DNA of 64,000 bases from Gemmatimonadaceae bacterium (lineage in GTDB: Bacteria; Gemmatimonadota; Gemmatimonadetes; Gemmatimonadales; Gemmatimonadaceae): positions 434,001 to 498,000 of the forward strand of contig JADLCY010000001.1 of assembly GCA_020846935.1 (NCBI GenBank). Reading direction: 5' to 3'. Under the pieces are notes generated by a model. That model had not been told where the DNA came from and did no database searches. It saw nothing but the letters and a program-made list of their open reading frames with translations. This document shows positions 1 to 64,000 of the stretch, piece by piece; position 1 is the stretch's first letter; every line of letters starts with the position of its first letter. The translations under genes and the position numbers were made by a program.

Positions 1-2416
1 GCCCCTGCGCGTCGAACACTTCGAGCTTCACATCGGTACCAGCCGCGGGCCGCGTCCGGAGGTTGTACCGGATGATCGCGCCATAGGGCGGATTCGGGCC
101 CATGAAGAGCGACTGGCCGAGTGAGCCCTTGTTCTGCTTGGTGGCAAAGCGCGTGGCGGTGCGCATGCTGAAGAGGGTCACCGGCCGCGCCGCCGCCGCA
201 GCGAGTTCCTGAATGACCGACGCGTCGTCGAGGATGAAGATCCCACGCGCGTGCGTCGCCACGATCAGGTCGTTCTCGCGGCCGTGCACGAGCACCTCAT
301 GTACCGGCACCGCCGGCAGATTGCCGCCGAGCCGGAACCAGTCACCTCCACCCGTCACGCTGACGTACAGTCCTGCTTCCGTGCCGGCATACAGCACCTG
401 GGGATTCTTCGGGTCTTCGCGCAGCACCTGGAGGTAGGCGCCCTCCGGGATGTTCCCCGCGATGTTCGTCCACGTCGTGCCGCAATCCGTGGTTTTGTAG
501 ATGTAGGCCTTGAGGTCGTCCATGAACTTACGCTCGAACGTGGCGTACGCGGTGCACGCCGCGGTGCGGCTGGCCTCCACGTGGCTCACCACGGCTTCGG
601 GGCCAACACCGGTCACGTTGCGGTCCACGCGCGTCCAGTTGGCGCCGTCATTGCGCGTGATGTGCAGGTTGCCGTCGTCGGTGCCGGCCCAGATCAGCCC
701 GCGCTGCACGGGCGACTCGCTCACCGCGTACAGGGTGTTGTAGTACTCCGCGGTCGTGGCCTCGGTGATCGCCGGCCCGCCGGCCCATCCCTGGCGTGAC
801 GGATCGTTCTTCGTGAGGTCGGGAGAAATCACGCTCCACGTGCTCCCGAAGTCCTTCGACCTGAACAGCACCTGCGCGCCGAAGTACAGTGTCTTGCCGT
901 CGTGCGGCGAGGCGACGATGGGGGCGTTCCAGTTGAAGCGATACTGCAGCGCGTTCACGGGGGCGCCGTCGTTGCGTCGCGGCTGCGGCGAAATGTCCTC
1001 CTGCTCGCGCGTCCGCATCTGCGTGCGCGTGATCATCCCACCCTGCGACTCCGTCACCATGAAGTCGGGGTCGTCGGGGTGCGACAGCTGATAGTAGCCG
1101 TCGCCGTAGCTGATCAGGTTCCAGTCGTCGACCAGCACGCCCAGGGGATCGCGCGTGCGATTCGGCCCCATCCAGTTGCCGTTGTCCTGAAGCCCGCCGC
1201 CCAGGTAGTAGAACGGCTCGCGGTTGTCGGCGTGCAGCTGATAGAACTGCGCGAGCGCAAAGTTGTTCGGGAAGCTCCACGTCACGCCACGATCGCGCGA
1301 CTCGGCGATCCCACCGTCGTTCACCTGCCAGATGCGACCCGGGTCCGTGGGATCGATCCAGAGCCCGTGGTGGTCGCCGTGGACGCTCTGGGAGATCGGG
1401 CGGAAGTTGCGCCCACCGTCGATCGACACCGACAGGTTGCACGCGATGGCGTATACCCGATCGGCGTTCACGGGATCGACGCGCAGATCCGCGTAGTAGA
1501 AGCCGCGGCACAGCGTTGCCGCGTCGTCGCTCGTCTTGCGCCAGTTCTCGCCAAAGTCGTCGCTGCGCCAGACGTAGCCCTCCTTCGACTCGGCGATCGC
1601 ATACACGATGTTCGGCGACGACGGCGCGACCTTCACGCCAACGCGTCCGAGCAGCCGCGGCAACCCGCCACCAAGCTTCTTCCAGGTGGCGCCGCCATCG
1701 ACCGACTTGAAGATCCCTCCCTGCTCGGATCCGCTGGTGAACGTCCACTGCTTGCGATCGAAGTGCCAGCCGACCGCATACACGACGTTCGGGTTGTTCG
1801 GGTCGATATCCAGGTCGGCGCAGCCGTGTCGATCGTCGATGAACAGGGTGCGCGTCCAGGTCTCGCCGGCATCGCGGGACACGAACACCCCGCGCTCGGG
1901 GTTCGGGCCGGCCATGTGGCCGACGGCGCACACGAAGACGGTTCGCGGATCGCGCGGACTGACCATCACGCGGGCGATGTGGCGCGTGTCGGCCAGGCCG
2001 ATGTGCCGCCACGTCTTGCCGCCATCGGTCGACTTGTACATGCCGCGACCGAACGACGCCGAGTTGCGCACGTTGGCCTCGCCGGTGCCGACGTAGATCA
2101 CGTCGGGGTTTCCGGGCTCGAGGGCAAAGTCGCCGATCGACAGGGTGCGTTCGCGATCGAACAACGGCGACCAGGTCGTGCCGCCGTTCGTGGTCTTCCA
2201 CATGCCCCCGGCCGCGGTGCCCACGTAGACCACGTTGGGATCACCGGTCACGCCTTCGATGTCGGTGGCGCGACCCATCATGTTGGCCGGGCCGATGGCC
2301 CTGAAGGTGAGGCGCGAGAGCGCCGTGGTGTCGATCGGAGCGCGCTGCGCCGAGGCGGGGGCGGCGCCGAAGCACAGGGCCGCGACGGCGGGCAGCAGGA
2401 GTGGGAACCGGGCCAT
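1..2416 (-). CDS. Secreted BNR/VPS10-type repeat protein (3' part beyond the left edge)
   Basis: I translated this frame by hand; it is open from an ATG at 2414-2416 to the left edge, about 805 codons, and the C-terminus is missing. Residues 1-24 form a signal peptide ending in ASAQ. The rest is a chain of beta-propeller-like repeats with Asp-box style motifs: TTNGGTTW, STDGGKTW, SRDAGETW, SVDGGATW, SKDFGSTW and TTDCGTTW. Such proteins are usually annotated as BNR/sortilin-like or glycosyl hydrolase-like exported proteins of about 1000 residues; their substrate is generally unknown. It is the last gene of a minus-strand run after the YCII protein, 190 bases downstream of it. The long frames on the opposite strand here are antisense shadows. 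A short decayed relative seems to lie at 52.3-52.5 kb. Confidence 0.85.
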   Translation of the reverse strand, partial: MARFPLLLPAVAALCFGAAPASAQRAPIDTTALSRLTFRAIGPANMMGRATDIEGVTGDPNVVYVGTAAGGMWKTTNGGTTWSPLFDRERTLSIGDFALEPGNPDVIYVGTGEANVRNSASFGRGMYKSTDGGKTWRHIGLADTRHIARVMVSPRDPRTVFVCAVGHMAGPNPERGVFVSRDAGETWTRTLFIDDRHGCADLDIDPNNPNVVYAVGWHFDRKQWTFTSGSEQGGIFKSVDGGATWKKLGGGLPRLLGRVGVKVAPSSPNIVYAIAESKEGYVWRSDDFGENWRKTSDDAATLCRGFYYADLRVDPVNADRVYAIACNLSVSIDGGRNFRPISQSVHGDHHGLWIDPTDPGRIWQVNDGGIAESRDRGVTWSFPNNFALAQFYQLHADNREPFYYLGGGLQDNGNWMGPNRTRDPLGVLVDDWNLISYGDGYYQLSHPDDPDFMVTESQGGMITRTQMRTREQEDISPQPRRNDGAPVNALQYRFNWNAPIVASPHDGKTLYFGAQVLFRSKDFGSTWSVISPDLTKNDPSRQGWAGGPAITEATTAEYYNTLYAVSESPVQRGLIWAGTDDGNLHITRNDGANWTRVDRNVTGVGPEAVVSHVEASRTAACTAYATFERKFMDDLKAYIYKTTDCGTTWTNIAGNIPEGAYLQVLREDPKNPQVLYAGTEAGLYVSVTGGGDWFRLGGNLPAVPVHEVLVHGRENDLIVATHARGIFILDDASVIQELAAAAARPVTLFSMRTATRFATKQNKGSLGQSLFMGPNPPYGAIIRYNLRTRPAAGTDVKLEVFDAQG

Positions 2417-2606
2417 GACAGACGTGGTTGGGGGAACCACGATCATGCGTCGCGTGCACGGCCATCGCCAGTCGCGCGATCTACTCTCTCGCCGTCGCCA
2501 CGACGGCGCGGCGTTCGCGGCGCGGGTCGGGGCGCGCAGGAGATGTCAACGTTGGCGCGTCGCGCCTCGGTGCGGCTCTGCCGTGCGCGCGATGGCGCGC
2601 GAGCCG

Positions 2607-3017
2607 TCAGTCGGTCGGCGCGGGAACGTTCACGCGACGGCGCACGGCACCGATGTCGCGCACCGGCCGCACCTCGATGGATCCAGTCACGGTCCACGGA
2701 AACTCCATCGCCATGCGGACCGCCTCGTCCATGTTCTCGGCTTCGATGAGATTGAACCCACCGAGCACCTCGCGGGCTTCGGCGAACGGTCCGTCAGTCA
2801 CGGACACGCGTCCACCGCGCGAGCGCACCGTGCGCGCCGTGGTCGCCTCTTCGAGTTGCTGGAAGTCGAGGATGCTGCCCTCGCGTTTCATGGCATCGGC
2901 GTGTCCCAGGCAATCGCGCATCATCGCGTCTGCCTTGCCTTCGGGCAGGGCCTGCATGAGCGCGGGATCGACGTAGACCAGAAGCAGGAATTGCATGCGT
3001 GGCGCGTTGGAGGTCAT
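2607..3017 (-). CDS. YCII/DGPF-domain protein
   Basis: The 136-residue product carries the DGPF motif with its usual follow-up (DGPFAEAREVLGGF) and an N-terminal strand MQFLLLVYVDP, typical of the YciI-like/DGPF family of small alpha-beta barrel proteins. Members are often linked to ECF sigma or regulatory genes; their biochemical role is mostly unproven. The start at 3017 overlaps the stop of the kinase gene in an ATGA arrangement, which points to translational coupling. An alternative start is the Met at 2999, which begins the recognisable domain. The linkage to the kinase suggests a shared transcript; no function can be read from the sequence beyond the family. Confidence 0.8.
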   Translation of the reverse strand: MTSNAPRMQFLLLVYVDPALMQALPEGKADAMMRDCLGHADAMKREGSILDFQQLEEATTARTVRSRGGRVSVTDGPFAEAREVLGGFNLIEAENMDEAVRMAMEFPWTVTGSIEVRPVRDIGAVRRRVNVPAPTD

Positions 3018-5323
3018 TCCGGCAGCTTGAGTCTCGCAACGGCCGCGGCGAACCGGGTATCGTTTCTCATGTCGGCGGGCCAGGGCAGCACCTTGATGCG
3101 CACGAGGTCACTCACGCGGTCGTCGAACGCGCGATCGAGCCACGTGAACGCTGCTTCGTACTCACCCAGCCCGGCATGGCAGATCGCGCGGTCGAGCGGC
3201 GACACGTATTCCTCCCGGGCCTTTGCCTCGAGCCGATCGAGGGCCTCGCGCGCGATGTCCGGCCGCCCGAAGCACCCGGCGGTGATCCCGAGGTAGCCAA
3301 GTCCCACGGTACCGTTGCTCAGCGCGACGAGCGAACGGAAGGCCGCGATCGCGGCCTCGCCATTGCCCTGGTAGACGTGGACCGCGCCAAGTGGCCAGTA
3401 GGCGAGCGCGAACTCCGGGTCGAGCTGCACCGTCTTGTGGAGCTGCTTGAGCGCCTCTTCATGACGCCCGGCCCAGAACAGCGCGTATCCCATGTGCGCG
3501 TTGATGATCAGCGACAGCGGGTCGAGTTCGAGCGCGGTGCGCATGGCGGTCACCGATTCGTCGGCGCGTCCGGCCACGAGGAAGTACCACGCATACCACT
3601 GCGGCGCGCTGGCGTACGATGGGTCGAGGGCCATCGCCCGCCGGAACGACGAGGCCGCCCCGTCCCAGTCCCATTCGAAGAACAGTCGCGTGTAGCCTAA
3701 CGACGCGTGCGCCTCGGCGATCCCCGGGTCGAGTTCGAGGGCCCGCATCGCGGCCGCCGTCGCCCTCGGGTACACGTCGCGCGGCGCCTGGAAGTTGTAG
3801 TACCCGAGCACGTTGTACGTGTCCGACAGCCCGGTGAACGCGAGCGCGTAGCGCGGGTCGTGGTCGATCGCCTCCTTGAAGTGCTCGATCGCCCTCATGA
3901 AGCCGGCCCGCGTGCGCTTGTTCCACTGGTGCCGACCGCGCAGGTAGGCGTCGTAGGCCTCCGAGTTCTCGGTGTGGCGGCGGTGCAGTTCCTGGTGCTC
4001 CTCGTGGGAGAGCCGCAGACGCAGCGACTTGACGATCTCGGTCGCCACCTCTTCCTGCACCGCAAAGATGTCGGTGGTCGACCGGGCCAGCCGATCGCCC
4101 CACAGCTGCGCGTCGCTCGCCACGTCGATCAGTTCGGCGCTCACCATCAGGTGATGCCCGCGCTGCATCACGCGCCCGGTCACGAGCGCCCGCACGCGAA
4201 GCTCGCGCGCCACCGACGCCACCGGGAGGTTGCGCTTCTTGTAGCTGAAGACCGTCGAGCGGGGCACCACCCGCAGGCCCGAAACGCGCGTCAGCTTGTT
4301 GAGGATGCTCTCCGTGATCCCGTCGGCCAGGTACTCGTCGTCGCCCTCGCTGTGCTCGTGCACGAACGGCAGCACGGCGAGCGAATCGATCGGTCCCGAG
4401 CTGATCGCCCCGATGGCCTGGGCCGTGATCGTGGTCGGGCTGATGACGGGGATCTCGCGCGAGAGCGAACGGAAATCGATCGCGCGCAGCGCGTCCCGGA
4501 ACTCGGCCGCCGTCTGGTAGCGATCGGCCGGAGCCTTGGCGAGCGCGCAGCGCAGGATCTCGAGGATCGCCGACGGAACGTCTTCGCGTTCGATCGACGG
4601 CGGAGGGTGCACGAGATGCTGCACCAGGATGGCCTGCATCGTCGGCCCGGTGAACGGCGGCTCGCCAGCCAGCATCTCGTGCAGCACGCAGGCCAGCGCG
4701 TACACGTCGCTGCGCCCGTCCGTGGCATCGCCGCTGCCCTGCTCCGGACTCATGTACGTCGGCGTGCCGAGGATGAACCCCGTTTGCGTGAGCCCGCCGC
4801 CCGCCGTGACCTGCTGCGCCACCGCGCGCGCGATGCCGAAGTCGGTCACCACCGCGTGCCCGCCTTCCAGCAGCACATTGCCGGGCTTGATGTCGCGATG
4901 CACCACGCCCTGCCGGTGCGCGTAGTCGAGCGCGTCCGCGACCTCTTCGGTCAGTTCCACCGCCGCCGCGACCGAAAACCGTGGCGAATGCGCGAGCCGC
5001 GACGCCAACGATTCGCCGCTGATGTACGGCATGGTGTAGTACAACATCCCGTCGGCGGTCCCGGCGCTCAGCAGCGGGACGATGTGCGGGTGCCGCAGGT
5101 TGGCGGCGACCTTGATCTCCTGCTTGAAACGCTCGGCGCTCACGGCGGCGGCAACGTCAGGCGAAAGGAGCTTCACCACGACCACGCGACCGAGCGCGAC
5201 CTCGCGCGCTTCGAAGACCCGGCTCATGCCGCCGCCACCCAGCTCGCGACGCAGCACATAACTCCCTTCGAGGGCGGCGACGAGCCGCTGCGCGACCGGG
5301 TCCGAAGGAGTGTATGAATCCAC
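3014..5323 (-). CDS. Ser/Thr protein kinase with TolB-like and TPR regions
   Basis: This is a 769-residue eukaryotic-like kinase. A glycine-rich loop (LGGGGMSRV, residues 28-36), the ATP-anchoring Lys51 (VVVKLL), the catalytic HRDIKPGN loop with Asp144, the DFG motif with Asp161 and a TYMSPEQ segment are all present, so it should be active. After about residue 310 comes a TolB/FlgO-like region (LAVLPF, EYLADGITESIL, LRVVPRSTVF). The C-terminal half consists of TPR-like helices (LGYTRLFFEWDWDGA, LDPEFALAYWPLGA). I see no transmembrane helix between the kinase and the TolB-like part, so a cytosolic protein is likely. It lies 16 bases after the phospholipase D-like gene and overlaps the YCII gene by 4 bases. 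The signal it reads is unknown. Confidence 0.93.
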   Translation of the reverse strand: MDSYTPSDPVAQRLVAALEGSYVLRRELGGGGMSRVFEAREVALGRVVVVKLLSPDVAAAVSAERFKQEIKVAANLRHPHIVPLLSAGTADGMLYYTMPYISGESLASRLAHSPRFSVAAAVELTEEVADALDYAHRQGVVHRDIKPGNVLLEGGHAVVTDFGIARAVAQQVTAGGGLTQTGFILGTPTYMSPEQGSGDATDGRSDVYALACVLHEMLAGEPPFTGPTMQAILVQHLVHPPPSIEREDVPSAILEILRCALAKAPADRYQTAAEFRDALRAIDFRSLSREIPVISPTTITAQAIGAISSGPIDSLAVLPFVHEHSEGDDEYLADGITESILNKLTRVSGLRVVPRSTVFSYKKRNLPVASVARELRVRALVTGRVMQRGHHLMVSAELIDVASDAQLWGDRLARSTTDIFAVQEEVATEIVKSLRLRLSHEEHQELHRRHTENSEAYDAYLRGRHQWNKRTRAGFMRAIEHFKEAIDHDPRYALAFTGLSDTYNVLGYYNFQAPRDVYPRATAAAMRALELDPGIAEAHASLGYTRLFFEWDWDGAASSFRRAMALDPSYASAPQWYAWYFLVAGRADESVTAMRTALELDPLSLIINAHMGYALFWAGRHEEALKQLHKTVQLDPEFALAYWPLGAVHVYQGNGEAAIAAFRSLVALSNGTVGLGYLGITAGCFGRPDIAREALDRLEAKAREEYVSPLDRAICHAGLGEYEAAFTWLDRAFDDRVSDLVRIKVLPWPADMRNDTRFAAAVARLKLPE

Positions 5324-5339
5324 GACTGAAGCTAGTTGG

Positions 5340-7031
5340 CTACGGAACGTGACGCCCGCCGCGCGTTGAGCGGCGTGGCGTCGTGCGGCCCGAGGGAGCG
5401 GTCTCGTGGACCGAGGCCGGTTCTGAGCGTGAGGCCCAGTCCTGCAGGAAAATCGCCTCGAAATATCGCGCGATTCCGGCGTGCTCGATGATCACACCGG
5501 CGTCGCGATTTCGCAGGGTTCCGGCCGCCGACCAATTCTGGCTGCTCACCATGACCGTGCGCGAGTCGACCACGATGCCCTTGTTGTGCACCCGCTGCTG
5601 AATCCGCAGCACGCCCGAGAGACCCTGCAGGTACATGGCTTCGAGGTGAGGCTCCTGGTACTGACTGCAGATGATGCGCACGTCCACATGGCGCTCCAGT
5701 GCCTGGCGCAGGCCGGCAATGAGCAGCATGAAGTCCTTGTCCTCGGGCTTGAGCGACGGATTGATGTACTGCATCTGCACGTAGAGCGTCTTCTTTGCCG
5801 AGCGAATCAGGGCGAGGACGTTCTCCACGTACATGGATGTCTGTTTGCCGTGATCCGGCGTGAGCAGCGGCTGCAGGCGGAGCGGCACGTTCGTGAAGGT
5901 GCGCGGGCGGCCGAGCGTGAACGGGACCTTCGAGGTGGTCACGACCGGTTTCGCGCGCGCGGCCGCCTGTTCCTTGCGCAGGGCCTTCGTCGCGACCGTG
6001 ATCGAGTGCTGGACCGCGGCGTTCCGCGGCGCCTGCGCCGCGGACGCGACCTCGAAGTCGTGCTGGAGGTAGGCCTCGAAGAGCCTGGCCATGCCCGGGT
6101 CCATCATGACCACGTGCCAATCGCGGTCCGCGCTCGCCAGGGATCCGTCGATCGTCTTCTTTGACGCGAGGTCGGGCTGGTTGCTGACGTTCCAGTTGCC
6201 GCTCGAGAGCCAGCACGCCGCGCCATCGCGAACCGCCACCTTGATGTGGTACGCGTACGGGAAGATCCACTTCGTGGCGCGAGGATCGGGGCGCGAAAGC
6301 GCCCAGGCCGTGCGCGCGCTGCCCGAAGCCTTGTGGATGGCGGCAATCGTGTCCTCGTCGGTCTGGTTGGCCACCGGATCGAGGATGGGGTGATCGAGCA
6401 CCATGGTCAGCTGCTTGCGACCGCCGCGCAGAGTGGACGTCACGGTGTCCAGTAGCCTGGCCGACGTGAAGTCGTACATGCCGACCGTGAGCCGCTGGCG
6501 CGTGGCGACGAGGAACCTTTGCAGCACCGTAAAACCCGCATCTGGGCTGGCGCACACGAGCAGCGTCATCCGCCGCGAGACGGCACGGAGTGGTGCCGAG
6601 GCGGGTGTATACGCGATCTCGGGCTTGGACGCCTGGTGCGCGAGCGCGGCGTGGACCGGCGGGTGCTGCGCCGCCACGAGCTTGCCGGTCTTCACGTCCC
6701 GTTCATACGGGTAGTCGTGTTCGGCGTCGACCGAGCGGCTGTAGGAGCGCATGAGCGCGTGTTTCGCCGGGTCGCGCTGCCGGAGCCGTTGCATCGGGCT
6801 GGCCTCCCGGACGTCGACCGGGAGACCCTCGACCTGGTCGGGGAGCCGCTTCGACACCGGCAGCTTGTCCGACTTGCGCATCACCGTGGCGACGATGGAC
6901 GGCCGGCCGGTGAGGCGGTGGCCGGAGATCTCGATGCCCGGTCGGACGGTGAGTACGCCTGGTTTGCGGAACTGGGCGAGGTGACGGGTAATGACGTCGT
7001 CGATGGCCTCGCGGTGCAGGATGGCGCTCAT
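5340..7031 (-). CDS. Phospholipase D-like (HKD) protein
   Basis: The 563-residue product has two PLD-superfamily half-sites. The first is HIKVAVRDG followed by LSSGNWN near residue 265; the second is HNKGIVVDS followed by VSSQNW near residue 490. Two HxK motifs are what the family needs to form one active site that transfers or hydrolyses a phosphodiester. No signal peptide or membrane segment is evident, so it is probably cytoplasmic. It is the first gene of the minus-strand group that continues with the kinase and YCII genes. The substrate (phospholipid, nucleic acid or other) cannot be told from the motifs. Confidence 0.88.
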   Translation of the reverse strand: MSAILHREAIDDVITRHLAQFRKPGVLTVRPGIEISGHRLTGRPSIVATVMRKSDKLPVSKRLPDQVEGLPVDVREASPMQRLRQRDPAKHALMRSYSRSVDAEHDYPYERDVKTGKLVAAQHPPVHAALAHQASKPEIAYTPASAPLRAVSRRMTLLVCASPDAGFTVLQRFLVATRQRLTVGMYDFTSARLLDTVTSTLRGGRKQLTMVLDHPILDPVANQTDEDTIAAIHKASGSARTAWALSRPDPRATKWIFPYAYHIKVAVRDGAACWLSSGNWNVSNQPDLASKKTIDGSLASADRDWHVVMMDPGMARLFEAYLQHDFEVASAAQAPRNAAVQHSITVATKALRKEQAAARAKPVVTTSKVPFTLGRPRTFTNVPLRLQPLLTPDHGKQTSMYVENVLALIRSAKKTLYVQMQYINPSLKPEDKDFMLLIAGLRQALERHVDVRIICSQYQEPHLEAMYLQGLSGVLRIQQRVHNKGIVVDSRTVMVSSQNWSAAGTLRNRDAGVIIEHAGIARYFEAIFLQDWASRSEPASVHETAPSGRTTPRRSTRGGRHVP

Positions 7032-7217
7032 GGGCGGCGGGGGCGGGGAAGGCGGGCGACCGGCCTAACGCAACGGCTCGCGGAAACACTGGAGCCACCT
7101 GCCATACTGGGGGCCCACGGCGCCCGGCGCAAGCGGCGTTGCTGGACAAGGCCGCCCGCGGCAGGTACTGTGTGTGCCCCGCACGCGCCTTCTTGCAACC
7201 GACAATTAGAGGTCCCG

Positions 7218-8084
7218 ATGGCCGCCAAGCCCCAGCAGACGACCCCCCTCGGCAACTTCAACTACGGGTCGCTCCAGTCGCTCATGGTCTTCTTCAGCGT
7301 GCCGGCGAGTGCCGTGAAGCCGCTGCTCAAGGGCACCGGGCTCGAGCCGGGGATCTTCGACGGCAAAGCCCTCGTGAACCTCAACTTCGAGCGATACGCG
7401 GGTTTCGGCTCCAGCTACTCGTCGTACGTCGATGAGTGCGAGTTCAACGTGGTGGTTTTTCCCAGATTCCGCGCCGGCACCGAACCGGCCCTCACGGTGC
7501 AGCAGTACCTGACCGGCGACGACCAGTCCAAGGCCTACGGCAACTTCCGTATCAACGTCCCGTGCGACAACGCACCGGCCGTGCAGGCCGGCAGCCAGAA
7601 GTATGGCGAGATCAAGTTCGTCGCCTCGTTCGACTTCGCCGTGCCCGACGTGAACGACCCCACCGTGACCACATGGTGGATCCGCTGCTTCCCCACGCCC
7701 AAGGCTCCGAAGTCGCAACTCCCCTACATCTTCGACCTCAAAGTCAACACCAACGCCGCGGGCGCTCCTGCGCCGGGCGTCTCGGCGTTCTCCCCGGTAC
7801 CCGCCTACGCCAACCTGGTGGTGAAGGGTGTTCGGCACATGGTGACCTCGGCGCGCGTCATTTTCGGCGTCTTCAAGAGCTGGCTCCCTGTCCCGGGATC
7901 CGCGCCGATCACGCCGCTCCCGGCGGGCGTCGTCGGCCTCACGATCGGCGATGCGAAGCACGTGATGACCAAACAGATGAACGCCGTCTTCGCGTCAAAG
8001 CCACCGGCGGTTGGCGTGCTGCTCTTCGAATCGCAGCCGGCGGCGGCCTCGTCGCACACGCTGCTCAACGCCGCCGTTCGCTGA
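7218..8084 (+). CDS. Acetoacetate-decarboxylase-like protein (tentative)
   Basis: The frame is open further upstream, but the ATG at 7218 has an AGAGG ribosome-binding site five bases before it and starts a 288-residue product without a signal peptide. The fold resembles the acetoacetate decarboxylase superfamily in its layout: an early segment on a size-limited pocket (FFSVPASAVKPLLKGTGL), a glycine and tyrosine-rich strand (YAGFGSSYSSYVDE) and a KYGEIKFVASF strand. I did not find a convincing catalytic lysine motif, so enzyme activity is uncertain. It is the first gene of a plus-strand cassette and lies 8 bases before the dehydrogenase small subunit gene. It is divergent from the phospholipase D-like gene, with a 186-base gap between them. 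Treat the family call as a hypothesis. Confidence 0.55.
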   Translation: MAAKPQQTTPLGNFNYGSLQSLMVFFSVPASAVKPLLKGTGLEPGIFDGKALVNLNFERYAGFGSSYSSYVDECEFNVVVFPRFRAGTEPALTVQQYLTGDDQSKAYGNFRINVPCDNAPAVQAGSQKYGEIKFVASFDFAVPDVNDPTVTTWWIRCFPTPKAPKSQLPYIFDLKVNTNAAGAPAPGVSAFSPVPAYANLVVKGVRHMVTSARVIFGVFKSWLPVPGSAPITPLPAGVVGLTIGDAKHVMTKQMNAVFASKPPAVGVLLFESQPAAASSHTLLNAAVR

Positions 8085-8091
8085 GACGCCC

Positions 8092-8592
8092 ATGTCCGCC
8101 GACCGGCACCTCTTTCTCGAGTTCTGCGCCGAGGTCACGGGCTATTCGCCGAGCGACCTCGATGGGACCGGACTCGTGGACGAGTACCAGGCCCTCGTGG
8201 CGCAACAGGTGGGCCCCGCCATCACCAAGCGCCTCTACGCCACGGTGCGTCGCGTTCTGACGCACCCGCCCGGCAAGGCCCGCGAGCACGCCATGCAGGT
8301 CGACATGATCGCGTCGCCAACACTCTGGCCGGTGGTGACGTCGCTGATCCAGCTCTGGTACCTGGGCTCCTGGACGAGCATGGCGGCCTCCTGGTATGCG
8401 CTGGCCGGCGAGCAGCCGCCAAAGGGTGTGACGCCCGGTTCGAGCCACGTGCCGTCGCCTCAGGCGTATGTGGAGCAGCTCGCGTACCGCGCCGCGGGCG
8501 CGCACCCGCCTGGCGCCAAGCCCACCGGTCACGGCAGCTGGGCCATTGCCCCGGTGTTTGGCGACCCGGTCCCGACGGAGGGCGCGACATGA
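8092..8592 (+). CDS. FAD-dependent sorbitol dehydrogenase-type small subunit
   Basis: The 166-residue product matches the general look of the FAD-SLDH small-subunit family: a helical N-terminus (FLEFCAEVTGYSP), a central LIQLWYLGSW segment and a Pro/Gly-rich C-terminus ending GSWAIAP. In known systems such a subunit accompanies a GMC-type flavoprotein in a sugar or alcohol dehydrogenase. The gene for a GMC protein follows at once, overlapping by 4 bases (ATGA), which supports pairing. Known small subunits often carry a Tat signal; none is visible here, so the complex may stay in the cytoplasm. No cytochrome c subunit gene lies nearby. Confidence 0.72.
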   Translation: MSADRHLFLEFCAEVTGYSPSDLDGTGLVDEYQALVAQQVGPAITKRLYATVRRVLTHPPGKAREHAMQVDMIASPTLWPVVTSLIQLWYLGSWTSMAASWYALAGEQPPKGVTPGSSHVPSPQAYVEQLAYRAAGAHPPGAKPTGHGSWAIAPVFGDPVPTEGAT

Positions 8593-10367
8593 GCGCGCAC
8601 TACGACGCCGTCATCGTCGGTGGAGGCATCGCGGGCGCGATCACGGCGCGCATGCTGTCCGAGGCCGGCAAGCGCGTGCTGATCCTCGAAGCAGGCATCG
8701 AGGGCGCAATGAAACCCGCGTCTTACCTCGACTACCTCGAGACGTATTACACCATCGGTGGCGTGCGCGGCATGCCGAACGGGCCCTACCCGTACAATGC
8801 CGCTGCCCCTTCGCCCGGCATGCCGTTCGACCCCACCGGCGGCTACTACGCCTACGCAACGCCAACGCAGTTCATGAGCGACTACCTGCGCATGCTCGGC
8901 GGGACGACGCTCCACTGGCAGGGGACGTCGTTGCGAATGGTGCCGAACGACTTCCGCATGCAATCCACCTACGGCCATGGCGTCGACTGGCCCATCGGCT
9001 ACGATGATCTCGAGCCCGACTACCGACGCGCAGAGCTGGAGATCGGCGTGGCGGCCGACGTGGACGACCAGCGCATCTTCGGCGTGTGGTTCCCCGATGG
9101 CTACGTGTACCCCATGCATCGCATGCCGCAAAGCATGGTCGACCAGTTCTTCGACCGAACGCTCCGCGGCCGATCGGTGCGCCTCGCCGGCAAGCGGTAT
9201 CCGCTGCGGGTCATCAGCATTCCACAGGGCCGCAACGCCACACCGAACGCGGCCTACGACCTTGGCCGCGGCTACCGGCCGGACCCGATGGTCAGCGATC
9301 GCGATGAGGGCCAGCGGTGCCAGGGCAACTCGGCGTGCCTGCCCCTCTGCCCCGTGCAGGCAAAGTACAGCGCACTCAAGACGCTCGATGCGCTGCGAAG
9401 GAATCGCGGAGTGGAGATCCGGACGCAGAGCGTCGCCTCGAAGCTCCACGTGGATCCCGCGACCGGCCGCATCCGCAGCGTCGAATACAAGCGATACGCG
9501 AAACAGGGATCTCCGGAACACGTCACCGAGACCGTATCGGGGACGCTCGTGGTCCTCGCCGCCAACGCCATCGAGAACGCCACGCTCCTCCTTGCCTCGA
9601 ACGCGGCAAACCGGAGCGACCAGGTGGGCCGCAACCTGATGGACCACCCGTACCTCTACGTGTGGGGCCTCGCGCCGACGGCGGTGTTCCCGTTCCGCGG
9701 GCCAGACACGACGAGCGGCGTGGAGTCCCTGCGAGACGGCGCGTTCCGCAAGGTGCACGCGTCGTTCCGCGCCAGCCTCGCCAACTGGGGATGGAGTGGG
9801 GCGCCGGGCGCCCAGCTCGCCCAGCTGCTCGGCAAGCACGTCTACGGCAAGTCGCTGCGCGCGCAGCTCGCGGATCAGATGCGCCGCATGGTGAAGATCG
9901 GGTTCATGTTCGAACAACTGCCGGACCCGAACAACCGCGTGAGCATCGACGGCGCGCACCGGGATGCGATGGGCAACCACCGCCCCGTGTTGTCCTACGC
10001 CTACGACAGCTACTCACTCTCGGCGGTCGATGCCGCGGTGAACACCGTGTGGAAGTCGATCACGGAGTATGCAGGCATCGAGGACTTCACCGCGTACCCC
10101 AACCCGGCTCCCGGCGGGTACCAGCGCGTGACCTACGAAGGCACGGGATACAACATCATGGGATCGGGGCACATCGTCGGCACACACCGCATGGGCCACA
10201 GCTGGCGAGACTCGGTCGTCGATCGCAATTCGCGCAGCTGGGATCACGACAACCTCTACATCGTGGGAGCAGGCAGCCAGGTGACGATTGGCACCGCCAA
10301 CCCGACTCTCACGGCGGCGGCGCTCACGGTGCGCGCCGCAAGAGCGATGCTGGGGGCCAGCCGATGA
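8589..10367 (+). CDS. GMC-family FAD oxidoreductase, large subunit type
   Basis: The 592-residue flavoprotein begins with a dinucleotide-binding fold (AVIVGGGIAGAITA, residues 7-20) and has the GGTTLHWQGTS signature. It ends with the GMC C-terminal part: a GTHRMG motif, then DNLYIVGAGSQ and NPTLTAAALTVRAA. A cysteine cluster CQGNSACLPLCPVQAK near residue 245 resembles the iron-sulfur-type cluster of bacterial FAD glucose/gluconate dehydrogenase large subunits; that it binds iron is inference. It overlaps the small-subunit gene before it and the ferritin-like gene after it, each by 4 bases, so the three are translationally coupled. The substrate is unknown; an alcohol or sugar donor would fit the family. 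Confidence 0.9.
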   Translation: MSAHYDAVIVGGGIAGAITARMLSEAGKRVLILEAGIEGAMKPASYLDYLETYYTIGGVRGMPNGPYPYNAAAPSPGMPFDPTGGYYAYATPTQFMSDYLRMLGGTTLHWQGTSLRMVPNDFRMQSTYGHGVDWPIGYDDLEPDYRRAELEIGVAADVDDQRIFGVWFPDGYVYPMHRMPQSMVDQFFDRTLRGRSVRLAGKRYPLRVISIPQGRNATPNAAYDLGRGYRPDPMVSDRDEGQRCQGNSACLPLCPVQAKYSALKTLDALRRNRGVEIRTQSVASKLHVDPATGRIRSVEYKRYAKQGSPEHVTETVSGTLVVLAANAIENATLLLASNAANRSDQVGRNLMDHPYLYVWGLAPTAVFPFRGPDTTSGVESLRDGAFRKVHASFRASLANWGWSGAPGAQLAQLLGKHVYGKSLRAQLADQMRRMVKIGFMFEQLPDPNNRVSIDGAHRDAMGNHRPVLSYAYDSYSLSAVDAAVNTVWKSITEYAGIEDFTAYPNPAPGGYQRVTYEGTGYNIMGSGHIVGTHRMGHSWRDSVVDRNSRSWDHDNLYIVGAGSQVTIGTANPTLTAAALTVRAARAMLGASR

Positions 10368-11446
10368 CCGCGCGCCGCTCCTCCACGCGAGCCCAAGCCA
10401 CGGCACGCAAGACCATGCCCCGGCAGCGCTCAGCGCGACGCGAGCCTGCGATCCGGACCATCGCCGCGCTGCGCAAGCATTTGCAGGTGGCCATGCAGCT
10501 CGAGCACGCCACGATACCGCCCTATTTCACGGCGTGGCTCACGATCCACCCGGGGACGAACGTCGAGGCGGCCGAGATCATCCGGAGCGTCATGCTCGAG
10601 GAGATGTTGCACCTCACCCTTGCCGCCAACCTGCTCAACGCCGTGGGCGGCCGGCCGCGACTCACGCAGCCGGGGTTCGTGGCGCGCTACCCGCACGCAC
10701 TCCCCCACAGCGGGGACACGTTCAAGGTTTCCATCGAGAAGTTCTCGCCGGCGGCGCTCCGCACGTTTCTCCGGATCGAACGACCCGAGCCGCGCGGGGC
10801 CAAGCCGCAACCCGGCCACTTCACCACGATCGCGCAGTTCTACCTCGCGATCGACCAGGCCATCGATGCGCTGTGCGACCGGCTCGGCGAGCAACGGGTG
10901 TTCAGCGGCGCCGTCGACCGGCAAGTGCGGCCGAGCGACTACTACGGCTCGGGCGAGATCGTGGTGGTGAAGGACCGCGACTCCGCGCATCGCGCGATCG
11001 CCGAGATCATCGAACAGGGCGAAGGCGCTCCGGGCGGCATCTTCGACGGCGACGCGCAGATCCTGGGCGACGGCGACGGACGGGAGATTGCTCACTACTA
11101 CCGGTTCAACGAGGTGCTCCAGGGTCGCCATTACACCGCGCGCGACACGCCTAGGAGCGGACCCACCGGCAGCCGACTCGACGTGGACTTCGACGCCGTG
11201 TATCCGATCCGCCCCAACGCGCGTGCGTCCGCCCACGCGCGCGGGACCGGCGCCCGGCGTGCGATGGATGAGTTCAGGGTCGGCTACCGTGCGCTGCTCG
11301 CCTCGCTCGAACGCGCGTTCAATGGCGAGCGCACGCACTTCACCGAGGCCATCGCGCGGATGTTCCAGCTTCACCAGCAAGGGGTCGCGCTGGCGCGCAC
11401 GCCAAGCGGCGACGGAAAGACGACGTTGGGGATCGACTTCGGTTAG
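10364..11446 (+). CDS. Ferritin-like protein of the VioB/RebD domain family
   Basis: The 360-residue product has the ferritin-like domain found in VioB/RebD-type proteins. Key parts are QLEHATIPPYFTAW near residue 44 and a second helix with LEEMLHLTLAANLLNAVGG near residue 75. The Glu residues and the EExxH pattern are typical di-iron ligands. Later segments (FTTIAQFYLAIDQAI, AHYYRFNEVLQGR) supply more possible helices and ligands. The ATG at 10364 overlaps the GMC stop, so it is coupled to the oxidoreductase. The first 30 residues are Arg/Thr-rich and probably disordered. In violacein and rebeccamycin pathways the domain sits in indole-dimer enzymes. Here no other pigment gene is present, so a separate oxidative role is likely (inference). 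Confidence 0.82.
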   Translation: MTARRSSTRAQATARKTMPRQRSARREPAIRTIAALRKHLQVAMQLEHATIPPYFTAWLTIHPGTNVEAAEIIRSVMLEEMLHLTLAANLLNAVGGRPRLTQPGFVARYPHALPHSGDTFKVSIEKFSPAALRTFLRIERPEPRGAKPQPGHFTTIAQFYLAIDQAIDALCDRLGEQRVFSGAVDRQVRPSDYYGSGEIVVVKDRDSAHRAIAEIIEQGEGAPGGIFDGDAQILGDGDGREIAHYYRFNEVLQGRHYTARDTPRSGPTGSRLDVDFDAVYPIRPNARASAHARGTGARRAMDEFRVGYRALLASLERAFNGERTHFTEAIARMFQLHQQGVALARTPSGDGKTTLGIDFG

Positions 11447-11462
11447 GTGAGAGCCGCTGGGT

Positions 11463-11480
11463 GCGGCGATTGGTCGCCGC
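11463..11480 (+). terminator. Hairpin after the four-gene cassette
   Basis: A perfect 7-base stem GCGGCGA/TCGCCGC with a TTGG loop lies 17 bases after the stop of the ferritin-like gene. There is no T-tract, so it is at best a weak or factor-assisted terminator. Confidence 0.35.
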
Positions 11481-11604
11481 GCCTGGCGGGTCACGGCTTT
11501 GCATTCTGCGGTGACTGATCGTGGTGCCTGCATCATCTGCTGAAGCTCGCTCACTGCTCCTATGTCCTGACGCTTCGCACTGGCGAGGGATCGTTTAGCA
11601 GCAG

Positions 11605-11880
11605 CGCCGACGGCTCCGTCGCGAGGGATTGCGCGTGAATCGGAAGCCTCGTTCAGCGGCTCTATCGCGAGAAGAGACTCACCGTGCGCCGCCGACGACG
11701 CAAGCGGGTGGCCGTGCCGCGTGGGCCCTTGCCGTCGCTCACAGGCGCGAATGAGCGATGTGGCATGGACTTTGTGAGCGATGCCCCTGAGCGACAGCCG
11801 ACGCTTTCGTGCGCTGACGATCGTCGACGACTTTACGCGGGAGGCGCCCGCGATCGAAGTGGACACGTGCGCGACGATCA
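11605..11880 (+). pseudogene. Relic of an IS3-family transposase (OrfB)
   Basis: Pieces of an IS3 OrfB can be read in changing frames. RLRREGLRVNRK is read near 11607-11645. Then VQRLYREKRLTVRRRR and NERCGMDFVSDA are read in one frame up to about 11790. Finally RRFRALTIVDDFTREAP is read in another frame. The order and spacing match the middle of an IS3-type DDE integrase, including the first catalytic Asp region (MDFVSDA). At least two frameshifts and loss of both ends make it non-functional. It lies directly left of the IS66 element and differs in sequence from the IS3 copy inside that element. The bases from 11481 to 11604 hold nothing I can identify. Confidence 0.75.
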
Positions 11881-11902
11881 ATCCGTTAAGTCGACTCCCA
11901 AG

Positions 11903-11922
11903 GTAAGCGTCCGGCTCGGACG
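11903..11922 (+). repeat. Left inverted repeat of the IS66 element
   Basis: GTAAGCGTCCGGCTCGGACG; its exact reverse complement ends the element at 15762-15781. Confidence 0.95.
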
Positions 11923-11961
11923 TGGTGACGTGAGGCCAGGGTGCGCGTAGGTTCGCGCCCC

Positions 11962-12312
11962 ATGACGAGACGAACGAGTCGGACGCGCTCGCGCTATCAG
12001 CGCTGGAGTGCGGGAGCGAAGGCCCGGTATCTCGCCGCGCAGCGGCGCAGTGGCGAGTCGGTGCGGGTCTTTTGTGCGCGGGTCGGCGTGCCGCATTCGA
12101 CCTTCACGTGGTGGCAGCGCGAGGCCCGCGCCCGGCGCGCGACCGCGCCGCAGTTCGCGCGCGTCCAGGTGGTGCCGTCGGCCACGGCGCCGACGCCCGC
12201 GCCGCTCGTGGTGCTTCGTGCCGCGAATGGCGTGGCGCTCGAAGTGGCCGGGCTCGATGTCGCGACGCCGGTCGCGGTGCTGCGCGGCGTCGCGCGAGCG
12301 GAGGAGCGATGA
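11962..12312 (+). CDS. tnpA: IS66 accessory protein TnpA
   Basis: The 116-residue basic protein has the IS66 TnpA pattern: an Arg-rich start, RYQRWSAGAKARYLAAQRRSG, then a helix-turn-helix-like FCARVGVPHSTFTWWQRE that should bind the element ends (WWQRE is typical). The C-terminal part (VVLRAANGVALEVAG) is the usual short beta region. Its stop overlaps the start of tnpB by 4 bases. The gene is intact, unlike tnpC. Confidence 0.88.
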   Translation: MTRRTSRTRSRYQRWSAGAKARYLAAQRRSGESVRVFCARVGVPHSTFTWWQREARARRATAPQFARVQVVPSATAPTPAPLVVLRAANGVALEVAGLDVATPVAVLRGVARAEER

Positions 12313-12662
12313 TCCCTGGGCTCGGCAGCGGGCGCGCGATCTATCTCGCGACCGGCGTCACCGATCTGCGGCACGGGATCAGCGCGCTCTACGCGCACAT
12401 CCTGAACGAGCTCCATCACGAGCCGCTGAGCGGGGCGATCTATGGCTTCGCGAATCGGCGGCGCGACGCCGTGAAACTCTTCTGCTACGACGCTGGCGGC
12501 ATCTGGATTTGCGTGAAGCGGCTCGAGCAGGGCACGTTTCGCTGGCCCGGCGAGGGGGCGCGCACCGTCCAGCTCACGGCGACGGATCTCCACCTGCTCC
12601 TGGGCGGGATCGATCCGACGCGCACGCGGCTCCGGCGGTGGTGGCAGCCGGTCGACGCGTGA
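12309..12662 (+). CDS. tnpB: IS66 accessory protein TnpB
   Basis: The 117-residue protein has the hallmark IS66 TnpB (Orf2) motifs: IYLATGVTDLRHGISAL, IYGFANRRRDAVKLFCYD, GIWICVKRLEQGTFRWP and a final LLLGGID. Family members are small proteins needed for IS66 transposition; the exact role is not settled. The frame is complete and is coupled to tnpA by an ATGA overlap. It is not related to the TnpB nuclease of IS605 elements despite the shared name. Confidence 0.93.
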   Translation: MIPGLGSGRAIYLATGVTDLRHGISALYAHILNELHHEPLSGAIYGFANRRRDAVKLFCYDAGGIWICVKRLEQGTFRWPGEGARTVQLTATDLHLLLGGIDPTRTRLRRWWQPVDA

Positions 12663-13448
12663 CGCGCGTTAGGCGTTAGGCAGACTGGCGCGGGATGGCC
12701 GCGTGGCGCATATTGGCGTCGCCATGGCGACGCCGCCTATCCCGCCCTTGGAGGCCGTGACCCCGGCGCCGTTTGCGGCCTTCGTGGCGCAGGTCGAGGC
12801 GATGCAGGCGGCGTGGGCCGCGGAGCGGCGCCAGCTCCTGCTCCGGATTCAGGATCTTGAGCAGCGGCTCGCGGGGCGGGCGGGAGGCTCGGCCGACCTG
12901 ACACCGAACGCGCTGTCGCTCTTTGGGGAACTGCCCGCGCCGACCGATGTCCCCGGGCCATCGACGCCCGCTCGTGCCCCGCGTCGCCCCGGCGTGCGCA
13001 CACCGCATACGCATCGCCCGCTCGATCCATCACTGCCGCGGGAGCTCGTGCAGCTCCCGGACCCGCCCGACGTGGAGGCTCGCCGCCTCACGCCGGGCTT
13101 TGTGGAAGGGCTGGAGGTGCTCGCGCGAAAGCCGGGCGCCTTGTTCGTCAAGCGTTACGAGCGGTAGGTGTGGGTGAGCGCCCAGAAGACGGCGCCGCTC
13201 ACCACGCCATGGCCGGCGGAGATCTGGCCGCGCGCGCGCGTGCACGTCAGCATCGCCGCCCACCTCGCCACCGCGCGCTTCGCCGGCCATGTGCCGTACT
13301 ATCGGCAGGAGCAGGAGCTCGAGCGGATCGGCATTCACCTGCCGCGCTCGACGCAGGTCGACCTGATGGCCGCGCTCGACGAGCGCCTGTAGTGCTTCTC
13401 CACTTATCGCACTTTGCGCGCGTCTGACGTAGCGACACTTCTCCATGG

Positions 13449-14420
13449 TTAGGCAGCTCGGGTGAGCTGCGCAATGTTCGCCTGCCGCCGTGCCTGTCGG
13501 GCCCGCTGCAACTTCGCCTGCCGTACCGCCTGATGCGGCGCCGGATCGCCCCGATAGTACACCGCCGGCGGCAGGTAGCCCAAGCTCGCGTGCAGCCGCT
13601 CCTCGTTGTAGTACCCCACCCAGCGGGCGATCAGCTCCCGCACCTGCCCCAGGTTCTGGAGCGGCGTGGGCCGTAGCGCCTCCCGCGTCGAGCGGTGAAA
13701 GCGCTCCACCACGCCGTTCGATTCCGGATGATACGTCCGACTCCGGATGTGCTCGAGGGCGAAGCGCCGCACGAGATCCTTGAACTCCGCCGCCGTGAAC
13801 TGCGCCCCATTGTCCGTCACCACCTGCGGCTGCGTGCCGGTCCGCTCCACCGCCGCCTGAACCACGAGCCGCACATCGGCCGCGCGCATCGACGTGAGCA
13901 GCTCCCAGTGCACCACGTAGCGACTGAAGGCATCCAGCACCGTGACCAGGAATTACCACGTGTCCGCCACCCGCAGATACATCAGGTCCGTGTGCCAGCG
14001 CTGATGCGGCCGCGACGGCGCGGCGGGTTGCTCGCCCACGGGCGCCCTCCGCTTCCAGCGCGACACCAGATCGGCCGCATCGAGAATGCGATAGACACTC
14101 GATTCGCTCAGGTACGCGATGTCGGCATCGATCATCTGCCACGTCAGCCGCCGATAGCCGTCCGTAGGATGCGCCAGCGCGTACTGGACCACCGCGTCGC
14201 GCTCCGCCAGCAGAATGCCATCGACCAAAGGCCGCCGCGTCGTGCGATCCGCCAGGGTCTCGGTCCGCTGCCGATGGTGCCACGCGCGGTAGCGCGCGGG
14301 GCTCAGGCCCAGGCGCTGGAGGATGCCGCGCACCGGCCAGCCCGTCCGCTCCCGCGTCATGACCACGAGCGCCAACAGCGCGGCTTTCACCGCCGCGGGG
14401 AAGCGCGTCGATTCCCGCAC
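13449..14420 (-). pseudogene. IS3 transposase OrfB with one ochre stop
   Basis: The frame reads as a full IS3 DDE integrase apart from a TAA at 13953-13955, where YLRVADTW should continue to FLVTVLDAFSRYVVHW. The catalytic residues are visible in HTDLMYL (first Asp), VTDNGAQF (second Asp) and NGVVERFH (Glu). The two halves (155 and 163 residues) are in the same frame. One base change would restore it. As it stands the protein lacks the second half of its catalytic core. Confidence 0.92.
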
Positions 14421-14422
14421 CT

Positions 14423-14734
14423 TCAGAGCCCCCTTCTTAGGTCGAGGTTCTCCTCGACCACTTCGGCAATGATCCGACTCTTCTTCGCCAGCTCCGTCCG
14501 CAGCCGCTCAAGCTCCCTGGCCTGCGCATCCGGCGCCGTCCGTCGCTGGTCGCCTAACGCGGCGAGCACCGCCGCTTTGGCGTCCTTCTCCCAGCGATAG
14601 TAGGTCGCGGCATCGAGCTGATGCCGGCGCAGGACCTCGGCCACCGTGGTGTTCGGGGCCCGCGCCTCGTCGAGAATCTTCACCTTCTCCGCGGCGGTCC
14701 ACTGCCGCCGCGCCTTCCCATTTCTGCTGCTCAT
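14423..14734 (-). CDS. IS3 transposase OrfA
   Basis: A 103-residue protein with a basic start (SSRNGKARRQWTAAEK), a helix-turn-helix (TTVAEVLRRHQLDAATYYRW) and a leucine-zipper-like C-terminus (ELERLRTELAKKSRII). These are standard for IS3 OrfA, which binds the element ends. The frame can be extended to 14794, but the ATG at 14734 begins the conserved part. The gene is intact and lies directly upstream of orfB. In IS3 elements OrfAB is usually made by a programmed frameshift; the slippery site was not identified here. Confidence 0.88.
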   Translation of the reverse strand: MSSRNGKARRQWTAAEKVKILDEARAPNTTVAEVLRRHQLDAATYYRWEKDAKAAVLAALGDQRRTAPDAQARELERLRTELAKKSRIIAEVVEENLDLRRGL

Positions 14735-15761
14735 CACTCGTCCCTCCGTCGTCCGGTCCGCTCGCCGGGTGAGGGAAAAGTGTCGCTTCGTCAAACCGCC
14801 CTAAAGTGCGCTTTTGGCTGAACCGCTACACGCCTCGCCCCGCTGGCCGCAGCGCTCCGCCGGCACGTCCTCGCCAGCTACGTGCATCTGGACGCGACAC
14901 CGATCGACTGCTGTGATCGCACGCGACCCGGCAAGGCGCAGACGACGCACGTGTGGACGTATCGGGCGCGGAGCCCGGATCCGGCGGTCGATGGCCTGGT
15001 CTGGTACGACTTCCAGCTGACCAAGACGCCGAAAGAGCCGGCGCGGCTCCTCGCGACGTATTACGGGGTCGTGCAGACCGACGGGGCGTCGGGCCTCGAC
15101 ACGTTAGGCCCGCCTGAGCGCATCACGCATCTGGGCTGCTGGGCCCATGCGCGCCGCTATCTCGTCAACGCGGTGGAGAGCGGCGACACGCGCGCGATCG
15201 TGTATCGCGAGCAGGTCGATCGGCTCTTCCGCTATGACGCACGGGCCCGCGCGATCCTCGCCGCGGTCCCCGCGGCATCCCGGGCCGGCCTGGCCGATCG
15301 ACTCGCGACCTGGCGGGCCCGCTTCAGTCGGCCGCTGGCCGACGCCGTCTTCGCGCGCGCGGCGACGGATGTGGTGCGACTCCCGCCGAAGAGTGCGCTC
15401 GCGGTCGCGTTAGGCTACGTGCTCGGGCAACGGCCGTCGCTGATGCGCTGCGTGACGACGGCGGGCGCGGCACTCGACAACAACCGCGCCGAAAACGCGA
15501 TCCGGCCGCTGACGCTGGGGGCTCGGAACTAGCTGTTCATCGGGCACCCCGACGCGGGGCCGCGCCTCGCCAGGCTCTTCACCGTGAGCGAGAACGCCCG
15601 GCAGGCGAAGCTCGACATCGAGGCGTACCTCACGGACGTCCTCACGCGCTTCACCGGCGCGAACACCGCCGACCGGCTGCCCCGCGCCTGGCAGCGGGCG
15701 CGCGCCGACGGCATCCTCGCATAGCTCCCGCCGGCCAGTCGATACCATCGACGGTAACCCC

Positions 15762-15781
15762 CGTCCGAGCCGGACGCTTAC
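15762..15781 (-). repeat. Right inverted repeat of the IS66 element
   Basis: CGTCCGAGCCGGACGCTTAC, the exact reverse complement of the left end at 11903-11922. Confidence 0.95.
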
Positions 15782-16200
15782 GGGAGAAGGCGCGTCTTGC
15801 ACCTGTGCACGCTCGCTCACCATCCTCGCGAAGAGCGGGAACGGCAACGCCCAGTCCTCGTCAGGAGCACCGCGCGCTCGCCGGCCCTCTCCTCAGGTGG
15901 CGCCACCTGACCGACCGTCGAGTCGCTTCCGGACTTGACGGCAGCGGGGACTCCGACGCTTGTTCGTTCGTCGAGTGTGGACGGAGACACCCATGCGCTT
16001 AGGCCGCGTTACAAGCCTAACGACGACGACGCGCGACGGAACAAGAGAGGGCCCAAGCACTTGACTTGGGCCCCCTTCATGACTGCCTGTCCTATCTTGC
16101 CCGCCGGGCGCAGCCGCTCCGACACTCCGTTGATCCTCGCGATGGCATGTCGCTATCGCTAATCACACGTCCAAATCGAAAGGGTCGCGCCACGAGCTAC
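15782..16200. other. Intergenic stretch right of the IS66 element
   Basis: I find no convincing gene in these 419 bases. They hold one strong hairpin (16049-16073) and one copy of the recurring GCCTAACG motif (16015). Short open frames here show no domain. Confidence 0.6.
16049..16073 (-). terminator. Hairpin after the low-GC gene pair
   Basis: A perfect 9-base stem GGGCCCAAG/CTTGGGCCC with a 7-base loop lies 130 bases beyond the stop of the minus-strand gene at 16201. Read on the minus strand it is followed by CTCTCTTGTT, a poor T-tract, so termination is plausible but not certain. Confidence 0.5.
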
Positions 16201-16668
16201 TCAGGGCACCGAGCTGTTCGGTATGAGCATCTTGCCTCTATACGCCCACGTACTATCGAAGACGTATGCTGATGTGAACTCACTACCAACTGCTCGCGAC
16301 GGATCAACAACTCGGTGAGACGTTCCAACCAAGAAGAGATAGATCGGAGCGCCGCTTGCTGAGCTCTTGCCAGCCAGGCTATCCGCCAGTTCAGATCCGC
16401 GCGCGCACAGCGCCTCGTCCGATGACACAGACACAGAGGACGGGCTACTTCCGTCCAGCCCTAGCTGTTGTCGTAAGGTAACAAGACCCGAGACTGAGGT
16501 AGTCAACAATCGGGAGATCGCGCCCACTCCGGACGCGCTAGCCTGTCCAGACTTACAGCTGCCTACCCCGCGAGCTTCCGATGAAGACGGAACTCCAAGT
16601 GTGGCAAGCGCAAGCGCAGCAACTGCGAAGAAGCTGAGAAATGTTCCGTTGAGTCGTGGGCGGGTCAT
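16201..16668 (-). CDS. Small secreted protein of unknown function
   Basis: Starting at the ATG at 16668 (an upstream in-frame start exists at 16743), the 155-residue product begins with a clear signal peptide (FLSFFAVAALALATLG, then a probable cut after SSSEA). The mature part is Ser-rich, has two cysteines (SCKSG and LCARG) and ends with YLFLVGTSHRVVDPSRAVG and YVFDSTWAYRG, a small strand-rich domain I do not recognise. The start is 27 bases after the stop of the larger lipoprotein gene, so the two are probably one transcript. Base composition is clearly below that of neighbours, as for its partner. Confidence 0.7.
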   Translation of the reverse strand: MTRPRLNGTFLSFFAVAALALATLGVPSSSEARGVGSCKSGQASASGVGAISRLLTTSVSGLVTLRQQLGLDGSSPSSVSVSSDEALCARGSELADSLAGKSSASGAPIYLFLVGTSHRVVDPSRAVGSEFTSAYVFDSTWAYRGKMLIPNSSVP

Positions 16669-16694
16669 GGCGCAGAGGATAGAATTGGTGTCAG

Positions 16695-18428
16695 TCATCG
16701 AGACCACGTACACTGGCTGCCCGAGCCGTGGTTCCAAAGCCACTTTTGTGTGGTGCCTGCAGAAGGAATGGGATTTGGAGGCGGATAGTCAAGCCTATAT
16801 ACCCAACCACCTTTCGTGATCACGGAGTCAGGCACGTCATACGACATCGTTGCATACCAATCCCCGGCATGGCCAAACGGTTCGTCGTATAGTTCAGGCG
16901 GACCCGTGATCGGCAGACCATTCGGTCCATCAATCTGACAGTCATACACGAGCTCGCCGGGTGCAACCGGATGGCTGTGATATGTCCCTATGAGCGTGCT
17001 CCCTGCGGGAACGCCAGCGATCGGTGGTTGCTTCAGGTACACACTGCAAGCGGTGTTCAGGTGATCCCACGGGAACGCCTGTACGGAGCCGTCAGGTAGC
17101 CGATATATGAAGCCCGCCTGCTCAAGGCGAAGTGGAGGAGCCGAGTCCACACTTGATTGGAAAAGCTCCTCCATGAGTGCGGTACGGATCGACTCGTTGT
17201 CAAGGATGCTGTCACCCGTGACGCAGTTCGTTTGAGTCACCTTCGCGGAGTCGCTTAGTGTATAGCCATCGAACGTCCCCTTCACAACCATCCAGCCGGT
17301 GGTGGATACGGTTCGTGTGCACACCTCAAGGTTCCAAGGACAGGTACTGCTAATACCGGTGACCGGGCGCCATGTCCACGTCGGTGCAAAGTATCCTCCG
17401 CCATTAGCCAGCGTTCGCTTGAACGTCACCGCTTTCGCGCCGTTGATGAGGTTAGGCGTGGCAGTGACTTTCAGCTTTGGTGGCAGAACGACCACGGTCA
17501 CGCTTCCGGACTGAGCATCGCCATTCACAGTCGCGAACACGGTCAGCGTGCCCGAACGAGTGAAGGGTCGTTTGCAGAGGCGAGTCGCCCCGACGTTGTT
17601 CGGAAGAAAGTTACTCCACGCGCACGGCGACGTTTGTGTTCCGAATGCTGGCACCCATCTCGTCGAGTCAATTGTCCAGGGTAGGTCAATCCCGCCAGCG
17701 CCTCCGGGGGAAACCGAGGCCGTCACCACGATGCTATCCAAGTAGTTCACTTGCAGTGGTGTTGCAGTCACCGTGAGCGCCGCATTTAGCTTCTCAATCT
17801 TCACCGCCTGCCCGTTGTCTGCGTAGGTGTTACAAGGACCGTAACCAGCACCGGGCGCCGAACAGTCCATTGAACCCGTGTTGGGAGCGGTACCTCGCAA
17901 GATCGACAGACTCCCTCGCAGCAAGGCGTGGCCCGTTTGAAGCGTATCTGAGCCAGTTGGCCCCGTGCAGCCTGGCGCGTACCAACTCCCCTCAGCGGAG
18001 ACAACGTAGACCGCAGAGAAGCATGTGGGGGGCAGCGAGGCTCCGTTCGAAAACCCGGAAGGACCATACGACCCAGGCATCGGGATCGTCGGAGAGCCGC
18101 CATCTGCGTAGAAGTACGGTGTCCTTGCCGATGTGATCGTTCCCGTTGCCGTGATACGATAGAGCAGCTTCTTGTTCACCAAGGGGGTAAGTGCAGTTGT
18201 CTTCGTTGTATTGTAGCCCGACTCATGTACCCCACCGAGCGAAGCAACGGCGACAGTACTATACGAAAAGCCTGCAGAGGAAGAAGCTTGCGCCGTAAGC
18301 TGCGTGGGGACTGTTGATCTGGTGTCGAGGCTGGCTGGTTCACCGCAGCCCAAGAAGGCTGAAAGTGCGGCGAGGGTGAGCGGAACTGTCCTGCGACAGA
18401 GCCGAACGTCGGATGGGTGTGTGACCAT
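16695..18428 (-). CDS. Large lipoprotein with a JAMM/DUF4329-like C-terminal domain
   Basis: The ATG at 18428 gives 577 residues starting with a lipoprotein signal (LTLAALSAFLGCGEP; Cys is the lipid site). The frame is open back to 18530, but that part has no signal. The middle is strand-rich with Big/Ig-like texture (LTVTATPLQVNYLDSIVVTASV; SGSVTVVVLPPKLKVTATPN). The C-terminal 160 residues contain AGFIYRLPDGSVQAFPWDH and then LIGTYHSHPVAPGELVYD. This HSHP...D pattern resembles the metal site of JAB/JAMM and DUF4329 proteins, though the spacing to Asp is 9 rather than the usual 10 residues. Two 60-base lines inside this gene pair gave 48% and 55% GC against about 70% outside, a sign of transfer. 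Confidence 0.75.
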   Translation of the reverse strand: MVTHPSDVRLCRRTVPLTLAALSAFLGCGEPASLDTRSTVPTQLTAQASSSAGFSYSTVAVASLGGVHESGYNTTKTTALTPLVNKKLLYRITATGTITSARTPYFYADGGSPTIPMPGSYGPSGFSNGASLPPTCFSAVYVVSAEGSWYAPGCTGPTGSDTLQTGHALLRGSLSILRGTAPNTGSMDCSAPGAGYGPCNTYADNGQAVKIEKLNAALTVTATPLQVNYLDSIVVTASVSPGGAGGIDLPWTIDSTRWVPAFGTQTSPCAWSNFLPNNVGATRLCKRPFTRSGTLTVFATVNGDAQSGSVTVVVLPPKLKVTATPNLINGAKAVTFKRTLANGGGYFAPTWTWRPVTGISSTCPWNLEVCTRTVSTTGWMVVKGTFDGYTLSDSAKVTQTNCVTGDSILDNESIRTALMEELFQSSVDSAPPLRLEQAGFIYRLPDGSVQAFPWDHLNTACSVYLKQPPIAGVPAGSTLIGTYHSHPVAPGELVYDCQIDGPNGLPITGPPELYDEPFGHAGDWYATMSYDVPDSVITKGGWVYRLDYPPPNPIPSAGTTQKWLWNHGSGSQCTWSR

Positions 18429-18489
18429 ACAAACGCGATGGACTGTGGTGATAGGAAGTGTGCGAGCACAGAGCCGCCGGGCATCGCGA

Positions 18490-18796
18490 GGATGACGCTG
18501 GCCCGCTGTTCCGCCCCGTGCGCAATCCATCCACCGGCCAGCTCAAGAAACCGCTCAGCCCCGGGGCGCGCAACAACAGCGTCGTGATGAAGTACGCCCG
18601 GAGCACTGGCCTCCCCGTCGGCGGCTTCTGCGTGCACTCCTTTCGGGCGACCGCGGCGACCAGCGCGCTCGACCATGAGGCCGATATCGCCAAGGTGCAG
18701 GAGTGGCTTGGGCATGCGAACATCGCCACGACCCGGCTCTACGATCGCCGGAAAGCCCGCCCCGAGGACGGCCCAACCTCTAATGTCCGGTACTGA
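18490..18796 (+). pseudogene. Tyrosine recombinase/integrase, C-terminal stump
   Basis: About 100 residues match the end of a phage-type integrase: HSFRATAATSAL (box II His and Arg), VQEWLGHANIATT (His) and RLYDRR (catalytic Tyr). The N-terminal DNA-binding part and the first catalytic Arg are missing. The readable homology starts near 18490 and runs into the region before the lipoprotein gene start. It marks the right border of the low-GC segment and is probably the relic of an integrated element. Confidence 0.82.
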
Positions 18797-18858
18797 CTCG
18801 AAGGGCATGGCTCAGGTGCCGGGGGATGGGAGTACACGGAGCACCGCGAGCACGGCGA

Positions 18859-19467
18859 TCAATCAGGTCGCGTGCGTGCCAACCGCTCCGTTTCTTCGTC
18901 GAGCTGCCGGCGGAACTCGGCGATCAGCGCCGGCGACTCGGTGTGCTGGCGCGCGTAACGAAGGTTGAAGCGGTAGTCGAAGTCGGGCGGGTTTCGCCCC
19001 TGGGTGTGCTGCAGGATCGTCTCCAGCTTGTCGAGCGCCTTCGCGAGGCGTGCCTCCGGACTCGCCGCAGCTTCGTATTCATCCCACAGGGCAAGCACCT
19101 CGGCGCGCGTCTCGTCAGGCAGCGGCTCGATGAGCGCGGCCAGGTCGCGGCGCTCCGCGGCTGCCTTGCCCTCGGACTCGCCCGCTGCCAGGCGACGCGC
19201 CTGCTCGGGTGCGGGGATGTCACCACCGATCGCCTCGCCCAGGTCATGCACGATGCAGATCCTGAGCACCCTGGCGATGTCGACGCCAGGAAACTCCGGC
19301 GCCAGCACCAGCGCCATCAGGCACAGTCGCCATGTGTGCTCGGCCACACTCTCTGCGCGGCCCGCGGAGGTCCACGCCGAGCGCAGGGTGACCTTCAGGC
19401 GCTCGGCATCACGCAGGAACTGGAGCAGGCCAGCCAGACGCAAGGCGTCGACGGGTGCGTCGCTCAT
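18859..19467 (-). CDS. HD-domain hydrolase (YfbR/HDDC2-like)
   Basis: The 202-residue protein has the HD phosphohydrolase metal ligands: ESVAEHTWRL (first His), IVHDLGEAIGGDIPAP (HD pair) and a downstream Asp in the KALDKLETIL helix. Length and motif spacing fit the HDDC2/YfbR group, which removes phosphate from deoxynucleoside monophosphates. That activity is inference here. The start overlaps the stop of the beta-helix lipoprotein gene by 4 bases (ATGA), an odd pairing that suggests only shared transcription. It is cytoplasmic. Confidence 0.88.
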   Translation of the reverse strand: MSDAPVDALRLAGLLQFLRDAERLKVTLRSAWTSAGRAESVAEHTWRLCLMALVLAPEFPGVDIARVLRICIVHDLGEAIGGDIPAPEQARRLAAGESEGKAAAERRDLAALIEPLPDETRAEVLALWDEYEAAASPEARLAKALDKLETILQHTQGRNPPDFDYRFNLRYARQHTESPALIAEFRRQLDEETERLARTRPD

Positions 19468-21116
19468 CGGTCAACGACCACGCCGCGCACGCCATCGTCG
19501 ATCGGTGCGCGGCTGACCCCCGCTGCACCCAGCGCCTGCGCCATGGATGTGTGAAACGTGGTTCCGGCGGGGTAGGCGATCGTGGTGTTGCCGATGAACG
19601 CGTTGCGGCTCCAGGTGGATCGCCCACTCGCACCGGCCTGCCACGCGCGCGCGCCCTCGCCAACGCCGCTGGCGCCCAGCCCGTAGCGCCCGCGCGGCAA
19701 CACGTTGTTGGTCATGGTCAGGTTGCGAGCCGCGACCTTGATGCGCCCGCTGATGTCGAACAGCACGGCATCTCGCACCTGCGCGGACGGTTCGAACACG
19801 TTGCGTGAGAACACGATGTCCTGGTTCTCGGCAACGAATATCACCGGGCGGCCGTCGCCCTCGTAGGGCGGCACGGCGATCGGCTCGATCCAGTTCTCCG
19901 TCACTTCGAAGCGTCGGACCGTGGAGTCCGTAGTGCTGCCCGGTCGTTGATCCGCACGCCCGGCAAAGGAGAAGCCTGCGCCGACGTGACGCACGAGGTT
20001 GCGTCGAATGGTCCAGTCGCTCGACGAACACGGTGGGCAGGTGCCGCCCTGCGTGGTCGACTTGAGCACGAACGCGTACCCCGTCTGACCTTCCGTCCAG
20101 ACCCCTTCGATCACGTTCTCCTCCACCAGTACCCGCGCCGACGACTTGGTCTCGATCAGGTTCTTCACGTTCCACCGCTGGCCTTTCCAGGCAATCGGCT
20201 TGGTCACGTGATTACGCCTCATCGTGATGTCCGACGGCACGAGGCCGGGGATGCGCGGATCGCCGCCACCGAACATCAGGTTCTCGCTCGCCGCAGCGAG
20301 ATAGTTGTCCTCGATGAGCATCGGCCCCGACCCACCCCACGAGATCACGCACTGGCTGTCGAACCCGGTCGCATGGATCTCCTCGCACCAGCTGCGCGTG
20401 AGGGTGAACGCGCCGCCGTTGGCCGAAAACGCGCGCCGCACATGTTGATGCTGCCACCCGTGCACATACACCCGATCAAAGGAGATGTTGGTCGGAAGGT
20501 CGGCGCGCTCGCGTTCGACGAGCGAGCCAACTTCGACGATCGCCACCGGCCCTCGCTCGAGCAGTGAATCGCTTGTCAACTCCACGCCGAGGATGTGCCA
20601 CTGCGATGCGCGCGGAAGGAACTTGAGCGTGCTGGTCGCAGCCCCCGAGGCGAGGCGCGCCAGTCCGCTGGCCACGGACGGTCGCATGCGCCCCGTTGGC
20701 AGCGTGACGGAGGGATGGGTGCGCAGCACGATCACTCCCGTATCGCGCCGGGCTGGCACCGTAAAGCTGCCCGCGTAGCGCGCGCCGCGCGCGAGGCACA
20801 ACACGTCGCCACCCTTCGCGGCGTTGAGCGCGGCCTGCAGGCGCTCTCCGACCTGCACCGTGCATGGCCTGGCGTCGAGCCCCGCCGGCACAAACGGCCG
20901 TGTGCGCGGCAGCTCGGCGACCCTGCCTGTCACCTGCGGCGGTGCCTCACTCCGATTGACGGGCCCCGGGGGGGGCGCCGTAGCAGCACCAATGGTGGGC
21001 GCTGAAGCGACCGGCGCCGCAGGTGACGGCGACGGCGTCCCCTGCACGGTCACCGTCGACGAATGCGAACACGCCAGCAGGGCGAGGAGCCCGGCATGCA
21101 TCGTTCGCGCGCTCAC
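19464..21116 (-). CDS. Parallel beta-helix (pectate-lyase-fold) lipoprotein
   Basis: The product of 550 residues starts with a short lipoprotein signal (HAGLLALLACSHSS). Two starts are possible: GTG at 21116, which adds Ser-Ala-Arg-Thr and a positive charge, or ATG at 21101. After a Pro/Ala-rich linker of about 60 residues comes a right-handed beta-helix region of short turns: ISFDRVYVHGWQHQHV, MLIEDNYLAAASENLM, ITMRRNHVTKPIAW, VLVEENVIEGVW, IVFSRNVFEPSAQ. This is the layout of pectin-lyase-fold proteins that cut or bind polysaccharide. No catalytic residues can be assigned. The GTG start region is part of a 44-base tandem repeat that extends upstream. Confidence 0.82.
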   Translation of the reverse strand: MSARTMHAGLLALLACSHSSTVTVQGTPSPSPAAPVASAPTIGAATAPPPGPVNRSEAPPQVTGRVAELPRTRPFVPAGLDARPCTVQVGERLQAALNAAKGGDVLCLARGARYAGSFTVPARRDTGVIVLRTHPSVTLPTGRMRPSVASGLARLASGAATSTLKFLPRASQWHILGVELTSDSLLERGPVAIVEVGSLVERERADLPTNISFDRVYVHGWQHQHVRRAFSANGGAFTLTRSWCEEIHATGFDSQCVISWGGSGPMLIEDNYLAAASENLMFGGGDPRIPGLVPSDITMRRNHVTKPIAWKGQRWNVKNLIETKSSARVLVEENVIEGVWTEGQTGYAFVLKSTTQGGTCPPCSSSDWTIRRNLVRHVGAGFSFAGRADQRPGSTTDSTVRRFEVTENWIEPIAVPPYEGDGRPVIFVAENQDIVFSRNVFEPSAQVRDAVLFDISGRIKVAARNLTMTNNVLPRGRYGLGASGVGEGARAWQAGASGRSTWSRNAFIGNTTIAYPAGTTFHTSMAQALGAAGVSRAPIDDGVRGVVVDR

Positions 21117-21265
21117 GCGGGCTCCCCGGAGATCACGGAACGCAGCGTCCGTACGCTCACGCGGGGCTCCCTGAGATCGTGCTACGCACGGTCCGCGCGC
21201 TCACGCAGGCTCCGGGACGGCCGCGCTACGCAGTGTTCGCGCGGTCACGCGGGCTCTCCGTGTCG
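21104..21265. repeat. Tandem repeat, period 44 bases, about 3.6 copies
   Basis: The element G(C/G)TCACGC recurs at 21111, 21155, 21199 and 21243, exactly 44 bases apart, with flanking CGCGCG and CTACGCA also repeated. The copy next to the lipoprotein gene contains its GTG start codon and a GGGGAG ribosome-binding-like sequence on the minus strand. The copies fill most of the 190-base gap between two minus-strand genes. Confidence 0.85.
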
Positions 21266-21306
21266 CACCCTCGTCGCGCCGGGGAACAAGCACACCGCGT
21301 GCTGCG

Positions 21307-23235
21307 TCACTGACCCTTCCACAGCTCGCCCACGGCCCGGTGGGCCTGGTCGATCGCGGCATTGGTATAGGCATAGGCGGCGGCATCCGAGTTGGCGATC
21401 GCGATGTTCCCGTGCCGCCGGCGCGCGATCTCGTTCGGCGCCTGACCCGGTGGCCACACCGGATCATACAGCGAGTTGTACTCGTACGCGTAGCCGTGCG
21501 ACCACCGGTTCACGGTGATCCCCGCGATGTCGCGCGCCGGATCGAACCCGCCGGGCCCGAGCATGCGCGCGAGCTGAGAACGCACCTCCCGCTCGAGCGT
21601 CGCGTACGGCGTCCCAAGCAGTTCGTTGCGTCCGAGGCGTTGCTGGTCGCGCGCGGAAACTCCGGGTTTGCACGGCGTGCGCATCATGAAGAGTACCACC
21701 GGATCCTGAGGCCCCTTCGCGAAGCGATAGCTCCCCATGCTCACCGGAAAGTCGACCTCGGTACGCGTCCAGTACATCGCCGGTGACCGGATCTCGTGCA
21801 CGCGCTGCCTTGCGAGCGAGGTCCAGTTGCGCACGGCAACATTCGTGTAGACCAGCGGCACCTTCACGCCATAGGCGAGCGCCTTCTTCTGGTCGATCGG
21901 CAGCTCCGGACAGATGTGCGGAATGACGCCATGCCAGCACGCGAGCACGCACCGGGCGGCGACCACGGTGTATGCCCTGCCGTCCGCAACGTAGGTGACC
22001 TCCACGTCGCCCGTGCCGTTGGGCCGCAGGTGCCTGACGCCTATGACCGTTGACGACAGCCGGAGCCGCGTCGCGTTACGGGGCAGATCGAGGTTGCCGT
22101 ATCGCGCACGCGCCGTCACGATGTCGGTCATGGTGGTGCCGTCGAGCACCCCGGGGATGAGCCGACGTACCAGCAGGCGCGCGATACTCGCGTTCCCGTC
22201 GGGAAAGTGGAAGATGTACGGCTCGTCGTGATCGAGGCGCGACGTCAGGCCCTGCCCTGGCCCCGGCTCGTGGCCAAGGCCCAACCCGTTGAAGCCGGGA
22301 AACCCCAGTCCCCGGCAGTCTCCCGCCGGCACGGCGTCGATCCCGACGCCGAAGTAGTCGTGCGTCATCGACTGCAGATACGGCAACGCGCCTGCATCCA
22401 GCTTCACGTGGTCGGTCAGCCAGGCTCGATAGCTCGTCCGTGCGAGCAGCGCCAGCTTTTCTGCGTTGGTCTTTCCCCGGAGGTAGTCCCGCCGTTCCGT
22501 GTGGAGACGCACGAGATCGCGGCGCACGACCGGCGTCATGGGCGCCCTGGCGAAGAACGCGCGCCAGGTCATCGACTCGGGCTTTGGCACCAGCACGTCG
22601 CGCCCGAACGTCTCCTTGTCGAAGAAGGTTCCCGGCGTCAGCCCGAGCCTGGTGAAGTACTTCCGGTCGAAATGCCGATAGAACGCTTGCGTGTCGATGG
22701 CCAGCGACGTGAGCAGGTCGCGCGCAACCGTGGAGTATTTGCCGGGCGTGTCGATGGACTGCGTGCCGCCGTAGCCGATGAGCTGAGTGCCGTCGACCGT
22801 GAACTCGTTGCGGCGCGCGTGCCCGCCAAAGTCGTCGTGGTTGTCGAGGATGAGGATGCGCGCCGATGTGCCCGCCTGCGCCCGGTAGAAGTGGGCCGCG
22901 CTCAGACCCGAGATCCCGGCACCGACCACCACCAGGTCATAGCGTCCGTCGACGGGCGTCGCCCGCCCGAACGCGGCAGGCCTGGCACCGTCGCGCACGC
23001 GATGCGCCACTTCGAACGCGCCGTCGTGACTCCCCCGCAGCCCCATCTTTGCCGGCGGGTAGTCGGCGTCGCCCTGAAACACGCCCGCGCGCCACAGATC
23101 AGCCGGCGTGAGGCTCCCCAGCGCGCCAATGCCGATGGCGAGCCCATTGAGAAAGTCGCGCCGGGTGACATCAGCGCGCATCCCGAGGTCGCCATCGGAC
23201 CCGTGTTCACTCCGTTCCCCTTCGTGCGACGCCAT
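21307..23235 (-). CDS. Tat-exported FAD oxidoreductase, spermidine-dehydrogenase-like
   Basis: From the ATG at 23235 the product has 642 residues; the frame extends to 23271. A twin-arginine signal (TRRDFLNGLAIGIGALG) indicates folded export. The FAD-binding motif DLVVVGAGISGLSAAHFY follows, then GGHARRNEF, LIGYGGTQSID and a C-terminal FAD segment NIAIANSDAAAYAYTNAAI. This combination is typical of the SpdH-like flavoprotein group known from Pseudomonas spermidine dehydrogenase. The amine substrate is inferred from the family only. It lies 69 bases after the P1 peptidase gene and is followed by the beta-helix lipoprotein gene across the 44-base repeats. Confidence 0.85.
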   Translation of the reverse strand: MASHEGERSEHGSDGDLGMRADVTRRDFLNGLAIGIGALGSLTPADLWRAGVFQGDADYPPAKMGLRGSHDGAFEVAHRVRDGARPAAFGRATPVDGRYDLVVVGAGISGLSAAHFYRAQAGTSARILILDNHDDFGGHARRNEFTVDGTQLIGYGGTQSIDTPGKYSTVARDLLTSLAIDTQAFYRHFDRKYFTRLGLTPGTFFDKETFGRDVLVPKPESMTWRAFFARAPMTPVVRRDLVRLHTERRDYLRGKTNAEKLALLARTSYRAWLTDHVKLDAGALPYLQSMTHDYFGVGIDAVPAGDCRGLGFPGFNGLGLGHEPGPGQGLTSRLDHDEPYIFHFPDGNASIARLLVRRLIPGVLDGTTMTDIVTARARYGNLDLPRNATRLRLSSTVIGVRHLRPNGTGDVEVTYVADGRAYTVVAARCVLACWHGVIPHICPELPIDQKKALAYGVKVPLVYTNVAVRNWTSLARQRVHEIRSPAMYWTRTEVDFPVSMGSYRFAKGPQDPVVLFMMRTPCKPGVSARDQQRLGRNELLGTPYATLEREVRSQLARMLGPGGFDPARDIAGITVNRWSHGYAYEYNSLYDPVWPPGQAPNEIARRRHGNIAIANSDAAAYAYTNAAIDQAHRAVGELWKGQ

Positions 23236-23304
23236 GCCGTCCTCACCCCCGTTTCCAGGCCGCCCGCTCAACGCGTCATGCTTTCTGTCGTTGGCAGCTC
23301 CGCG

Positions 23305-24507
23305 CTATTGCATTCGCCCGTACTTGCGCATGGCGGCCATCAGGCGGTCATGCGGCAGCGCGAACAACCGCAGGTCGTTGGCGCCGGTCATGGTCTCGGC
23401 CGCCAGCATCGCGTTGGTGATTGCGGCCTCGGTGGCCCACGCCGTCGCGTTGAACAGCGGGCTGATCATCCCGTTCGAGAGCATCTTCACGTTGGCCGAG
23501 TCCCGCGCCGTGCCCGTCGCCGGGTTCGCCGTGGAGAACGCCACGAAGATGTCGCCCGAGCCGTTGCCGCCAAAACCGCCTTCGCGCCCCAGCCCCACGG
23601 CGACGCGCTTCACCAGGCGCTGCAACTGGTGCGGGAGCAGCGGTGCGTCCGTCGCGACCACCACGATGATCGAGCCCAGTTCCGGCTCGTCGTCGTTGCG
23701 CGCGCCCTGCTGATCGCAGCGGCGCGCATATCGAGGATCGCCGACGGGGATGTCCGTCGTGGCGAAGCACGATGTCAGGTCCGTGATCTCTTCACCCACC
23801 GGCACGCCCGCAATCCGCAGATCGCGGCGGCTGCCGTAGTTGCACTGCACGAGCACGCCGACCGTGTAGCCGCCCTGCTGTCGGGACAGGACGCGTGAGG
23901 CCGTGCCGATGCCGCCCTTGAAACCGTGACACGACATTCCGGTCCCACCGCCCACCGCGCCCTCCAGCACGCGACCCCCGCGCGCTCCGTCCAGTGCTGA
24001 TTTCACGTGTTCGGCGGTGACGTGGAAGCCGTTGATGTCGTTGAGCCCACCGTCATAGGTCTCCGCCACCACCGGCAGCCCCCAGGGCTGCATGCCCGGC
24101 CGGCCCACCTGCCATTGCAGGATCGCGTCGCGCACCACGCCGACCGAGTGCGTGTTCGTGATCGCGATCGGCCCTTCGAGCAGGCCCCCCTCCTGCAACC
24201 ACGTTGTGCCCGTCATCTCGCCGTTGCCGTTCAGCGTGAACCACGCGCCAAAGACGGGGTCGCTGCTGCCGCGGCCTCGCGGATGAATCACGGTGACCCC
24301 GGTGCGCACCGGGCCCTGGCCAACCACGAGCTTACCGCTGCCGCGGATGATCGTCGTGTGCCCCACTTCGATGCCGGCAATGTCGGTGATGGCGTCGAGC
24401 GGGCCTGGGGTGCCGCCGATCGGCAGCTTGAGGTCGTTCTCGCGGGACTTCTGTGCCTGGAGCGCTGAGGCGCTGAGGAGGGCCAGGACGAGTGCGGTGG
24501 CGCGCAT
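23305..24507 (-). CDS. Secreted P1-family peptidase (DmpA/L-aminopeptidase-esterase-like)
   Basis: The ATG at 24507 gives 400 residues with a signal peptide (TALVLALLSASALQAQ). Family marks include ITDIAGIEVGHTTI, TGVTVIHPRG, the GAVGGGTGMSCHGFKGGIG segment around the autocatalytic/nucleophile region, and IIVVVATDAPLLPHQ. Members of peptidase family P1 cleave themselves and hydrolyse N-terminal residues of peptides or D-amino acid amides. Processing here is inferred. Export suggests a role in periplasmic peptide turnover. The next upstream gene on this strand, the transaminase, ends before a terminator at 24574-24604, so this gene should have its own promoter. Confidence 0.88.
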   Translation of the reverse strand: MRATALVLALLSASALQAQKSRENDLKLPIGGTPGPLDAITDIAGIEVGHTTIIRGSGKLVVGQGPVRTGVTVIHPRGRGSSDPVFGAWFTLNGNGEMTGTTWLQEGGLLEGPIAITNTHSVGVVRDAILQWQVGRPGMQPWGLPVVAETYDGGLNDINGFHVTAEHVKSALDGARGGRVLEGAVGGGTGMSCHGFKGGIGTASRVLSRQQGGYTVGVLVQCNYGSRRDLRIAGVPVGEEITDLTSCFATTDIPVGDPRYARRCDQQGARNDDEPELGSIIVVVATDAPLLPHQLQRLVKRVAVGLGREGGFGGNGSGDIFVAFSTANPATGTARDSANVKMLSNGMISPLFNATAWATEAAITNAMLAAETMTGANDLRLFALPHDRLMAAMRKYGRMQ

Positions 24508-24573
24508 GATTCGAGGAGGGCTTGGGTGACGCGTCAAACTGTCGCCCGTCCCACGACGTGCAAGGTCGGCCAG

Positions 24574-24604
24574 AAAAAAGGGCCGGCTCCGTAAGGAGCC
24601 GACC
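24574..24604 (-). terminator. Rho-independent terminator of the transaminase gene
   Basis: On the minus strand a stem of CGGCTCC/GGAGCCG, extended by GGG/CCC pairs, with a TTAC loop is followed directly by six T. It sits 80 bases after the stop of the class III transaminase gene. Confidence 0.85.
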
Positions 24605-24683
24605 CGTGAGTTGCTGAAGATCCTGGCGCGCCACCCGCGAGAATCTCATGCGCGGCGGCGCTTCACCCACCGCTCGACGGCGA

Positions 24684-26024
24684 TCAGGGAATCCGACGAA
24701 GCGCTGCCCTGATGCCGTCCACCATCCGGTCCACCTGCGGTCGCTCGATGATCAGCGGCGGCGATAAGGCAATGATGTCGCCCGTCACGCGGATCAGCAG
24801 CCCGTTCCGAAAGCAGTCGACGTGAGCCTCCATCGCGCGAGCGCCGGGCTTGCCAGGACGCGGTTCCAGCTCGATGCCGGCCACGAGGCCCAGATTCCGG
24901 ATGTCCGCCACGTGCGGCTCGCCCTTGAGCGAATGCACCGCGTCCTGCCAGTAGGGCGCCAACTCCGATGCGCGCTCAAAGAGCCCCTCGTCACGATAGA
25001 GGTCCAGCGTCGCCAGCCCAGCGGCACAGGCCAACGGGTGGCCGGAATACGTGTAGCCATGGAAGAACTCGATGCCGCCTTCGCTCGCGTTCACCACGCT
25101 CTCGTAGATGCCATGGCGCACGAACACGGCACCCATCGGCACCGCGCCGTTTGTCAGCCCCTTGGCCACGGTCATCAGGTCGGGTGACACGCCAAAGTGC
25201 GTCGTCCCAAAAGCCGACCCCAACCGTCCGAAGCCGGTGATCACTTCATCGAAGATGAGCAGGATGCCGTGCGCATCGCAGATCGCGCGCAGCCGCTCGA
25301 GATAGCCGACCGGCGGCACGAGCACGCCCGCCGACCCGGCCACCGGCTCCACGATGACGGCAGCGATCGTGTCACCGCCGTGTACGGCGCAGAGCTCCTC
25401 CAGCGCGTCGGCCAGGTGCGCGCCGTGCTGCGGCTGCCCCTTGGCGAACGTGTTGCCAGGCACCCCGTGCGTCGCGGGAAGGTGCGCGTCGGTGTTGGGC
25501 ACGAGGTGCGACGCGAACACCTTGCGGTTGTTCTCGAGACCGCCCACCGAGATGCCGCCGAATCCCACACCGTGGTAGCCGCGGATGCGCCCGACGAGCC
25601 GCGTGCGCTTCGTCTCCCCGCGCGAGGCGTGGTAGGCAATCGCGATCTTGAGCGCGGTGTCCACGGCCTCCGAACCCGAATTGCCGAAGAACACGTGGTC
25701 CAGGTCGCCCGGCAGCATCTGCCCCAGTCGCGTCGCCAGCTGAAACTGGAGCGGGTGCCCCAGGTTGAACCCGGGCGCGTAATCCAGTGTCGCCGCCGCC
25801 TTCTGGATGGCCGAGACGATCGGCTCGCGGCAGTGGCCGGCGTTCACGCACCACAACCCGGCCGTGCCATCCAGGATCTCGTTGCCGTCAACGTCGGTGT
25901 AGTACATGCCGTGCGCCTTGGCGAGCAGCCGTGGCGCCTTCTTGAATGCCCGATTCGCGGTGAACGGCATCCAGAGTTCTTCGAGCGAAATCTCGACCGG
26001 GGCAATGGTGGCCATGTGCGTCAC
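24684..26024 (-). CDS. Class III omega-amino acid:pyruvate transaminase-like enzyme
   Basis: The 446-residue PLP enzyme has FFGNSGSEAVDTALKIA (phosphate-binding turn), AAVIVEPVAGSAGV, LLIFDEVITGFGRLG (Asp on the cofactor nitrogen) and DLMTVAKGLTNGAVPMGAV with the Schiff-base Lys. An early LWMPFTANRAFK is typical of the beta-alanine/omega-amino acid--pyruvate group. The exact amine donor is uncertain. A second start, Met4 (ATIAPVEISL), is equally plausible. It is followed by a strong terminator. No obvious partner gene is adjacent; the channel-like gene upstream ends 45 bases before it. Confidence 0.92.
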   Translation of the reverse strand: MTHMATIAPVEISLEELWMPFTANRAFKKAPRLLAKAHGMYYTDVDGNEILDGTAGLWCVNAGHCREPIVSAIQKAAATLDYAPGFNLGHPLQFQLATRLGQMLPGDLDHVFFGNSGSEAVDTALKIAIAYHASRGETKRTRLVGRIRGYHGVGFGGISVGGLENNRKVFASHLVPNTDAHLPATHGVPGNTFAKGQPQHGAHLADALEELCAVHGGDTIAAVIVEPVAGSAGVLVPPVGYLERLRAICDAHGILLIFDEVITGFGRLGSAFGTTHFGVSPDLMTVAKGLTNGAVPMGAVFVRHGIYESVVNASEGGIEFFHGYTYSGHPLACAAGLATLDLYRDEGLFERASELAPYWQDAVHSLKGEPHVADIRNLGLVAGIELEPRPGKPGARAMEAHVDCFRNGLLIRVTGDIIALSPPLIIERPQVDRMVDGIRAALRRIP

Positions 26025-26069
26025 TGGTAACGGGGATTCGTGGGTTCCTGCACCTGCCGATACGTCGCG

Positions 26070-26843
26070 TCAGGCGTGCCGCTGCATCACTCGCGCCTGC
26101 GCCTCGGCGTCGTCGGCAACCTCCTGGGCGGCCAGCTCGGCCTCCTCTTCCTGCTCGCGCTCCGCCGTCTCACGTTCGATCGCGTCGCGCTCGGCACGAT
26201 AGCGCGCGTACCACTCCCGCGTCACCTCACCGGCCAGCTCGCGATTGCCGAGCCCGAAGGCCAGCGCCATGGCCAACGCGATCGCACCGAACAGGATCGC
26301 GAACGCCGTGGTGACGATGTCGGTGGCGATGCCCAGCTCCTGCAGCGCCATGAACACCGCGAGCACCACCACTCCCCAGCGCCCCACGCGCGCCAGCGTC
26401 GGCCCGCCCTGCACCGCGCCCGCCGACGCCATGATGAGTCCGCCCGTGAATCGCCCCAACACGATGCCCACGATCAGGATCACGATCGCCGACATCAGGC
26501 TCGGGATGTACCCGACCAGCTCGGCAAACACCTCGGCCAGCGACTCCATGCCCAACGCATTCGCCGCCAGCATGATCACCGCAAACATCACGAACCAGAA
26601 GAGCAGCTTGCCCACCACCCGCGTGGGATTGAAGTGCGATCCGGTGCGCTCCACGGCCTCCATCACGCCGCCGCGCTCCAGCAGGTTGTTGAGACGAAGC
26701 TTGCGGAGGAGACGCTCGACACCCTTTTCGACCAGCTTGGCCAGCAGGTAGCCGGCAAAGAGGATGATGAGTGCACCCAGCAGCGCGGGGACGATGTCGG
26801 CGAGCTGCGCGAAGCTATCCTGGAGACGCTGTATGAAGGGCAC
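26070..26843 (-). CDS. TM-helix (mechanosensitive-channel-like) membrane protein
   Basis: The 257-residue protein has about five membrane segments: LLGALIILFAGYLLAKLV (residue 20-38), LLFWFVMFAVIMLAANAL (77-95), a segment with IVILIVGIVLG near 120, GVVVLAVFMALQELG and ILFGAIALAMALAFGLG. Repeated conserved TM helices of this kind occur in proteins grouped with small mechanosensitive channels, but the MscS beta domain is absent. The last 50 residues are a Glu/Ala-rich, probably coiled helix in the cytoplasm. It may share a transcript with the transaminase gene downstream. Confidence 0.82.
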   Translation of the reverse strand: MPFIQRLQDSFAQLADIVPALLGALIILFAGYLLAKLVEKGVERLLRKLRLNNLLERGGVMEAVERTGSHFNPTRVVGKLLFWFVMFAVIMLAANALGMESLAEVFAELVGYIPSLMSAIVILIVGIVLGRFTGGLIMASAGAVQGGPTLARVGRWGVVVLAVFMALQELGIATDIVTTAFAILFGAIALAMALAFGLGNRELAGEVTREWYARYRAERDAIERETAEREQEEEAELAAQEVADDAEAQARVMQRHA

Positions 26844-26973
26844 GGCGAGGTGGACGGGTGTCCGGGAAATCTAGGCTGATTGATCGGGACGGGGATGGTC
26901 CGCCGTCGGTGGCTCCAGGGTCCACCCCGGAACTCGCGCGCCCCGCGCAGCGCCCCGACCGCACGCCAGAACG

Positions 26974-27201
26974 CTAGTTCCGCGTGCCACGCCTCGCGTC
27001 GAAGATGGCGCTCCGCCGGCAGCCCGAACACAGGAGCCACTCGCGCCGGCGGGCGTAGCCGAGGCCAAACGACCCGCCGCCAATCTCGCGCAGAGTCATC
27101 CGTGACTCACAACGCGGACATGTCGCCTGACCCGTGGCCGCAAAGGCCTCCCGGATCGCCCGTTCCTCCTCGGCGGTGTACTGCGCCCGCTCGACGCTCA
27201 C
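26974..27201 (-). CDS. Small zinc-ribbon-like protein
   Basis: The GTG at 27201 begins one base after the MDR stop codon and gives 75 residues (SVERAQYTAEEER at the start). A longer version from 27258 would overlap the MDR gene. Two CxxC knuckles (TCPRCESR and LLCSGCRR) about 28 residues apart suggest one zinc ribbon. The N-terminal helix is charged. It is probably translationally coupled to the dehydrogenase gene. Function unknown. Confidence 0.65.
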   Translation of the reverse strand: MSVERAQYTAEEERAIREAFAATGQATCPRCESRMTLREIGGGSFGLGYARRREWLLCSGCRRSAIFDARRGTRN

Positions 27202-27202
27202 G

Positions 27203-28246
27203 CTACCCGATCTCCACCACAACCTTCCCGAACTGCTGGCCGCTGGCGAGGCGCTCATACGCCTCGCGGCCGCGTGCGAGAGGGAACGTGCTGTCCACCA
27301 CTGGCATGAATCGGCCGGCGTGCAGGTGATCGGTGATGGTCGAAAACTCTCGTTGCGTCCCCATGGTCGATCCCATGATGGTCCATTGGTTCCAGAACAG
27401 ACGCCGGATATCGGTCTCCACGTTGGGCCCGGACGTGCCGCCGCATGTCACCAGCCGTCCGCGCTTGCCCAGGGCACCTAACGACTGCTTCCAGGTACGC
27501 TCCCCCACGCTGTCCACCACGACGTTGACGCCGCGCTTTCCCGTGCGCTGCCGCACCTCGCGCCCCACGTCCATCGTCGAGTGATCGAGGTACACGTCGG
27601 CACCCAGGACGCGAGCGCGCTCCAGTTTCTCCGCGCTCCCGGACGTGACCCACGTCCGCGCTCCGAGGAATCGACAGATCTGCAACGCCTGCTGCGCCAC
27701 GCCGCCCCCAATGCCCCAGATCAGCACATCTTCACCCGCCTGCACGTTGGCGCGCGTGACCACCATGCGCCACGCGGTGAGCGTCGCGAGTGGAAACGCC
27801 GCCGCCTGGACGAACGAAACACCGTCGGGCACGGGCCGAAGGTTGGCCGCGGGCACGACGACACGCTCGGCCATGGTCCCGGGGACGTGTTCTCCCAGGA
27901 TCCGGTAGGTCAAGCACAGGGGGTCGTCGCCGTCCCGGCAGTACTCGCACGTGCCGCAGTTGATGCCGGGGTTGATCAGGACGCGAGCTCCCGGCCTGAC
28001 GCCGGTAACCGCGCTGCCCACGGCCTCCACGACGCCCGCCGCGTCCGACCCCACGATCCAGGGCGGGGTGATGGAGACGTTGGGCAGTCCGCCGAGCACC
28101 CACAGGTCCAGGCGGTTCAGCGCGGCCGCATGAATTCGCACGAGCGCGTCGGTCGGCGACGCGATCGTGGGAGTCGCAAGATCCTCTCGATATTCGAGTT
28201 GCTCGACGCCACCGTGCGCCGAGAGCGTGAGTGCTCGCATGCCCAT
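27203..28246 (-). CDS. Zinc-binding-type MDR alcohol dehydrogenase
   Basis: The 347-residue medium-chain dehydrogenase has the NAD(P)-binding core [18 protein letters not shown] and the structural zinc cluster [15 protein letters not shown] with four Cys. The usual catalytic zinc ligands look altered: the GHE motif is GSD ([10 protein letters not shown]) and the first ligand region reads NRLDLWV. It may therefore be a reductase that does not need the catalytic zinc, as in quinone oxidoreductase relatives. It is divergent from sucB with an 82-base gap. The tiny zinc-ribbon gene follows after one base. Confidence 0.9.
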
Positions 28247-28256
28247 GCCGTGCGGT

Positions 28257-28262
28257 TATATT
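28257..28262 (+). promoter_or_regulatory. Possible -10 box upstream of sucB
   Basis: TATATT lies 66 bases before the sucB start in the short divergent gap with the MDR gene. No clear -35 sequence is visible at 16-18 bases upstream, so this is weak. Confidence 0.3.
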
Positions 28263-28328
28263 GCGATGCCATGCAACTGCCGATCTGGACGGGAGTTGCA
28301 CCCCATCTTCCGGGTCCGGATCCGCCGA

Positions 28329-29621
28329 ATGCTCTCGATCACTGTCCCCCCGCTTGGCGAGTCGATCGTCGAAGCCACCATCTCCCGCTGGACGAAGAAG
28401 GAAGGGGACGCCGTCGCCGCCGGGGAGACCCTGGTCGAACTCGAAACGGACAAGGTAACGGTCGAAGTTCCGGCGCTGAAAGCGGGTGTGCTCGCGCGTC
28501 GCAGCAAGGCCGAGGGCGACGTGGTGACGGTTGGCGAGGTGCTCGGCGAACTCGATGAAACGGGCGCCGCCGCCAGCGTCGAGCGGACCACCGCAAGCGC
28601 AGCTGCGGCACCCTCGGCGCCCCCCCCGATCGTTGCAGCACCGAGCGCACCGCCCGCCGCGCCAAGCGCCCCGGTGGCGACTGCGCCAGAAGTGCGCGCG
28701 TCTCCGGCCGCGGTTCGCGTGGCGGCCGAGGGTGGTGTTGACCTCGCGGGAATCGCGGGGACCGGTCGAGGCGGAGTCGTCAGCAAGCCCGACGTGATCG
28801 AGCAAGGTGGCAAGGTTGCTGCGACGCGCGTCGCGGCGGCGGCGCCTGCCGCTCCCGCGGCCCCTGCGCTCCCCGCCGCCCCCGCGCCGGTGGTTGCTGC
28901 AGTTGCGCCGCCAGCGAGCAACGGCGCGCGCGAAACGCGCGAGAAGATGACGACGCGTCGCAAGCGCATCGCCGAACACCTGCTCGAGTCGCAACACCAG
29001 ACGGCGCACCTCACGACGTTCAATGAAGTGGACATGACGGCCGTGGAGGCGCTGCGCGGCCGCATCAATCCAAAGCTGGAAAAGGAGCAGGGCATCAAGC
29101 TGTCGATGATGCCGTTCTTCGTGCGCGCGGCCTGCCTTGCGCTCAGGCAGTACCCGGTGGTGAACGCAAAGATCGACGGCGATGCGATCCTGTATCACCA
29201 CTACGTGAACATGGGCATCGCGGTGGCGTCCGATGCGGGGCTGGTGGTCCCCAACCTCAAGGACGCGGATCGCCTGGGCATGATCGACATCGCAAAGAGC
29301 ATCGGCGCCGTGGCGAAGAAGGCACGCGACGGCAAGCTCACGATGGACGACCTCACGGGCGGCACGTTCACCATCACCAACGGCGGGGTGTTCGGTTCGC
29401 TCGTGTCGACGCCGATCATCAACTACCCCCAGGTCGGCATCCTCGGACTGCACAAGGTGCAGGAGCGTCCAATGGTGGTGAACGGCGCCATCGTCGTCCG
29501 ACCGATGATGTACATCGCGCTCTCCTACGACCACCGCATCATCGATGGCCAGCAGGCCGTGCTGTTCCTTGTGAGGATCAAGGAGCTGATGGAGGATCCG
29601 GCGTTGCTCGCGATCGGGTGA
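28329..29621 (+). CDS. sucB: Dihydrolipoyl succinyltransferase, E2 of 2-oxoglutarate dehydrogenase
   Basis: The ATG at 28329 gives 430 residues. Domains in order: a lipoyl domain (residues 1-76) with the lipoylated Lys in ETDKVTVEV, a Pro/Ala-rich linker, a small E3-binding domain ([18 protein letters not shown]), a second linker, and the catalytic domain from about residue 200. The latter has the active-site [10 protein letters not shown] near the end, plus [21 protein letters not shown] single lipoyl domain and the catalytic sequence favour the succinyl over the acetyl enzyme. The E1 gene (sucA) is not in the window; E3 (lpdA) lies 0.85 kb downstream behind two terminators. Confidence 0.93.
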
Positions 29622-29640
29622 TCCTTCGCCAGGCAGACGG

Positions 29641-29680
29641 CGGGGCGCGCTGACCGAGTCGGCGCGCTCCGCTTTTTTTC
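29641..29680 (+). terminator. Terminator after sucB
   Basis: A G+C-rich imperfect stem (GGGGCGCGCTGA with TCGGCGCGCTCC) is followed by seven T at about 29673-29679. It starts 20 bases after the sucB stop. Confidence 0.85.
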
Positions 29681-29719
29681 GGTACTGACGTGCGTCGGCG
29701 ACCACACGTTCTTCGCGCA

Positions 29720-29747
29720 GGAAACCCTTCGAGGTTGGCCGGTTTCC
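29720..29747 (+). promoter_or_regulatory. Two mutually exclusive hairpins before a small gene
   Basis: GGAAACC (29720-29726) can pair with GGTTTCC (29741-29747), or its AACC can pair with the nearer GGTT (29733-29736). The two structures share bases, as in attenuators. It lies in the leader between the sucB terminator and the gene at 29844. Confidence 0.35.
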
Positions 29748-29843
29748 AAGAGAGCGTCAACCATGCCGACGCGCACAACGGCCGAGCCGGGTGAATCCGG
29801 CAGCGCTCCCTCTGCGTAGTGCGAGAGTCCCGAGGTCAACGCA

Positions 29844-30278
29844 ATGAGTCCCCGATTCGCATTCACGCCGCTCCCGCCCTCCCGCTCCGACGCCCGCCGG
29901 CCTTCGGCGCTTGCCGCGCTCGCCGGCACCTGGCGCGGGAACATGGTGGATCAGGCAGGACACCGCGAAAGCATGACGCTCATCCGCGACACGACGAGCG
30001 ACGCGGCCGTTGCGGGGCGCTTCCTCTTCTTCGTGACGCGCGACGTCGCACCGACCGGCGTCAGGCTCCTCGAAGCGTCGAACACATCGTTCGTCGCCAT
30101 GATCGGGCCGTACTTCGATCCGCGTGAGTCCGGCGACGTGGTCACCGTGCTCGAGGGCCATCGGACCGGAGACCGTATCGAAGGCACGTTCTACACACGA
30201 CTGCACGGCTGCCGAGATACGTTGCGCGAAGGGACGTTCTCCGCCTCTCGCTCCGGCTCGACGCATCGGGCCGCGTGA
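29844..30278 (+). CDS. Small protein of unknown function
   Basis: A 144-residue frame between two terminators, so it is its own transcript. From about residue 24 it reads LAALAGTWRGNMVDQAGH, then FLFFVTRDVAPTGVR, VAMIGPYFDPRESGDVVTV and IEGTFYTRLHG. This gives a strand-rich lipocalin-like pattern (G-x-W near the start), but no known family is certain. No signal peptide is visible, and the first 20 residues are Pro/Arg-rich. It has no homology to the E2 or E3 genes around it. Confidence 0.6.
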   Translation: MSPRFAFTPLPPSRSDARRPSALAALAGTWRGNMVDQAGHRESMTLIRDTTSDAAVAGRFLFFVTRDVAPTGVRLLEASNTSFVAMIGPYFDPRESGDVVTVLEGHRTGDRIEGTFYTRLHGCRDTLREGTFSASRSGSTHRAA

Positions 30279-30368
30279 ACCCTTCGGTCGCTTCTGGTGT
30301 CAGACACGCGTGGGGCCGGGTGATCGGTCCCTGACAATGGGGCACCGCGGAGCATCGCGGTGTGGGGG

Positions 30369-30406
30369 GCGGGTGCGGTCGCTTCGCGCGGCCGCACCCG
30401 CTTTTT
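30369..30406 (+). terminator. Strong terminator before lpdA
   Basis: A perfect 10-base stem GCGGGTGCGG/CCGCACCCGC is followed by TTTTT. It ends the small gene transcript, 62 bases before the lpdA start. Confidence 0.9.
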
Positions 30407-30467
30407 ATGTTCCGGCAGCCCCCCCAGCGCGGTTCGCTCCCGCGCGCCGCCACGCACCCGCCCTCTC

Positions 30468-31877
30468 ATGCCTGACTCCCCACTCTCCGCCGATGTCGTC
30501 GTCATCGGCGGTGGCCCCGGTGGCTACGTCGCCGCCATCCGCGCCGCGCAGCTCGGACTCTCCACGGTCTGCGTGGAGATGGACAAGACCCTCGGTGGCA
30601 CGTGCGTCAACGTCGGCTGCATTCCGTCGAAAGCGCTCCTGCAGTCCTCGGAGCACTACGAGTTCGCGCGCCTGCACGCGCACGAACACGGCCTGACCTT
30701 CGATGCGCTGCGGTTCGACCTCGGCGCGATGATGAAGCGCAAGGACGAGGTCGTCGGCGCCAACACGCGCGGCGTGGAGTTCCTGTTCAAGAAGAACAAG
30801 GTCACCTGGGCCAGGGGCCGCGGCACCCTCAAGACCGGCAACATCGTCGAGGTCAGTGGCCCCGACGGCTCGGTCGCCACGTATCAGGCACGCCACGTGA
30901 TCCTCGCCACGGGATCGGTGCCGATCGAGCTGCCGTTCCTGCGGTTCGACGAGCAGCGCGTCCTGTCCAACGTCGGTGCGCTGTCGATCCCCGCGGTGCC
31001 CAGACACCTCGTGGTGATCGGGGGCGGTGTCATCGGGCTCGAACTCGGATCCGTGTGGCGACGGCTCGGTGCAAGAGTGACGGTCGTCGAACTCATGCCC
31101 ACGATCCTCCCCGGCAACGACGATGAAGTCATCAAGGAGGCGGACCGCATCCTGCGCCGGCAGGGACTCGAGCTGCGAACGGGCACCAAGGTGACCGGCG
31201 CGACGCGTCGGGCAGATGGGGTCGACGTGCTGGTCGAGAAGGACGGAACGACCGAAACGCTCGACGCGGACTACGTGCTCGTCTCCGTTGGACGCCGCCC
31301 GGCGCTCCAGGGCATCGATGCACAGGCGTTGGGACTCGCGACGGGCAAGCGCGGCGAGGTCATCGTCGACGACCAGATGCGGACGAACGTCCCGAACGTT
31401 TTTGCCATCGGCGACGTGGTCGGTGGCAAGCTGCTCGCGCACAAGGCCGAGGAGGAGGGCGTGATTGCCGCCGAGGTGATTGCCGGCAAGCCGGTGCACA
31501 TGCACTACCGCTCGATGCCGTCGATCGTGTACACCTGGCCCGAGATCGCCACGGTGGGACTGACCGAGGCTGAAGTGAAAGCCTCGGGACGTGCTTATCG
31601 CACGGGCAAGTTCCCGTTCAGTGCCAACGGGCGCGCCCGCACCATGGGCGAAACGTCGGGCTTCGTGAAGTTCATCGCCGACGCGACGACCGACGAACTG
31701 CTCGGGTGCCACATGATCGGGCCTAACGTGTCCGAGCTGATCCCGGAGGTCGTGCTTGCCTTCGAATATCGCGGCTCCTCCGAGGACATCGGCGTGACCG
31801 TGCACTCGCACCCCACGCTCTCCGAGGCGACCAAGGAAGCGGCGCTCGCGGTGCTGGGACGCGCGATCCACTTCTGA
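30468..31877 (+). CDS. lpdA: Dihydrolipoyl dehydrogenase (E3)
   Basis: The ATG at 30468 gives 469 residues. FAD is bound at VVVIGGGPGGYVAAIRAAQLG; the redox disulfide is in GGTCVNVGCIPSK; NAD binds at VVIGGGVIGLELGS. FAIGDVVGG and the C-terminal HSHPTLSEA (active-site His-Glu pair) complete the flavoprotein disulfide reductase pattern. It reoxidises lipoyl groups of E2 proteins such as SucB, and perhaps glycine cleavage H protein. It has its own leader after a terminator. Its last 35 codons and 3' flank are echoed downstream by a degenerate duplication. Confidence 0.95.
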   Translation: MPDSPLSADVVVIGGGPGGYVAAIRAAQLGLSTVCVEMDKTLGGTCVNVGCIPSKALLQSSEHYEFARLHAHEHGLTFDALRFDLGAMMKRKDEVVGANTRGVEFLFKKNKVTWARGRGTLKTGNIVEVSGPDGSVATYQARHVILATGSVPIELPFLRFDEQRVLSNVGALSIPAVPRHLVVIGGGVIGLELGSVWRRLGARVTVVELMPTILPGNDDEVIKEADRILRRQGLELRTGTKVTGATRRADGVDVLVEKDGTTETLDADYVLVSVGRRPALQGIDAQALGLATGKRGEVIVDDQMRTNVPNVFAIGDVVGGKLLAHKAEEEGVIAAEVIAGKPVHMHYRSMPSIVYTWPEIATVGLTEAEVKASGRAYRTGKFPFSANGRARTMGETSGFVKFIADATTDELLGCHMIGPNVSELIPEVVLAFEYRGSSEDIGVTVHSHPTLSEATKEAALAVLGRAIHF

Positions 31878-32050
31878 CCCGACAACCCTGTTCACTGCAT
31901 CCAACACGAGCCCGGATTCGCTTCGACTGCCGGGTGGAGCATGAGGAAGCCGCACTCGCGGTGCTGGGCCGGACGATCCACGTCCGGCCTGACGACCCCT
32001 GTCCCTTGGGCCTCAGACACGAGACCGAGGCTCGCATCGACTGGCGAGTG
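31833..32050 (+). repeat. Degenerate tandem duplication of the lpdA 3' end
   Basis: Bases 31833-31936 (end of lpdA and flank) align with 31943-32050 at an offset of 110 bases. Shared runs include AGGAAGC, CTCGCGGTGCTGGG and GATCCAC, and later ACACGAG. In the second copy the lpdA stop is lost. The rest of the 31878-32233 gap holds only a hairpin at 32098-32120. Confidence 0.8.
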
Positions 32051-32097
32051 ACAGATACCAACTGATGCTGTAGTGAAAAGACGGACTGGTGCAGCAA

Positions 32098-32120
32098 CGG
32101 GCGGTAGACACGACCGCCCG
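32098..32120 (+). terminator. Hairpin before the aminotransferase gene
   Basis: An 8-base perfect stem CGGGCGGT/ACCGCCCG with a 7-base loop, no T-tract. It may end lpdA readthrough. Confidence 0.4.
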
Positions 32121-32233
32121 ACTGACATGTGAACCCGTCCCTGTACCTTGCCTCCTCCGGTCCCGAACGCAGCTTGAAGGCCGGCCGCGGCCACGACTCT
32201 CGTTGCCATTCGCCCACTCTGCCCATTCGCCCG

Positions 32234-33364
32234 ATGTCTTCCACACTCGCTCCAACAGACGCTGCATCGAACGTCAAGGCGCCACCCTTTGGCCGGTTCT
32301 TCCTGCCGGGGCCCACGGAAGTGCGACACGAGGTCCTCCATGCGATGACCCAGCAGATGATCGCGCATCGCGGGAAAGGCATCGAGGATCTGATGGCCCG
32401 CCTGGCGCCGCGTCTGCAGCAGGTCTTTCGCACCACGCGGCCCGTGTACACGTCCACGTCGTCGGCGACCGGTCTCATGGAGGCCGGCGTGCGCAACGCG
32501 GTGCGCGAACGCGTGCTCTGCCTCGTGAACGGCTCGTTCTCGGAACGCTTTCACAAGGCCGCCGTCAACTCCGGCATCGCGGCGGACAAACTCGAGGTAC
32601 CCTACGGCCAGTACCACGCGCCCGAAATGGTCGCCGACGCGCTCCGGAAAGGCGGCTACGACGTCGTCACGGTCGTGCACTCCGAGACGTCGACGGGCGT
32701 GCTCAACCCGATTGCGGACATCGCGAAGGTCGTGCACGACGCGGGCGACGTGGTGCTCGTCGTCGACACGGTGTCGTCGATGGCGGCCGCACCGGTCGAG
32801 TCCGACGCGTGGGGCCTCGACTACGTGCTCACCGGCTCACAAAAGGCGCTCGCGCTCCCCGCTGGCCTCGCGTTCTGCGCGGCCAACGATCGCGTGCTGG
32901 CGCGAGCAAAGGAGAGCCGGCGCCGCGGACTCTACTTCGACCTGCTCGAGTTCGACGAATACCATCGCAAGAACCAGTCACCCAACACGCCGGCGGTTTC
33001 GCTGCTCTATGCCGCCGACGTCCAGCTCGCGCACCTCGAAGCAGAGGGCATGGAAGCACGCTGGGCGCGCCACGCCGCGATGGCCGAGCGCACATGGGCG
33101 TGGGCCGAGGCGCTCGGCGCGCGCATCGGCATTCGGCTGTACGCACCGGCCGGCTACCGTGCCCCGGGCGTTACATGCATCACCGTGCCCGCCGGCAAGA
33201 CGGGATCAGGCGTGGCGAGCGCGATGAAGGCGAAAGGCTTCGTCATCGCCACCGGCTACGGCAAACTCAAGGATGACATGGTGCGCGTGGGACACATGGG
33301 CGACCACACGATGGAAGAACTCGAGACGCTGCTCGGCGCGTTGCAGGAGGTCATGACCGCATGA
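32234..33364 (+). CDS. Class V aminotransferase, probable phosphoserine/alanine-glyoxylate type
   Basis: The ATG at 32234 gives 376 residues (an upstream start at 32129 adds a non-conserved tail). PGPTEVRHEVLHAM, a DTVSSMAAAPVE segment with the cofactor Asp, and LTGSQKALALPAGLAF with the PLP Lys define the class V small-molecule aminotransferases (SerC/AGT group). The gene overlaps serA by 4 bases, so its product probably makes phosphoserine from the 3-phosphohydroxypyruvate supplied by SerA. This role is inferred from the pairing; sequence alone also permits alanine-glyoxylate or serine-pyruvate transamination. Confidence 0.88.
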   Translation: MSSTLAPTDAASNVKAPPFGRFFLPGPTEVRHEVLHAMTQQMIAHRGKGIEDLMARLAPRLQQVFRTTRPVYTSTSSATGLMEAGVRNAVRERVLCLVNGSFSERFHKAAVNSGIAADKLEVPYGQYHAPEMVADALRKGGYDVVTVVHSETSTGVLNPIADIAKVVHDAGDVVLVVDTVSSMAAAPVESDAWGLDYVLTGSQKALALPAGLAFCAANDRVLARAKESRRRGLYFDLLEFDEYHRKNQSPNTPAVSLLYAADVQLAHLEAEGMEARWARHAAMAERTWAWAEALGARIGIRLYAPAGYRAPGVTCITVPAGKTGSGVASAMKAKGFVIATGYGKLKDDMVRVGHMGDHTMEELETLLGALQEVMTA

Positions 33365-34332
33365 CGGCCACCTGGACGGTCCTCGTGGCGGACAGCATCG
33401 CCATCGACGGCCTGGCACCGCTTGCTTCCGATCCGCGCTTCGCCCTCGTCGTTCGCCCGGGACTCGCCGGCGACGACCTCGCCTCGGCCATCGCGGACGC
33501 CGACGCGGTGCTCGTGCGCAGCGCCACGAAGATCACGCGCGCCTCGCTCTCGAAAGCCGAGCGCCTCAAGGCCATCGGTCGTGCGGGCGTCGGCGTGGAC
33601 ACGATCGACGTCGACGCAGCCTCCGAGCGCAACATCCCGGTGCTCACTGCGCCGGCAGGCAACACCATCTCGGCCGCCGAACTGACGATGGCCCTCCTGC
33701 TCGCGCTCGCGCGCAAGGTGCCGGCCGCCGATCGCTCGATGAAGGCCGGCGAGTGGGACCGCAAGTCGTTCAACGGATTCGAGCTCTACGGCAAGACGCT
33801 GGGCCTCGTTGGCGCCGGACGGATCGGTGGACAGGTGGCCAAGCGCGCCCGCGCCTTCGGCATGCAGGTAGTCGTGTACGATCCGTGGCTCGGGCAGGAG
33901 CGCGCCCGCGAACTCGACGTGCAACTCGGCACGCTGGACGTCGTGCTCAAGTCCGCCGATGTCATTTCTGTTCACGTCCCGCTGACCGACGTGACCGCCG
34001 GCCTGATCGGCCCGGCGCAGTTCGCGATGATGAAGGCCGGCGGCCTCCTCCTCAACGTCGCCCGCGGCGGCGTGGTGGACGAGAAGGCCCTCCTCGCCGC
34101 CCTCACGTCCGGTCACCTCGGCGGTGCTGCCCTCGACGTGTATGAGGCCGAGCCCTTGCCGAAGGACAGCCCGCTCCGCGCATTGCCCAACGTCGTGATG
34201 ACGCCGCACCTGGGAGCGTCGACCGCCGAAGCCCAGCAGAACGTCGCCATCGAGATCGCTGAAGCGGTGCGCAACTGCCTGAGCGACGGGGACCTGACGA
34301 ACGCCGTCAACGCGGCGCGGATCCGGCGTTAG
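33361..34332 (+). CDS. serA: D-3-phosphoglycerate dehydrogenase, short form
   Basis: The 323-residue D-2-hydroxyacid dehydrogenase has the NAD motif LGLVGAGRIGGQVAKRA, RAGVGVDTIDVDAA and the catalytic Arg/Glu/His set visible in NVARGGVVDEKAL, VYEAEPLP and MTPHLGAST. It stops soon after the catalytic domain, so the regulatory ACT and intervening domains of long SerA proteins are missing; feedback inhibition by serine through ACT is not expected. It is coupled to the class V aminotransferase gene by ATGA overlap and is followed by a strong terminator. The first step of serine synthesis is the most likely job. Confidence 0.9.
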   Translation: MTATWTVLVADSIAIDGLAPLASDPRFALVVRPGLAGDDLASAIADADAVLVRSATKITRASLSKAERLKAIGRAGVGVDTIDVDAASERNIPVLTAPAGNTISAAELTMALLLALARKVPAADRSMKAGEWDRKSFNGFELYGKTLGLVGAGRIGGQVAKRARAFGMQVVVYDPWLGQERARELDVQLGTLDVVLKSADVISVHVPLTDVTAGLIGPAQFAMMKAGGLLLNVARGGVVDEKALLAALTSGHLGGAALDVYEAEPLPKDSPLRALPNVVMTPHLGASTAEAQQNVAIEIAEAVRNCLSDGDLTNAVNAARIRR

Positions 34333-34386
34333 GCACGGAAGCGCCGGGCGAGAGGACACGCACAGTCGGACACTCGGAGGGAGTGA

Positions 34387-34424
34387 GAGGGGCACGGCGC
34401 GGACTCCGCCCGTGCCCCTCTTCT
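34387..34424 (+). terminator. Terminator of the serine gene pair
   Basis: GAGGGGCACGG (34387-34397) pairs with CCGTGCCCCTC (34410-34420), an 11-base perfect stem, followed by TTCT. Confidence 0.85.
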
Positions 34425-34568
34425 GCGCGACCCCGCTTCAACGCCTCTCGGGGCGTGCATGCGAAACATCCGCCGTGGAGGGCATGAAGGCATGACGGGC
34501 CGCACTAACGGTGACGATTGCTTCCGGCGCCACACAGACGCTGGCGCCCAACCTCCCGCCGAGAAACC

Positions 34569-34979
34569 CTACCGAACCAGTGTCACGAACAGGACGTGTT
34601 CGCCGCGGAGCCACGCGCCGTATTCGGTGTAGGCCTGCACGCGCTGCACCATGCGGACACTCGAGACATAGCGCGGTTGGAGGGTGCGCAGCACGTCCGT
34701 GGCCCCGGCGTACTGGCCGTTGATGAAGACGTCGATCTCCGGCTGAATGCCGCGCAATACGTGGCTCCCCAGGCGCGCGCGCACCATGGCGGGACGCGTG
34801 CGCTGCAGCACGTCGAACAGCGAGCTCGCGTCGGGAAAGCGCTGGATCTCGTCGATCGGGACGAACGTCGAGGTGGCGCCCGACCTGGGACGCGGTGTTG
34901 TCAATGTGCCGGACGTGGTGACTGAAGACGTGGTGCAGGCCGTCAGTACGGCACAGGCGAGAAGCATGGCGCGAGTCAT
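34569..34979 (-). CDS. Small lipoprotein with a TonB-plug-like domain
   Basis: The ATG at 34979 gives 136 residues starting MTRAMLLACAVLTACTTS, a lipoprotein signal with lipobox LTAC. The mature part reads IDEIQRFPDASSLFDVLQR, then EIDVFINGQYAGATDVLR and VSSVRMVQRVQAYTEYG. This resembles a minimal plug domain of TonB-dependent receptors (named ligand-like strand, ING(Q)Y, then VxSVRM) but has no barrel. It is a separate gene, with a terminator-like hairpin between it and the upstream lipoprotein gene. The role is unknown; related plug-only proteins sit at 55.6-58.5 kb. Confidence 0.7.
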   Translation of the reverse strand: MTRAMLLACAVLTACTTSSVTTSGTLTTPRPRSGATSTFVPIDEIQRFPDASSLFDVLQRTRPAMVRARLGSHVLRGIQPEIDVFINGQYAGATDVLRTLQPRYVSSVRMVQRVQAYTEYGAWLRGEHVLFVTLVR

Positions 34980-35401
34980 TGGACCCTCCTGGCCCCGTGG
35001 TGCAGTGGATCGGACGGTCCGTCGCGGGGTTGAGGCGCTCGGCTGCGGCGCGCAGGGATGGTCCCTGCATGGAGAGTCGGCGGTGGGAGCGCGTGACAGT
35101 GGTCCGTGACTGTACGGTGCGTGCGTCGCGCCGGCCTGAAAACTCGGGGAACTCCGCTGGGGCAACTACCAGCGCGTTGCCGGCGTGGATGGCGCCCGCT
35201 CGCAGACGACGACACGCCCCGGCAGCGCAGCCCTGGAACGGCGGAGGACAGGACCGCGTGCCAGGGTCGGGCCGGCGGCGACACACGAGTGCCCAGGCGC
35301 GATGATCGGCGGTGAAAAGAAGCTGCCCCCGGAAGCCGAAGCTCCCGAGGGCATCCGGACGGCGCTCCCCCCAGAGACGCCGCCAGTCGGTGACTGCGCG
35401 C
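34980..35401. other. Intergenic stretch between two lipoprotein genes
   Basis: No gene is recognised in these 422 bases. The right part holds the terminator of the LTXXQ-type gene (35313-35352); the rest has no clear promoter or repeat. Confidence 0.6.
35313..35352 (-). terminator. Terminator after the LTXXQ-type lipoprotein gene
   Basis: On the minus strand a 12-base stem (GCCCTCGGGAGC with GCTTCCGGGGGC, two GU pairs) with a TTCG tetraloop is followed by AGCTTCTTTTC. It lies 50 bases after the stop. Confidence 0.8.
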
Positions 35402-36163
35402 TCAGCCGTTGAGGCCGCGCAGCGTGCAGGGATTGTTCCGTTGCTCGGGGGTGAGGATGTCGTTGATCGCCTGCTTGAGTCGAAGCTCGGCGGCGCGGAT
35501 CGCCTGCATCGCCGGTTCGGCTCGCGCCAGGATCCGTCGGATTTCTTCGGCGCTCTTCCCCGCCGCACGCGCGGCACGGGCTTCTTCGTGCACCGCCTTG
35601 ATCGTCGCGATGTGCTCCTTGATCGACGCCTCGAACGCGACCTTGAGTTCGCGGATGGCCTTCACCTGTGCCTCGGTCAGCCTCACGCTGTCCCGGCAGA
35701 CGGTCGGTCGGCGCGAGGCGATCCAGGCGCGCTGCGCGGGCGTGTACACCGCCCAGATGTCGGCCTGCAACTTCACGAAGGCGGCGCGCACGCGTGCCAG
35801 CGGCTCCGCGGCCCGCGCCAGGATCTTTCGCACTTCCTCGCGCGACTTGCCGGCCTCGCGGGCCGCCCTGGCCTCGGCCTCGATCTGCATCAGCAGCTGC
35901 ACGTCCGCTTTGGTTGCGGCCTTGTAGGCTTCGTGCAGCGCGGCAATCTGTGCCTTCTGGTCCGCGGTGAGCTTGAGGCTGTCCGGCAGCTCCGATCCGC
36001 CGATGCCACCGCGATCGGTCACCGCCGCGGTCGACGTTCCGAGATCCTGCACCAGGTCGATCCCCTCACTGTCCTGCCGGGTCGGCGGCGGACTCGTGGG
36101 TTCGGTCGAGCAGGCAGCGGCAGCGACAAGGACGGCGGCGCAGAGCCACGTGGTGCGTCTCAT
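35402..36163 (-). CDS. Lipoprotein with Spy/CpxP-like LTXXQ repeats
   Basis: The ATG at 36163 gives 253 residues with a lipobox (AAVLVAAAACSTEP). Two copies of an LTxxQ-type helical repeat are visible: LTADQKAQIAALHEAYKAA and LTEAQVKAIRELKVAFEA. Each is followed by an ARAAREAGKS or ARAARAAGKS loop, a xILARA helix and a final TPAQRAW or TPEQRNN. This is the layout of Spy/CpxP/LTXXQ-family periplasmic proteins, which are small chaperones or metal-response sensors; here two units are joined. It is anchored to a membrane by the Cys lipid. No regulator gene is adjacent. Confidence 0.78.
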   Translation of the reverse strand: MRRTTWLCAAVLVAAAACSTEPTSPPPTRQDSEGIDLVQDLGTSTAAVTDRGGIGGSELPDSLKLTADQKAQIAALHEAYKAATKADVQLLMQIEAEARAAREAGKSREEVRKILARAAEPLARVRAAFVKLQADIWAVYTPAQRAWIASRRPTVCRDSVRLTEAQVKAIRELKVAFEASIKEHIATIKAVHEEARAARAAGKSAEEIRRILARAEPAMQAIRAAELRLKQAINDILTPEQRNNPCTLRGLNG

Positions 36164-36326
36164 ATGCTGGTCTCTCCGGTCTCGGTGACGGTCGCCGGGG
36201 GTGCGCCGCGACAACGTGAAGGGTGGCTGGCGAGCCATGGCTCGCATGGACGTGGAACCGCGTCGAGGCGGGCGTTGAGCCTCGATCCGTGTGATCCGAC
36301 ACCGCGACCCCTGAGGCGCCCTGACA

Positions 36327-39011
36327 CTACGGCTGACGACGTTCCTCCATGACCACGGTCACGGTCACAAAGTCGTCATCGTCGGCACCCTCTGCCGGAA
36401 GTCGCACGTCGAGCGCGGTCCACTCACCGATTCCTCCGGTGGACGCGACCTCACCGCGGCCGTCGATCCTGGCAGTGACCCCGGGCGAAGGCCCGCGCAC
36501 GCGCAGCGCATACGACTGACCCGCCCGACCCTGCAGCGTCACGGTGTACCGGCCCTCGGCAAAGCGCTCGCGCACCACACGCAGCGCCGCCGAACGATCG
36601 CCAATGCGTGGCGCCGCGGGCTCGGTCGACACCTCCCATCCCCTGCTCCATGAGGCGCCCAGTCGCAGCCGCTCACGCAGTCTGGCCGTGGAGGACGCGA
36701 TCACCGCGCCGGGAAGCCGGGCCACCACCGGCGCTCCCGGCGCCATCGTCGTCACGTCGCTCGCGCCTAACGGGAGCGCCGGCTGGAACGTCACCTCGAG
36801 CGCGCGCCCCGCGTCGCCCGCCGTGCGCCACACCTCGGCCACCAGCGCACGACCGTTGCGCCGGATCGTGAACGACACACGGTCGGCTCCGATCGCCAGC
36901 TGATCGACGCGCACCGAATCCCATTCGGCGGGCAGGTGCGGCGCCAGGGTGAGGCGGCCGGCCGGCGCGTCGACCTCGATGCCCAGCAGCCCACGCACCA
37001 ACGGCGTGATCACCATCGACGTCGCAAAGAACTGATGCGGCACGGCGGTATCCAGCGGCTTGTAGACACGCCCGCTGATCACTTCCGGATTTCGGCCGAG
37101 CGCCTCATCGAACCCCGTGCGCGCGATAGCCTCGAGCGCAAATTGGCCCGCATGTGCGTTGTGGTAGCGATACTGCGCCAGGGCCACCCATCCGGTCACG
37201 AAGGGCCACACCGCCCCGTTGTTGTAGTGCAGCGGGTCGAACAACGGGCTACGGGCTGACAGCGGGCGTGCGCCCCAGTCCGTCATGATCTCGGCGCTGG
37301 CGAGACGAGCGGCCATCTCGGCGCCCCGCTCGGCGTCAAACACATCGAACGCCATCGCCGTCGCGGGCCACGACGTGAGGTTCTCGTTGACCTTGCCACC
37401 TTCGAGGATGGCGAACGCGTACTGCCCCTGTGACGGCATCCACAGCTTCTGTTCGAGCGTCACCAGAGCGCGACGCCTGGTGTCGCGCGCCTCGCGCGCC
37501 AGCGCCGGCTCCGACATCACCTCGGCCATGCGCGCAAACCGCTCCAGCGCCGCGACCCACACACCGCTCAGGTACACATCGGACACGATGCCCTGCTGCA
37601 GGTCGCCGACCTCCAGCGCCCCCGCGCCGGCGATCGGGTTCTCCATCAGTCCGTCTCCGTCCGAGTCGGCGCTCCGCGACCACTGGTAGGCTTTCCTGAT
37701 GTTGGGCCACAGCGAGCGGACCAGCGCCGTGTCCGCCGTCTGCTTCCAGTACTCCCCGAGCGCCAGCACCCAGAACGGCGTCGTGTCGCCATGATAGTAC
37801 GCGTACGGGTAGGCGCCGAACCAGTCGATCTTTGCCGCGCCCTGCGAGATCTCGTGCGTGATCTTGCCATCGGCGCGCTGATACTTCGCAAAGAACCTGA
37901 ACACGCCCTCGCGCACCAGGTCGCGCTGCGCGGTGGCGGTCATCGCGAAGGCGTTGATGGACGCGTCGCCACCAAAGAACCAGCCAAAGCCGGGACGATC
38001 GCTCGCCGCACCGGAGAGGCCGTACCCCGCAACGAGACCGCAGCCAAGGTCCGGATTGCAGACCATCGACTCGTCGAGGTTGACCTTGGCCCACTCGAAA
38101 GCGCGATCAAGCGCGGCGTTCGGCGTCTGCACCCGCAGCGTATTCGCTGACAGCGCGCGGTAGTGCTCCACGCGCTTCGCCCACTCCGCCTGCGCCGCGC
38201 CCGGGCGCAGGAGGCGCTCATACAGTGCGCGCGCCGAGTCACGGGGCATCTCGCCACCCGCAAGCACGATCGGGATGAACGCCTGATGGATGTTGACGTT
38301 GCCGCCCGGAGGCTCGCCCAGCCGCGGCTCCGTGTAGCGTTCGCGTTCATTCCCCACGCCGATCGCAAACTGCGGCGCCGCCGCGGCGAGCATGTGCGCG
38401 GGGACATCCGAAGCACGCGTGACGCCGGGCGAGCCGAGGAAGGCATTGATCTGCCGCCGACTCTCGCTGAACACGAAGGCCCGGGCCGGCGCGTTCCAGG
38501 CCACGTACTGGCCGCCCAGCGATGCCGGCCAGGCGAAATGGATGTCGGGCCTGAACGAGGCGAGAATCTCCATCGGGCGGATGGCGTCCACCTCGAGCAG
38601 CATGATCACCGCGGGCAGGTCCAGCGCGGCAAACACGACTTGCCTGACGGTGAATGTTTCGTAGGCGTATTCGATCGTCACCCCTTCTGGTCGCACCACG
38701 ACGGAACGCGCCACGTCGCGTCCACGAATGGGGTCCGTGTACCTGGGAACCTTGAAGTCGAGCTGGAAGTCGTGGAACCACTTGATCGGCCACGACCACA
38801 GCTCGAGGCGCCCGTCTTCGGTGCCCATCGCGATGCTGCGCCGACCCACCGTCGCGAGGTACGTGTTGGGTCGCGCGTCGCCCCGCAGCTCGAGTGGCGA
38901 TCGTCCCAGGTCGAACCAGGCGATCGTGGGCGAGGGGCCCTGCGCCCTCGCGGGTTCGCTCCAGGCCAGGCACGCGGTGACAAGGGCGGCGACGCGAAGG
39001 CTCTGGCGCAT
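36327..39011 (-). CDS. Secreted six-hairpin glucosidase-like enzyme
   Basis: The ATG at 39011 gives 894 residues with a signal peptide (LVTACLAWSEPARAQG). The core (about 310-680) has an (alpha/alpha)6-type layout with GFGWFFGGDASINAFAMTA, KITHEISQ, YYHGDTTPFWVLALGEYW, DSDGDGLMENP and YNNGAVWPFVTGWVALAQYRY. This matches amylo-alpha-1,6-glucosidase/glycogen-debranching-type and GH15-like enzymes. The conserved acidic residues in GDASINAF and NGAVWPF regions are likely part of the active site. The C-terminal 150 residues form beta domains. Export implies it acts on external glucans. It follows the TonB receptor gene after 200 bases holding two copies of a 19-base repeat. Confidence 0.85.
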   Translation of the reverse strand: MRQSLRVAALVTACLAWSEPARAQGPSPTIAWFDLGRSPLELRGDARPNTYLATVGRRSIAMGTEDGRLELWSWPIKWFHDFQLDFKVPRYTDPIRGRDVARSVVVRPEGVTIEYAYETFTVRQVVFAALDLPAVIMLLEVDAIRPMEILASFRPDIHFAWPASLGGQYVAWNAPARAFVFSESRRQINAFLGSPGVTRASDVPAHMLAAAAPQFAIGVGNERERYTEPRLGEPPGGNVNIHQAFIPIVLAGGEMPRDSARALYERLLRPGAAQAEWAKRVEHYRALSANTLRVQTPNAALDRAFEWAKVNLDESMVCNPDLGCGLVAGYGLSGAASDRPGFGWFFGGDASINAFAMTATAQRDLVREGVFRFFAKYQRADGKITHEISQGAAKIDWFGAYPYAYYHGDTTPFWVLALGEYWKQTADTALVRSLWPNIRKAYQWSRSADSDGDGLMENPIAGAGALEVGDLQQGIVSDVYLSGVWVAALERFARMAEVMSEPALAREARDTRRRALVTLEQKLWMPSQGQYAFAILEGGKVNENLTSWPATAMAFDVFDAERGAEMAARLASAEIMTDWGARPLSARSPLFDPLHYNNGAVWPFVTGWVALAQYRYHNAHAGQFALEAIARTGFDEALGRNPEVISGRVYKPLDTAVPHQFFATSMVITPLVRGLLGIEVDAPAGRLTLAPHLPAEWDSVRVDQLAIGADRVSFTIRRNGRALVAEVWRTAGDAGRALEVTFQPALPLGASDVTTMAPGAPVVARLPGAVIASSTARLRERLRLGASWSRGWEVSTEPAAPRIGDRSAALRVVRERFAEGRYTVTLQGRAGQSYALRVRGPSPGVTARIDGRGEVASTGGIGEWTALDVRLPAEGADDDDFVTVTVVMEERRQP

Positions 39012-39129
39012 GTGAACGCGAGGTCGAGGGCTCAGGTCGTGGTCCGGACCCTCAGGAATGGAAAGGAGATCCACATCCCTGGGAAGGGCGCGAGGCAGCG
39101 AGACTCCTCGCGCTCCCGTGCTCGCCCAC

Positions 39130-39209
39130 CCGCGCGCGGGCCTCAGGCGGAGAATGACGTCACGCCCGCGATCGACGTCTGCGCGTCCGCCCGCGCGCGG
39201 GCCTCAGGC
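39130..39209. repeat. Two copies of a 19-base direct repeat
   Basis: CCGCGCGCGGGCCTCAGGC occurs at 39130-39148 and again at 39191-39209, 61 bases apart. Each contains a palindrome CCCGCGCGCGGG. They lie between the TonB receptor stop and the glucosidase start. Confidence 0.85.
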
Positions 39210-39211
39210 CA

Positions 39212-41296
39212 TTACTCGCGCCGCCACTCCAGCCCCGTCACGAACTGCCGGCCTGTGAAGCCGGGCCACGCGGTGCCCATGGAGCGGTCCAGCAGGTTGG
39301 TGACACCAACCGACCAGGTGAGGCCGGTCGGTAACGGCTGCGTGAGGCGCGCGTCGACCCGTGCCCAGCCACCACGCTCCACCACCGCACCCGACGCCTC
39401 ACGCTCGATCGGCGTGCGGCCGGTGTAGACGAGCGAGGCGCCGCCGCGGAGGCGACCAAGCACGGGCCCGCCGAGTGTGCTCCGCGCGACGAAGCGCGAA
39501 CGCCCGAGCAGTGGCGTTCCCGTGGCACGATCACGCGAGCGAAGCACGTCGACGCCGCCGTCGAGCTGCCAGGCACCTGACGCCACCCCGGCCTCGAACT
39601 CGATGCCCTGCATGCTGCCGCGATCGAGGTTGCGATAGACAAACGTGCCGGCCGCGTCGGGCTCGCTCGTCTCGATGAAGTCGCGGTAGGTGGTCGCCCA
39701 CCCGGTGGCCCTGGCCCAGAGGCGGCGGCCGGTCCATTCGGCGCCTAACGACGCCGACGCCGAACGCTCGGGGCGCAGGTCGGGGTTGCCGGTGACCGCG
39801 TATCCCGCCGCCGTGTTGACGAAGTCGAGGTACAACTCCTTGAAGTCGGGAGCGCGAAAGCCGCGGCCGCCCGAGAGTCGCACGGCGACCTCGGACCGCG
39901 GACGCCACATCATCGCCAGGCGCGGCGCGACGAATCGGCCCCACTGGTCACTCAGCGTCAGGCGCGCTCCCGGCACGAGCGTGAAGGCTCCACGCGACCA
40001 CGTCGCCTGCGCAAACGGCTCCGCGCTCGACACGTCGCGCCGTCGATCCAGCACCCGGTCGGCCGTGATGCGTTCGTGGCGCGCCTGGACCCCCGCATCC
40101 ACGGCCACCCCTTCGAGCGCCGCATTCCACAGGACCTCGCCCTGCCACAGTTCCTGTCGATCGTCCTCGCCGTCACGGCTCACCGGCGCACCGGTCGTGC
40201 TGGCCCGCGACAGGTGCGTGAACGACGCACCGTGCAGCGTCGCCGAGAGGCGTCCACGTGCCATGGTCCGCTCCCCCATCACGCGGCCGGCCCACTGCTG
40301 ATTGTCGGCGAACCGATAGAGCTGGCCTGTGCGGTACCGCTGCGACTCACCTATGCCGAGCATGCTCCCGGTCAGTCGGGTGGAGGACGTGACGTCCCAT
40401 ACGAGCGAGGTCATCCCATTCACGCGCCTCGCGTATGTGCCGTTCTCCCCGGTGAGGCCGGGCACGAGATCGATCGTGCGAGCCCCACCGTCGACCGACA
40501 GCCCGACGTCGCCGCGGCGCCAGCGCAGGTCGCCGGCACCCTCCAGTCGTCCCTGGGTCCCCGCGCCTGACGAGAGCCCCGCCGACCAGCCCACGGCCTC
40601 GGCGCGTCGCGTGATGATGTTCACCACACCGCCCAGCGCATCGCTCCCGTACAGCGTGGACTGCGGTCCCTTCACCACCTCGACCCGCTCCACGAGCGAC
40701 ACCGGAAGCCGCGAAAGATCGAAGTTCCCTGCGACGCGACCGACCAGCGGCTGGCCATCGAGCAGAATCAGCACGCGACGCGAGTCGAAGCCCCGCATCT
40801 GCACCCCGGCACCGGCCGGGATCCCGCCATCGACGTTCAGGCCCGACTGCTCGGCCAGCACCGCACCAAGGTCGGCCGCTCCGGACCGTCGCAGCGCGGT
40901 CCGGTCGATCAGCGCCGTCTCGACCGCGCTCTCGGCAAGCCGCTGCTCGCGCCGCGAGGCGGTGACGATGATCGCGTCGAGCGAACGAGCCACCGGCGCC
41001 AGCGCCACCTGGATCGAGTCACCGGCGGCGAGCGTGAGATCGCGGTACGCGTGACCGGGATGGCGCACGCGGAGGCGCGCGGCGCCATCGTTTGATATCT
41101 CCATCGTCCACGCGCCCGCCGAGTCGGCGCGCGTCGCCCGCGTGGTGCCCAGCTCCAGGACCTCGGCGCCGGCCAGCGGACGACCCGTGGCACCATCCAC
41201 GACGCGGCCGCTGACGCGCCCGGAGGCCTGAGCGGCAACGAGCGCGGGGGCGATCAGGGTGAACCCCGCGAGCCCCCAGCGAATCCATGGGCGCAT
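39212..41296 (-). CDS. TonB-dependent outer membrane receptor
   Basis: The 694-residue protein has a signal peptide (residues 1-23, ending AAQA), an N-terminal carboxypeptidase-regulatory-like domain (VSGRVVDGATGRPLAGAEV), a plug domain (about 105-215; IIVTASRREQRL, MRGFDSRRVLILLDGQPL, VEVVKGPQSTLYGSDALGGVVNIIT) and a beta-barrel to the end. These are the standard parts of a vitamin B12/heme/siderophore receptor. The neighbouring HmuY-like lipoprotein gene (9 bases upstream) makes heme uptake the best guess. The receptor opens by TonB energy, the exb/tonB genes are not in the window. It also follows the two-component genes on the same strand. Confidence 0.92.
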   Translation of the reverse strand: MRPWIRWGLAGFTLIAPALVAAQASGRVSGRVVDGATGRPLAGAEVLELGTTRATRADSAGAWTMEISNDGAARLRVRHPGHAYRDLTLAAGDSIQVALAPVARSLDAIIVTASRREQRLAESAVETALIDRTALRRSGAADLGAVLAEQSGLNVDGGIPAGAGVQMRGFDSRRVLILLDGQPLVGRVAGNFDLSRLPVSLVERVEVVKGPQSTLYGSDALGGVVNIITRRAEAVGWSAGLSSGAGTQGRLEGAGDLRWRRGDVGLSVDGGARTIDLVPGLTGENGTYARRVNGMTSLVWDVTSSTRLTGSMLGIGESQRYRTGQLYRFADNQQWAGRVMGERTMARGRLSATLHGASFTHLSRASTTGAPVSRDGEDDRQELWQGEVLWNAALEGVAVDAGVQARHERITADRVLDRRRDVSSAEPFAQATWSRGAFTLVPGARLTLSDQWGRFVAPRLAMMWRPRSEVAVRLSGGRGFRAPDFKELYLDFVNTAAGYAVTGNPDLRPERSASASLGAEWTGRRLWARATGWATTYRDFIETSEPDAAGTFVYRNLDRGSMQGIEFEAGVASGAWQLDGGVDVLRSRDRATGTPLLGRSRFVARSTLGGPVLGRLRGGASLVYTGRTPIEREASGAVVERGGWARVDARLTQPLPTGLTWSVGVTNLLDRSMGTAWPGFTGRQFVTGLEWRRE

Positions 41297-41305
41297 CGAC
41301 GTCGC

Positions 41306-42349
41306 CTAACGAAGTCGCGCCGAACGCATGGTCACCTGGCGCGACGCGCCGCTGGGACCGTAGTACGACGTGAGCTGGACCTTGTAGACCTCGGTGCCGC
41401 GTTTCACGAGGTATACGTTGAACAGCGGCCAGATCTGGTTGTCTGTGCCCGTGATGTTGTAGCGGTACCAGGGCTTGGCGACAAACACGCCGGCGTTGGC
41501 ATCGCGCTTGTAGGCGACGGCGGGAGCGGTGGCGGCATAGACCGCATCGATCGCGGCAAACGGCGTCGTGTTATCCGGCACGGCCATCACCGTGCCAGTC
41601 CCGCTCACGCCGCCGTTGCTGCGGATCTCGAACCCGGCGAAGCGCAGGTCCCACGTGCCGGTGACCGTCGTGGTCGTACGATTGGTCAGGTCGTAGTAGA
41701 CCGGACCCGTTCGCACGTCGACCGTGGCCTGTACCACCGCGCCAAACGGCGCTCCGGCCGACGGTTGCACGGCGAATTCGAAGGCCACGACTCCGGCGTT
41801 CTGTACGCTCGCATTCGACAGGCCCGTCACGCGCAGCTTGCCCAGCGTGATCGCCGTCGAGCCGCGACGCACTATCCACGACCGTGTGGCGTTCGCCGTC
41901 GCCGCCGCTCCCTGTCCGTTGAACCAGCCACTGATCGCCGGCGCGAGCGAATCTCCCTTGAATTGCGCCTCGGCCGGTACCTGCGCCGCGGTCACCGCCT
42001 CGAAACCCGCCAGTTGGTTGCCCGCGGTGAAGCCCTGCACCTGCGCCGTCGTCGCCTGCTCGTTGGTGCAGAGGCAATGCACCGTCACGCCACCCGGCCC
42101 CGCCGTGCCACCGTTCGTGGTCACCGTGGACCCAAAGAAGCCCAGGTCCCACGCGGAACTCGCCGCGGCGTCGCTCACTGTGACCTGCTGCGGCGCCTCA
42201 CCCAGCTTGACATAGGCGTAGCCCTGCGAAGCATCGACCGTGATCGACGCGGTGGTGGGGACGATCGGCGCAATGGCATCGTCAGTGCCACAGGCAGCAG
42301 GAGCGAGCGCGGCGGCAACGGCGAGCAGGACGGAAGAGAAGCGAGACAT
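41306..42349 (-). CDS. HmuY-like lipoprotein with two domains
   Basis: The ATG at 42349 gives 347 residues with a lipoprotein signal (AVAAALAPAACGTDD). HmuY-type motifs are seen twice. SAWDLGFFGSTVTTNGG is in the first part; TGTWDLRFAGFEIRSNGG is in the second, which also has WYRYN and VYKVQLTSYYGPSG. HmuY proteins of Bacteroidota grab heme and pass it to the TonB receptor HmuR. The 9-base gap to the receptor gene supports such a pair. I cannot confirm heme ligands: no pair of His residues is evident in the usual positions, so another ligand is possible. Its stop codon is inside a copy of the GTTAGGC motif. Confidence 0.82.
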   Translation of the reverse strand: MSRFSSVLLAVAAALAPAACGTDDAIAPIVPTTASITVDASQGYAYVKLGEAPQQVTVSDAAASSAWDLGFFGSTVTTNGGTAGPGGVTVHCLCTNEQATTAQVQGFTAGNQLAGFEAVTAAQVPAEAQFKGDSLAPAISGWFNGQGAAATANATRSWIVRRGSTAITLGKLRVTGLSNASVQNAGVVAFEFAVQPSAGAPFGAVVQATVDVRTGPVYYDLTNRTTTTVTGTWDLRFAGFEIRSNGGVSGTGTVMAVPDNTTPFAAIDAVYAATAPAVAYKRDANAGVFVAKPWYRYNITGTDNQIWPLFNVYLVKRGTEVYKVQLTSYYGPSGASRQVTMRSARLR

Positions 42350-42456
42350 GGCGTTGGGCGAGGGGACGCCAGACAAGGTCTTCGCCACGCCCGCGAGGCC
42401 CCATGCGGGATACTACGTACGGAAGACTACGGACCCAGCGGCAGCCGTCGCGCTCG

Positions 42457-43116
42457 TCAGTCCCCGGTGAGCCCGGCGGCAATCGCCACGCGCGTGAGCC
42501 CTGCCACGCTGCGGACGTCCAGCTTGCGCATGATCGACTCCCGGTGGGCCTCCACCGTACGCACGCTGATGCCAAGCGAGGCCGCGACCTCTTTGTTCAG
42601 AAGTCCTCGGCCGAGCAGTCCAAGGACCTCGCGCTCGCGGTTGGTGAGCGCGTCGATCGACGCGGCAAGGGGTGGCCGGGCCGCCGCGCCCTGGCCTTCG
42701 CGTACGGAGGTGGCCAGGCGCTGCGCGATTGCCGGGCTGAAGTATCCATCCCCAGCGTGGACGGCGATGATCGCGGCCCGCAGGTCGGCCGGGGTGGTGT
42801 CCTTGCGCACGTAGCCCTGTGCACCGTTGCGGAGGCTGGCGAGCACGTACCCCGCGTCGTCGTGTACGCTCAGCATGAGTACGCGCGTGGCATCGCCACG
42901 CTCGCGCAGCGTGCGCACCACGTCGAGGCCCGACATGCCCGGCATCGTGATGTCGAGCAGCACGACGTCCGGCCGCAACGTGTCGACGAGTGCCAGCGCG
43001 CTCGTACCGTCCGAGGCTTCGCCGATCACCGCGATATCCGTCGACGCGACCACCGCCTGGCGGATCCCTTCGCGCACGATCGTGTGGTCGTCGACGATGA
43101 CGAGGCGGATCGTCAT
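42457..43116 (-). CDS. NarL/LuxR-family response regulator
   Basis: 219 residues with a receiver domain: acidic pair Asp9-Asp10, phosphorylation site Asp55 in VVLLDITMPG, and the Lys in YVRKDTTP. The C-terminal helix-turn-helix (LTNREREVLGLLGRGLLNKEVAASLGIS) is LuxR-type. It overlaps the sensor kinase gene by 4 bases and so is the cognate regulator. The HmuY/TonB operon 107 bases downstream on the same strand is a possible target. Confidence 0.94.
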   Translation of the reverse strand: MTIRLVIVDDHTIVREGIRQAVVASTDIAVIGEASDGTSALALVDTLRPDVVLLDITMPGMSGLDVVRTLRERGDATRVLMLSVHDDAGYVLASLRNGAQGYVRKDTTPADLRAAIIAVHAGDGYFSPAIAQRLATSVREGQGAAARPPLAASIDALTNREREVLGLLGRGLLNKEVAASLGISVRTVEAHRESIMRKLDVRSVAGLTRVAIAAGLTGD

Positions 43117-44843
43117 GTCACGGAGGTCTCCCCCGCCGGCACGGTCACGCGAAGCTCGAGCCCCCCGCTCCGTGCGGGCCCCACGGCCAGCACACCGCCG
43201 ACCGCGGCAAGCCGCTCGCGCATGCCGGCCAGTCCAAGGTGACCTTCACGCTGCGACTGGTCGATGTTGGGCACCCGCTGCGCGCCGGTACCGTCGTCGG
43301 CGACGGTGAGCTCGACGTGACGTCCCCGCCTGACGAGTGCGGCGTCGACCACGCGCGCGCCGCTGTGGCGCACCACATTGGAGAGTCCCTCCTGCATGGC
43401 ACGGAACACGGCAAGCTCGGCGTCGGGCGCCAGCTCGCCCGGATCGTCGTCGGCGCGCAACCGGACCTCGATACCCGTGGACTCCTCGAACTCCAGCGCC
43501 AGGGAGCGCAGCGCGGCCACGAGCCCGAGGTCATCGAGCACGGCAGGCCGCAACACCTCGGTGACGTTCCGAATCGAGCGCATCCCCTGGTCGACGAGCC
43601 CGAGGGCCGAGCCGATGCCCTGGGCAATCGACCCGGTCGACTGCTCGCGCAGCACGCCCAGCTGAAGCTTCACCGCGCTGAAGACCTGTGCGGTCTCGTC
43701 GTGCAGCTCGAGCGAGAGCCGGCGGCGCTCCTCTTCGTGCTGCTGGATCATGCGGACCGAAAGCCGCGACAGTTCGTCCGTGCGCGCGCTGAGGCGATCG
43801 GTCAACTCGGCGGCGTCGAGACGCGCGCCGATCTGGCGACCGAGCGCGACGAGAAAGTCGTCATCGAGGGCGGCAAAGGGGTGCCGCGCCTCGCCGGCAA
43901 CGACGAGGACCTCTGGGGCGCCTCCTTGCCGGGGGATGGGGAGCGCCGCGCGATACGCGCCGCCCGCCGGCGTCGCGTCACCGGCCGCATCGACCCGAGG
44001 ACGGTCGCCTTCGGCGACCTCCCGGGCCAGCTCGGCTACGCCGGAGGGAAGCGCGCCCGGCGCCCATGAGGAGCAGGAGCCGACGCCCTGCACCGTGCCG
44101 TTTGCCGAAATGATGGCGGCCCCCGTTGCCGCCGGCAGCGTCGCCGCGCTCGCCAGGAGGTCGCCGACCGTGCGCAGGCCCGATCCACCCGTGGGCTCGA
44201 CGAGCGCCATCATCGCGTGCAGCCCGCCGCGCACGTCATCGAGGACCAGAAAGACCAGACCACCCCCGACGAGCAGCAGGAAGGCAATGTCGAGGTAGTA
44301 GCCCCACGGCACCCACGCACCCTGCGCGCGGAGAAACGGATAGTCCAGGTGATGCGCCGCCCACAGGAGCAGCGACGCGCCAAGAAACGCTGCCGGCGCC
44401 AGGCCTGTGCGGCGCCAGTGGCGGAGGAAGATCACACCGCTCCATGCGGTGACCAACGAGAGAAAGCCGACGGCCGGGAGAGCCGCCCAGAGGAAGTTTT
44501 CGAGCTGATAGATCGCCAGGTAGGACCACGCCACCGGGAACAGCAGGGCCACCGCCCACACCGGCCGGATCACGAACGGCCGCGCAAAGTGCAGCGCACC
44601 CCAGAGCAGGGCGATGGCAGTCCACCCCGTCGCGACCTGGTGCCAGTAGAGCCACGCCAGTCCCCCGGTGAGCACCGCGCCCACGATCACGCCGAGGCGC
44701 AGCACGTAGAGCGCGAACGCCACGGTGAACCAAGCGAGGTAGGCGCGTCGATAGCGGCGGTAGAGCGCGCCCGCCACGACGGTGAGCCCAACGGTCACCG
44801 CCGCCTGCAGGATGGCAGCATCGAGCTCGGCGATGGGGGGCAC
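43113..44843 (-). CDS. Membrane sensor histidine kinase (HisKA_3 type)
   Basis: The 576-residue protein begins with about seven membrane segments (residues 10-205; for example VIVGAVLTGGLAWLYWH and YLDIAFLLLVGGGLVFLVL). A GAF-like middle (225-355) follows. The transmitter has the phospho-acceptor His in EEERRRLSLELHDETAQV and an HATPase domain with EGLSNVVRHSGA (N box) and VADDGTGAQ (G box). This is the NarX/DegS-like class that pairs with LuxR-type regulators, whose gene overlaps. No periplasmic sensor domain is obvious, so it may sense within the membrane or through the GAF-like part. The ligand is unknown. Confidence 0.92.
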   Translation of the reverse strand: MPPIAELDAAILQAAVTVGLTVVAGALYRRYRRAYLAWFTVAFALYVLRLGVIVGAVLTGGLAWLYWHQVATGWTAIALLWGALHFARPFVIRPVWAVALLFPVAWSYLAIYQLENFLWAALPAVGFLSLVTAWSGVIFLRHWRRTGLAPAAFLGASLLLWAAHHLDYPFLRAQGAWVPWGYYLDIAFLLLVGGGLVFLVLDDVRGGLHAMMALVEPTGGSGLRTVGDLLASAATLPAATGAAIISANGTVQGVGSCSSWAPGALPSGVAELAREVAEGDRPRVDAAGDATPAGGAYRAALPIPRQGGAPEVLVVAGEARHPFAALDDDFLVALGRQIGARLDAAELTDRLSARTDELSRLSVRMIQQHEEERRRLSLELHDETAQVFSAVKLQLGVLREQSTGSIAQGIGSALGLVDQGMRSIRNVTEVLRPAVLDDLGLVAALRSLALEFEESTGIEVRLRADDDPGELAPDAELAVFRAMQEGLSNVVRHSGARVVDAALVRRGRHVELTVADDGTGAQRVPNIDQSQREGHLGLAGMRERLAAVGGVLAVGPARSGGLELRVTVPAGETSVT

Positions 44844-45013
44844 GGGTCGTGGGCGCGATCGTGGAGTCGCCTGTCACCTTAGTACGAGCCCTCGCACACG
44901 TCCACCGGTGCGCGTGATTTCCGACCGTTCCGCTGCGGACGCCGCATGTCTTCGAACGGAGCGGCGTTCGCACCGTCGACTCGTGATTCCGCCAGCGGCG
45001 GCGGTGTCCGTCC

Positions 45014-45055
45014 TGAAAACGCGCGGGGCCGGCTCCCGAGAAGGGAGCCGGCCCC
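45014..45055 (-). terminator. Terminator of the sigma factor operon
   Basis: A perfect 13-base stem GGGGCCGGCTCCC/GGGAGCCGGCCCC with a 5-base loop. Read on the minus strand it is followed by GCGCGTTTTC. It ends the sigma/regulator pair, 20 bases after the smaller gene. Confidence 0.85.
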
Positions 45056-45075
45056 GAACGTGTCACCCGGCCAGG

Positions 45076-45492
45076 CTACGCGACCAGTCTCGCGACGATG
45101 GCGCCGATCGCCAGCAGTCCGATGGCGCCGCCAAGCAGCACCATGCCGGACAGCTTCACTTCCTTCCGGTGCCAGGGCGTGGTGGCGCCGTGCGGAGCCA
45201 CGGGCGGCAGCGACGCCATGATGCGCTCGGGCAGGTGCGCCGGCGTCACCATGTGGCGGCGGCGGTCGGTCTCCTCACCGAGCCGGCGCCAGAACTCCAC
45301 CGAACGCGCGGCGTCGCCGCGAAGACCGGTGGGCTCGGGAGCCTCGCCATCGAGCCACTTGTTGATCACGTCACTCGTCGCCACCGAAGCGAGCGGAACT
45401 TCCCGATCGCCCAGTGCGCCGAGGTCGTCTGCGGGCCGGAGTGGGCGCTCGCGGTCCGAGCGGCCATCACGGTCAAGGTTGAAGTCGGGCAT
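45076..45492 (-). CDS. Probable membrane-bound sigma factor regulator
   Basis: 138 residues; a charged N-terminal half (about 1-85, with SVATSDVINKWLDGEAP) and one membrane segment near the C-terminus (LSGMVLLGGAIGLLAIGAIV). It overlaps the ECF sigma gene by one base and is followed by a terminator, so the two form an operon. Position and topology fit an anti-sigma factor. The usual zinc motif HxxxCxxC is absent, so it is either a divergent or zinc-free member. The role is inference from the operon. Confidence 0.65.
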   Translation of the reverse strand: MPDFNLDRDGRSDRERPLRPADDLGALGDREVPLASVATSDVINKWLDGEAPEPTGLRGDAARSVEFWRRLGEETDRRRHMVTPAHLPERIMASLPPVAPHGATTPWHRKEVKLSGMVLLGGAIGLLAIGAIVARLVA

Positions 45493-46058
45493 CAGGCGTA
45501 CTTCTCCTCCAAGAGTGCCTGGAGCGCCTCACGCGCGCGATGTACGCGCATCTTGAGCGCTCCAACTGTGGTCGCCAACAGGTCTGCCATCTCCTCGTAC
45601 GAACGGCCTTCGACGTGCTTCATGATGAAGGCCTCGCGCAGGGATGCCGGCAGTGCCGACAACGCCGAATCCAGGTCGCCCCGAAGTTCTGTCCGATCCA
45701 GCTCCTCTTCCGGCGTCGCATACGACGTCGGCTGGTCGTCCTCCTCGTAGCTCAGGTGCGTCCGGCGAATGTTCTTCAGCCAGTCCTTGCACCCGTTGGC
45801 CACGATGCGGAATACCCAGGCATCGAAGCGCCCACGCACCTCGGCGAGGTGATGGTACGCCTTGATGAAGGACATCTGGAGGATGTCCTCCGCGACATCA
45901 GGACTCCCCGTCATGCCCAGGGCATGCCGGTAGAGCGGGTCGCTGTATCGCTGGATCAATACCCCGAAGGCGTCTCGATTGCCCGATAGCACCTTCGTGA
46001 TGATCTCCTGGTCGGCCTCGATCGACTCGACCAGGGGGGCGGGCACCGTGTTCTTCAC
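45492..46058 (-). CDS. ECF-type RNA polymerase sigma factor
   Basis: The GTG at 46058 gives 188 residues; the frame is open further but that part is not conserved. Region 2 (FGVLIQRYSDPLYRHALGMTGSPDVAEDILQ, with AEDILQMSFIKAY) and region 4 (LPASLREAFIMKHVEGRSYEEMADLLATTVGALKMRVHRARE) are clear. It belongs to the extracytoplasmic function class and should be held by the overlapping membrane protein until a signal arrives. The acidic stretch SYEEDDQPTSYATPEEE lies between the two regions. Promoter targets are not recognisable. Confidence 0.9.
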   Translation of the reverse strand: MKNTVPAPLVESIEADQEIITKVLSGNRDAFGVLIQRYSDPLYRHALGMTGSPDVAEDILQMSFIKAYHHLAEVRGRFDAWVFRIVANGCKDWLKNIRRTHLSYEEDDQPTSYATPEEELDRTELRGDLDSALSALPASLREAFIMKHVEGRSYEEMADLLATTVGALKMRVHRAREALQALLEEKYA

Positions 46059-46231
46059 GGCGCTAGCATAACCGCTTTTTCGCGGTCTCGACAGTCCCGC
46101 AACCGGGAGGGCGATTGTCGTCACGATCAAAGGACGCGCGACCCGACTGAACGTCACGTGCCGGTCGAACTGTCTCGGCACCGTTCGCCACTGATGCGAC
46201 GCTGCCGGGCGCGACCGCACCATGGCCGTCG

Positions 46232-47350
46232 TTAGGCGAACACGCCCCAGCCCTCTGCACGCACGCGCGTACCGTGCTCATCGAGTCGCGGTGGCGGACG
46301 CCGCACCGTCCCGGGTACCGACGGGGTCACCCCGGTCAGCGGCGAGCTGGTGACCTCCTGCAGGGCTTCCAGCACGGTCCGGATGACGCCGCATGGAACC
46401 CCGTTCGCGTCGAGCCGCGACTGCCAGTCGGCGGCCGAAAGCGTACGGAGTCGCGTAGCCAGGGCCGCGACCACGGCCTCGCGGTGAGCCAATCGGCCGG
46501 CGTTGGTCGCCAGGCGCGCGTCGGATGCCAGCTCCGGCAACTCGAGCGTGCGACAGCAGGCCTGCCACTGGGCATCGTTCCCCACGGCAAGCACCAGCCC
46601 CCGATCCGCGGCCCGGAAGAGCTGGTACGGAACCAGATTGGGGTGCGCGTTGCCCCAGCGCCTGGCCTCGGCGCCAGAGACCAGGGCGTTCTGCGCCACG
46701 TTCACCAGGGCGGCGGTGGCCGAGTGCGCCAGCGAGATGAACAGACGACGCGCTTCCGGGCCGCCAGCGGAACCAGCACCGCGTGCCGCGAGCGCGCCGA
46801 GGATCGCGATGGCGGCGTCTTTACCCGCCAGGACGTCGGCCAGCGCCACCCCCGTTTTCATCGGGTCGCCATCCGGTTCGCCGGTGATCGCCATCCAACC
46901 CGATTCGGCCTGTACGACGTAGTCGTACCCGAGACGCCCGGAGTCCGGACCGAATCCGGTCAGCGTACACCAGATGAGTCGCGGACTGGCGGCCAGACAG
47001 GTCTCCGGATCCAGACCGCGGCGCTCCAGTGTCCCGCGCTTGAAGTTGTCGAGGACGACGTCGGCTCCCTCGATGAGCCGGCGCAGAGTGGCGAGGTCAT
47101 CCGGTTGATCCAAGCTCAGCGCGACGCCGAGTTTGTTGCGGTTGCAACAGAGATAGTAGGCACTTTCGCCACGCTCGTCGAAGGGTGGCCCCCAGCCCCT
47201 CGACTCGTCCCCGGACCCGGGTCGTTCGACCTTGATGACGTCCGCGCCAAGGTCGCCCAGCGTCATCGCGCATATCGGACCAGCAAGAACTCTGCTCAAG
47301 TCCAAAACACGCACTCCTTGTAGCATTGCTGGCTTGTTACTGTTCTTCAT
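46232..47350 (-). CDS. Family III CoA-transferase (CaiB/BaiF type)
   Basis: 372 residues with the family's start (VRVLDLSRVLAGPICAMTLGDLGADVIKVE), ESAYYLCCNRNKLGVAL, VVLDNFKRGTLERRG, and GVALADVLAGKDAAIAILGAL holding the catalytic Asp. These enzymes move CoA between carboxylic acids via an aspartyl-CoA thioester. Substrates such as carnitine, formyl/oxalate or aryl acids cannot be distinguished here. The gene is alone on its strand, divergent from the phasin-like gene, and ends in a TAA within GCCTAACG. Confidence 0.92.
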   Translation of the reverse strand: MKNSNKPAMLQGVRVLDLSRVLAGPICAMTLGDLGADVIKVERPGSGDESRGWGPPFDERGESAYYLCCNRNKLGVALSLDQPDDLATLRRLIEGADVVLDNFKRGTLERRGLDPETCLAASPRLIWCTLTGFGPDSGRLGYDYVVQAESGWMAITGEPDGDPMKTGVALADVLAGKDAAIAILGALAARGAGSAGGPEARRLFISLAHSATAALVNVAQNALVSGAEARRWGNAHPNLVPYQLFRAADRGLVLAVGNDAQWQACCRTLELPELASDARLATNAGRLAHREAVVAALATRLRTLSAADWQSRLDANGVPCGVIRTVLEALQEVTSSPLTGVTPSVPGTVRRPPPRLDEHGTRVRAEGWGVFA

Positions 47351-47422
47351 ATGGCGTGTTCATGTGGCCTAGTTCATAGGTGACGACTGACCTGAACCTA
47401 ACCGAAAAACACCCCCAACGCC

Positions 47423-47450
47423 TTGCGTATGCGCCCAAAAATCATATACT
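47423..47450 (+). promoter_or_regulatory. Candidate sigma-70 promoter of the phasin-like gene
   Basis: TTGCGT (47423-47428) and TATACT (47445-47450) are separated by 16 bases, 118 bases before the ATG at 47568, in an A-rich patch that is rare in this genome. Confidence 0.5.
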
Positions 47451-47567
47451 TGGCCCCGCCGCAGGGCCCAGGAAAATCATGGCACCGTCCCGCCTGCTCT
47501 CGGCACCTACGCCCCCTCAGCTACCGCCAACCTCGGTTCGCCAGTCGGCGATCGGGAGTCTATCTGG

Positions 47568-48206
47568 ATGTCTGAAAACGTGACGCCCGACGTGTCCGCC
47601 GGCGACCCCATCGACGCCCCACCGGCCGCCGCTCCACCAAAGCGCGGCCCCGGTCACCGCGGCCAGGACATCCGCGACACCATGGCGGAGATGGCCGCCA
47701 AGGCCCATGAGATCAGCCTCGAAGCCGGCAGCAAGATGGCGTCCGCCATGCGCGACGTCGTCGGCGCGGCCGCCGGGATCTCCGCCTTTGCCATCGAAAG
47801 CGCCCGCGACCTCGTGAACTACATGGTCCGTCGCGGACAGATGTCGCAGGAAGAAGCCACCAAGCTGCTCAAGGAAGTCGAGGAAGCGCACGCCAAGCGC
47901 CCCAAGATCGACATCCCCGTGCGCAAGGTGGAGCCACCCGCGCGCTCCGAGATCCGCATGCTGAAGGATCCGCCGCCGGCCAAGCCCGAACGCTCTGCTC
48001 TGCCGTCGCGCGCCAGCGCCTCCGCTGAGCGGCCGACCCCAAAGGCGGCCGCCAAGCCCGCTGCTCCCTCCAAGCCCGCGGCCAAGCCCGAAAAAGCCAA
48101 GCCGGCCGCCAAGGCCGCACCCGCCAAGTCCGCGCCGGCCAAGGCGGCTCCTGCCAAGGCCGTGGCAAAGCCAGCCGCCAAGAAGCCGGCCACCAAGAAG
48201 AAGTAG
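47568..48206 (+). CDS. Phasin-like protein with a Lys/Ala/Pro histone-like tail
   Basis: 212 residues in two parts. Residues 30-115 form amphipathic helices (DIRDTMAEMAAKAHEISLEAG, then LVNYMVRRGQMSQEEATKLLKEVE), like granule-associated phasin/PhaF-type proteins. From about 135 the chain is a low-complexity tail of KPA, PAK and AAK units ending KKPATKKK, as in histone H1-like bacterial proteins. Such a combination (helical granule-binding head, DNA-binding tail) is known in PhaF-like proteins that tie polyhydroxyalkanoate granules to DNA; the parallel is inference. No PHA synthase gene is in the window. Confidence 0.8.
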   Translation: MSENVTPDVSAGDPIDAPPAAAPPKRGPGHRGQDIRDTMAEMAAKAHEISLEAGSKMASAMRDVVGAAAGISAFAIESARDLVNYMVRRGQMSQEEATKLLKEVEEAHAKRPKIDIPVRKVEPPARSEIRMLKDPPPAKPERSALPSRASASAERPTPKAAAKPAAPSKPAAKPEKAKPAAKAAPAKSAPAKAAPAKAVAKPAAKKPATKKK

Positions 48207-48219
48207 GGCTCCCGGCCTT

Positions 48220-48264
48220 CAGGTGGCGTGCGGTCGCCAGACCACACGCCACCTGTTTCTTTTC
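48220..48264 (+). terminator. Terminator after the phasin-like gene
   Basis: CAGGTGGCGTG (48220-48230) pairs with CACGCCACCTG (48245-48255), 11 bases, followed by TTTCTTTTC. The next gene starts 7 bases later, so it must have its own start signals or depend on readthrough. Confidence 0.88.
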
Positions 48265-48270
48265 TAGCCC

Positions 48271-49239
48271 ATGAAATCCGTCGTGGTGCGGGCGCCCACT
48301 CGACTCGACCTGGGCGGCGGCTGGACCGACGTGCCGCCCTACACCACCGAGGTCGGTGGTCGCGTCTGCAACCTGGCCATCGACCGCTACGCCGAAGTCC
48401 GACTTGACGCCCACTCGAGGTCCGGCGACGCCGACCTCACCATCACCGCGGACACCAACCTGGCGGCAGCCGCAATGCGCCGAGCCGGCGTGCGCGGCGT
48501 CCGAAGCTCGGTGCGCAGCGATTTCCCCACCGGCGCTGGCCTGGGCGGTTCTTCGGCAGTCAGCGTCGCGCTGGCAGCGGCGCTGCGCACGTGGAGCCAG
48601 CAGGACATTGGGGACCGCGAGCACCTGGTGCAGGAGAGCCGGGCCGCCGAGGTCGAAGACGCGGGGATCGCGGGAGGCTGGCAGGATCACTACGCCGCCG
48701 CATTCGGCGGGATGCTCGACCTCACGTTCGCGGCGACCAATGTCGTGCGCCCCCTGCCGCTGCCGCCGGCACTCCGCACCGCGATCGAACGGCGCTGCCT
48801 CGTGTTCTATACCGGGCAGTCTCGACTCTCCGGCGACACGATCACCGCCGTACTCGACGCCTATCGCGCGAGGGAGCCCGGCGTGTTGCGATGCCTCGCC
48901 GGCATGAAGCGCCTGGCCGGCGACATGGCCGACGCGATGACTTCGGGAGACCTCGACGCCCTGGGCGACCTGCTCGACGAACACTGGGCGTTCCAGCGCG
49001 CACTGCACCCGGCCATCACCACTCCGCGGATCGATGCGCTGCTCGCCGGCACCCGGCGTGCGGGGGCCCGGGGAGGCAAGGCGTTAGGCGCCAGCGGTGG
49101 AGGCTGCGTGCTGGTGGTGGCCGACGACGGCCGCGAAGACGAGGTGCGGGCCGCGGGGACCGACGCTGCGCAACCACTCCGGTTCGCGATCGACACCGCG
49201 GGTGTCCACGTCCTTCACATCGACGACGCCGAGGCGTGA
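48271..49239 (+). CDS. GHMP kinase, sugar-phosphate type (HddA/FucK-like)
   Basis: 322 residues. VRAPTRLDLGGGWTDVPPY, the ATP loop FPTGAGLGGSSAVSVALAAAL and GASGGGCVLVVA (third GHMP motif) are present. The RLDLGGGWTD start is typical of the heptose-7-phosphate/fucose kinase branch. The sugar is uncertain. The gene is coupled to the M20 hydrolase gene by a 4-base overlap, so both may act on one metabolite. Its KALGAS site uses a TTA codon inside the CGTTAGGC motif. Confidence 0.88.
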   Translation: MKSVVVRAPTRLDLGGGWTDVPPYTTEVGGRVCNLAIDRYAEVRLDAHSRSGDADLTITADTNLAAAAMRRAGVRGVRSSVRSDFPTGAGLGGSSAVSVALAAALRTWSQQDIGDREHLVQESRAAEVEDAGIAGGWQDHYAAAFGGMLDLTFAATNVVRPLPLPPALRTAIERRCLVFYTGQSRLSGDTITAVLDAYRAREPGVLRCLAGMKRLAGDMADAMTSGDLDALGDLLDEHWAFQRALHPAITTPRIDALLAGTRRAGARGGKALGASGGGCVLVVADDGREDEVRAAGTDAAQPLRFAIDTAGVHVLHIDDAEA

Positions 49240-50402
49240 CCGCACCCCCCGAAATCCCGCGCGGCGACGCGCTCGGCCTGCTTCGGGCGCTGGTGCGCAC
49301 CGACTCACGCAATCCGCGCCTGGTCCCTGGCGCGGCGGGTGAGGGCGCCGTCGCCAATCTCCTGGCGGAGGTCCTCACGGCGTGGGGCTTTCGCGTGGAG
49401 CTTCAGCTGGTGGCCCCGGGTCGGCCGAACGTGATCGCCCGGATCGGTCCCTCGGGCGGGCGTCGGCTGATGTTCAACGGGCACATCGACGTCGTGGACT
49501 CGTCAGGCATGATCCACGCACCCTTCGATGCCGAGCTGCGCGCAGGGCGGCTGTACGGCCGCGGCGCCAGCGACATGAAGGGTGGCGTAGCCTCGATGTG
49601 CGCCGCGGCGGCGCGCGCTGCCGACCGGCTCGAGGGCGAAGTCGTCGTGGCCGCGGTCGTGGACGAGGAGTTCGCCAGTGAAGGCACGCGCGCCCTCCTG
49701 GCGTCCGGCGTCGATGCCGATGCGGCCATCGTGACCGAACCAACACTCCTCTGCATCGGCCCGGCGCACCGCGGCTTCACGTGGATCGAGCTGACGTTCC
49801 GCGGCCGCGCCGCCCATGGCAGTCGATACGACCTCGGCGCCGATGCCATCGCCCACGCAGGCGCGGTGCTCCACGAACTCGAGACGCTCCAGCGCGACGT
49901 GCTCGACCGCCGCACGCACGCCCTGCTTGGCCACGCGTCGCTCCACGCCTCGACCATCGAAGGCGGCGCCGGCTGGTCGACCTACCCTGACCGCTGTGTG
50001 TTGCGCGTGGAGCGTCGTACCTTGCCCGGGGAAACGGCCGAGGCGGTGCTGGGCGAGTTCGACGCCGCGTGTGTGCGCGCGCGGGTTCGGTTTCCCGAAC
50101 TCGACGTCGCGGTGCGTGAGGTCCTGACGCAGGATCCGAGCGACGTGCCGGTCACCGCGCCGGTCGTGCGCGCCCTCGCGTCCGCACTCGGCGCCGAAGG
50201 AATGGAGCCGTGCGTCGCCGGCGTGACCGCGTGGACCGATGCCGCGCTACTCAATGCTGCGGGGGTGCCGGCTGTGTGCTTCGGTCCCGGTGACATGGGG
50301 CTGGCGCACGCGGACGAGGAGTACATCGAAGTGGCGCAGGTGGAACGGGCGACGCGGGTGCTCGCCCGACTGGCCGTGGACTGGTTCCGGGAGGTTCGTT
50401 AG
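49236..50402 (+). CDS. M20-family metallohydrolase (ArgE/DapE-like)
   Basis: A GTG at 49236 overlapping the kinase stop gives 388 residues. Metal-site motifs: FNGHIDVVDSSG (His and catalytic Asp), GRGASDMKGG (bridging Asp), VDEEFASEG (catalytic Glu and metal Glu). A dimerisation domain occupies about 175-285. It should cleave an amide or peptide bond, as ArgE, DapE and carboxypeptidase relatives do. The longer upstream frame overlapping the kinase is not coding. The substrate is not evident. Confidence 0.9.
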   Translation: MTAPPEIPRGDALGLLRALVRTDSRNPRLVPGAAGEGAVANLLAEVLTAWGFRVELQLVAPGRPNVIARIGPSGGRRLMFNGHIDVVDSSGMIHAPFDAELRAGRLYGRGASDMKGGVASMCAAAARAADRLEGEVVVAAVVDEEFASEGTRALLASGVDADAAIVTEPTLLCIGPAHRGFTWIELTFRGRAAHGSRYDLGADAIAHAGAVLHELETLQRDVLDRRTHALLGHASLHASTIEGGAGWSTYPDRCVLRVERRTLPGETAEAVLGEFDAACVRARVRFPELDVAVREVLTQDPSDVPVTAPVVRALASALGAEGMEPCVAGVTAWTDAALLNAAGVPAVCFGPGDMGLAHADEEYIEVAQVERATRVLARLAVDWFREVR

Positions 50403-50618
50403 GTGGCGTTGTCTCCGAAGGACTACGACGTGCTGGAGGGCGCGGTGGCGCGCGGCGGACGCCTCGCGATCACCCGCAACGGTTCACAGTGGATCGTGGT
50501 GGCGCGGCAACTCGTGGTCGAGCGCGGCCGCGAGGCGTTGCTGGCCCGGCATCCCTCGACCGGGGAGGCGATGCGCTTCCTCGTCGATGATATCGAGCGC
50601 ATCGAGGGCATCTGGTGA
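50403..50618 (+). CDS. Small protein of unknown function
   Basis: 71 residues from a GTG directly after the hydrolase stop; overlaps the RNase H-like gene by 4 bases. It reads as a short alpha-beta domain (GSQWIVVARQLVVERGRE; MRFLVDDIERIEGIW). No known motif. Tight spacing on both sides supports it as a real gene. Confidence 0.7.
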   Translation: MALSPKDYDVLEGAVARGGRLAITRNGSQWIVVARQLVVERGREALLARHPSTGEAMRFLVDDIERIEGIW

Positions 50619-51220
50619 GCGCCGAGCTGCCTTTGCTGGCCATCTACGCCGACGAGTCCTGCCTCGGGAACGGTCGCGAGGGCGAAAACCCCGGCGGGGC
50701 CGGCGCGCTGATCGAGTACCGCACCAGTGACGGTATGCAGGTGCGCCGCGACCTGTGGATCGCCGAGCCGGCGACGACCAACAACCGGATGGCCCTGCGA
50801 TCGGTCATCGAGTCCTTCACCGCCATCGGGCGCAAGGGTTCGCGGTTCCGCGTGACGTTCGTGACCGATTCGCGCTACATCGTCGACGGCATGACCCGGT
50901 GGGTGCACGACTGGGCCCGACGTGACTGGCGCCGGAAGTCCGGCCCCATCGAGAACCTCGAACTCTGGCGCGAAGCGGTGCGCGCCGCGCGCGACCACCA
51001 GGTGGCATGGACCTGGGTTCGCGGTCACAACGGCCATGCACAGAACGAATACGCCAACGATCTCGCGGTGCGAGCGGCCCGATCCCTCACCTCGTCGGAC
51101 GGACTCGTGGAGAGCGGGTTCGATGCCTGGCTGGCCAGCACTCGGGGGGCCGGAATGGCCGGCGCGCTCGAAGCCTTCCCGGACGGCGCCCGGTTTCGCG
51201 CGGCCCCCGCGTTACCATGA
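50615..51220 (+). CDS. RNase H-like protein with altered catalytic residues
   Basis: 201 residues that align with E. coli RNase HI over about 150: YADESCLGNG (first catalytic Asp), TTNNRMALRSVIES, VTDSRYIVDGM (third Asp), WVRGHNGHAQNEYAN (His loop). Two differences matter. The Glu after NNRM (Glu48 in E. coli) is Ala, and the final Asp (134) aligns with Asn in EYAND, with an Asp right after it. An insertion (GREGENP) follows the first motif. RNA cleavage may be weak, or a shifted acid may substitute. A C-terminal tail of about 45 residues is unusual for the family. Confidence 0.82.
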   Translation: MSAELPLLAIYADESCLGNGREGENPGGAGALIEYRTSDGMQVRRDLWIAEPATTNNRMALRSVIESFTAIGRKGSRFRVTFVTDSRYIVDGMTRWVHDWARRDWRRKSGPIENLELWREAVRAARDHQVAWTWVRGHNGHAQNEYANDLAVRAARSLTSSDGLVESGFDAWLASTRGAGMAGALEAFPDGARFRAAPALP

Positions 51221-51265
51221 GCCAGGAGCGCCCGTCAGTTCTCAGGTATCCTCACGGAGTTTCCG

Positions 51266-51448
51266 GTGAAGAAGTCGCTCTTTCTCCTCGTGCTGGGCGT
51301 CGCCGCCGGATACCAGATCGGCTGGCAGGACGCGCAGACGCACACTGAATCCGTCGTGCGACGCGTGATTGCCCAGGTTCAGGGCACCACGAAAGGCAAG
51401 TACGGCAACGACGTCGACGCGCAGATGGAACGCCTCGAATCGCGTTAG
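51266..51448 (+). CDS. Small membrane-anchored protein
   Basis: 60 residues from a GTG with a single N-terminal hydrophobic helix (LFLLVLGVAAGYQIG) followed by a charged region to ERLESR. It could be a small inner membrane protein of unknown role. The stop lies in a GTTAGGG variant of the recurring motif. Confidence 0.55.
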   Translation: MKKSLFLLVLGVAAGYQIGWQDAQTHTESVVRRVIAQVQGTTKGKYGNDVDAQMERLESR

Positions 51449-51508
51449 GGCTGCGCGCACCGGAGTGACGCGTTAAGCTCCACGATCCCGCTCACGCCAG
51501 GCCGCTCG

Positions 51509-52282
51509 ATGGACGATCTCGACCGCCTCTACCGCCGGCTCGTGCTCAACGTGCGCGCCAGCGCACCGCAATTCCTCGGCGCGTCGTTCGAGGTCGCGCA
51601 GCTGTACCAGGAACTCGTGCCGTACCGCACGAGTCGTCGCGAGCTCGGATTCACAGCGGTCGACGAATACGAACTCGCGCTCTGCCAGCTCCTGGCGGGT
51701 TCGCGCGGACTGCTGGACGGCGACGCGGAGATGCAGGCCGCGCTGCGCCGGGAACTCGAGTCACCCAACCCCGACCTCTCCGCGTACCGCGCGTTCGCGA
51801 CCGCGACGGTGCGATTCGTGGAAGCGCCGCTGCGCGAGGCGATGCTGCGGCCAACGCCCGATGAGGCCAGGGCCGCGGGCGCGGCCGCCGCGTCGCCGAT
51901 CGAACACGCCACGCTCGCCGGTCGACCCACGGAGAAGGTCGAGACGCCGCCCGCCAGTCCACCACCCGATCGTCACCGCGACACGGCACGCCCGCCGGCC
52001 TTGCCGCCCGAGCCGCCACCGGCACCGACGCTCAGTCCCGCTGAACAGCGACGTGCCCCAGCTGCACCACAGGATCCCGCAATGCCCGTGTCTCGTCCGA
52101 ACCCGATCCGCCCCCGCTCCGGAGAAGCCTGTCACTACTGCGGCACGGGGCTCCCCGAGGGCCGTAGCATCACGTTCTGCCCGGGGTGCGGACACAACCT
52201 GACCATCCAGCACTGCCCCGCGTGCAACACCGAGCTGGAAGTCGGCTGGAAGTTCTGCGTCACCTGCGGACGTCAGGTGTGA
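51509..52282 (+). CDS. Protein with a C-terminal double zinc ribbon
   Basis: 257 residues. The N-terminal 100 are helical with no known domain (MDDLDRLYRRLVLNVRAS). A Pro/Ala-rich linker (about 120-205) follows. The end carries two zinc-ribbon knuckle pairs: CHYCGTGLPEGRSITFCPGCG and HCPACNTELEVGWKFCVTCG. This is a common way for bacterial proteins to carry an adaptor domain. The partner is unknown. It has no signal peptide. Confidence 0.8.
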   Translation: MDDLDRLYRRLVLNVRASAPQFLGASFEVAQLYQELVPYRTSRRELGFTAVDEYELALCQLLAGSRGLLDGDAEMQAALRRELESPNPDLSAYRAFATATVRFVEAPLREAMLRPTPDEARAAGAAAASPIEHATLAGRPTEKVETPPASPPPDRHRDTARPPALPPEPPPAPTLSPAEQRRAPAAPQDPAMPVSRPNPIRPRSGEACHYCGTGLPEGRSITFCPGCGHNLTIQHCPACNTELEVGWKFCVTCGRQV

Positions 52283-52328
52283 AGCCTGCGCCAGGAGGGC
52301 GGGCACGCGGTGCGGTCTCGCTGGCTCG

Positions 52329-52538
52329 TTGCCCTCTCGCGAGACCCACCAGACCACGTGCCACCGGCAACGATGGTCGGACCAGGACTTCCCCACGGCG
52401 CCTTGGTATCCCGGAATCACCACGGCGCAGGTGCCGTATTCTGTGTGCGGCTCGCGGCAGGACAGCCGCGCGCTGAGCATTCCGTTCAACTGGAGCGCGG
52501 GGGGCAAGGGTCGTGGTCGGACAGATGGCGCGATTGAC
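52329..52538 (+). pseudogene. Decayed fragment of a BNR/VPS10-type protein
   Basis: One frame here reads QRWSDQDFPTAPWYPGITTA, then VPYSVCGSRQDSRALSIP. This resembles a recurring segment of secreted BNR-repeat proteins (FPTAQxY..ITT....PYxxCGxQQDNS, from memory). Nothing of the rest is found, and the 391-base gap (52283-52673) holds no complete gene. The other frames show no better reading. It is likely a relic of a gene like the one at the left edge. Confidence 0.45.
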
Positions 52539-52673
52539 CGTGTCCACCGCCACGTCCGGTGGCCAGCGTCCATGGGATCGCCGTTGTGCCCTGAGGGTAG
52601 TCACCACGACGTACCGGGCGGTCGACACGTTCCTCGACGACACCCGACGACCGTTACCTGCGTAGTGCACGAC

Positions 52674-53816
52674 ATGCGCGACACCTCCGGCACCCTGGGC
52701 CGCCATCTGGCCACGATCGCGTTAGGCACGCTTGCCGCTTGCCACAGCGGCCCCGTCGTCGTGACGAGCACGCCGAGTGCCGGACCGACGCCGTTGACGT
52801 CCTCGCCTCCCGGGGCCGGCGCGCCATCAGTGGCCGTGAACGGTTGGCGCTTCGACGCCCGCGAGCATGTCGATCTGTGGTTGCATGGCTTCGCGATGCT
52901 GCAGGCCGACTCATCGCTCGTGCCGACGTTCCGGCTCGGCTATCGCGACGCCGTCGACGAGGCTCGCCGTGCCGCAGCGGTGACGACGCGCCTCGATAGC
53001 GACCGTCGCGTTCTGCAGCAACGTTTGCGCGAGCAGCCAGCTCTGGGCGCCGCGCAGTTCGTCGCGCTGTACTTCGCGTCGTGGGACGACATGCAACGCG
53101 GCATCGAACGCTTCCTGCGCGCCAACGGCAACGTCCGCGCCGCCGGAGACCAGGAAACGCTCCGCATGTATGCCACGCTCGACACGTACTTCCCCACCGC
53201 CGCCGACCGCGAGTGGGTGCGGATGTTCGTGGAGGCGCTTGCTGACGAACGGGTTCGATTCTACCGGACGTGGTGGTCGACGCAGCAATCCGCGCGGGCA
53301 TCCATGCGCGGCGCACTCGAACTTTCCTGGCGCACGACCTACGCCTCCGCCTTCGGCCGTTTCCTCGGCGGAACCAACCAGCGACAGGGCACGGTCCTGC
53401 TCTCGCTTCCGCTGGGCGGCGAAGGCCGGACGCTCGACGTTGGTCGCCGCGACAACTTTGTGGCGGTCGGCTTTCCGAACCCGGAGGACGACGCGAGCAC
53501 GGCGCTCTTCGTGATGGCGCACGAGCTGGTGGGGACGGTATCGAACGCCGTCGTGCGCGATCATACCACGCCGCGTGAGCAGCAGAGCGGCGAGTCCGGC
53601 CGACTGTCCACGCTGGCGGCAGTACGCGGCGGAGCAATCATGCTGGACCGGGTGGCCCCCGACCTCGCGATCGGCTACCGTCGTTACTATCTGGGTATCG
53701 CCCGCCAGGTACCCGGGAGCGATGTCCCGCGTCAGTTCGACACGGTGTTCGCGATGCCCGACGCCTTGCGCAAGGCTCTGGAACAGCAGATCGACCTCGT
53801 CCTGAACGGAATCTGA
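52674..53816 (+). CDS. Lipoprotein of unknown function
   Basis: The ATG at 52674 gives 380 residues with a short lipoprotein signal (IALGTLAACHSGP; lipobox LAAC). After a Pro/Thr-rich linker the domain starts with WRFDAREHVDLWLHGFAML and includes FMVAH-type FVMAHELVGTVSNAVVRD. A HExxx pattern there is not a full zinc protease motif (HExxH is missing). I cannot assign a family. It is the first of a plus-strand run with the membrane protein gene 6 bases later. Confidence 0.7.
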   Translation: MRDTSGTLGRHLATIALGTLAACHSGPVVVTSTPSAGPTPLTSSPPGAGAPSVAVNGWRFDAREHVDLWLHGFAMLQADSSLVPTFRLGYRDAVDEARRAAAVTTRLDSDRRVLQQRLREQPALGAAQFVALYFASWDDMQRGIERFLRANGNVRAAGDQETLRMYATLDTYFPTAADREWVRMFVEALADERVRFYRTWWSTQQSARASMRGALELSWRTTYASAFGRFLGGTNQRQGTVLLSLPLGGEGRTLDVGRRDNFVAVGFPNPEDDASTALFVMAHELVGTVSNAVVRDHTTPREQQSGESGRLSTLAAVRGGAIMLDRVAPDLAIGYRRYYLGIARQVPGSDVPRQFDTVFAMPDALRKALEQQIDLVLNGI

Positions 53817-53822
53817 CGCCCG

Positions 53823-54680
53823 ATGCCTGACGACCGTCCACGGGAAAGTGGCCCGCCACCCACGGTGCTTTCGCCCGCCGCCCTCGATCGCGGCGCGCTC
53901 GATCGTGTGCTCGCGCGAGCCGCCGAGCTCAACGCGGGCATTCTCGAGCCCGCCGAGGGCATGACCGAGGCACAGTTGGTCGAACTCGGGAAGGAAGTGG
54001 GGATCGGCGCCGAGCACATCCGACAGGCCATCGCCGAGGAACGCACGCGGATCGCGGCACCCAGGGCGACGGGCATGGTCGGGGCGATCTACGGCGCCAG
54101 CGCGGTGATGGCCGCCCGCATCGTGCAGGGAACGCCAGCGAGCGTGCTGGCCGCGCTCGACCAGTGGATGCAACGTGAGGAGATCCTGAGGCCCAAACGA
54201 CGGCTTGCGGATCGCCTCACCTGGGAGGCTCGGCGCGACCTCGTGGGCAACCTCCAGGCGGGCTTCAACTTTTCGGGACGCGCGTATGCCCTCAAGTCGG
54301 CCACTGAAGTCGGAGCGACGGTGGTGGCGGTGGACGCCCAGCGGTGTCTCGTCACGCTCGACGCAGACTTCACCGACTCGCGCGGCGCATCGGTGGCGGG
54401 CAGCGCCGTGGGCGCCTCCCTGCTTTCGGGAGGTGGGGCGGCCGTGGTGGGACTGGCGGCCATGAGCCAGGGCGGCTCGATGCTGATCGCGGGCATCGTG
54501 GCCACGCTGGCGGTGGGCGTCAGCGGAGCCATCGTCGGCGCGACGGGTGAGGCGCACAAGCGCAAGGTCAGGCGGGCGCAGCTTGCCCTCGAGCAGGTGC
54601 TGGACCGGCTGGAGCACGGAGAGATCAAACGTCCCGCCTCCAATCCGCTGGTCGACCTGCTCTCGACGATCACGCGCTGA
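53823..54680 (+). CDS. Membrane protein of unknown function
   Basis: 285 residues. The N-terminal half is soluble (LDRVLARAAELNAGILEPAEG, EEILRPKRRLADRLTWEARR), followed by two hydrophobic segments rich in Ala/Gly near 195-245 (VGASLLSGGGAAVVGLAAM and SMLIAGIVATLAVGVSGAIVG). The last part is charged and helical. No known motif was found; the N-terminal MTEAQLVELGKEVGIG looks like a helical, SHOCT-like start. It lies 6 bases after the lipoprotein gene. Confidence 0.65.
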   Translation: MPDDRPRESGPPPTVLSPAALDRGALDRVLARAAELNAGILEPAEGMTEAQLVELGKEVGIGAEHIRQAIAEERTRIAAPRATGMVGAIYGASAVMAARIVQGTPASVLAALDQWMQREEILRPKRRLADRLTWEARRDLVGNLQAGFNFSGRAYALKSATEVGATVVAVDAQRCLVTLDADFTDSRGASVAGSAVGASLLSGGGAAVVGLAAMSQGGSMLIAGIVATLAVGVSGAIVGATGEAHKRKVRRAQLALEQVLDRLEHGEIKRPASNPLVDLLSTITR

Positions 54681-54736
54681 GCGCCGTTCGTCACACGCCC
54701 TCTCGACCGTCCCGTCAGACGGACCCAAGTTCCGGG

Positions 54737-55624
54737 ATGGTCGAGATCGTACGCGTCGGGATCGTCGGGGGCGGCCTCATGGGCTCCGGGATCGCACAGG
54801 TCAGCGCGCTGGCGGGTTTCGACACCGTCGTGAGGGAGATCGACGATCGGGCGACTGAACGCACGCGGTCGGCCATCGAGCGCTCCCTCGCCAAGGGTGT
54901 GGAGAAGGGCAAGGTCGACGCGACCGACGCGCAGGCAGCGATGGGTCGCCTCCGCGTGGCGAGCGACCTCGAGGTACTGGCCGACCGCGATCTCGTGTTA
55001 GAGGCGATCGTAGAGTCGCTCGATGCCAAGCAGGCGCTCTGGCGTGCGCTCGACCCGATGGTCGGCGCGGGCGCCATCTTCGCCACCAACACCTCGAGCC
55101 TGTCGGTCGCGGAACAAGCGGCCGTCACGCGGCGAGCTGATCGCTTCGTCGGACTCCACTTCTTCAATCCCGTTCCCGTGTTGCGCCTCGTGGAGGTCGT
55201 GCGTAGCGTGGCAACGAGTGAAGCGACGCTGGCCACGGCGACGGCATGGGTGCGTCGGCTCGGCAAGGAACCGATCGTCGCGCGCGACACTCCGGGTTTT
55301 GTGGTGAACCTCCTGCTCGTGCCCTACATGCTGGATGCCATCCGGGCGTTCGAGGGCGGCGTGGCGTCGATCGGGGACATCGACCGCGGCATGCAGCTCG
55401 GCGCGGCGATGCCGAGCGGGCCGCTTGCGCTGTGCGACACCGTGGGGCTCGACACCCTGGAGCGCGTGGCCGACGTGATGCATCGGGCCTCGGGTGAACC
55501 GCGCCACGCGCCGCCGGCGTTGTTGCACCGCCTGGTGCAGGGCGGGAAACTCGGCCGGAAGAGCGGGTGCGGCTTCTACGACTACACCACGGACCCGCCG
55601 ACGCCGACGGCGCTCGCCGGATGA
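54737..55624 (+). CDS. 3-hydroxyacyl-CoA (3-hydroxybutyryl-CoA) dehydrogenase
   Basis: 295 residues. NAD fold VGIVGGGLMGSGIAQVSALAG at the start, ANTSSLSV with Ser, GLHFFNPVPVLRLVEVV with the catalytic His and Glu, and PGFVVNLLLVPYMLDAI with Asn are all present. It oxidises a 3-hydroxyacyl-CoA with NAD. Its stop overlaps the next gene by 4 bases. As part of the CoA-degradation gene set downstream, it may handle the product of the ring-opened or reduced aromatic CoA intermediate; this is inference. Confidence 0.93.
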   Translation: MVEIVRVGIVGGGLMGSGIAQVSALAGFDTVVREIDDRATERTRSAIERSLAKGVEKGKVDATDAQAAMGRLRVASDLEVLADRDLVLEAIVESLDAKQALWRALDPMVGAGAIFATNTSSLSVAEQAAVTRRADRFVGLHFFNPVPVLRLVEVVRSVATSEATLATATAWVRRLGKEPIVARDTPGFVVNLLLVPYMLDAIRAFEGGVASIGDIDRGMQLGAAMPSGPLALCDTVGLDTLERVADVMHRASGEPRHAPPALLHRLVQGGKLGRKSGCGFYDYTTDPPTPTALAG

Positions 55625-57042
55625 TCGCGCGCGCCGCACTCGTCGGGAGCGCGTTGCTCACCCTGCTGGGTCGCGAGGCCCCGGCACGCTGGCAGGCGCC
55701 GCGGATCACTGGCGTGGTCTACGACAGCATTGCCGGCACGGTGCTCCGGGGTGCGAGCGTTCAGCTGCTACCGCTGGAACCCTCGCGCCAGGCGGAGGGG
55801 CGTCGGACGACCGAAAGCGACAGCGCGGGCCGGTACACGCTCGTCGACGTACCGGCCGGGCGGTACCTGATCGGATTCTTCCACGCCAAGCTCGATTCGT
55901 TAGGCATCGACCTCCCGGTGCGCCGGATCGACGTGCGCCTGGCGGCCGAACAGGTCGTTGACCTCGCGACGCCATCGGCCGGCACGGTGATCGCCGGCTG
56001 GTGCGGCGCGGCCGGTGCGCGACCGGACGCGGGGGCGATCCTCGGATTCGTGCGCGACGTCGCCAGCGCAGAGTTGCTCGCGGGAGCGACGGTGGCGGCG
56101 CAATGGAGTGCGATCAGTATTGGCCCGGGTGGCGCCCGGGCCGGCGTGCAGGAAGCGGCCGCACCGACCAGCGGGACGGGGTGGTTCCGGCTCTGCGGCG
56201 TCCCGCGTGGCGGTATCCTGCTCCTCCACGCGGTGAGCGATGTCGATTCGAGCGCACTCCTCGAGCTCGACGTGCCCGCGCACGGGTTGCTCCTGCGCGA
56301 CATCATGATCCATCGCCGGGCATCGAGTGCCGATGCGCCGTCCACCATCGTGAGCGGCATCGTGCGCGACCGGTCGGGGCAGGGGTTGCCCGGTGTGCGC
56401 GTGCGCCTGTATGGACACGACGCGGAGACGCGAACGAGTGCGACCGGCGAGTTTCGACTCGGCGCGACCGCCGCGGGGACGCAGCTCCTCGATGCACGGC
56501 TCATCGGATTCGTTCCTGCCCGTCGCGTGGTGGACGTGTCGCCGGTGACCGGCGCGCGCGTGGACCTCACCATGGCCGACTTTCCGACGGAGATCGACAC
56601 CGTGCGCGTCATGACCGCTTTCGCGCGACGCACGGATCTCCTCGCCGGCTTCGAGCGGCGCCGACGCCTGGGGCACGGGACGTTCCTTGATCCCGACCAG
56701 GTGGAGCAACGCCGCCCGCTCGTGTTCACGGACCTCGTGCGCGGACTCCCCGGCGTCCAGGTGCGCAGCGTGGATCAGATGACGCGACAGGTCGAGATGC
56801 GTGGCGCGTCCGGGGAGGTCTGCGTTCCGGCGCTCGTGGTCGACGGCGTGCGGGTCCCCGTGCTCGACATGAGCGTCGATGATGTGATTCCGGCCGACCT
56901 CGTGAAGGCCGTCGAGGTATACCCGCGCCGCATCCAGGCGCCGCCGGAGTACCAAACTCCCGAGTGCGGGAGCGTCGTGGTATGGACGGGGGTCCGCGGG
57001 TGGCTGGCGCGAGGGTTGCGCGCCGCGGGGCGCCGGCCGTGA
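55621..57042 (+). CDS. Plug-type protein with carboxypeptidase-regulatory domains, no barrel
   Basis: 473 residues from an ATG overlapping the dehydrogenase stop. A short hydrophobic start is followed by a regulatory-like beta domain (ITGVVYDSIAGTVLRGASV; DSAGRYTLVDVPAGRY). A second such domain lies near 245 (VSGIVRDRSGQGLPGVRVRLY). The plug-like end has VFTDLVRGLPGVQVRSVDQ, then VDGVRVPVLDM and VKAVEVYPRRIQAPPEYQ. TonB receptors continue into a barrel of 500 or more residues; this protein ends instead. It is homologous to the next gene. The secreted or outer-membrane location is inferred. Confidence 0.78.
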   Translation: MIARAALVGSALLTLLGREAPARWQAPRITGVVYDSIAGTVLRGASVQLLPLEPSRQAEGRRTTESDSAGRYTLVDVPAGRYLIGFFHAKLDSLGIDLPVRRIDVRLAAEQVVDLATPSAGTVIAGWCGAAGARPDAGAILGFVRDVASAELLAGATVAAQWSAISIGPGGARAGVQEAAAPTSGTGWFRLCGVPRGGILLLHAVSDVDSSALLELDVPAHGLLLRDIMIHRRASSADAPSTIVSGIVRDRSGQGLPGVRVRLYGHDAETRTSATGEFRLGATAAGTQLLDARLIGFVPARRVVDVSPVTGARVDLTMADFPTEIDTVRVMTAFARRTDLLAGFERRRRLGHGTFLDPDQVEQRRPLVFTDLVRGLPGVQVRSVDQMTRQVEMRGASGEVCVPALVVDGVRVPVLDMSVDDVIPADLVKAVEVYPRRIQAPPEYQTPECGSVVVWTGVRGWLARGLRAAGRRP

Positions 57043-58514
57043 GGCGGCTCGCGATCGTGCTGGCGCTGTGCGCGGTGTGTGCTGCCGTGCCCGCGCTCTG
57101 GGCGCAGGGGCCCACCGGCCCGCTCGCGACCATTGCCGGTTCGGTCTTCGATAGCCTGTCGCTCCGACCGATGGCGGGAGCGGTGGTGCAACTGGCCCGG
57201 CTCGGTGGAGGCGGTCGTGTCGAGGACACACGAAGCACCGCGACCGATTCCGCGGGTCGCTATGCGTTCGAGACGATACCGCTCGGTTCGTACCTGCTCG
57301 GCTTCCAGCACCTGGCGCTCGACACGCTCGGCCTGCGCACACCGGTGCACCGCGTTGACGTGCGCCGCGCGGGAACGGTCCGCGTGGCGCTCGCCGCACC
57401 CACCATGCAGTCGGTCGTTGCCAGCGTGTGCGGCGAACAGACGCGTCGCGATTCGGTGGCGCTCCTCGTCGGAAGCGTGCGGGACGCAGAGGCCGGCGGC
57501 GCGGTGCGCGATGCGTTCGTATCCGTCCGCTGGTCCGAAGTCTTTCTCACGCGTGCCGGCATCGTGCGGGAGACGCCGCGCCACGACCTGCGGTCGCGCG
57601 ACGATGGGTGGTACGTGGCGTGCGTGCCGTCGAGCGTGCCGGTCACGATCCATGCGGAACTCGACGCGAGCCGTTCCGGGGACGTGGAGTTGCGCGTGTC
57701 CCTGCACACCGTCCAGCGGCGCGACCTCTACATCGGGCGGGCCACCGTCGCGATCGTCACGGCGGACGACTCGGTGCGTACCAGCGGCGCCGTGAACGCC
57801 GGCGATCGCATCGTGGCGAGCGGCAAGGGCGTGATCCGCGGGTTGGTGCGCCGCCTCGACGGACGCCCGCTCCCTGACGCCAGAGTCGGCCTGGCCGGGA
57901 CCCGCGCCGAGGCGCGCACCGACAGCGGCGGGCGCTTCGTCCTGCGTGCGCTCCCCGAAGGCTCGCGCATGGTGGAGGTGCGGGCGCTCGGCTTCATGCC
58001 ATCGGAGACGCTCGTCGACGTCGTCGGCTTCGAGGACACGCCGGTGTCGATCACGATGCTCGACGTCGAATCCGTACTGCTCGATACCGTTCGCGTCCGC
58101 GCCGCGCGGCGCATGACGGAGGTGATGCGCGCCGGATTCGAGCGGCGGCGCAAGTCCGGCACCGGCACGTTCCTCGACGAGCGACTGCTCGACACCCTGC
58201 GCGCGAACACGTTTTCGGACATCGCGCGACACGTGACAGGCATCATCTTCCGCGAAGGTCGCGGCATGAACGACGCCTTCGAGCGGCAGATGTTTTTCAG
58301 TGGCGGCGGACGATCCGAGCCGTGCCAGCCCATGATCTACGTGGACGGGATCCGACTCGTCCAGGGCATCACCGACGTGGACCAGCTGGTGGATCCGACG
58401 ACGATCCGGCGGGTGGAGGTGTACCTCAGGGGGACGACCCCGCCGGCGGAGTTCGCGTCGTTCGCCGAGTGCGGGATTCTCGCCCTGTGGACGGGGCCTC
58501 GCTTGCGCCGCTGA
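57039..58514 (+). CDS. Second plug-type protein, paralogue of the preceding gene
   Basis: The GTG at 57039 overlaps the previous stop and gives 491 residues with a signal peptide (IVLALCAVCAAVPALWAQG). Domains match its neighbour: a regulatory-like domain (IAGSVFDSLSLRPMAGAV), another near 265 (IRGLVRRLDGRPLPDARV), and a plug-like end with FERRRKSGTGTFLDERL, MIYVDGIRLVQGI and IRRVEVYLRGTTPPAEF. The shared GFERRR...G.GTFLD segment shows a tandem duplication. Neither has a barrel. They sit inside a CoA-degradation gene set, which suggests an uptake-related role (inference). Confidence 0.8.
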   Translation: MRRLAIVLALCAVCAAVPALWAQGPTGPLATIAGSVFDSLSLRPMAGAVVQLARLGGGGRVEDTRSTATDSAGRYAFETIPLGSYLLGFQHLALDTLGLRTPVHRVDVRRAGTVRVALAAPTMQSVVASVCGEQTRRDSVALLVGSVRDAEAGGAVRDAFVSVRWSEVFLTRAGIVRETPRHDLRSRDDGWYVACVPSSVPVTIHAELDASRSGDVELRVSLHTVQRRDLYIGRATVAIVTADDSVRTSGAVNAGDRIVASGKGVIRGLVRRLDGRPLPDARVGLAGTRAEARTDSGGRFVLRALPEGSRMVEVRALGFMPSETLVDVVGFEDTPVSITMLDVESVLLDTVRVRAARRMTEVMRAGFERRRKSGTGTFLDERLLDTLRANTFSDIARHVTGIIFREGRGMNDAFERQMFFSGGGRSEPCQPMIYVDGIRLVQGITDVDQLVDPTTIRRVEVYLRGTTPPAEFASFAECGILALWTGPRLRR

Positions 58515-58820
58515 CGACGCAGGCGTCGCGCCTCGCGGCAGCGACCATCACGCTCGCACGATTGGTCGAGGGGCTTTCCCAGCGTGAATCGTCCCCCAGT
58601 TAGGCCGCACGCCGTTCGCCTCCGACGATGCCGCGCATGGATTCGGACGTGCATGCCGCGCGCGTCGCGAGCACCGGCGGAAAGACTGACGATGAACGGA
58701 TGCGGGTCAGTCGTCGTCTGGCGCGGCCGTCGCACCTCGCACCTCGTGGCCGCGCTGAACGCCCTGTCTCGCTGCGCCGTCACCTCGTAGGTTCCGCTAC
58801 CCTGTACCTGGAGCGGATGC
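58515..58820. other. Gap before the fused oxidoreductase gene
   Basis: No gene is recognised in these 306 bases. A CAGTTAGGCC copy of the GTTAGGC motif lies at 58599. A GGAG ribosome-binding site at 58810-58813 precedes the GTG at 58821. Confidence 0.6.
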
Positions 58821-61172
58821 GTGAACGTCGCCGTACTCGGCGGAGGACCGGCCGGGCTCTACTTTTCTCTGCTGCTCAGGAAGGCACGACCGGACTTCAC
58901 CGTCACGCTCTACGAGCGGAACGCGCCTGACGACACGTTCGGCTGGGGCGTGGTGTTCTCCGACCAGACCCTGGAGAACTTCCGCCAGGCCGATGAGCCC
59001 ACTTTCCGCGCGATCACCGAACAGTTCGCGCACTGGGACGACATCGACGTCCACGTCCGCGGCCGCACGATCACCTCGAGTGGCCACGGGTTCAGCGGGA
59101 TCGCCCGACGCGTGCTCCTGCAACTGCTGCAGGCGCGGGCGAAGGAACTGGGCGTGTCCCTTCATTTTGGCACCGAGGTTCCGGACGCCGACTCGCTGCC
59201 GGGAGGCCCGGTCGACCTGCTCGTTGCTGCCGATGGCGTGAACTCGATGGTGCGCCGCGCACACGCCGGAGAGTTCGGCGCCGCCGTCGATCAGCGCACC
59301 GCACGCTACATCTGGCTTGGAACGACGCGCCGATTCGACGCCTTCACCTTCATCGTCGTCGAGAACGCGTGGGGCGTGTTTCAGGTACACGCCTACCGTT
59401 TCGACGAGCATCAGGGCGCCTTCATCGTGGAGTGTGACGAAGCGTCGTGGCGCAACGCCGGATTCGACACGATGGACGCCGCGGCCACGATCGCGGTGTG
59501 CGAGTCGATGTTTGCGCCCTGGCTCGAGGGGCACCGCCTCCGGTTCAACGCGACGCCGCATCGGCTGCGTGAACCCTGGCAGACGTTCCTGAGGGTGCAC
59601 TGCGAGCGGTGGCGTCACGGTCACATGGTGCTGCTCGGCGATGCGGCGCACACGGCGCACTTCTCCATCGGCTCAGGCACCAAGCTGGCGATGGAAGACG
59701 CCATCGTGCTCGCGCGCGAGGTGGCGACGGTCTCGTCGGTGCCGGCGACCACAGGTCCGCGTCGGCTGACGCCAACCATGCCTAACGCATTGGCGGCGGC
59801 CTGCGACAGGTACGAGGCTGAGCGCCGGGTGGAGGTGCTGCGGCTGCAGAACGCCGCCCGCAATTCGATGGAGTGGTTCGAGAACGTGCGGCGCTATGTC
59901 CGACTGGAGCCCGAGCAGTTCGCCTACGCGTTGCTGACCCGTTCGCAGCGGGTGAGCCACGAGAACCTGCGGCTGCGCGACGGCGCCTATCTCGCCGGCG
60001 TTGAGCGATGGTTCGCCGCCTCGGCCGCAGCCGCGCCAGCCATGAACGTGGCCGCTCCCGCCGCGGGTAAGGCGCCGCCGCCAATGTTCGCGCCGCTCAC
60101 GCTGCGCGGCCTCACCGTGGCCAACCGCATCGTCGTGTCACCGATGGACATGTACAGCGCGGCCGACGGCACGCCTGACGACTTCCATCTCGTGCATTAC
60201 GGATCGCGAGCCGTGGGCGGCGCCGGCCTCGTGGTGACCGAGATGACCTGCGTCTCGCCCGAGGGCCGCATCAGCCCCGGGTGCACCGGGATGTACGAGC
60301 GCGCGCACGTCGACGCCTGGCGGCGCATCACACGCTACGTGCATCGCTGGTCTCCGGCAAAGTTCTGCCTCCAGCTTGGGCATTCGGGTCGGAAGGGGTC
60401 GACGAAACCGAGCCTCGAGGGCTCGGACATTCCGCTCGATGAGGGTAACTGGCCGCTCATCGCCGCGTCGCCACTCCCGCACCGCCCCTTCATGCCGGTG
60501 CCCCGCGAGATGACGCGCGACGACATGGACAAGGTCGTGCGCGACTTTCGGCGGGCGACCGAGCTCGCCATCGAGGCCGAGTTCGACATGATCGAGTTGC
60601 ATTGCGCTCACGGCTACCTGCTGTCGGGCTTTCTGACTCCGCTCTCCAACCGACGCTCCGATGCGTATGGCGGCACACTGCAGAACCGGTTGCGCTTTCC
60701 GCTGGAAGTGATGGCGGCGGTGCGCGACGCGTGGCCGGCGGATCGCCCGATGAGCGTCCGCATTTCGGCGACGGACTGGGTAGCGGGCGGCGTCGACGCC
60801 GCAGAGTCGGTCGAGATCGCCCGCGCGTTCAGCACCGCCGGCGCGGACATCCTGCACGTCTCCACTGGCCAGACCTCACCCGACGCGAAGCCGGTCTACG
60901 GACGCATGTGGCAGACGCCGTTTTCGGATCGTATTCGAAACGAACTCGGCATCCGAACCATTGCCGTCGGTGCGATCACCGATCCCGACCAGGTCAACTC
61001 GATTCTCGCCGCCGGTCGCGCCGATCTCTGCGCCCTCGCGCGCCCACACCTGTCCGACCCGTACTGGACGCTGCACGCCGCGGCCCAGCAGGGGCACCGC
61101 GACCAGGTGTGGCCGTGGCAGTACCGCAGCGGAAAGGAGCAGATGGAGCGACTGCTCGAGCGGGCGCGCTGA
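58821..61172 (+). CDS. Fused flavin monooxygenase and old-yellow-enzyme (2-aminobenzoyl-CoA or salicylyl-CoA type)
   Basis: 783 residues from a GTG with GGAG upstream. Part one (1-385) is an aromatic hydroxylase: [18 protein letters not shown], a [14 protein letters not shown] segment and the [25 protein letters not shown] motif. Part two (415-783) is an NADH:flavin oxidoreductase of the OYE family: [40 protein letters not shown], and [20 protein letters not shown]. This exact fusion is known for 2-aminobenzoyl-CoA monooxygenase/reductase (Azoarcus evansii) and salicylyl-CoA 5-hydroxylase. They hydroxylate and then reduce the ring of an aromatic CoA ester. Which acid is used here is not certain. 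The hydratase, dehydrogenase and ligase genes follow at once. Confidence 0.92.
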
Positions 61173-61217
61173 GCGGCCCACTTCCGCCATCGTCGCACAT
61201 CCGCAACTTACGCCTCC

Positions 61218-62057
<840 letters not shown>

Positions 62058-62064
62058 GCACGCC

Positions 62065-63246
62065 ATGGCCGACACCACGTATCTGGACTGGCCGTTCCTC
62101 GACGACGCGCATCGGAAGTTCGCGCGTGATCTCGACGCATGGTGCGCAAACGGTCTCGGCGCCGCGCGTGTCGACCATCACGACGTCGACGCCTCCTGCC
62201 GGCGCCTGGTCCGCGCGCTTGGCGCGGGCGGTTGGCTTGCCCACACGGTGCCGCGCTCCTCACCGACAGACGCACCCCGTCTCGACGTGCGCACGCTCTG
62301 CCTCGCGCGCGACGTCCTGGCCCGTCACGACCCTCTCGCGGATTTCGCGTTCGCCATGCAGGGGCTCGGCGCCGGTCCCGTCTCGCTCTTCGGCTCCAAT
62401 ACGCTTCGCGCGCGCTACCTGCCGCGCGTGGCCAGCGGTGAATTGATTGCCGCGTTCGCCCTCTCCGAACCGGATGCCGGGTCTGACGTGATGCGCATGG
62501 CGACCACCGCGACGCAGGACGGCGATGGGTGGCGACTCGACGGCGAGAAGACGTGGATCTCGAACGGCGGCATCGCCGACTTCTACGTGGTGTTCGCGCG
62601 GATCCCGTCAGGCGGCGAGCGCGCGTTCGCCGCCTTTGTCGTCGACCGGGAGAACCCCGGCCTGCGCGTCGCCGAGCGTCTCGACGTGCTCGCGCCGCAC
62701 CCGCTGGCCCGTCTCGTCTTCGACGGCTGCCGCGTAGGAGCCGACGCGATCGTGGGTGAGGTCGGCAAGGGCATGCGCGTCGCACTTGGCACGCTCGACG
62801 TGTTCCGGTCCACGGTTGGCGCGGCCGCGCTCGGCATGGCGCGTCGGGCGCTGGATGAAGCGGTGACGCACGTGACCGAGCGTCGCATGTTCGGCCAGCG
62901 ACTCGCGGACTTTCAGTTGACGCAGGCGCGGCTGGCCGCGATGGCGACCGACATCGACACCAGCGCGTTGCTGGTCTACCGCGCGGCGTGGACGCGCGAT
63001 ACGAAGAGCCCGCGGGTGACGCGCGAAGCGGCGATGGCCAAATGGCATGCCACCGAGGCCGCCCAGCGTACGATCGACGCCGCCGTGCAGCTGTTCGGTG
63101 GCCGCGGCGTGCAGTCAGGCTCCGCAGTGGAGCGCCTGTACCGGGAGATCCGTTCACTCCGCATCTACGAGGGGACAAGTGAAGTGCAGCAGCTCGTGAT
63201 CGCGGGCCAGATCCTGCCGTCTCCTGCCGGGCAGGGCCGCACATGA
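62065..63246 (+). CDS. Acyl-CoA dehydrogenase
   Basis: 393 residues. [17 protein letters not shown] (FAD/substrate strand), [46 protein letters not shown] and the end [21 protein letters not shown] are standard for flavin acyl-CoA dehydrogenases. The C-terminal end resembles the glutaryl/cyclic acyl-CoA group. It is coupled to the ligase gene by a 4-base overlap. It should oxidise a CoA ester from the same pathway and pass electrons to ETF, whose genes are not here. Confidence 0.93.
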
Positions 63247-64000
63247 GTCCCGCGTCCGACACGGCACCGGGCGGCGAGAGCGCGCACGTCGACACCTTCG
63301 TCCGCGATCGGCTCCCGCCTCCCGAGACCTGGCCGCGCCTCGACTTCAGCAGCCTGCCTGGGCTGTCGTACCCTGATCGAGTGAACTGTGCCGTCGAGCT
63401 GCTTGACGGTGCGATCGCGCGCGGTTGGGGAGACCGCGTGGCCTTCCGCACGCCCACGGCCACGATCACCTACACCGAGCTCCTCGACCAGGCCAATCGC
63501 ATCGCGCGCGTTCTCGTGGAAGACGGCGGGCTCGTGCCTGGCGAGCGCGTGCTGCTTCGTGGCGCCAACTCACCGATGATGGTGGCGCTCTGGTTTGCAG
63601 TGCTCAAGGCCGGTGGAGTCGTGGTGTGCACCATGCCGCTCCTGCGCGCGCGCGAACTGGTCTTCACGGCGGACAAGGCCAGGATCCGGCTCGCCGTCAC
63701 TGACGCCCGGCTCGCCGAGGAGTGCGAGCAGGCCATGCGCGCCCATGCCGACGGTCGCGAGCGTGCGGGCGCCGTGGTGTTCCGGTATGGAGACGGCGCG
63801 GCCGACTCTCTCGAGGCGCGGATGGCCTCACGCGACAGCACGTTCAGCAACGTGTCGACGTCGGCGGACGACGTTGCGCTGATCGCCTTCACCTCGGGTA
63901 CGACGGGTGAGGGCAAAGGCACGATGCATTTCCATCGCGACGTGCTGGCGATCTGCGACTGCTTTCCGCCGCACGTCCTGCGCGCCACGCCGAACGACGT
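63243..64000 (+). CDS. Aryl-CoA ligase of the benzoate-CoA ligase group (cut by the right edge)
   Basis: The first 252 codons of an AMP-forming acid-CoA ligase; the gene continues past 64000. The ATP loop reads [17 protein letters not shown], and the KGTMHFH ending is typical of benzoate and 2-aminobenzoate CoA ligases. An upstream segment matches [20 protein letters not shown], also usual for that group. It would activate the aromatic acid that the fused oxygenase attacks. The ATG overlaps the acyl-CoA dehydrogenase stop. The acid is inferred, not proven. Confidence 0.88.

Follow-up and report, generated by a model that had tools for sequence, protein, structure and literature searches.

Two tandem genes of a Gemmatimonadaceae bacterium, P0002 and P0003, encode what are almost certainly plug domains of TonB-dependent transporters (TBDTs) that lack a barrel. 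Both lie in the window (the whole 64,000-nucleotide stretch analysed here), and in each the chain stops straight after the plug. They represent a barrel-less family, a variant of the TBDT plug that is apparently undescribed in the open-licence PMC literature: among articles there on barrel-less plugs or on plugs in Gemmatimonadota, we found no paper whose title or abstract opening describes it. The features that define the two proteins are as follows.

55621..57042, plus strand: P0002, with three TTR/NTE-like domains, the TonB-box-like segment IDTVRV and a plug.
57039..58514, plus strand: P0003, with three TTR/NTE-like domains, LDTVRV (residues 348-353) and a plug (about residues 357-487).
58080..58097, plus strand: LDTVRV, the TonB-box-like segment of P0003, in the stretch of the model with pLDDT below 50.
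58323..58325, plus strand: Cys429 of the P0003 plug cysteine pair.
58470..58472, plus strand: Cys478 of the P0003 plug cysteine pair.

The stop codon of P0002 and the start codon of P0003 overlap by 4 bases, and the two proteins are about 34-36% identical. P0002 scores 27.0 bits against Pfam Plug (PF07715), above the curated cut-off of 23.9, whereas P0003 does not reach that cut-off and has no Plug match in Pfam at E<1; a phmmer search of P0002 against PDB sequences returned no match. Both match CarboxypepD_reg in Pfam, and both exceed the cut-off of 32.2 bits for CarbopepD_reg_2 (PF13715, the SusC-type NTE) with 49.9 bits for P0002 and 50.8 bits for P0003. An earlier, sequence-only reading of this DNA had proposed carboxypeptidase-regulatory-like domains in these two proteins, a GFERRR...GTFLD segment common to them, and three open frames in the window with no barrel behind any of them; all of this was confirmed. 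P0002 and P0003 also look to be exported.

The model of whole P0003, built with 43 relatives, has a mean pLDDT of 88.6 and begins with three domains that are predicted to be transthyretin-like. Its sole stretch under pLDDT 50 comprises residues 348-354 and contains LDTVRV. The third Ig domain superposes on carboxypeptidase D (Z 13.8, 1.4 Å over 80 residues) and on the NTE of SusC BT3090 (9hfj; Z 13.3, 2.4 Å over 80 residues). A Foldseek search with the whole model placed Ig-type domains of tandem-Ig surface proteins, pilins and transthyretin at the top ranks and, because these filled the search, we modelled the plug part alone (pLDDT 88.1, pTM 0.82). TBDTs then accounted for all 50 of the Foldseek matches listed; the best was BtuB (2guf, E 1.1e-4), and a chance resemblance to plugs was rejected. 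VIA-align superposed the plug on Fiu (Z 9.2, 4.7 Å over 119 residues), FyuA (Z 8.5, 3.9 Å over 114), SusC Bt1763 (Z 8.5, 4.2 Å over 109) and a fourth structure (Z 8.1); these Z values are moderate, and the matches listed are uniformly plugs, covering about 103-126 of 138 residues. As modelled, P0003 has the full plug fold. The structure prediction, run for P0003, thus agrees with the earlier assignment to receptor plugs.

We set LDTVRV beside the classical TonB-box pattern. The segment is conserved (L in 40, D in 41 and T in 42 of the 44 rows of the family alignment) and placed ahead of the plug as in TBDTs, but its fifth residue is basic. Across 110 complete family members, 88 carry a box with D or E at position 2 and a hydrophobic residue at position 4, and 86 have R or K at position 5. 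Barrel-bearing relatives whose box a pattern recognised mostly have V at that position, so that their VVV stands against V-R/K-V in the lone plugs.

Four cysteines are invariant in the alignment (44/44): residues 131 and 195 of P0003 in the middle domain and 429 and 478 in the plug. Both plug cysteines occur in 108 of the 110 members and neither in one; the last, L103, was scored with one, its final stretch lying outside the aligned piece, and its tail reads CGAVVIWTK. Among 30 orthologues of a plug-TonB_C fusion described below, 26 have both plug cysteines, four have neither and none has one alone. Judged from these sequences, the plug cysteines are kept or lost in pairs, which would fit a disulfide.

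The known proteins closest to this architecture are SusC-type TBDTs. In PMC7782687, the SusC TonB box is given as VDEVVV and the NTE as preceding it. P0003 has the order found in Bt1763 and BT3090, an NTE-like domain followed by the TonB box, as which LDTVRV would count, and the plug, with structural matches in both NTE and plug. P0002 and P0003 differ from SusC-type TBDTs in having no barrel, two extra TTR-like domains in front, the plug cysteine pair, and a GFxxRR..G.G.F segment between box and plug.

Relatives of P0003 (E<=1e-15) are present in 58 of 59 family-level Gemmatimonadota genomes, and genomes with any relative hold from at least one to at least 13 matches at that threshold. At phylum level, a plug profile at E<=1e-8 found at least 234 of 298 Gemmatimonadota genomes positive. 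Whole-genome searches covered Gemmatimonadota, and the view beyond the phylum comes from a scan with one narrow peptide pattern and a plasmid scan; the latter gave one Gemmatirosa record. Nearly all of 45 lone-plug loci with record titles bear a Gemmatimonadota name, with one called only 'bacterium' and one Candidatus Kuenenia. In the 44-member alignment, all members match CarbopepD_reg_2, 26 match Plug at E<=0.01 and 42 have an N-terminal hydrophobic core.

To look for barrels we took 162 loci, which held 112 distinct lone-plug matches; two were cut by the end of the locus and set aside, leaving the 110 complete members. None has a barrel. The chain terminates within 40 residues of the match in 105 of them, and the other five carry a tail of 130-132 residues. 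In a tree, the 110 lone plugs and 19 barrel-bearing plugs fall on two sides of one 100/100 branch, the two groups having been picked by different profiles, the columns being few, the root arbitrary and the 19 canonical rows drawn largely from the window's genome. Because no member has a barrel and the family sits on a branch of its own, P0002, P0003 and their relatives are not truncations. A family of stand-alone plugs, as the sequence-only reading had suspected, therefore holds up across the phylum with its fold modelled, and fused barrels, sought among the relatives, did not appear.

The third protein that had been grouped with these two lies 20 kb away on the opposite strand.

34569..34979, minus strand: P0001, 136 amino acids, a probable minimal barrel-less plug lipoprotein with an LTAC lipobox at residues 12-15.

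That grouping stood for P0002 and P0003, which are related, and failed for P0001, which belongs to a second, distinct family. On its own P0001 has no Pfam match, staying below the Plug cut-off, and phmmer found no match among PDB sequences. Its relatives (E<=0.001) occur in 28 of 59 family-level genomes, and Pfam Plug is matched by 6 of 22 family members (sequence profiles, best 3.1e-6). Profile-profile comparison linked the family to canonical plugs (probability 93.5%, E 2.3e-7) and to lone plugs of the P0002/P0003 type (probability 94.1%). From these comparisons P0001 is likely to be a barrel-less plug. No box like LDTVRV was seen in its alignment. A simple pattern detects a lipobox in 12 of 26 relatives examined, and lipid anchoring is accordingly predicted for P0001, with its LTAC lipobox, rather than for the family at large.

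P0002 and P0003 lie among genes of CoA metabolism, a setting that had been called odd.

53823..54680, plus strand: 'hyp', a hypothetical protein that stays in synteny with the plugs even without HBD.
54737..55624, plus strand: HBD, a 3-hydroxybutyryl-CoA dehydrogenase-like gene, the coupled upstream neighbour of P0002.
58821..61172, plus strand: SCH, bifunctional salicylyl-CoA 5-hydroxylase/oxidoreductase, the downstream neighbour.

The HBD stop overlaps the P0002 start by 4 bases, in the same manner as P0002 and P0003 overlap. SCH is present in 32 of 59 genomes, and plugs adjoin it on the HBD side in at least 6 of 33 SCH loci examined, a lower bound since some of these stretches are cut by contig ends: two plugs in the window, three in G029, two each in G026 and G053, and one each in G011 and G054 (the latter at a contig end). 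At one more SCH locus the nearest plug is about 6 kb off, and in the MAG ES-bin-29 (L060) SCH is preceded by four plugs. The same 'hyp' gene is followed in G005 and G038 by orthologues of P0003 (48-49% identical and in one 100/100 branch with it) and then by genes for a patatin, a protein X and a TonB_C protein, without HBD or SCH. The setting is thus real and conserved in three numbered genera and one MAG, but in another genus the P0003 orthologues lack it. It is clade-limited and so probably has no functional meaning. Aromatic CoA breakdown as the main function was rejected, because the G005 and G038 orthologues have none of those genes nearby.

Two further observations concern TonB itself. 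In one lone-plug subfamily, present in 26 of 59 genomes, a TonB C-terminal domain is joined to the plug: Pfam identifies one of the five tails of 130-132 residues as TonB_C, and the orthologues found with that protein align over the same tail. The subfamily ends in PF03544, which P0002 and P0003 lack, and it starts with a signal-peptide-like stretch and then a carboxypeptidase-type domain, unlike PF03544 proteins. The second observation is a TonB gene in the neighbourhood. It lies 2.3 kb from the P0003 orthologues of G005 and G038, and patatin, X and TonB genes are also found downstream of the window. The eight best matches to this linked TonB come from the window's genome, G029, G054, G053, G026, G011, G038 and G005; the first six of these are the genomes in which plugs adjoin SCH. 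Six of the eight carry plug and linked TonB on one contig and the same strand, at a distance of 2.3 to 23 kb, whereas in G026 and G054 the two genes sit on separate contigs. At the next eight TonB loci neither patatin nor X is present, and just one of these loci includes a plug, about 6 kb from TonB. The linkage is confined to one group of genomes and may reflect mere common descent of gene order. No ExbB or ExbD gene was seen beside the linked TonB gene, which in the window's genome is at C1:504296, the ExbD genes being on another contig; an ExbBD-linked TonB is on contig C6. Fusion and neighbour together point to the Ton system.

Our best reading, offered tentatively as falling a little short of an even chance, is that P0002 and P0003 are barrel-less periplasmic clients of TonB. 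They keep the half of a SusC/Oar-type TonB-dependent transporter that faces the periplasm, with NTE-like domains, TonB-box-like segment and plug, but have no outer-membrane barrel, and a signal peptide would export them as soluble proteins to their presumed periplasmic location. There, we infer, the C-terminal domain of TonB would bind the flexible LDTVRV box and then pull or hold the P0003-type protein. The plug, braced by its putative disulfide, and the tandem Ig-like domains would form a binding module for a presumed partner instead of a cork. We prefer this reading because the parts of SusC that meet TonB are kept without the pore, because of the pointers to the Ton system, and because TolB offers a precedent. 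Counted against it are the basic fifth residue of the box, the lack of ExbB/ExbD beside TonB, the group-limited TonB linkage and the lack of a constant partner.

The precedent is one of analogy. TolB, a periplasmic target of TolA, is proposed in PMC12204202 to derive from an outer-membrane protein by barrel loss. TolB and the lone plugs would both be barrel-less targets of a TonB-like force transducer, which for the lone plugs is a proposal. TolB combines a Rossmann-like domain with a beta-propeller, whereas P0002 and P0003 combine TTR-like domains with a plug, making TolB an analogue and not a member. The same paper describes PorE as a periplasm-facing lipoprotein with a carboxypeptidase-type Ig domain and suggests that it uses TonB-like force. 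P0002 and P0003 have that type of Ig domain in common with PorE, which has other domains and no plug.

The main rival, somewhat unlikely in our estimate, gives TonB no role: plug and Ig domains would have been recruited simply for binding or as a scaffold, in the periplasm or at the surface, and the box would be no more than the linker that follows the last TTR domain. The first ranks of tandem-Ig surface proteins and pilins for the whole model speak for it, as do the expansion across the lineage in scattered settings and the basic residue within the box; high conservation of a segment predicted to be disordered would be unusual for a mere linker, and the existence of the plug-TonB_C fusion also argues the other way. 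Clustering of the neighbours in 45 loci found no constant gene partner, the largest non-plug clusters holding 8, 7 and 7 of 45.

That the proteins are decoys limiting the supply of TonB to true transporters, as the sequence-only reading had suggested alongside adaptors, appears improbable. A TonB-box-like motif and an NTE-like domain retained without a pore would suit decoys, as would the many copies per genome (at least 13 matches in the richest), yet decoys would need neither the conserved plug core nor the invariant cysteines, and the loci examined revealed no regulatory gene linkage. More improbable still, we consider, are plugs acting in trans that enter and gate barrels encoded by other genes. 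The complete plug fold of the model would allow this, and SusC plugs are able to leave the barrel in vitro (PMC7782687), but 31 of the 33 barrel genes of the window's genome have a Pfam Plug match of their own, and the other two (C15:177397 and C8:233785, with frames of 959 and 1093 amino acids) have room for a divergent plug missed by Pfam. Nor did we find barrel genes regularly beside lone plugs; a single lone plug, that of C11:310907, and a receptor gene are transcribed divergently. Remnants of decayed transporters are very improbable and were rejected: some relatives have a stop inside the match, but the frames are open in nearly all relatives listed, the invariant residues are family-specific, none of 110 members has any barrel remainder, and a 100/100 branch separates the family from canonical plugs.

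Genome surveys that count Plug domains overcount transporters in Gemmatimonadota. A wider possibility, which we regard as unlikely though worth stating, is that these bacteria run a barrel-independent Ton branch in which many braced plugs serve as load-bearing couplers, through which the motor of the inner membrane would pull on periplasmic or envelope partners, much as in Tol-Pal; some of these plugs would have a TonB paralogue to themselves or a TonB C-terminal domain in the same chain. Studies of the plug have so far treated it as a pore's cork. With a large, old family that has cork and handle and never the pore, TonB-linked plugs could work outside transport. Alongside the origin proposed for TolB, this would be the second example of a periplasmic force transducer acting on a target that lacks a barrel, and it suggests that the TonB pulling machine could have targets besides pores.

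Additional loci of interest:

L004:1315-2559 (contig C2:349408-350568 of the own genome), plug-TonB C-terminal domain fusion
L169:6296-7006 (contig C1:504296-505006 of the own genome), TonB paralogue
Window 35402-36247, minus strand, LTXXQ-motif protein (two matched stretches)
L063:6016-7494 and L072 partial frame 2-742, plug proteins with a hydrophobic C-terminal tail
L063:7509-8375 and L072:8767-9381, third kind of barrel-less plug

The fusion protein, whose N-terminus resembles a signal peptide, is a single chain in which a plug stands between one carboxypeptidase-type domain and a TonB C-terminal domain, and its orthologues are present in 26 of the 59 family genomes. At the TonB paralogue's locus, no adjoining ExbB or ExbD was seen; about 5 kb beyond the paralogue lies a plug of the type of P0001, the minimal barrel-less lipoprotein, and in the family genome G053 such a plug likewise lies about 4 kb past the orthologous TonB. 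In the window, the LTXXQ-motif gene adjoins P0001.

The third-kind plugs are lipoprotein-like, nearer the profile of plugs from barrel-bearing transporters, and lie close to lone-plug genes. Typical lone plugs of the P0002/P0003 family occur on L083, a contig whose title, Candidatus Kuenenia stuttgartiensis, is probably wrong. In the tailed proteins, the hydrophobic stretch follows the plug and is possibly a membrane anchor.
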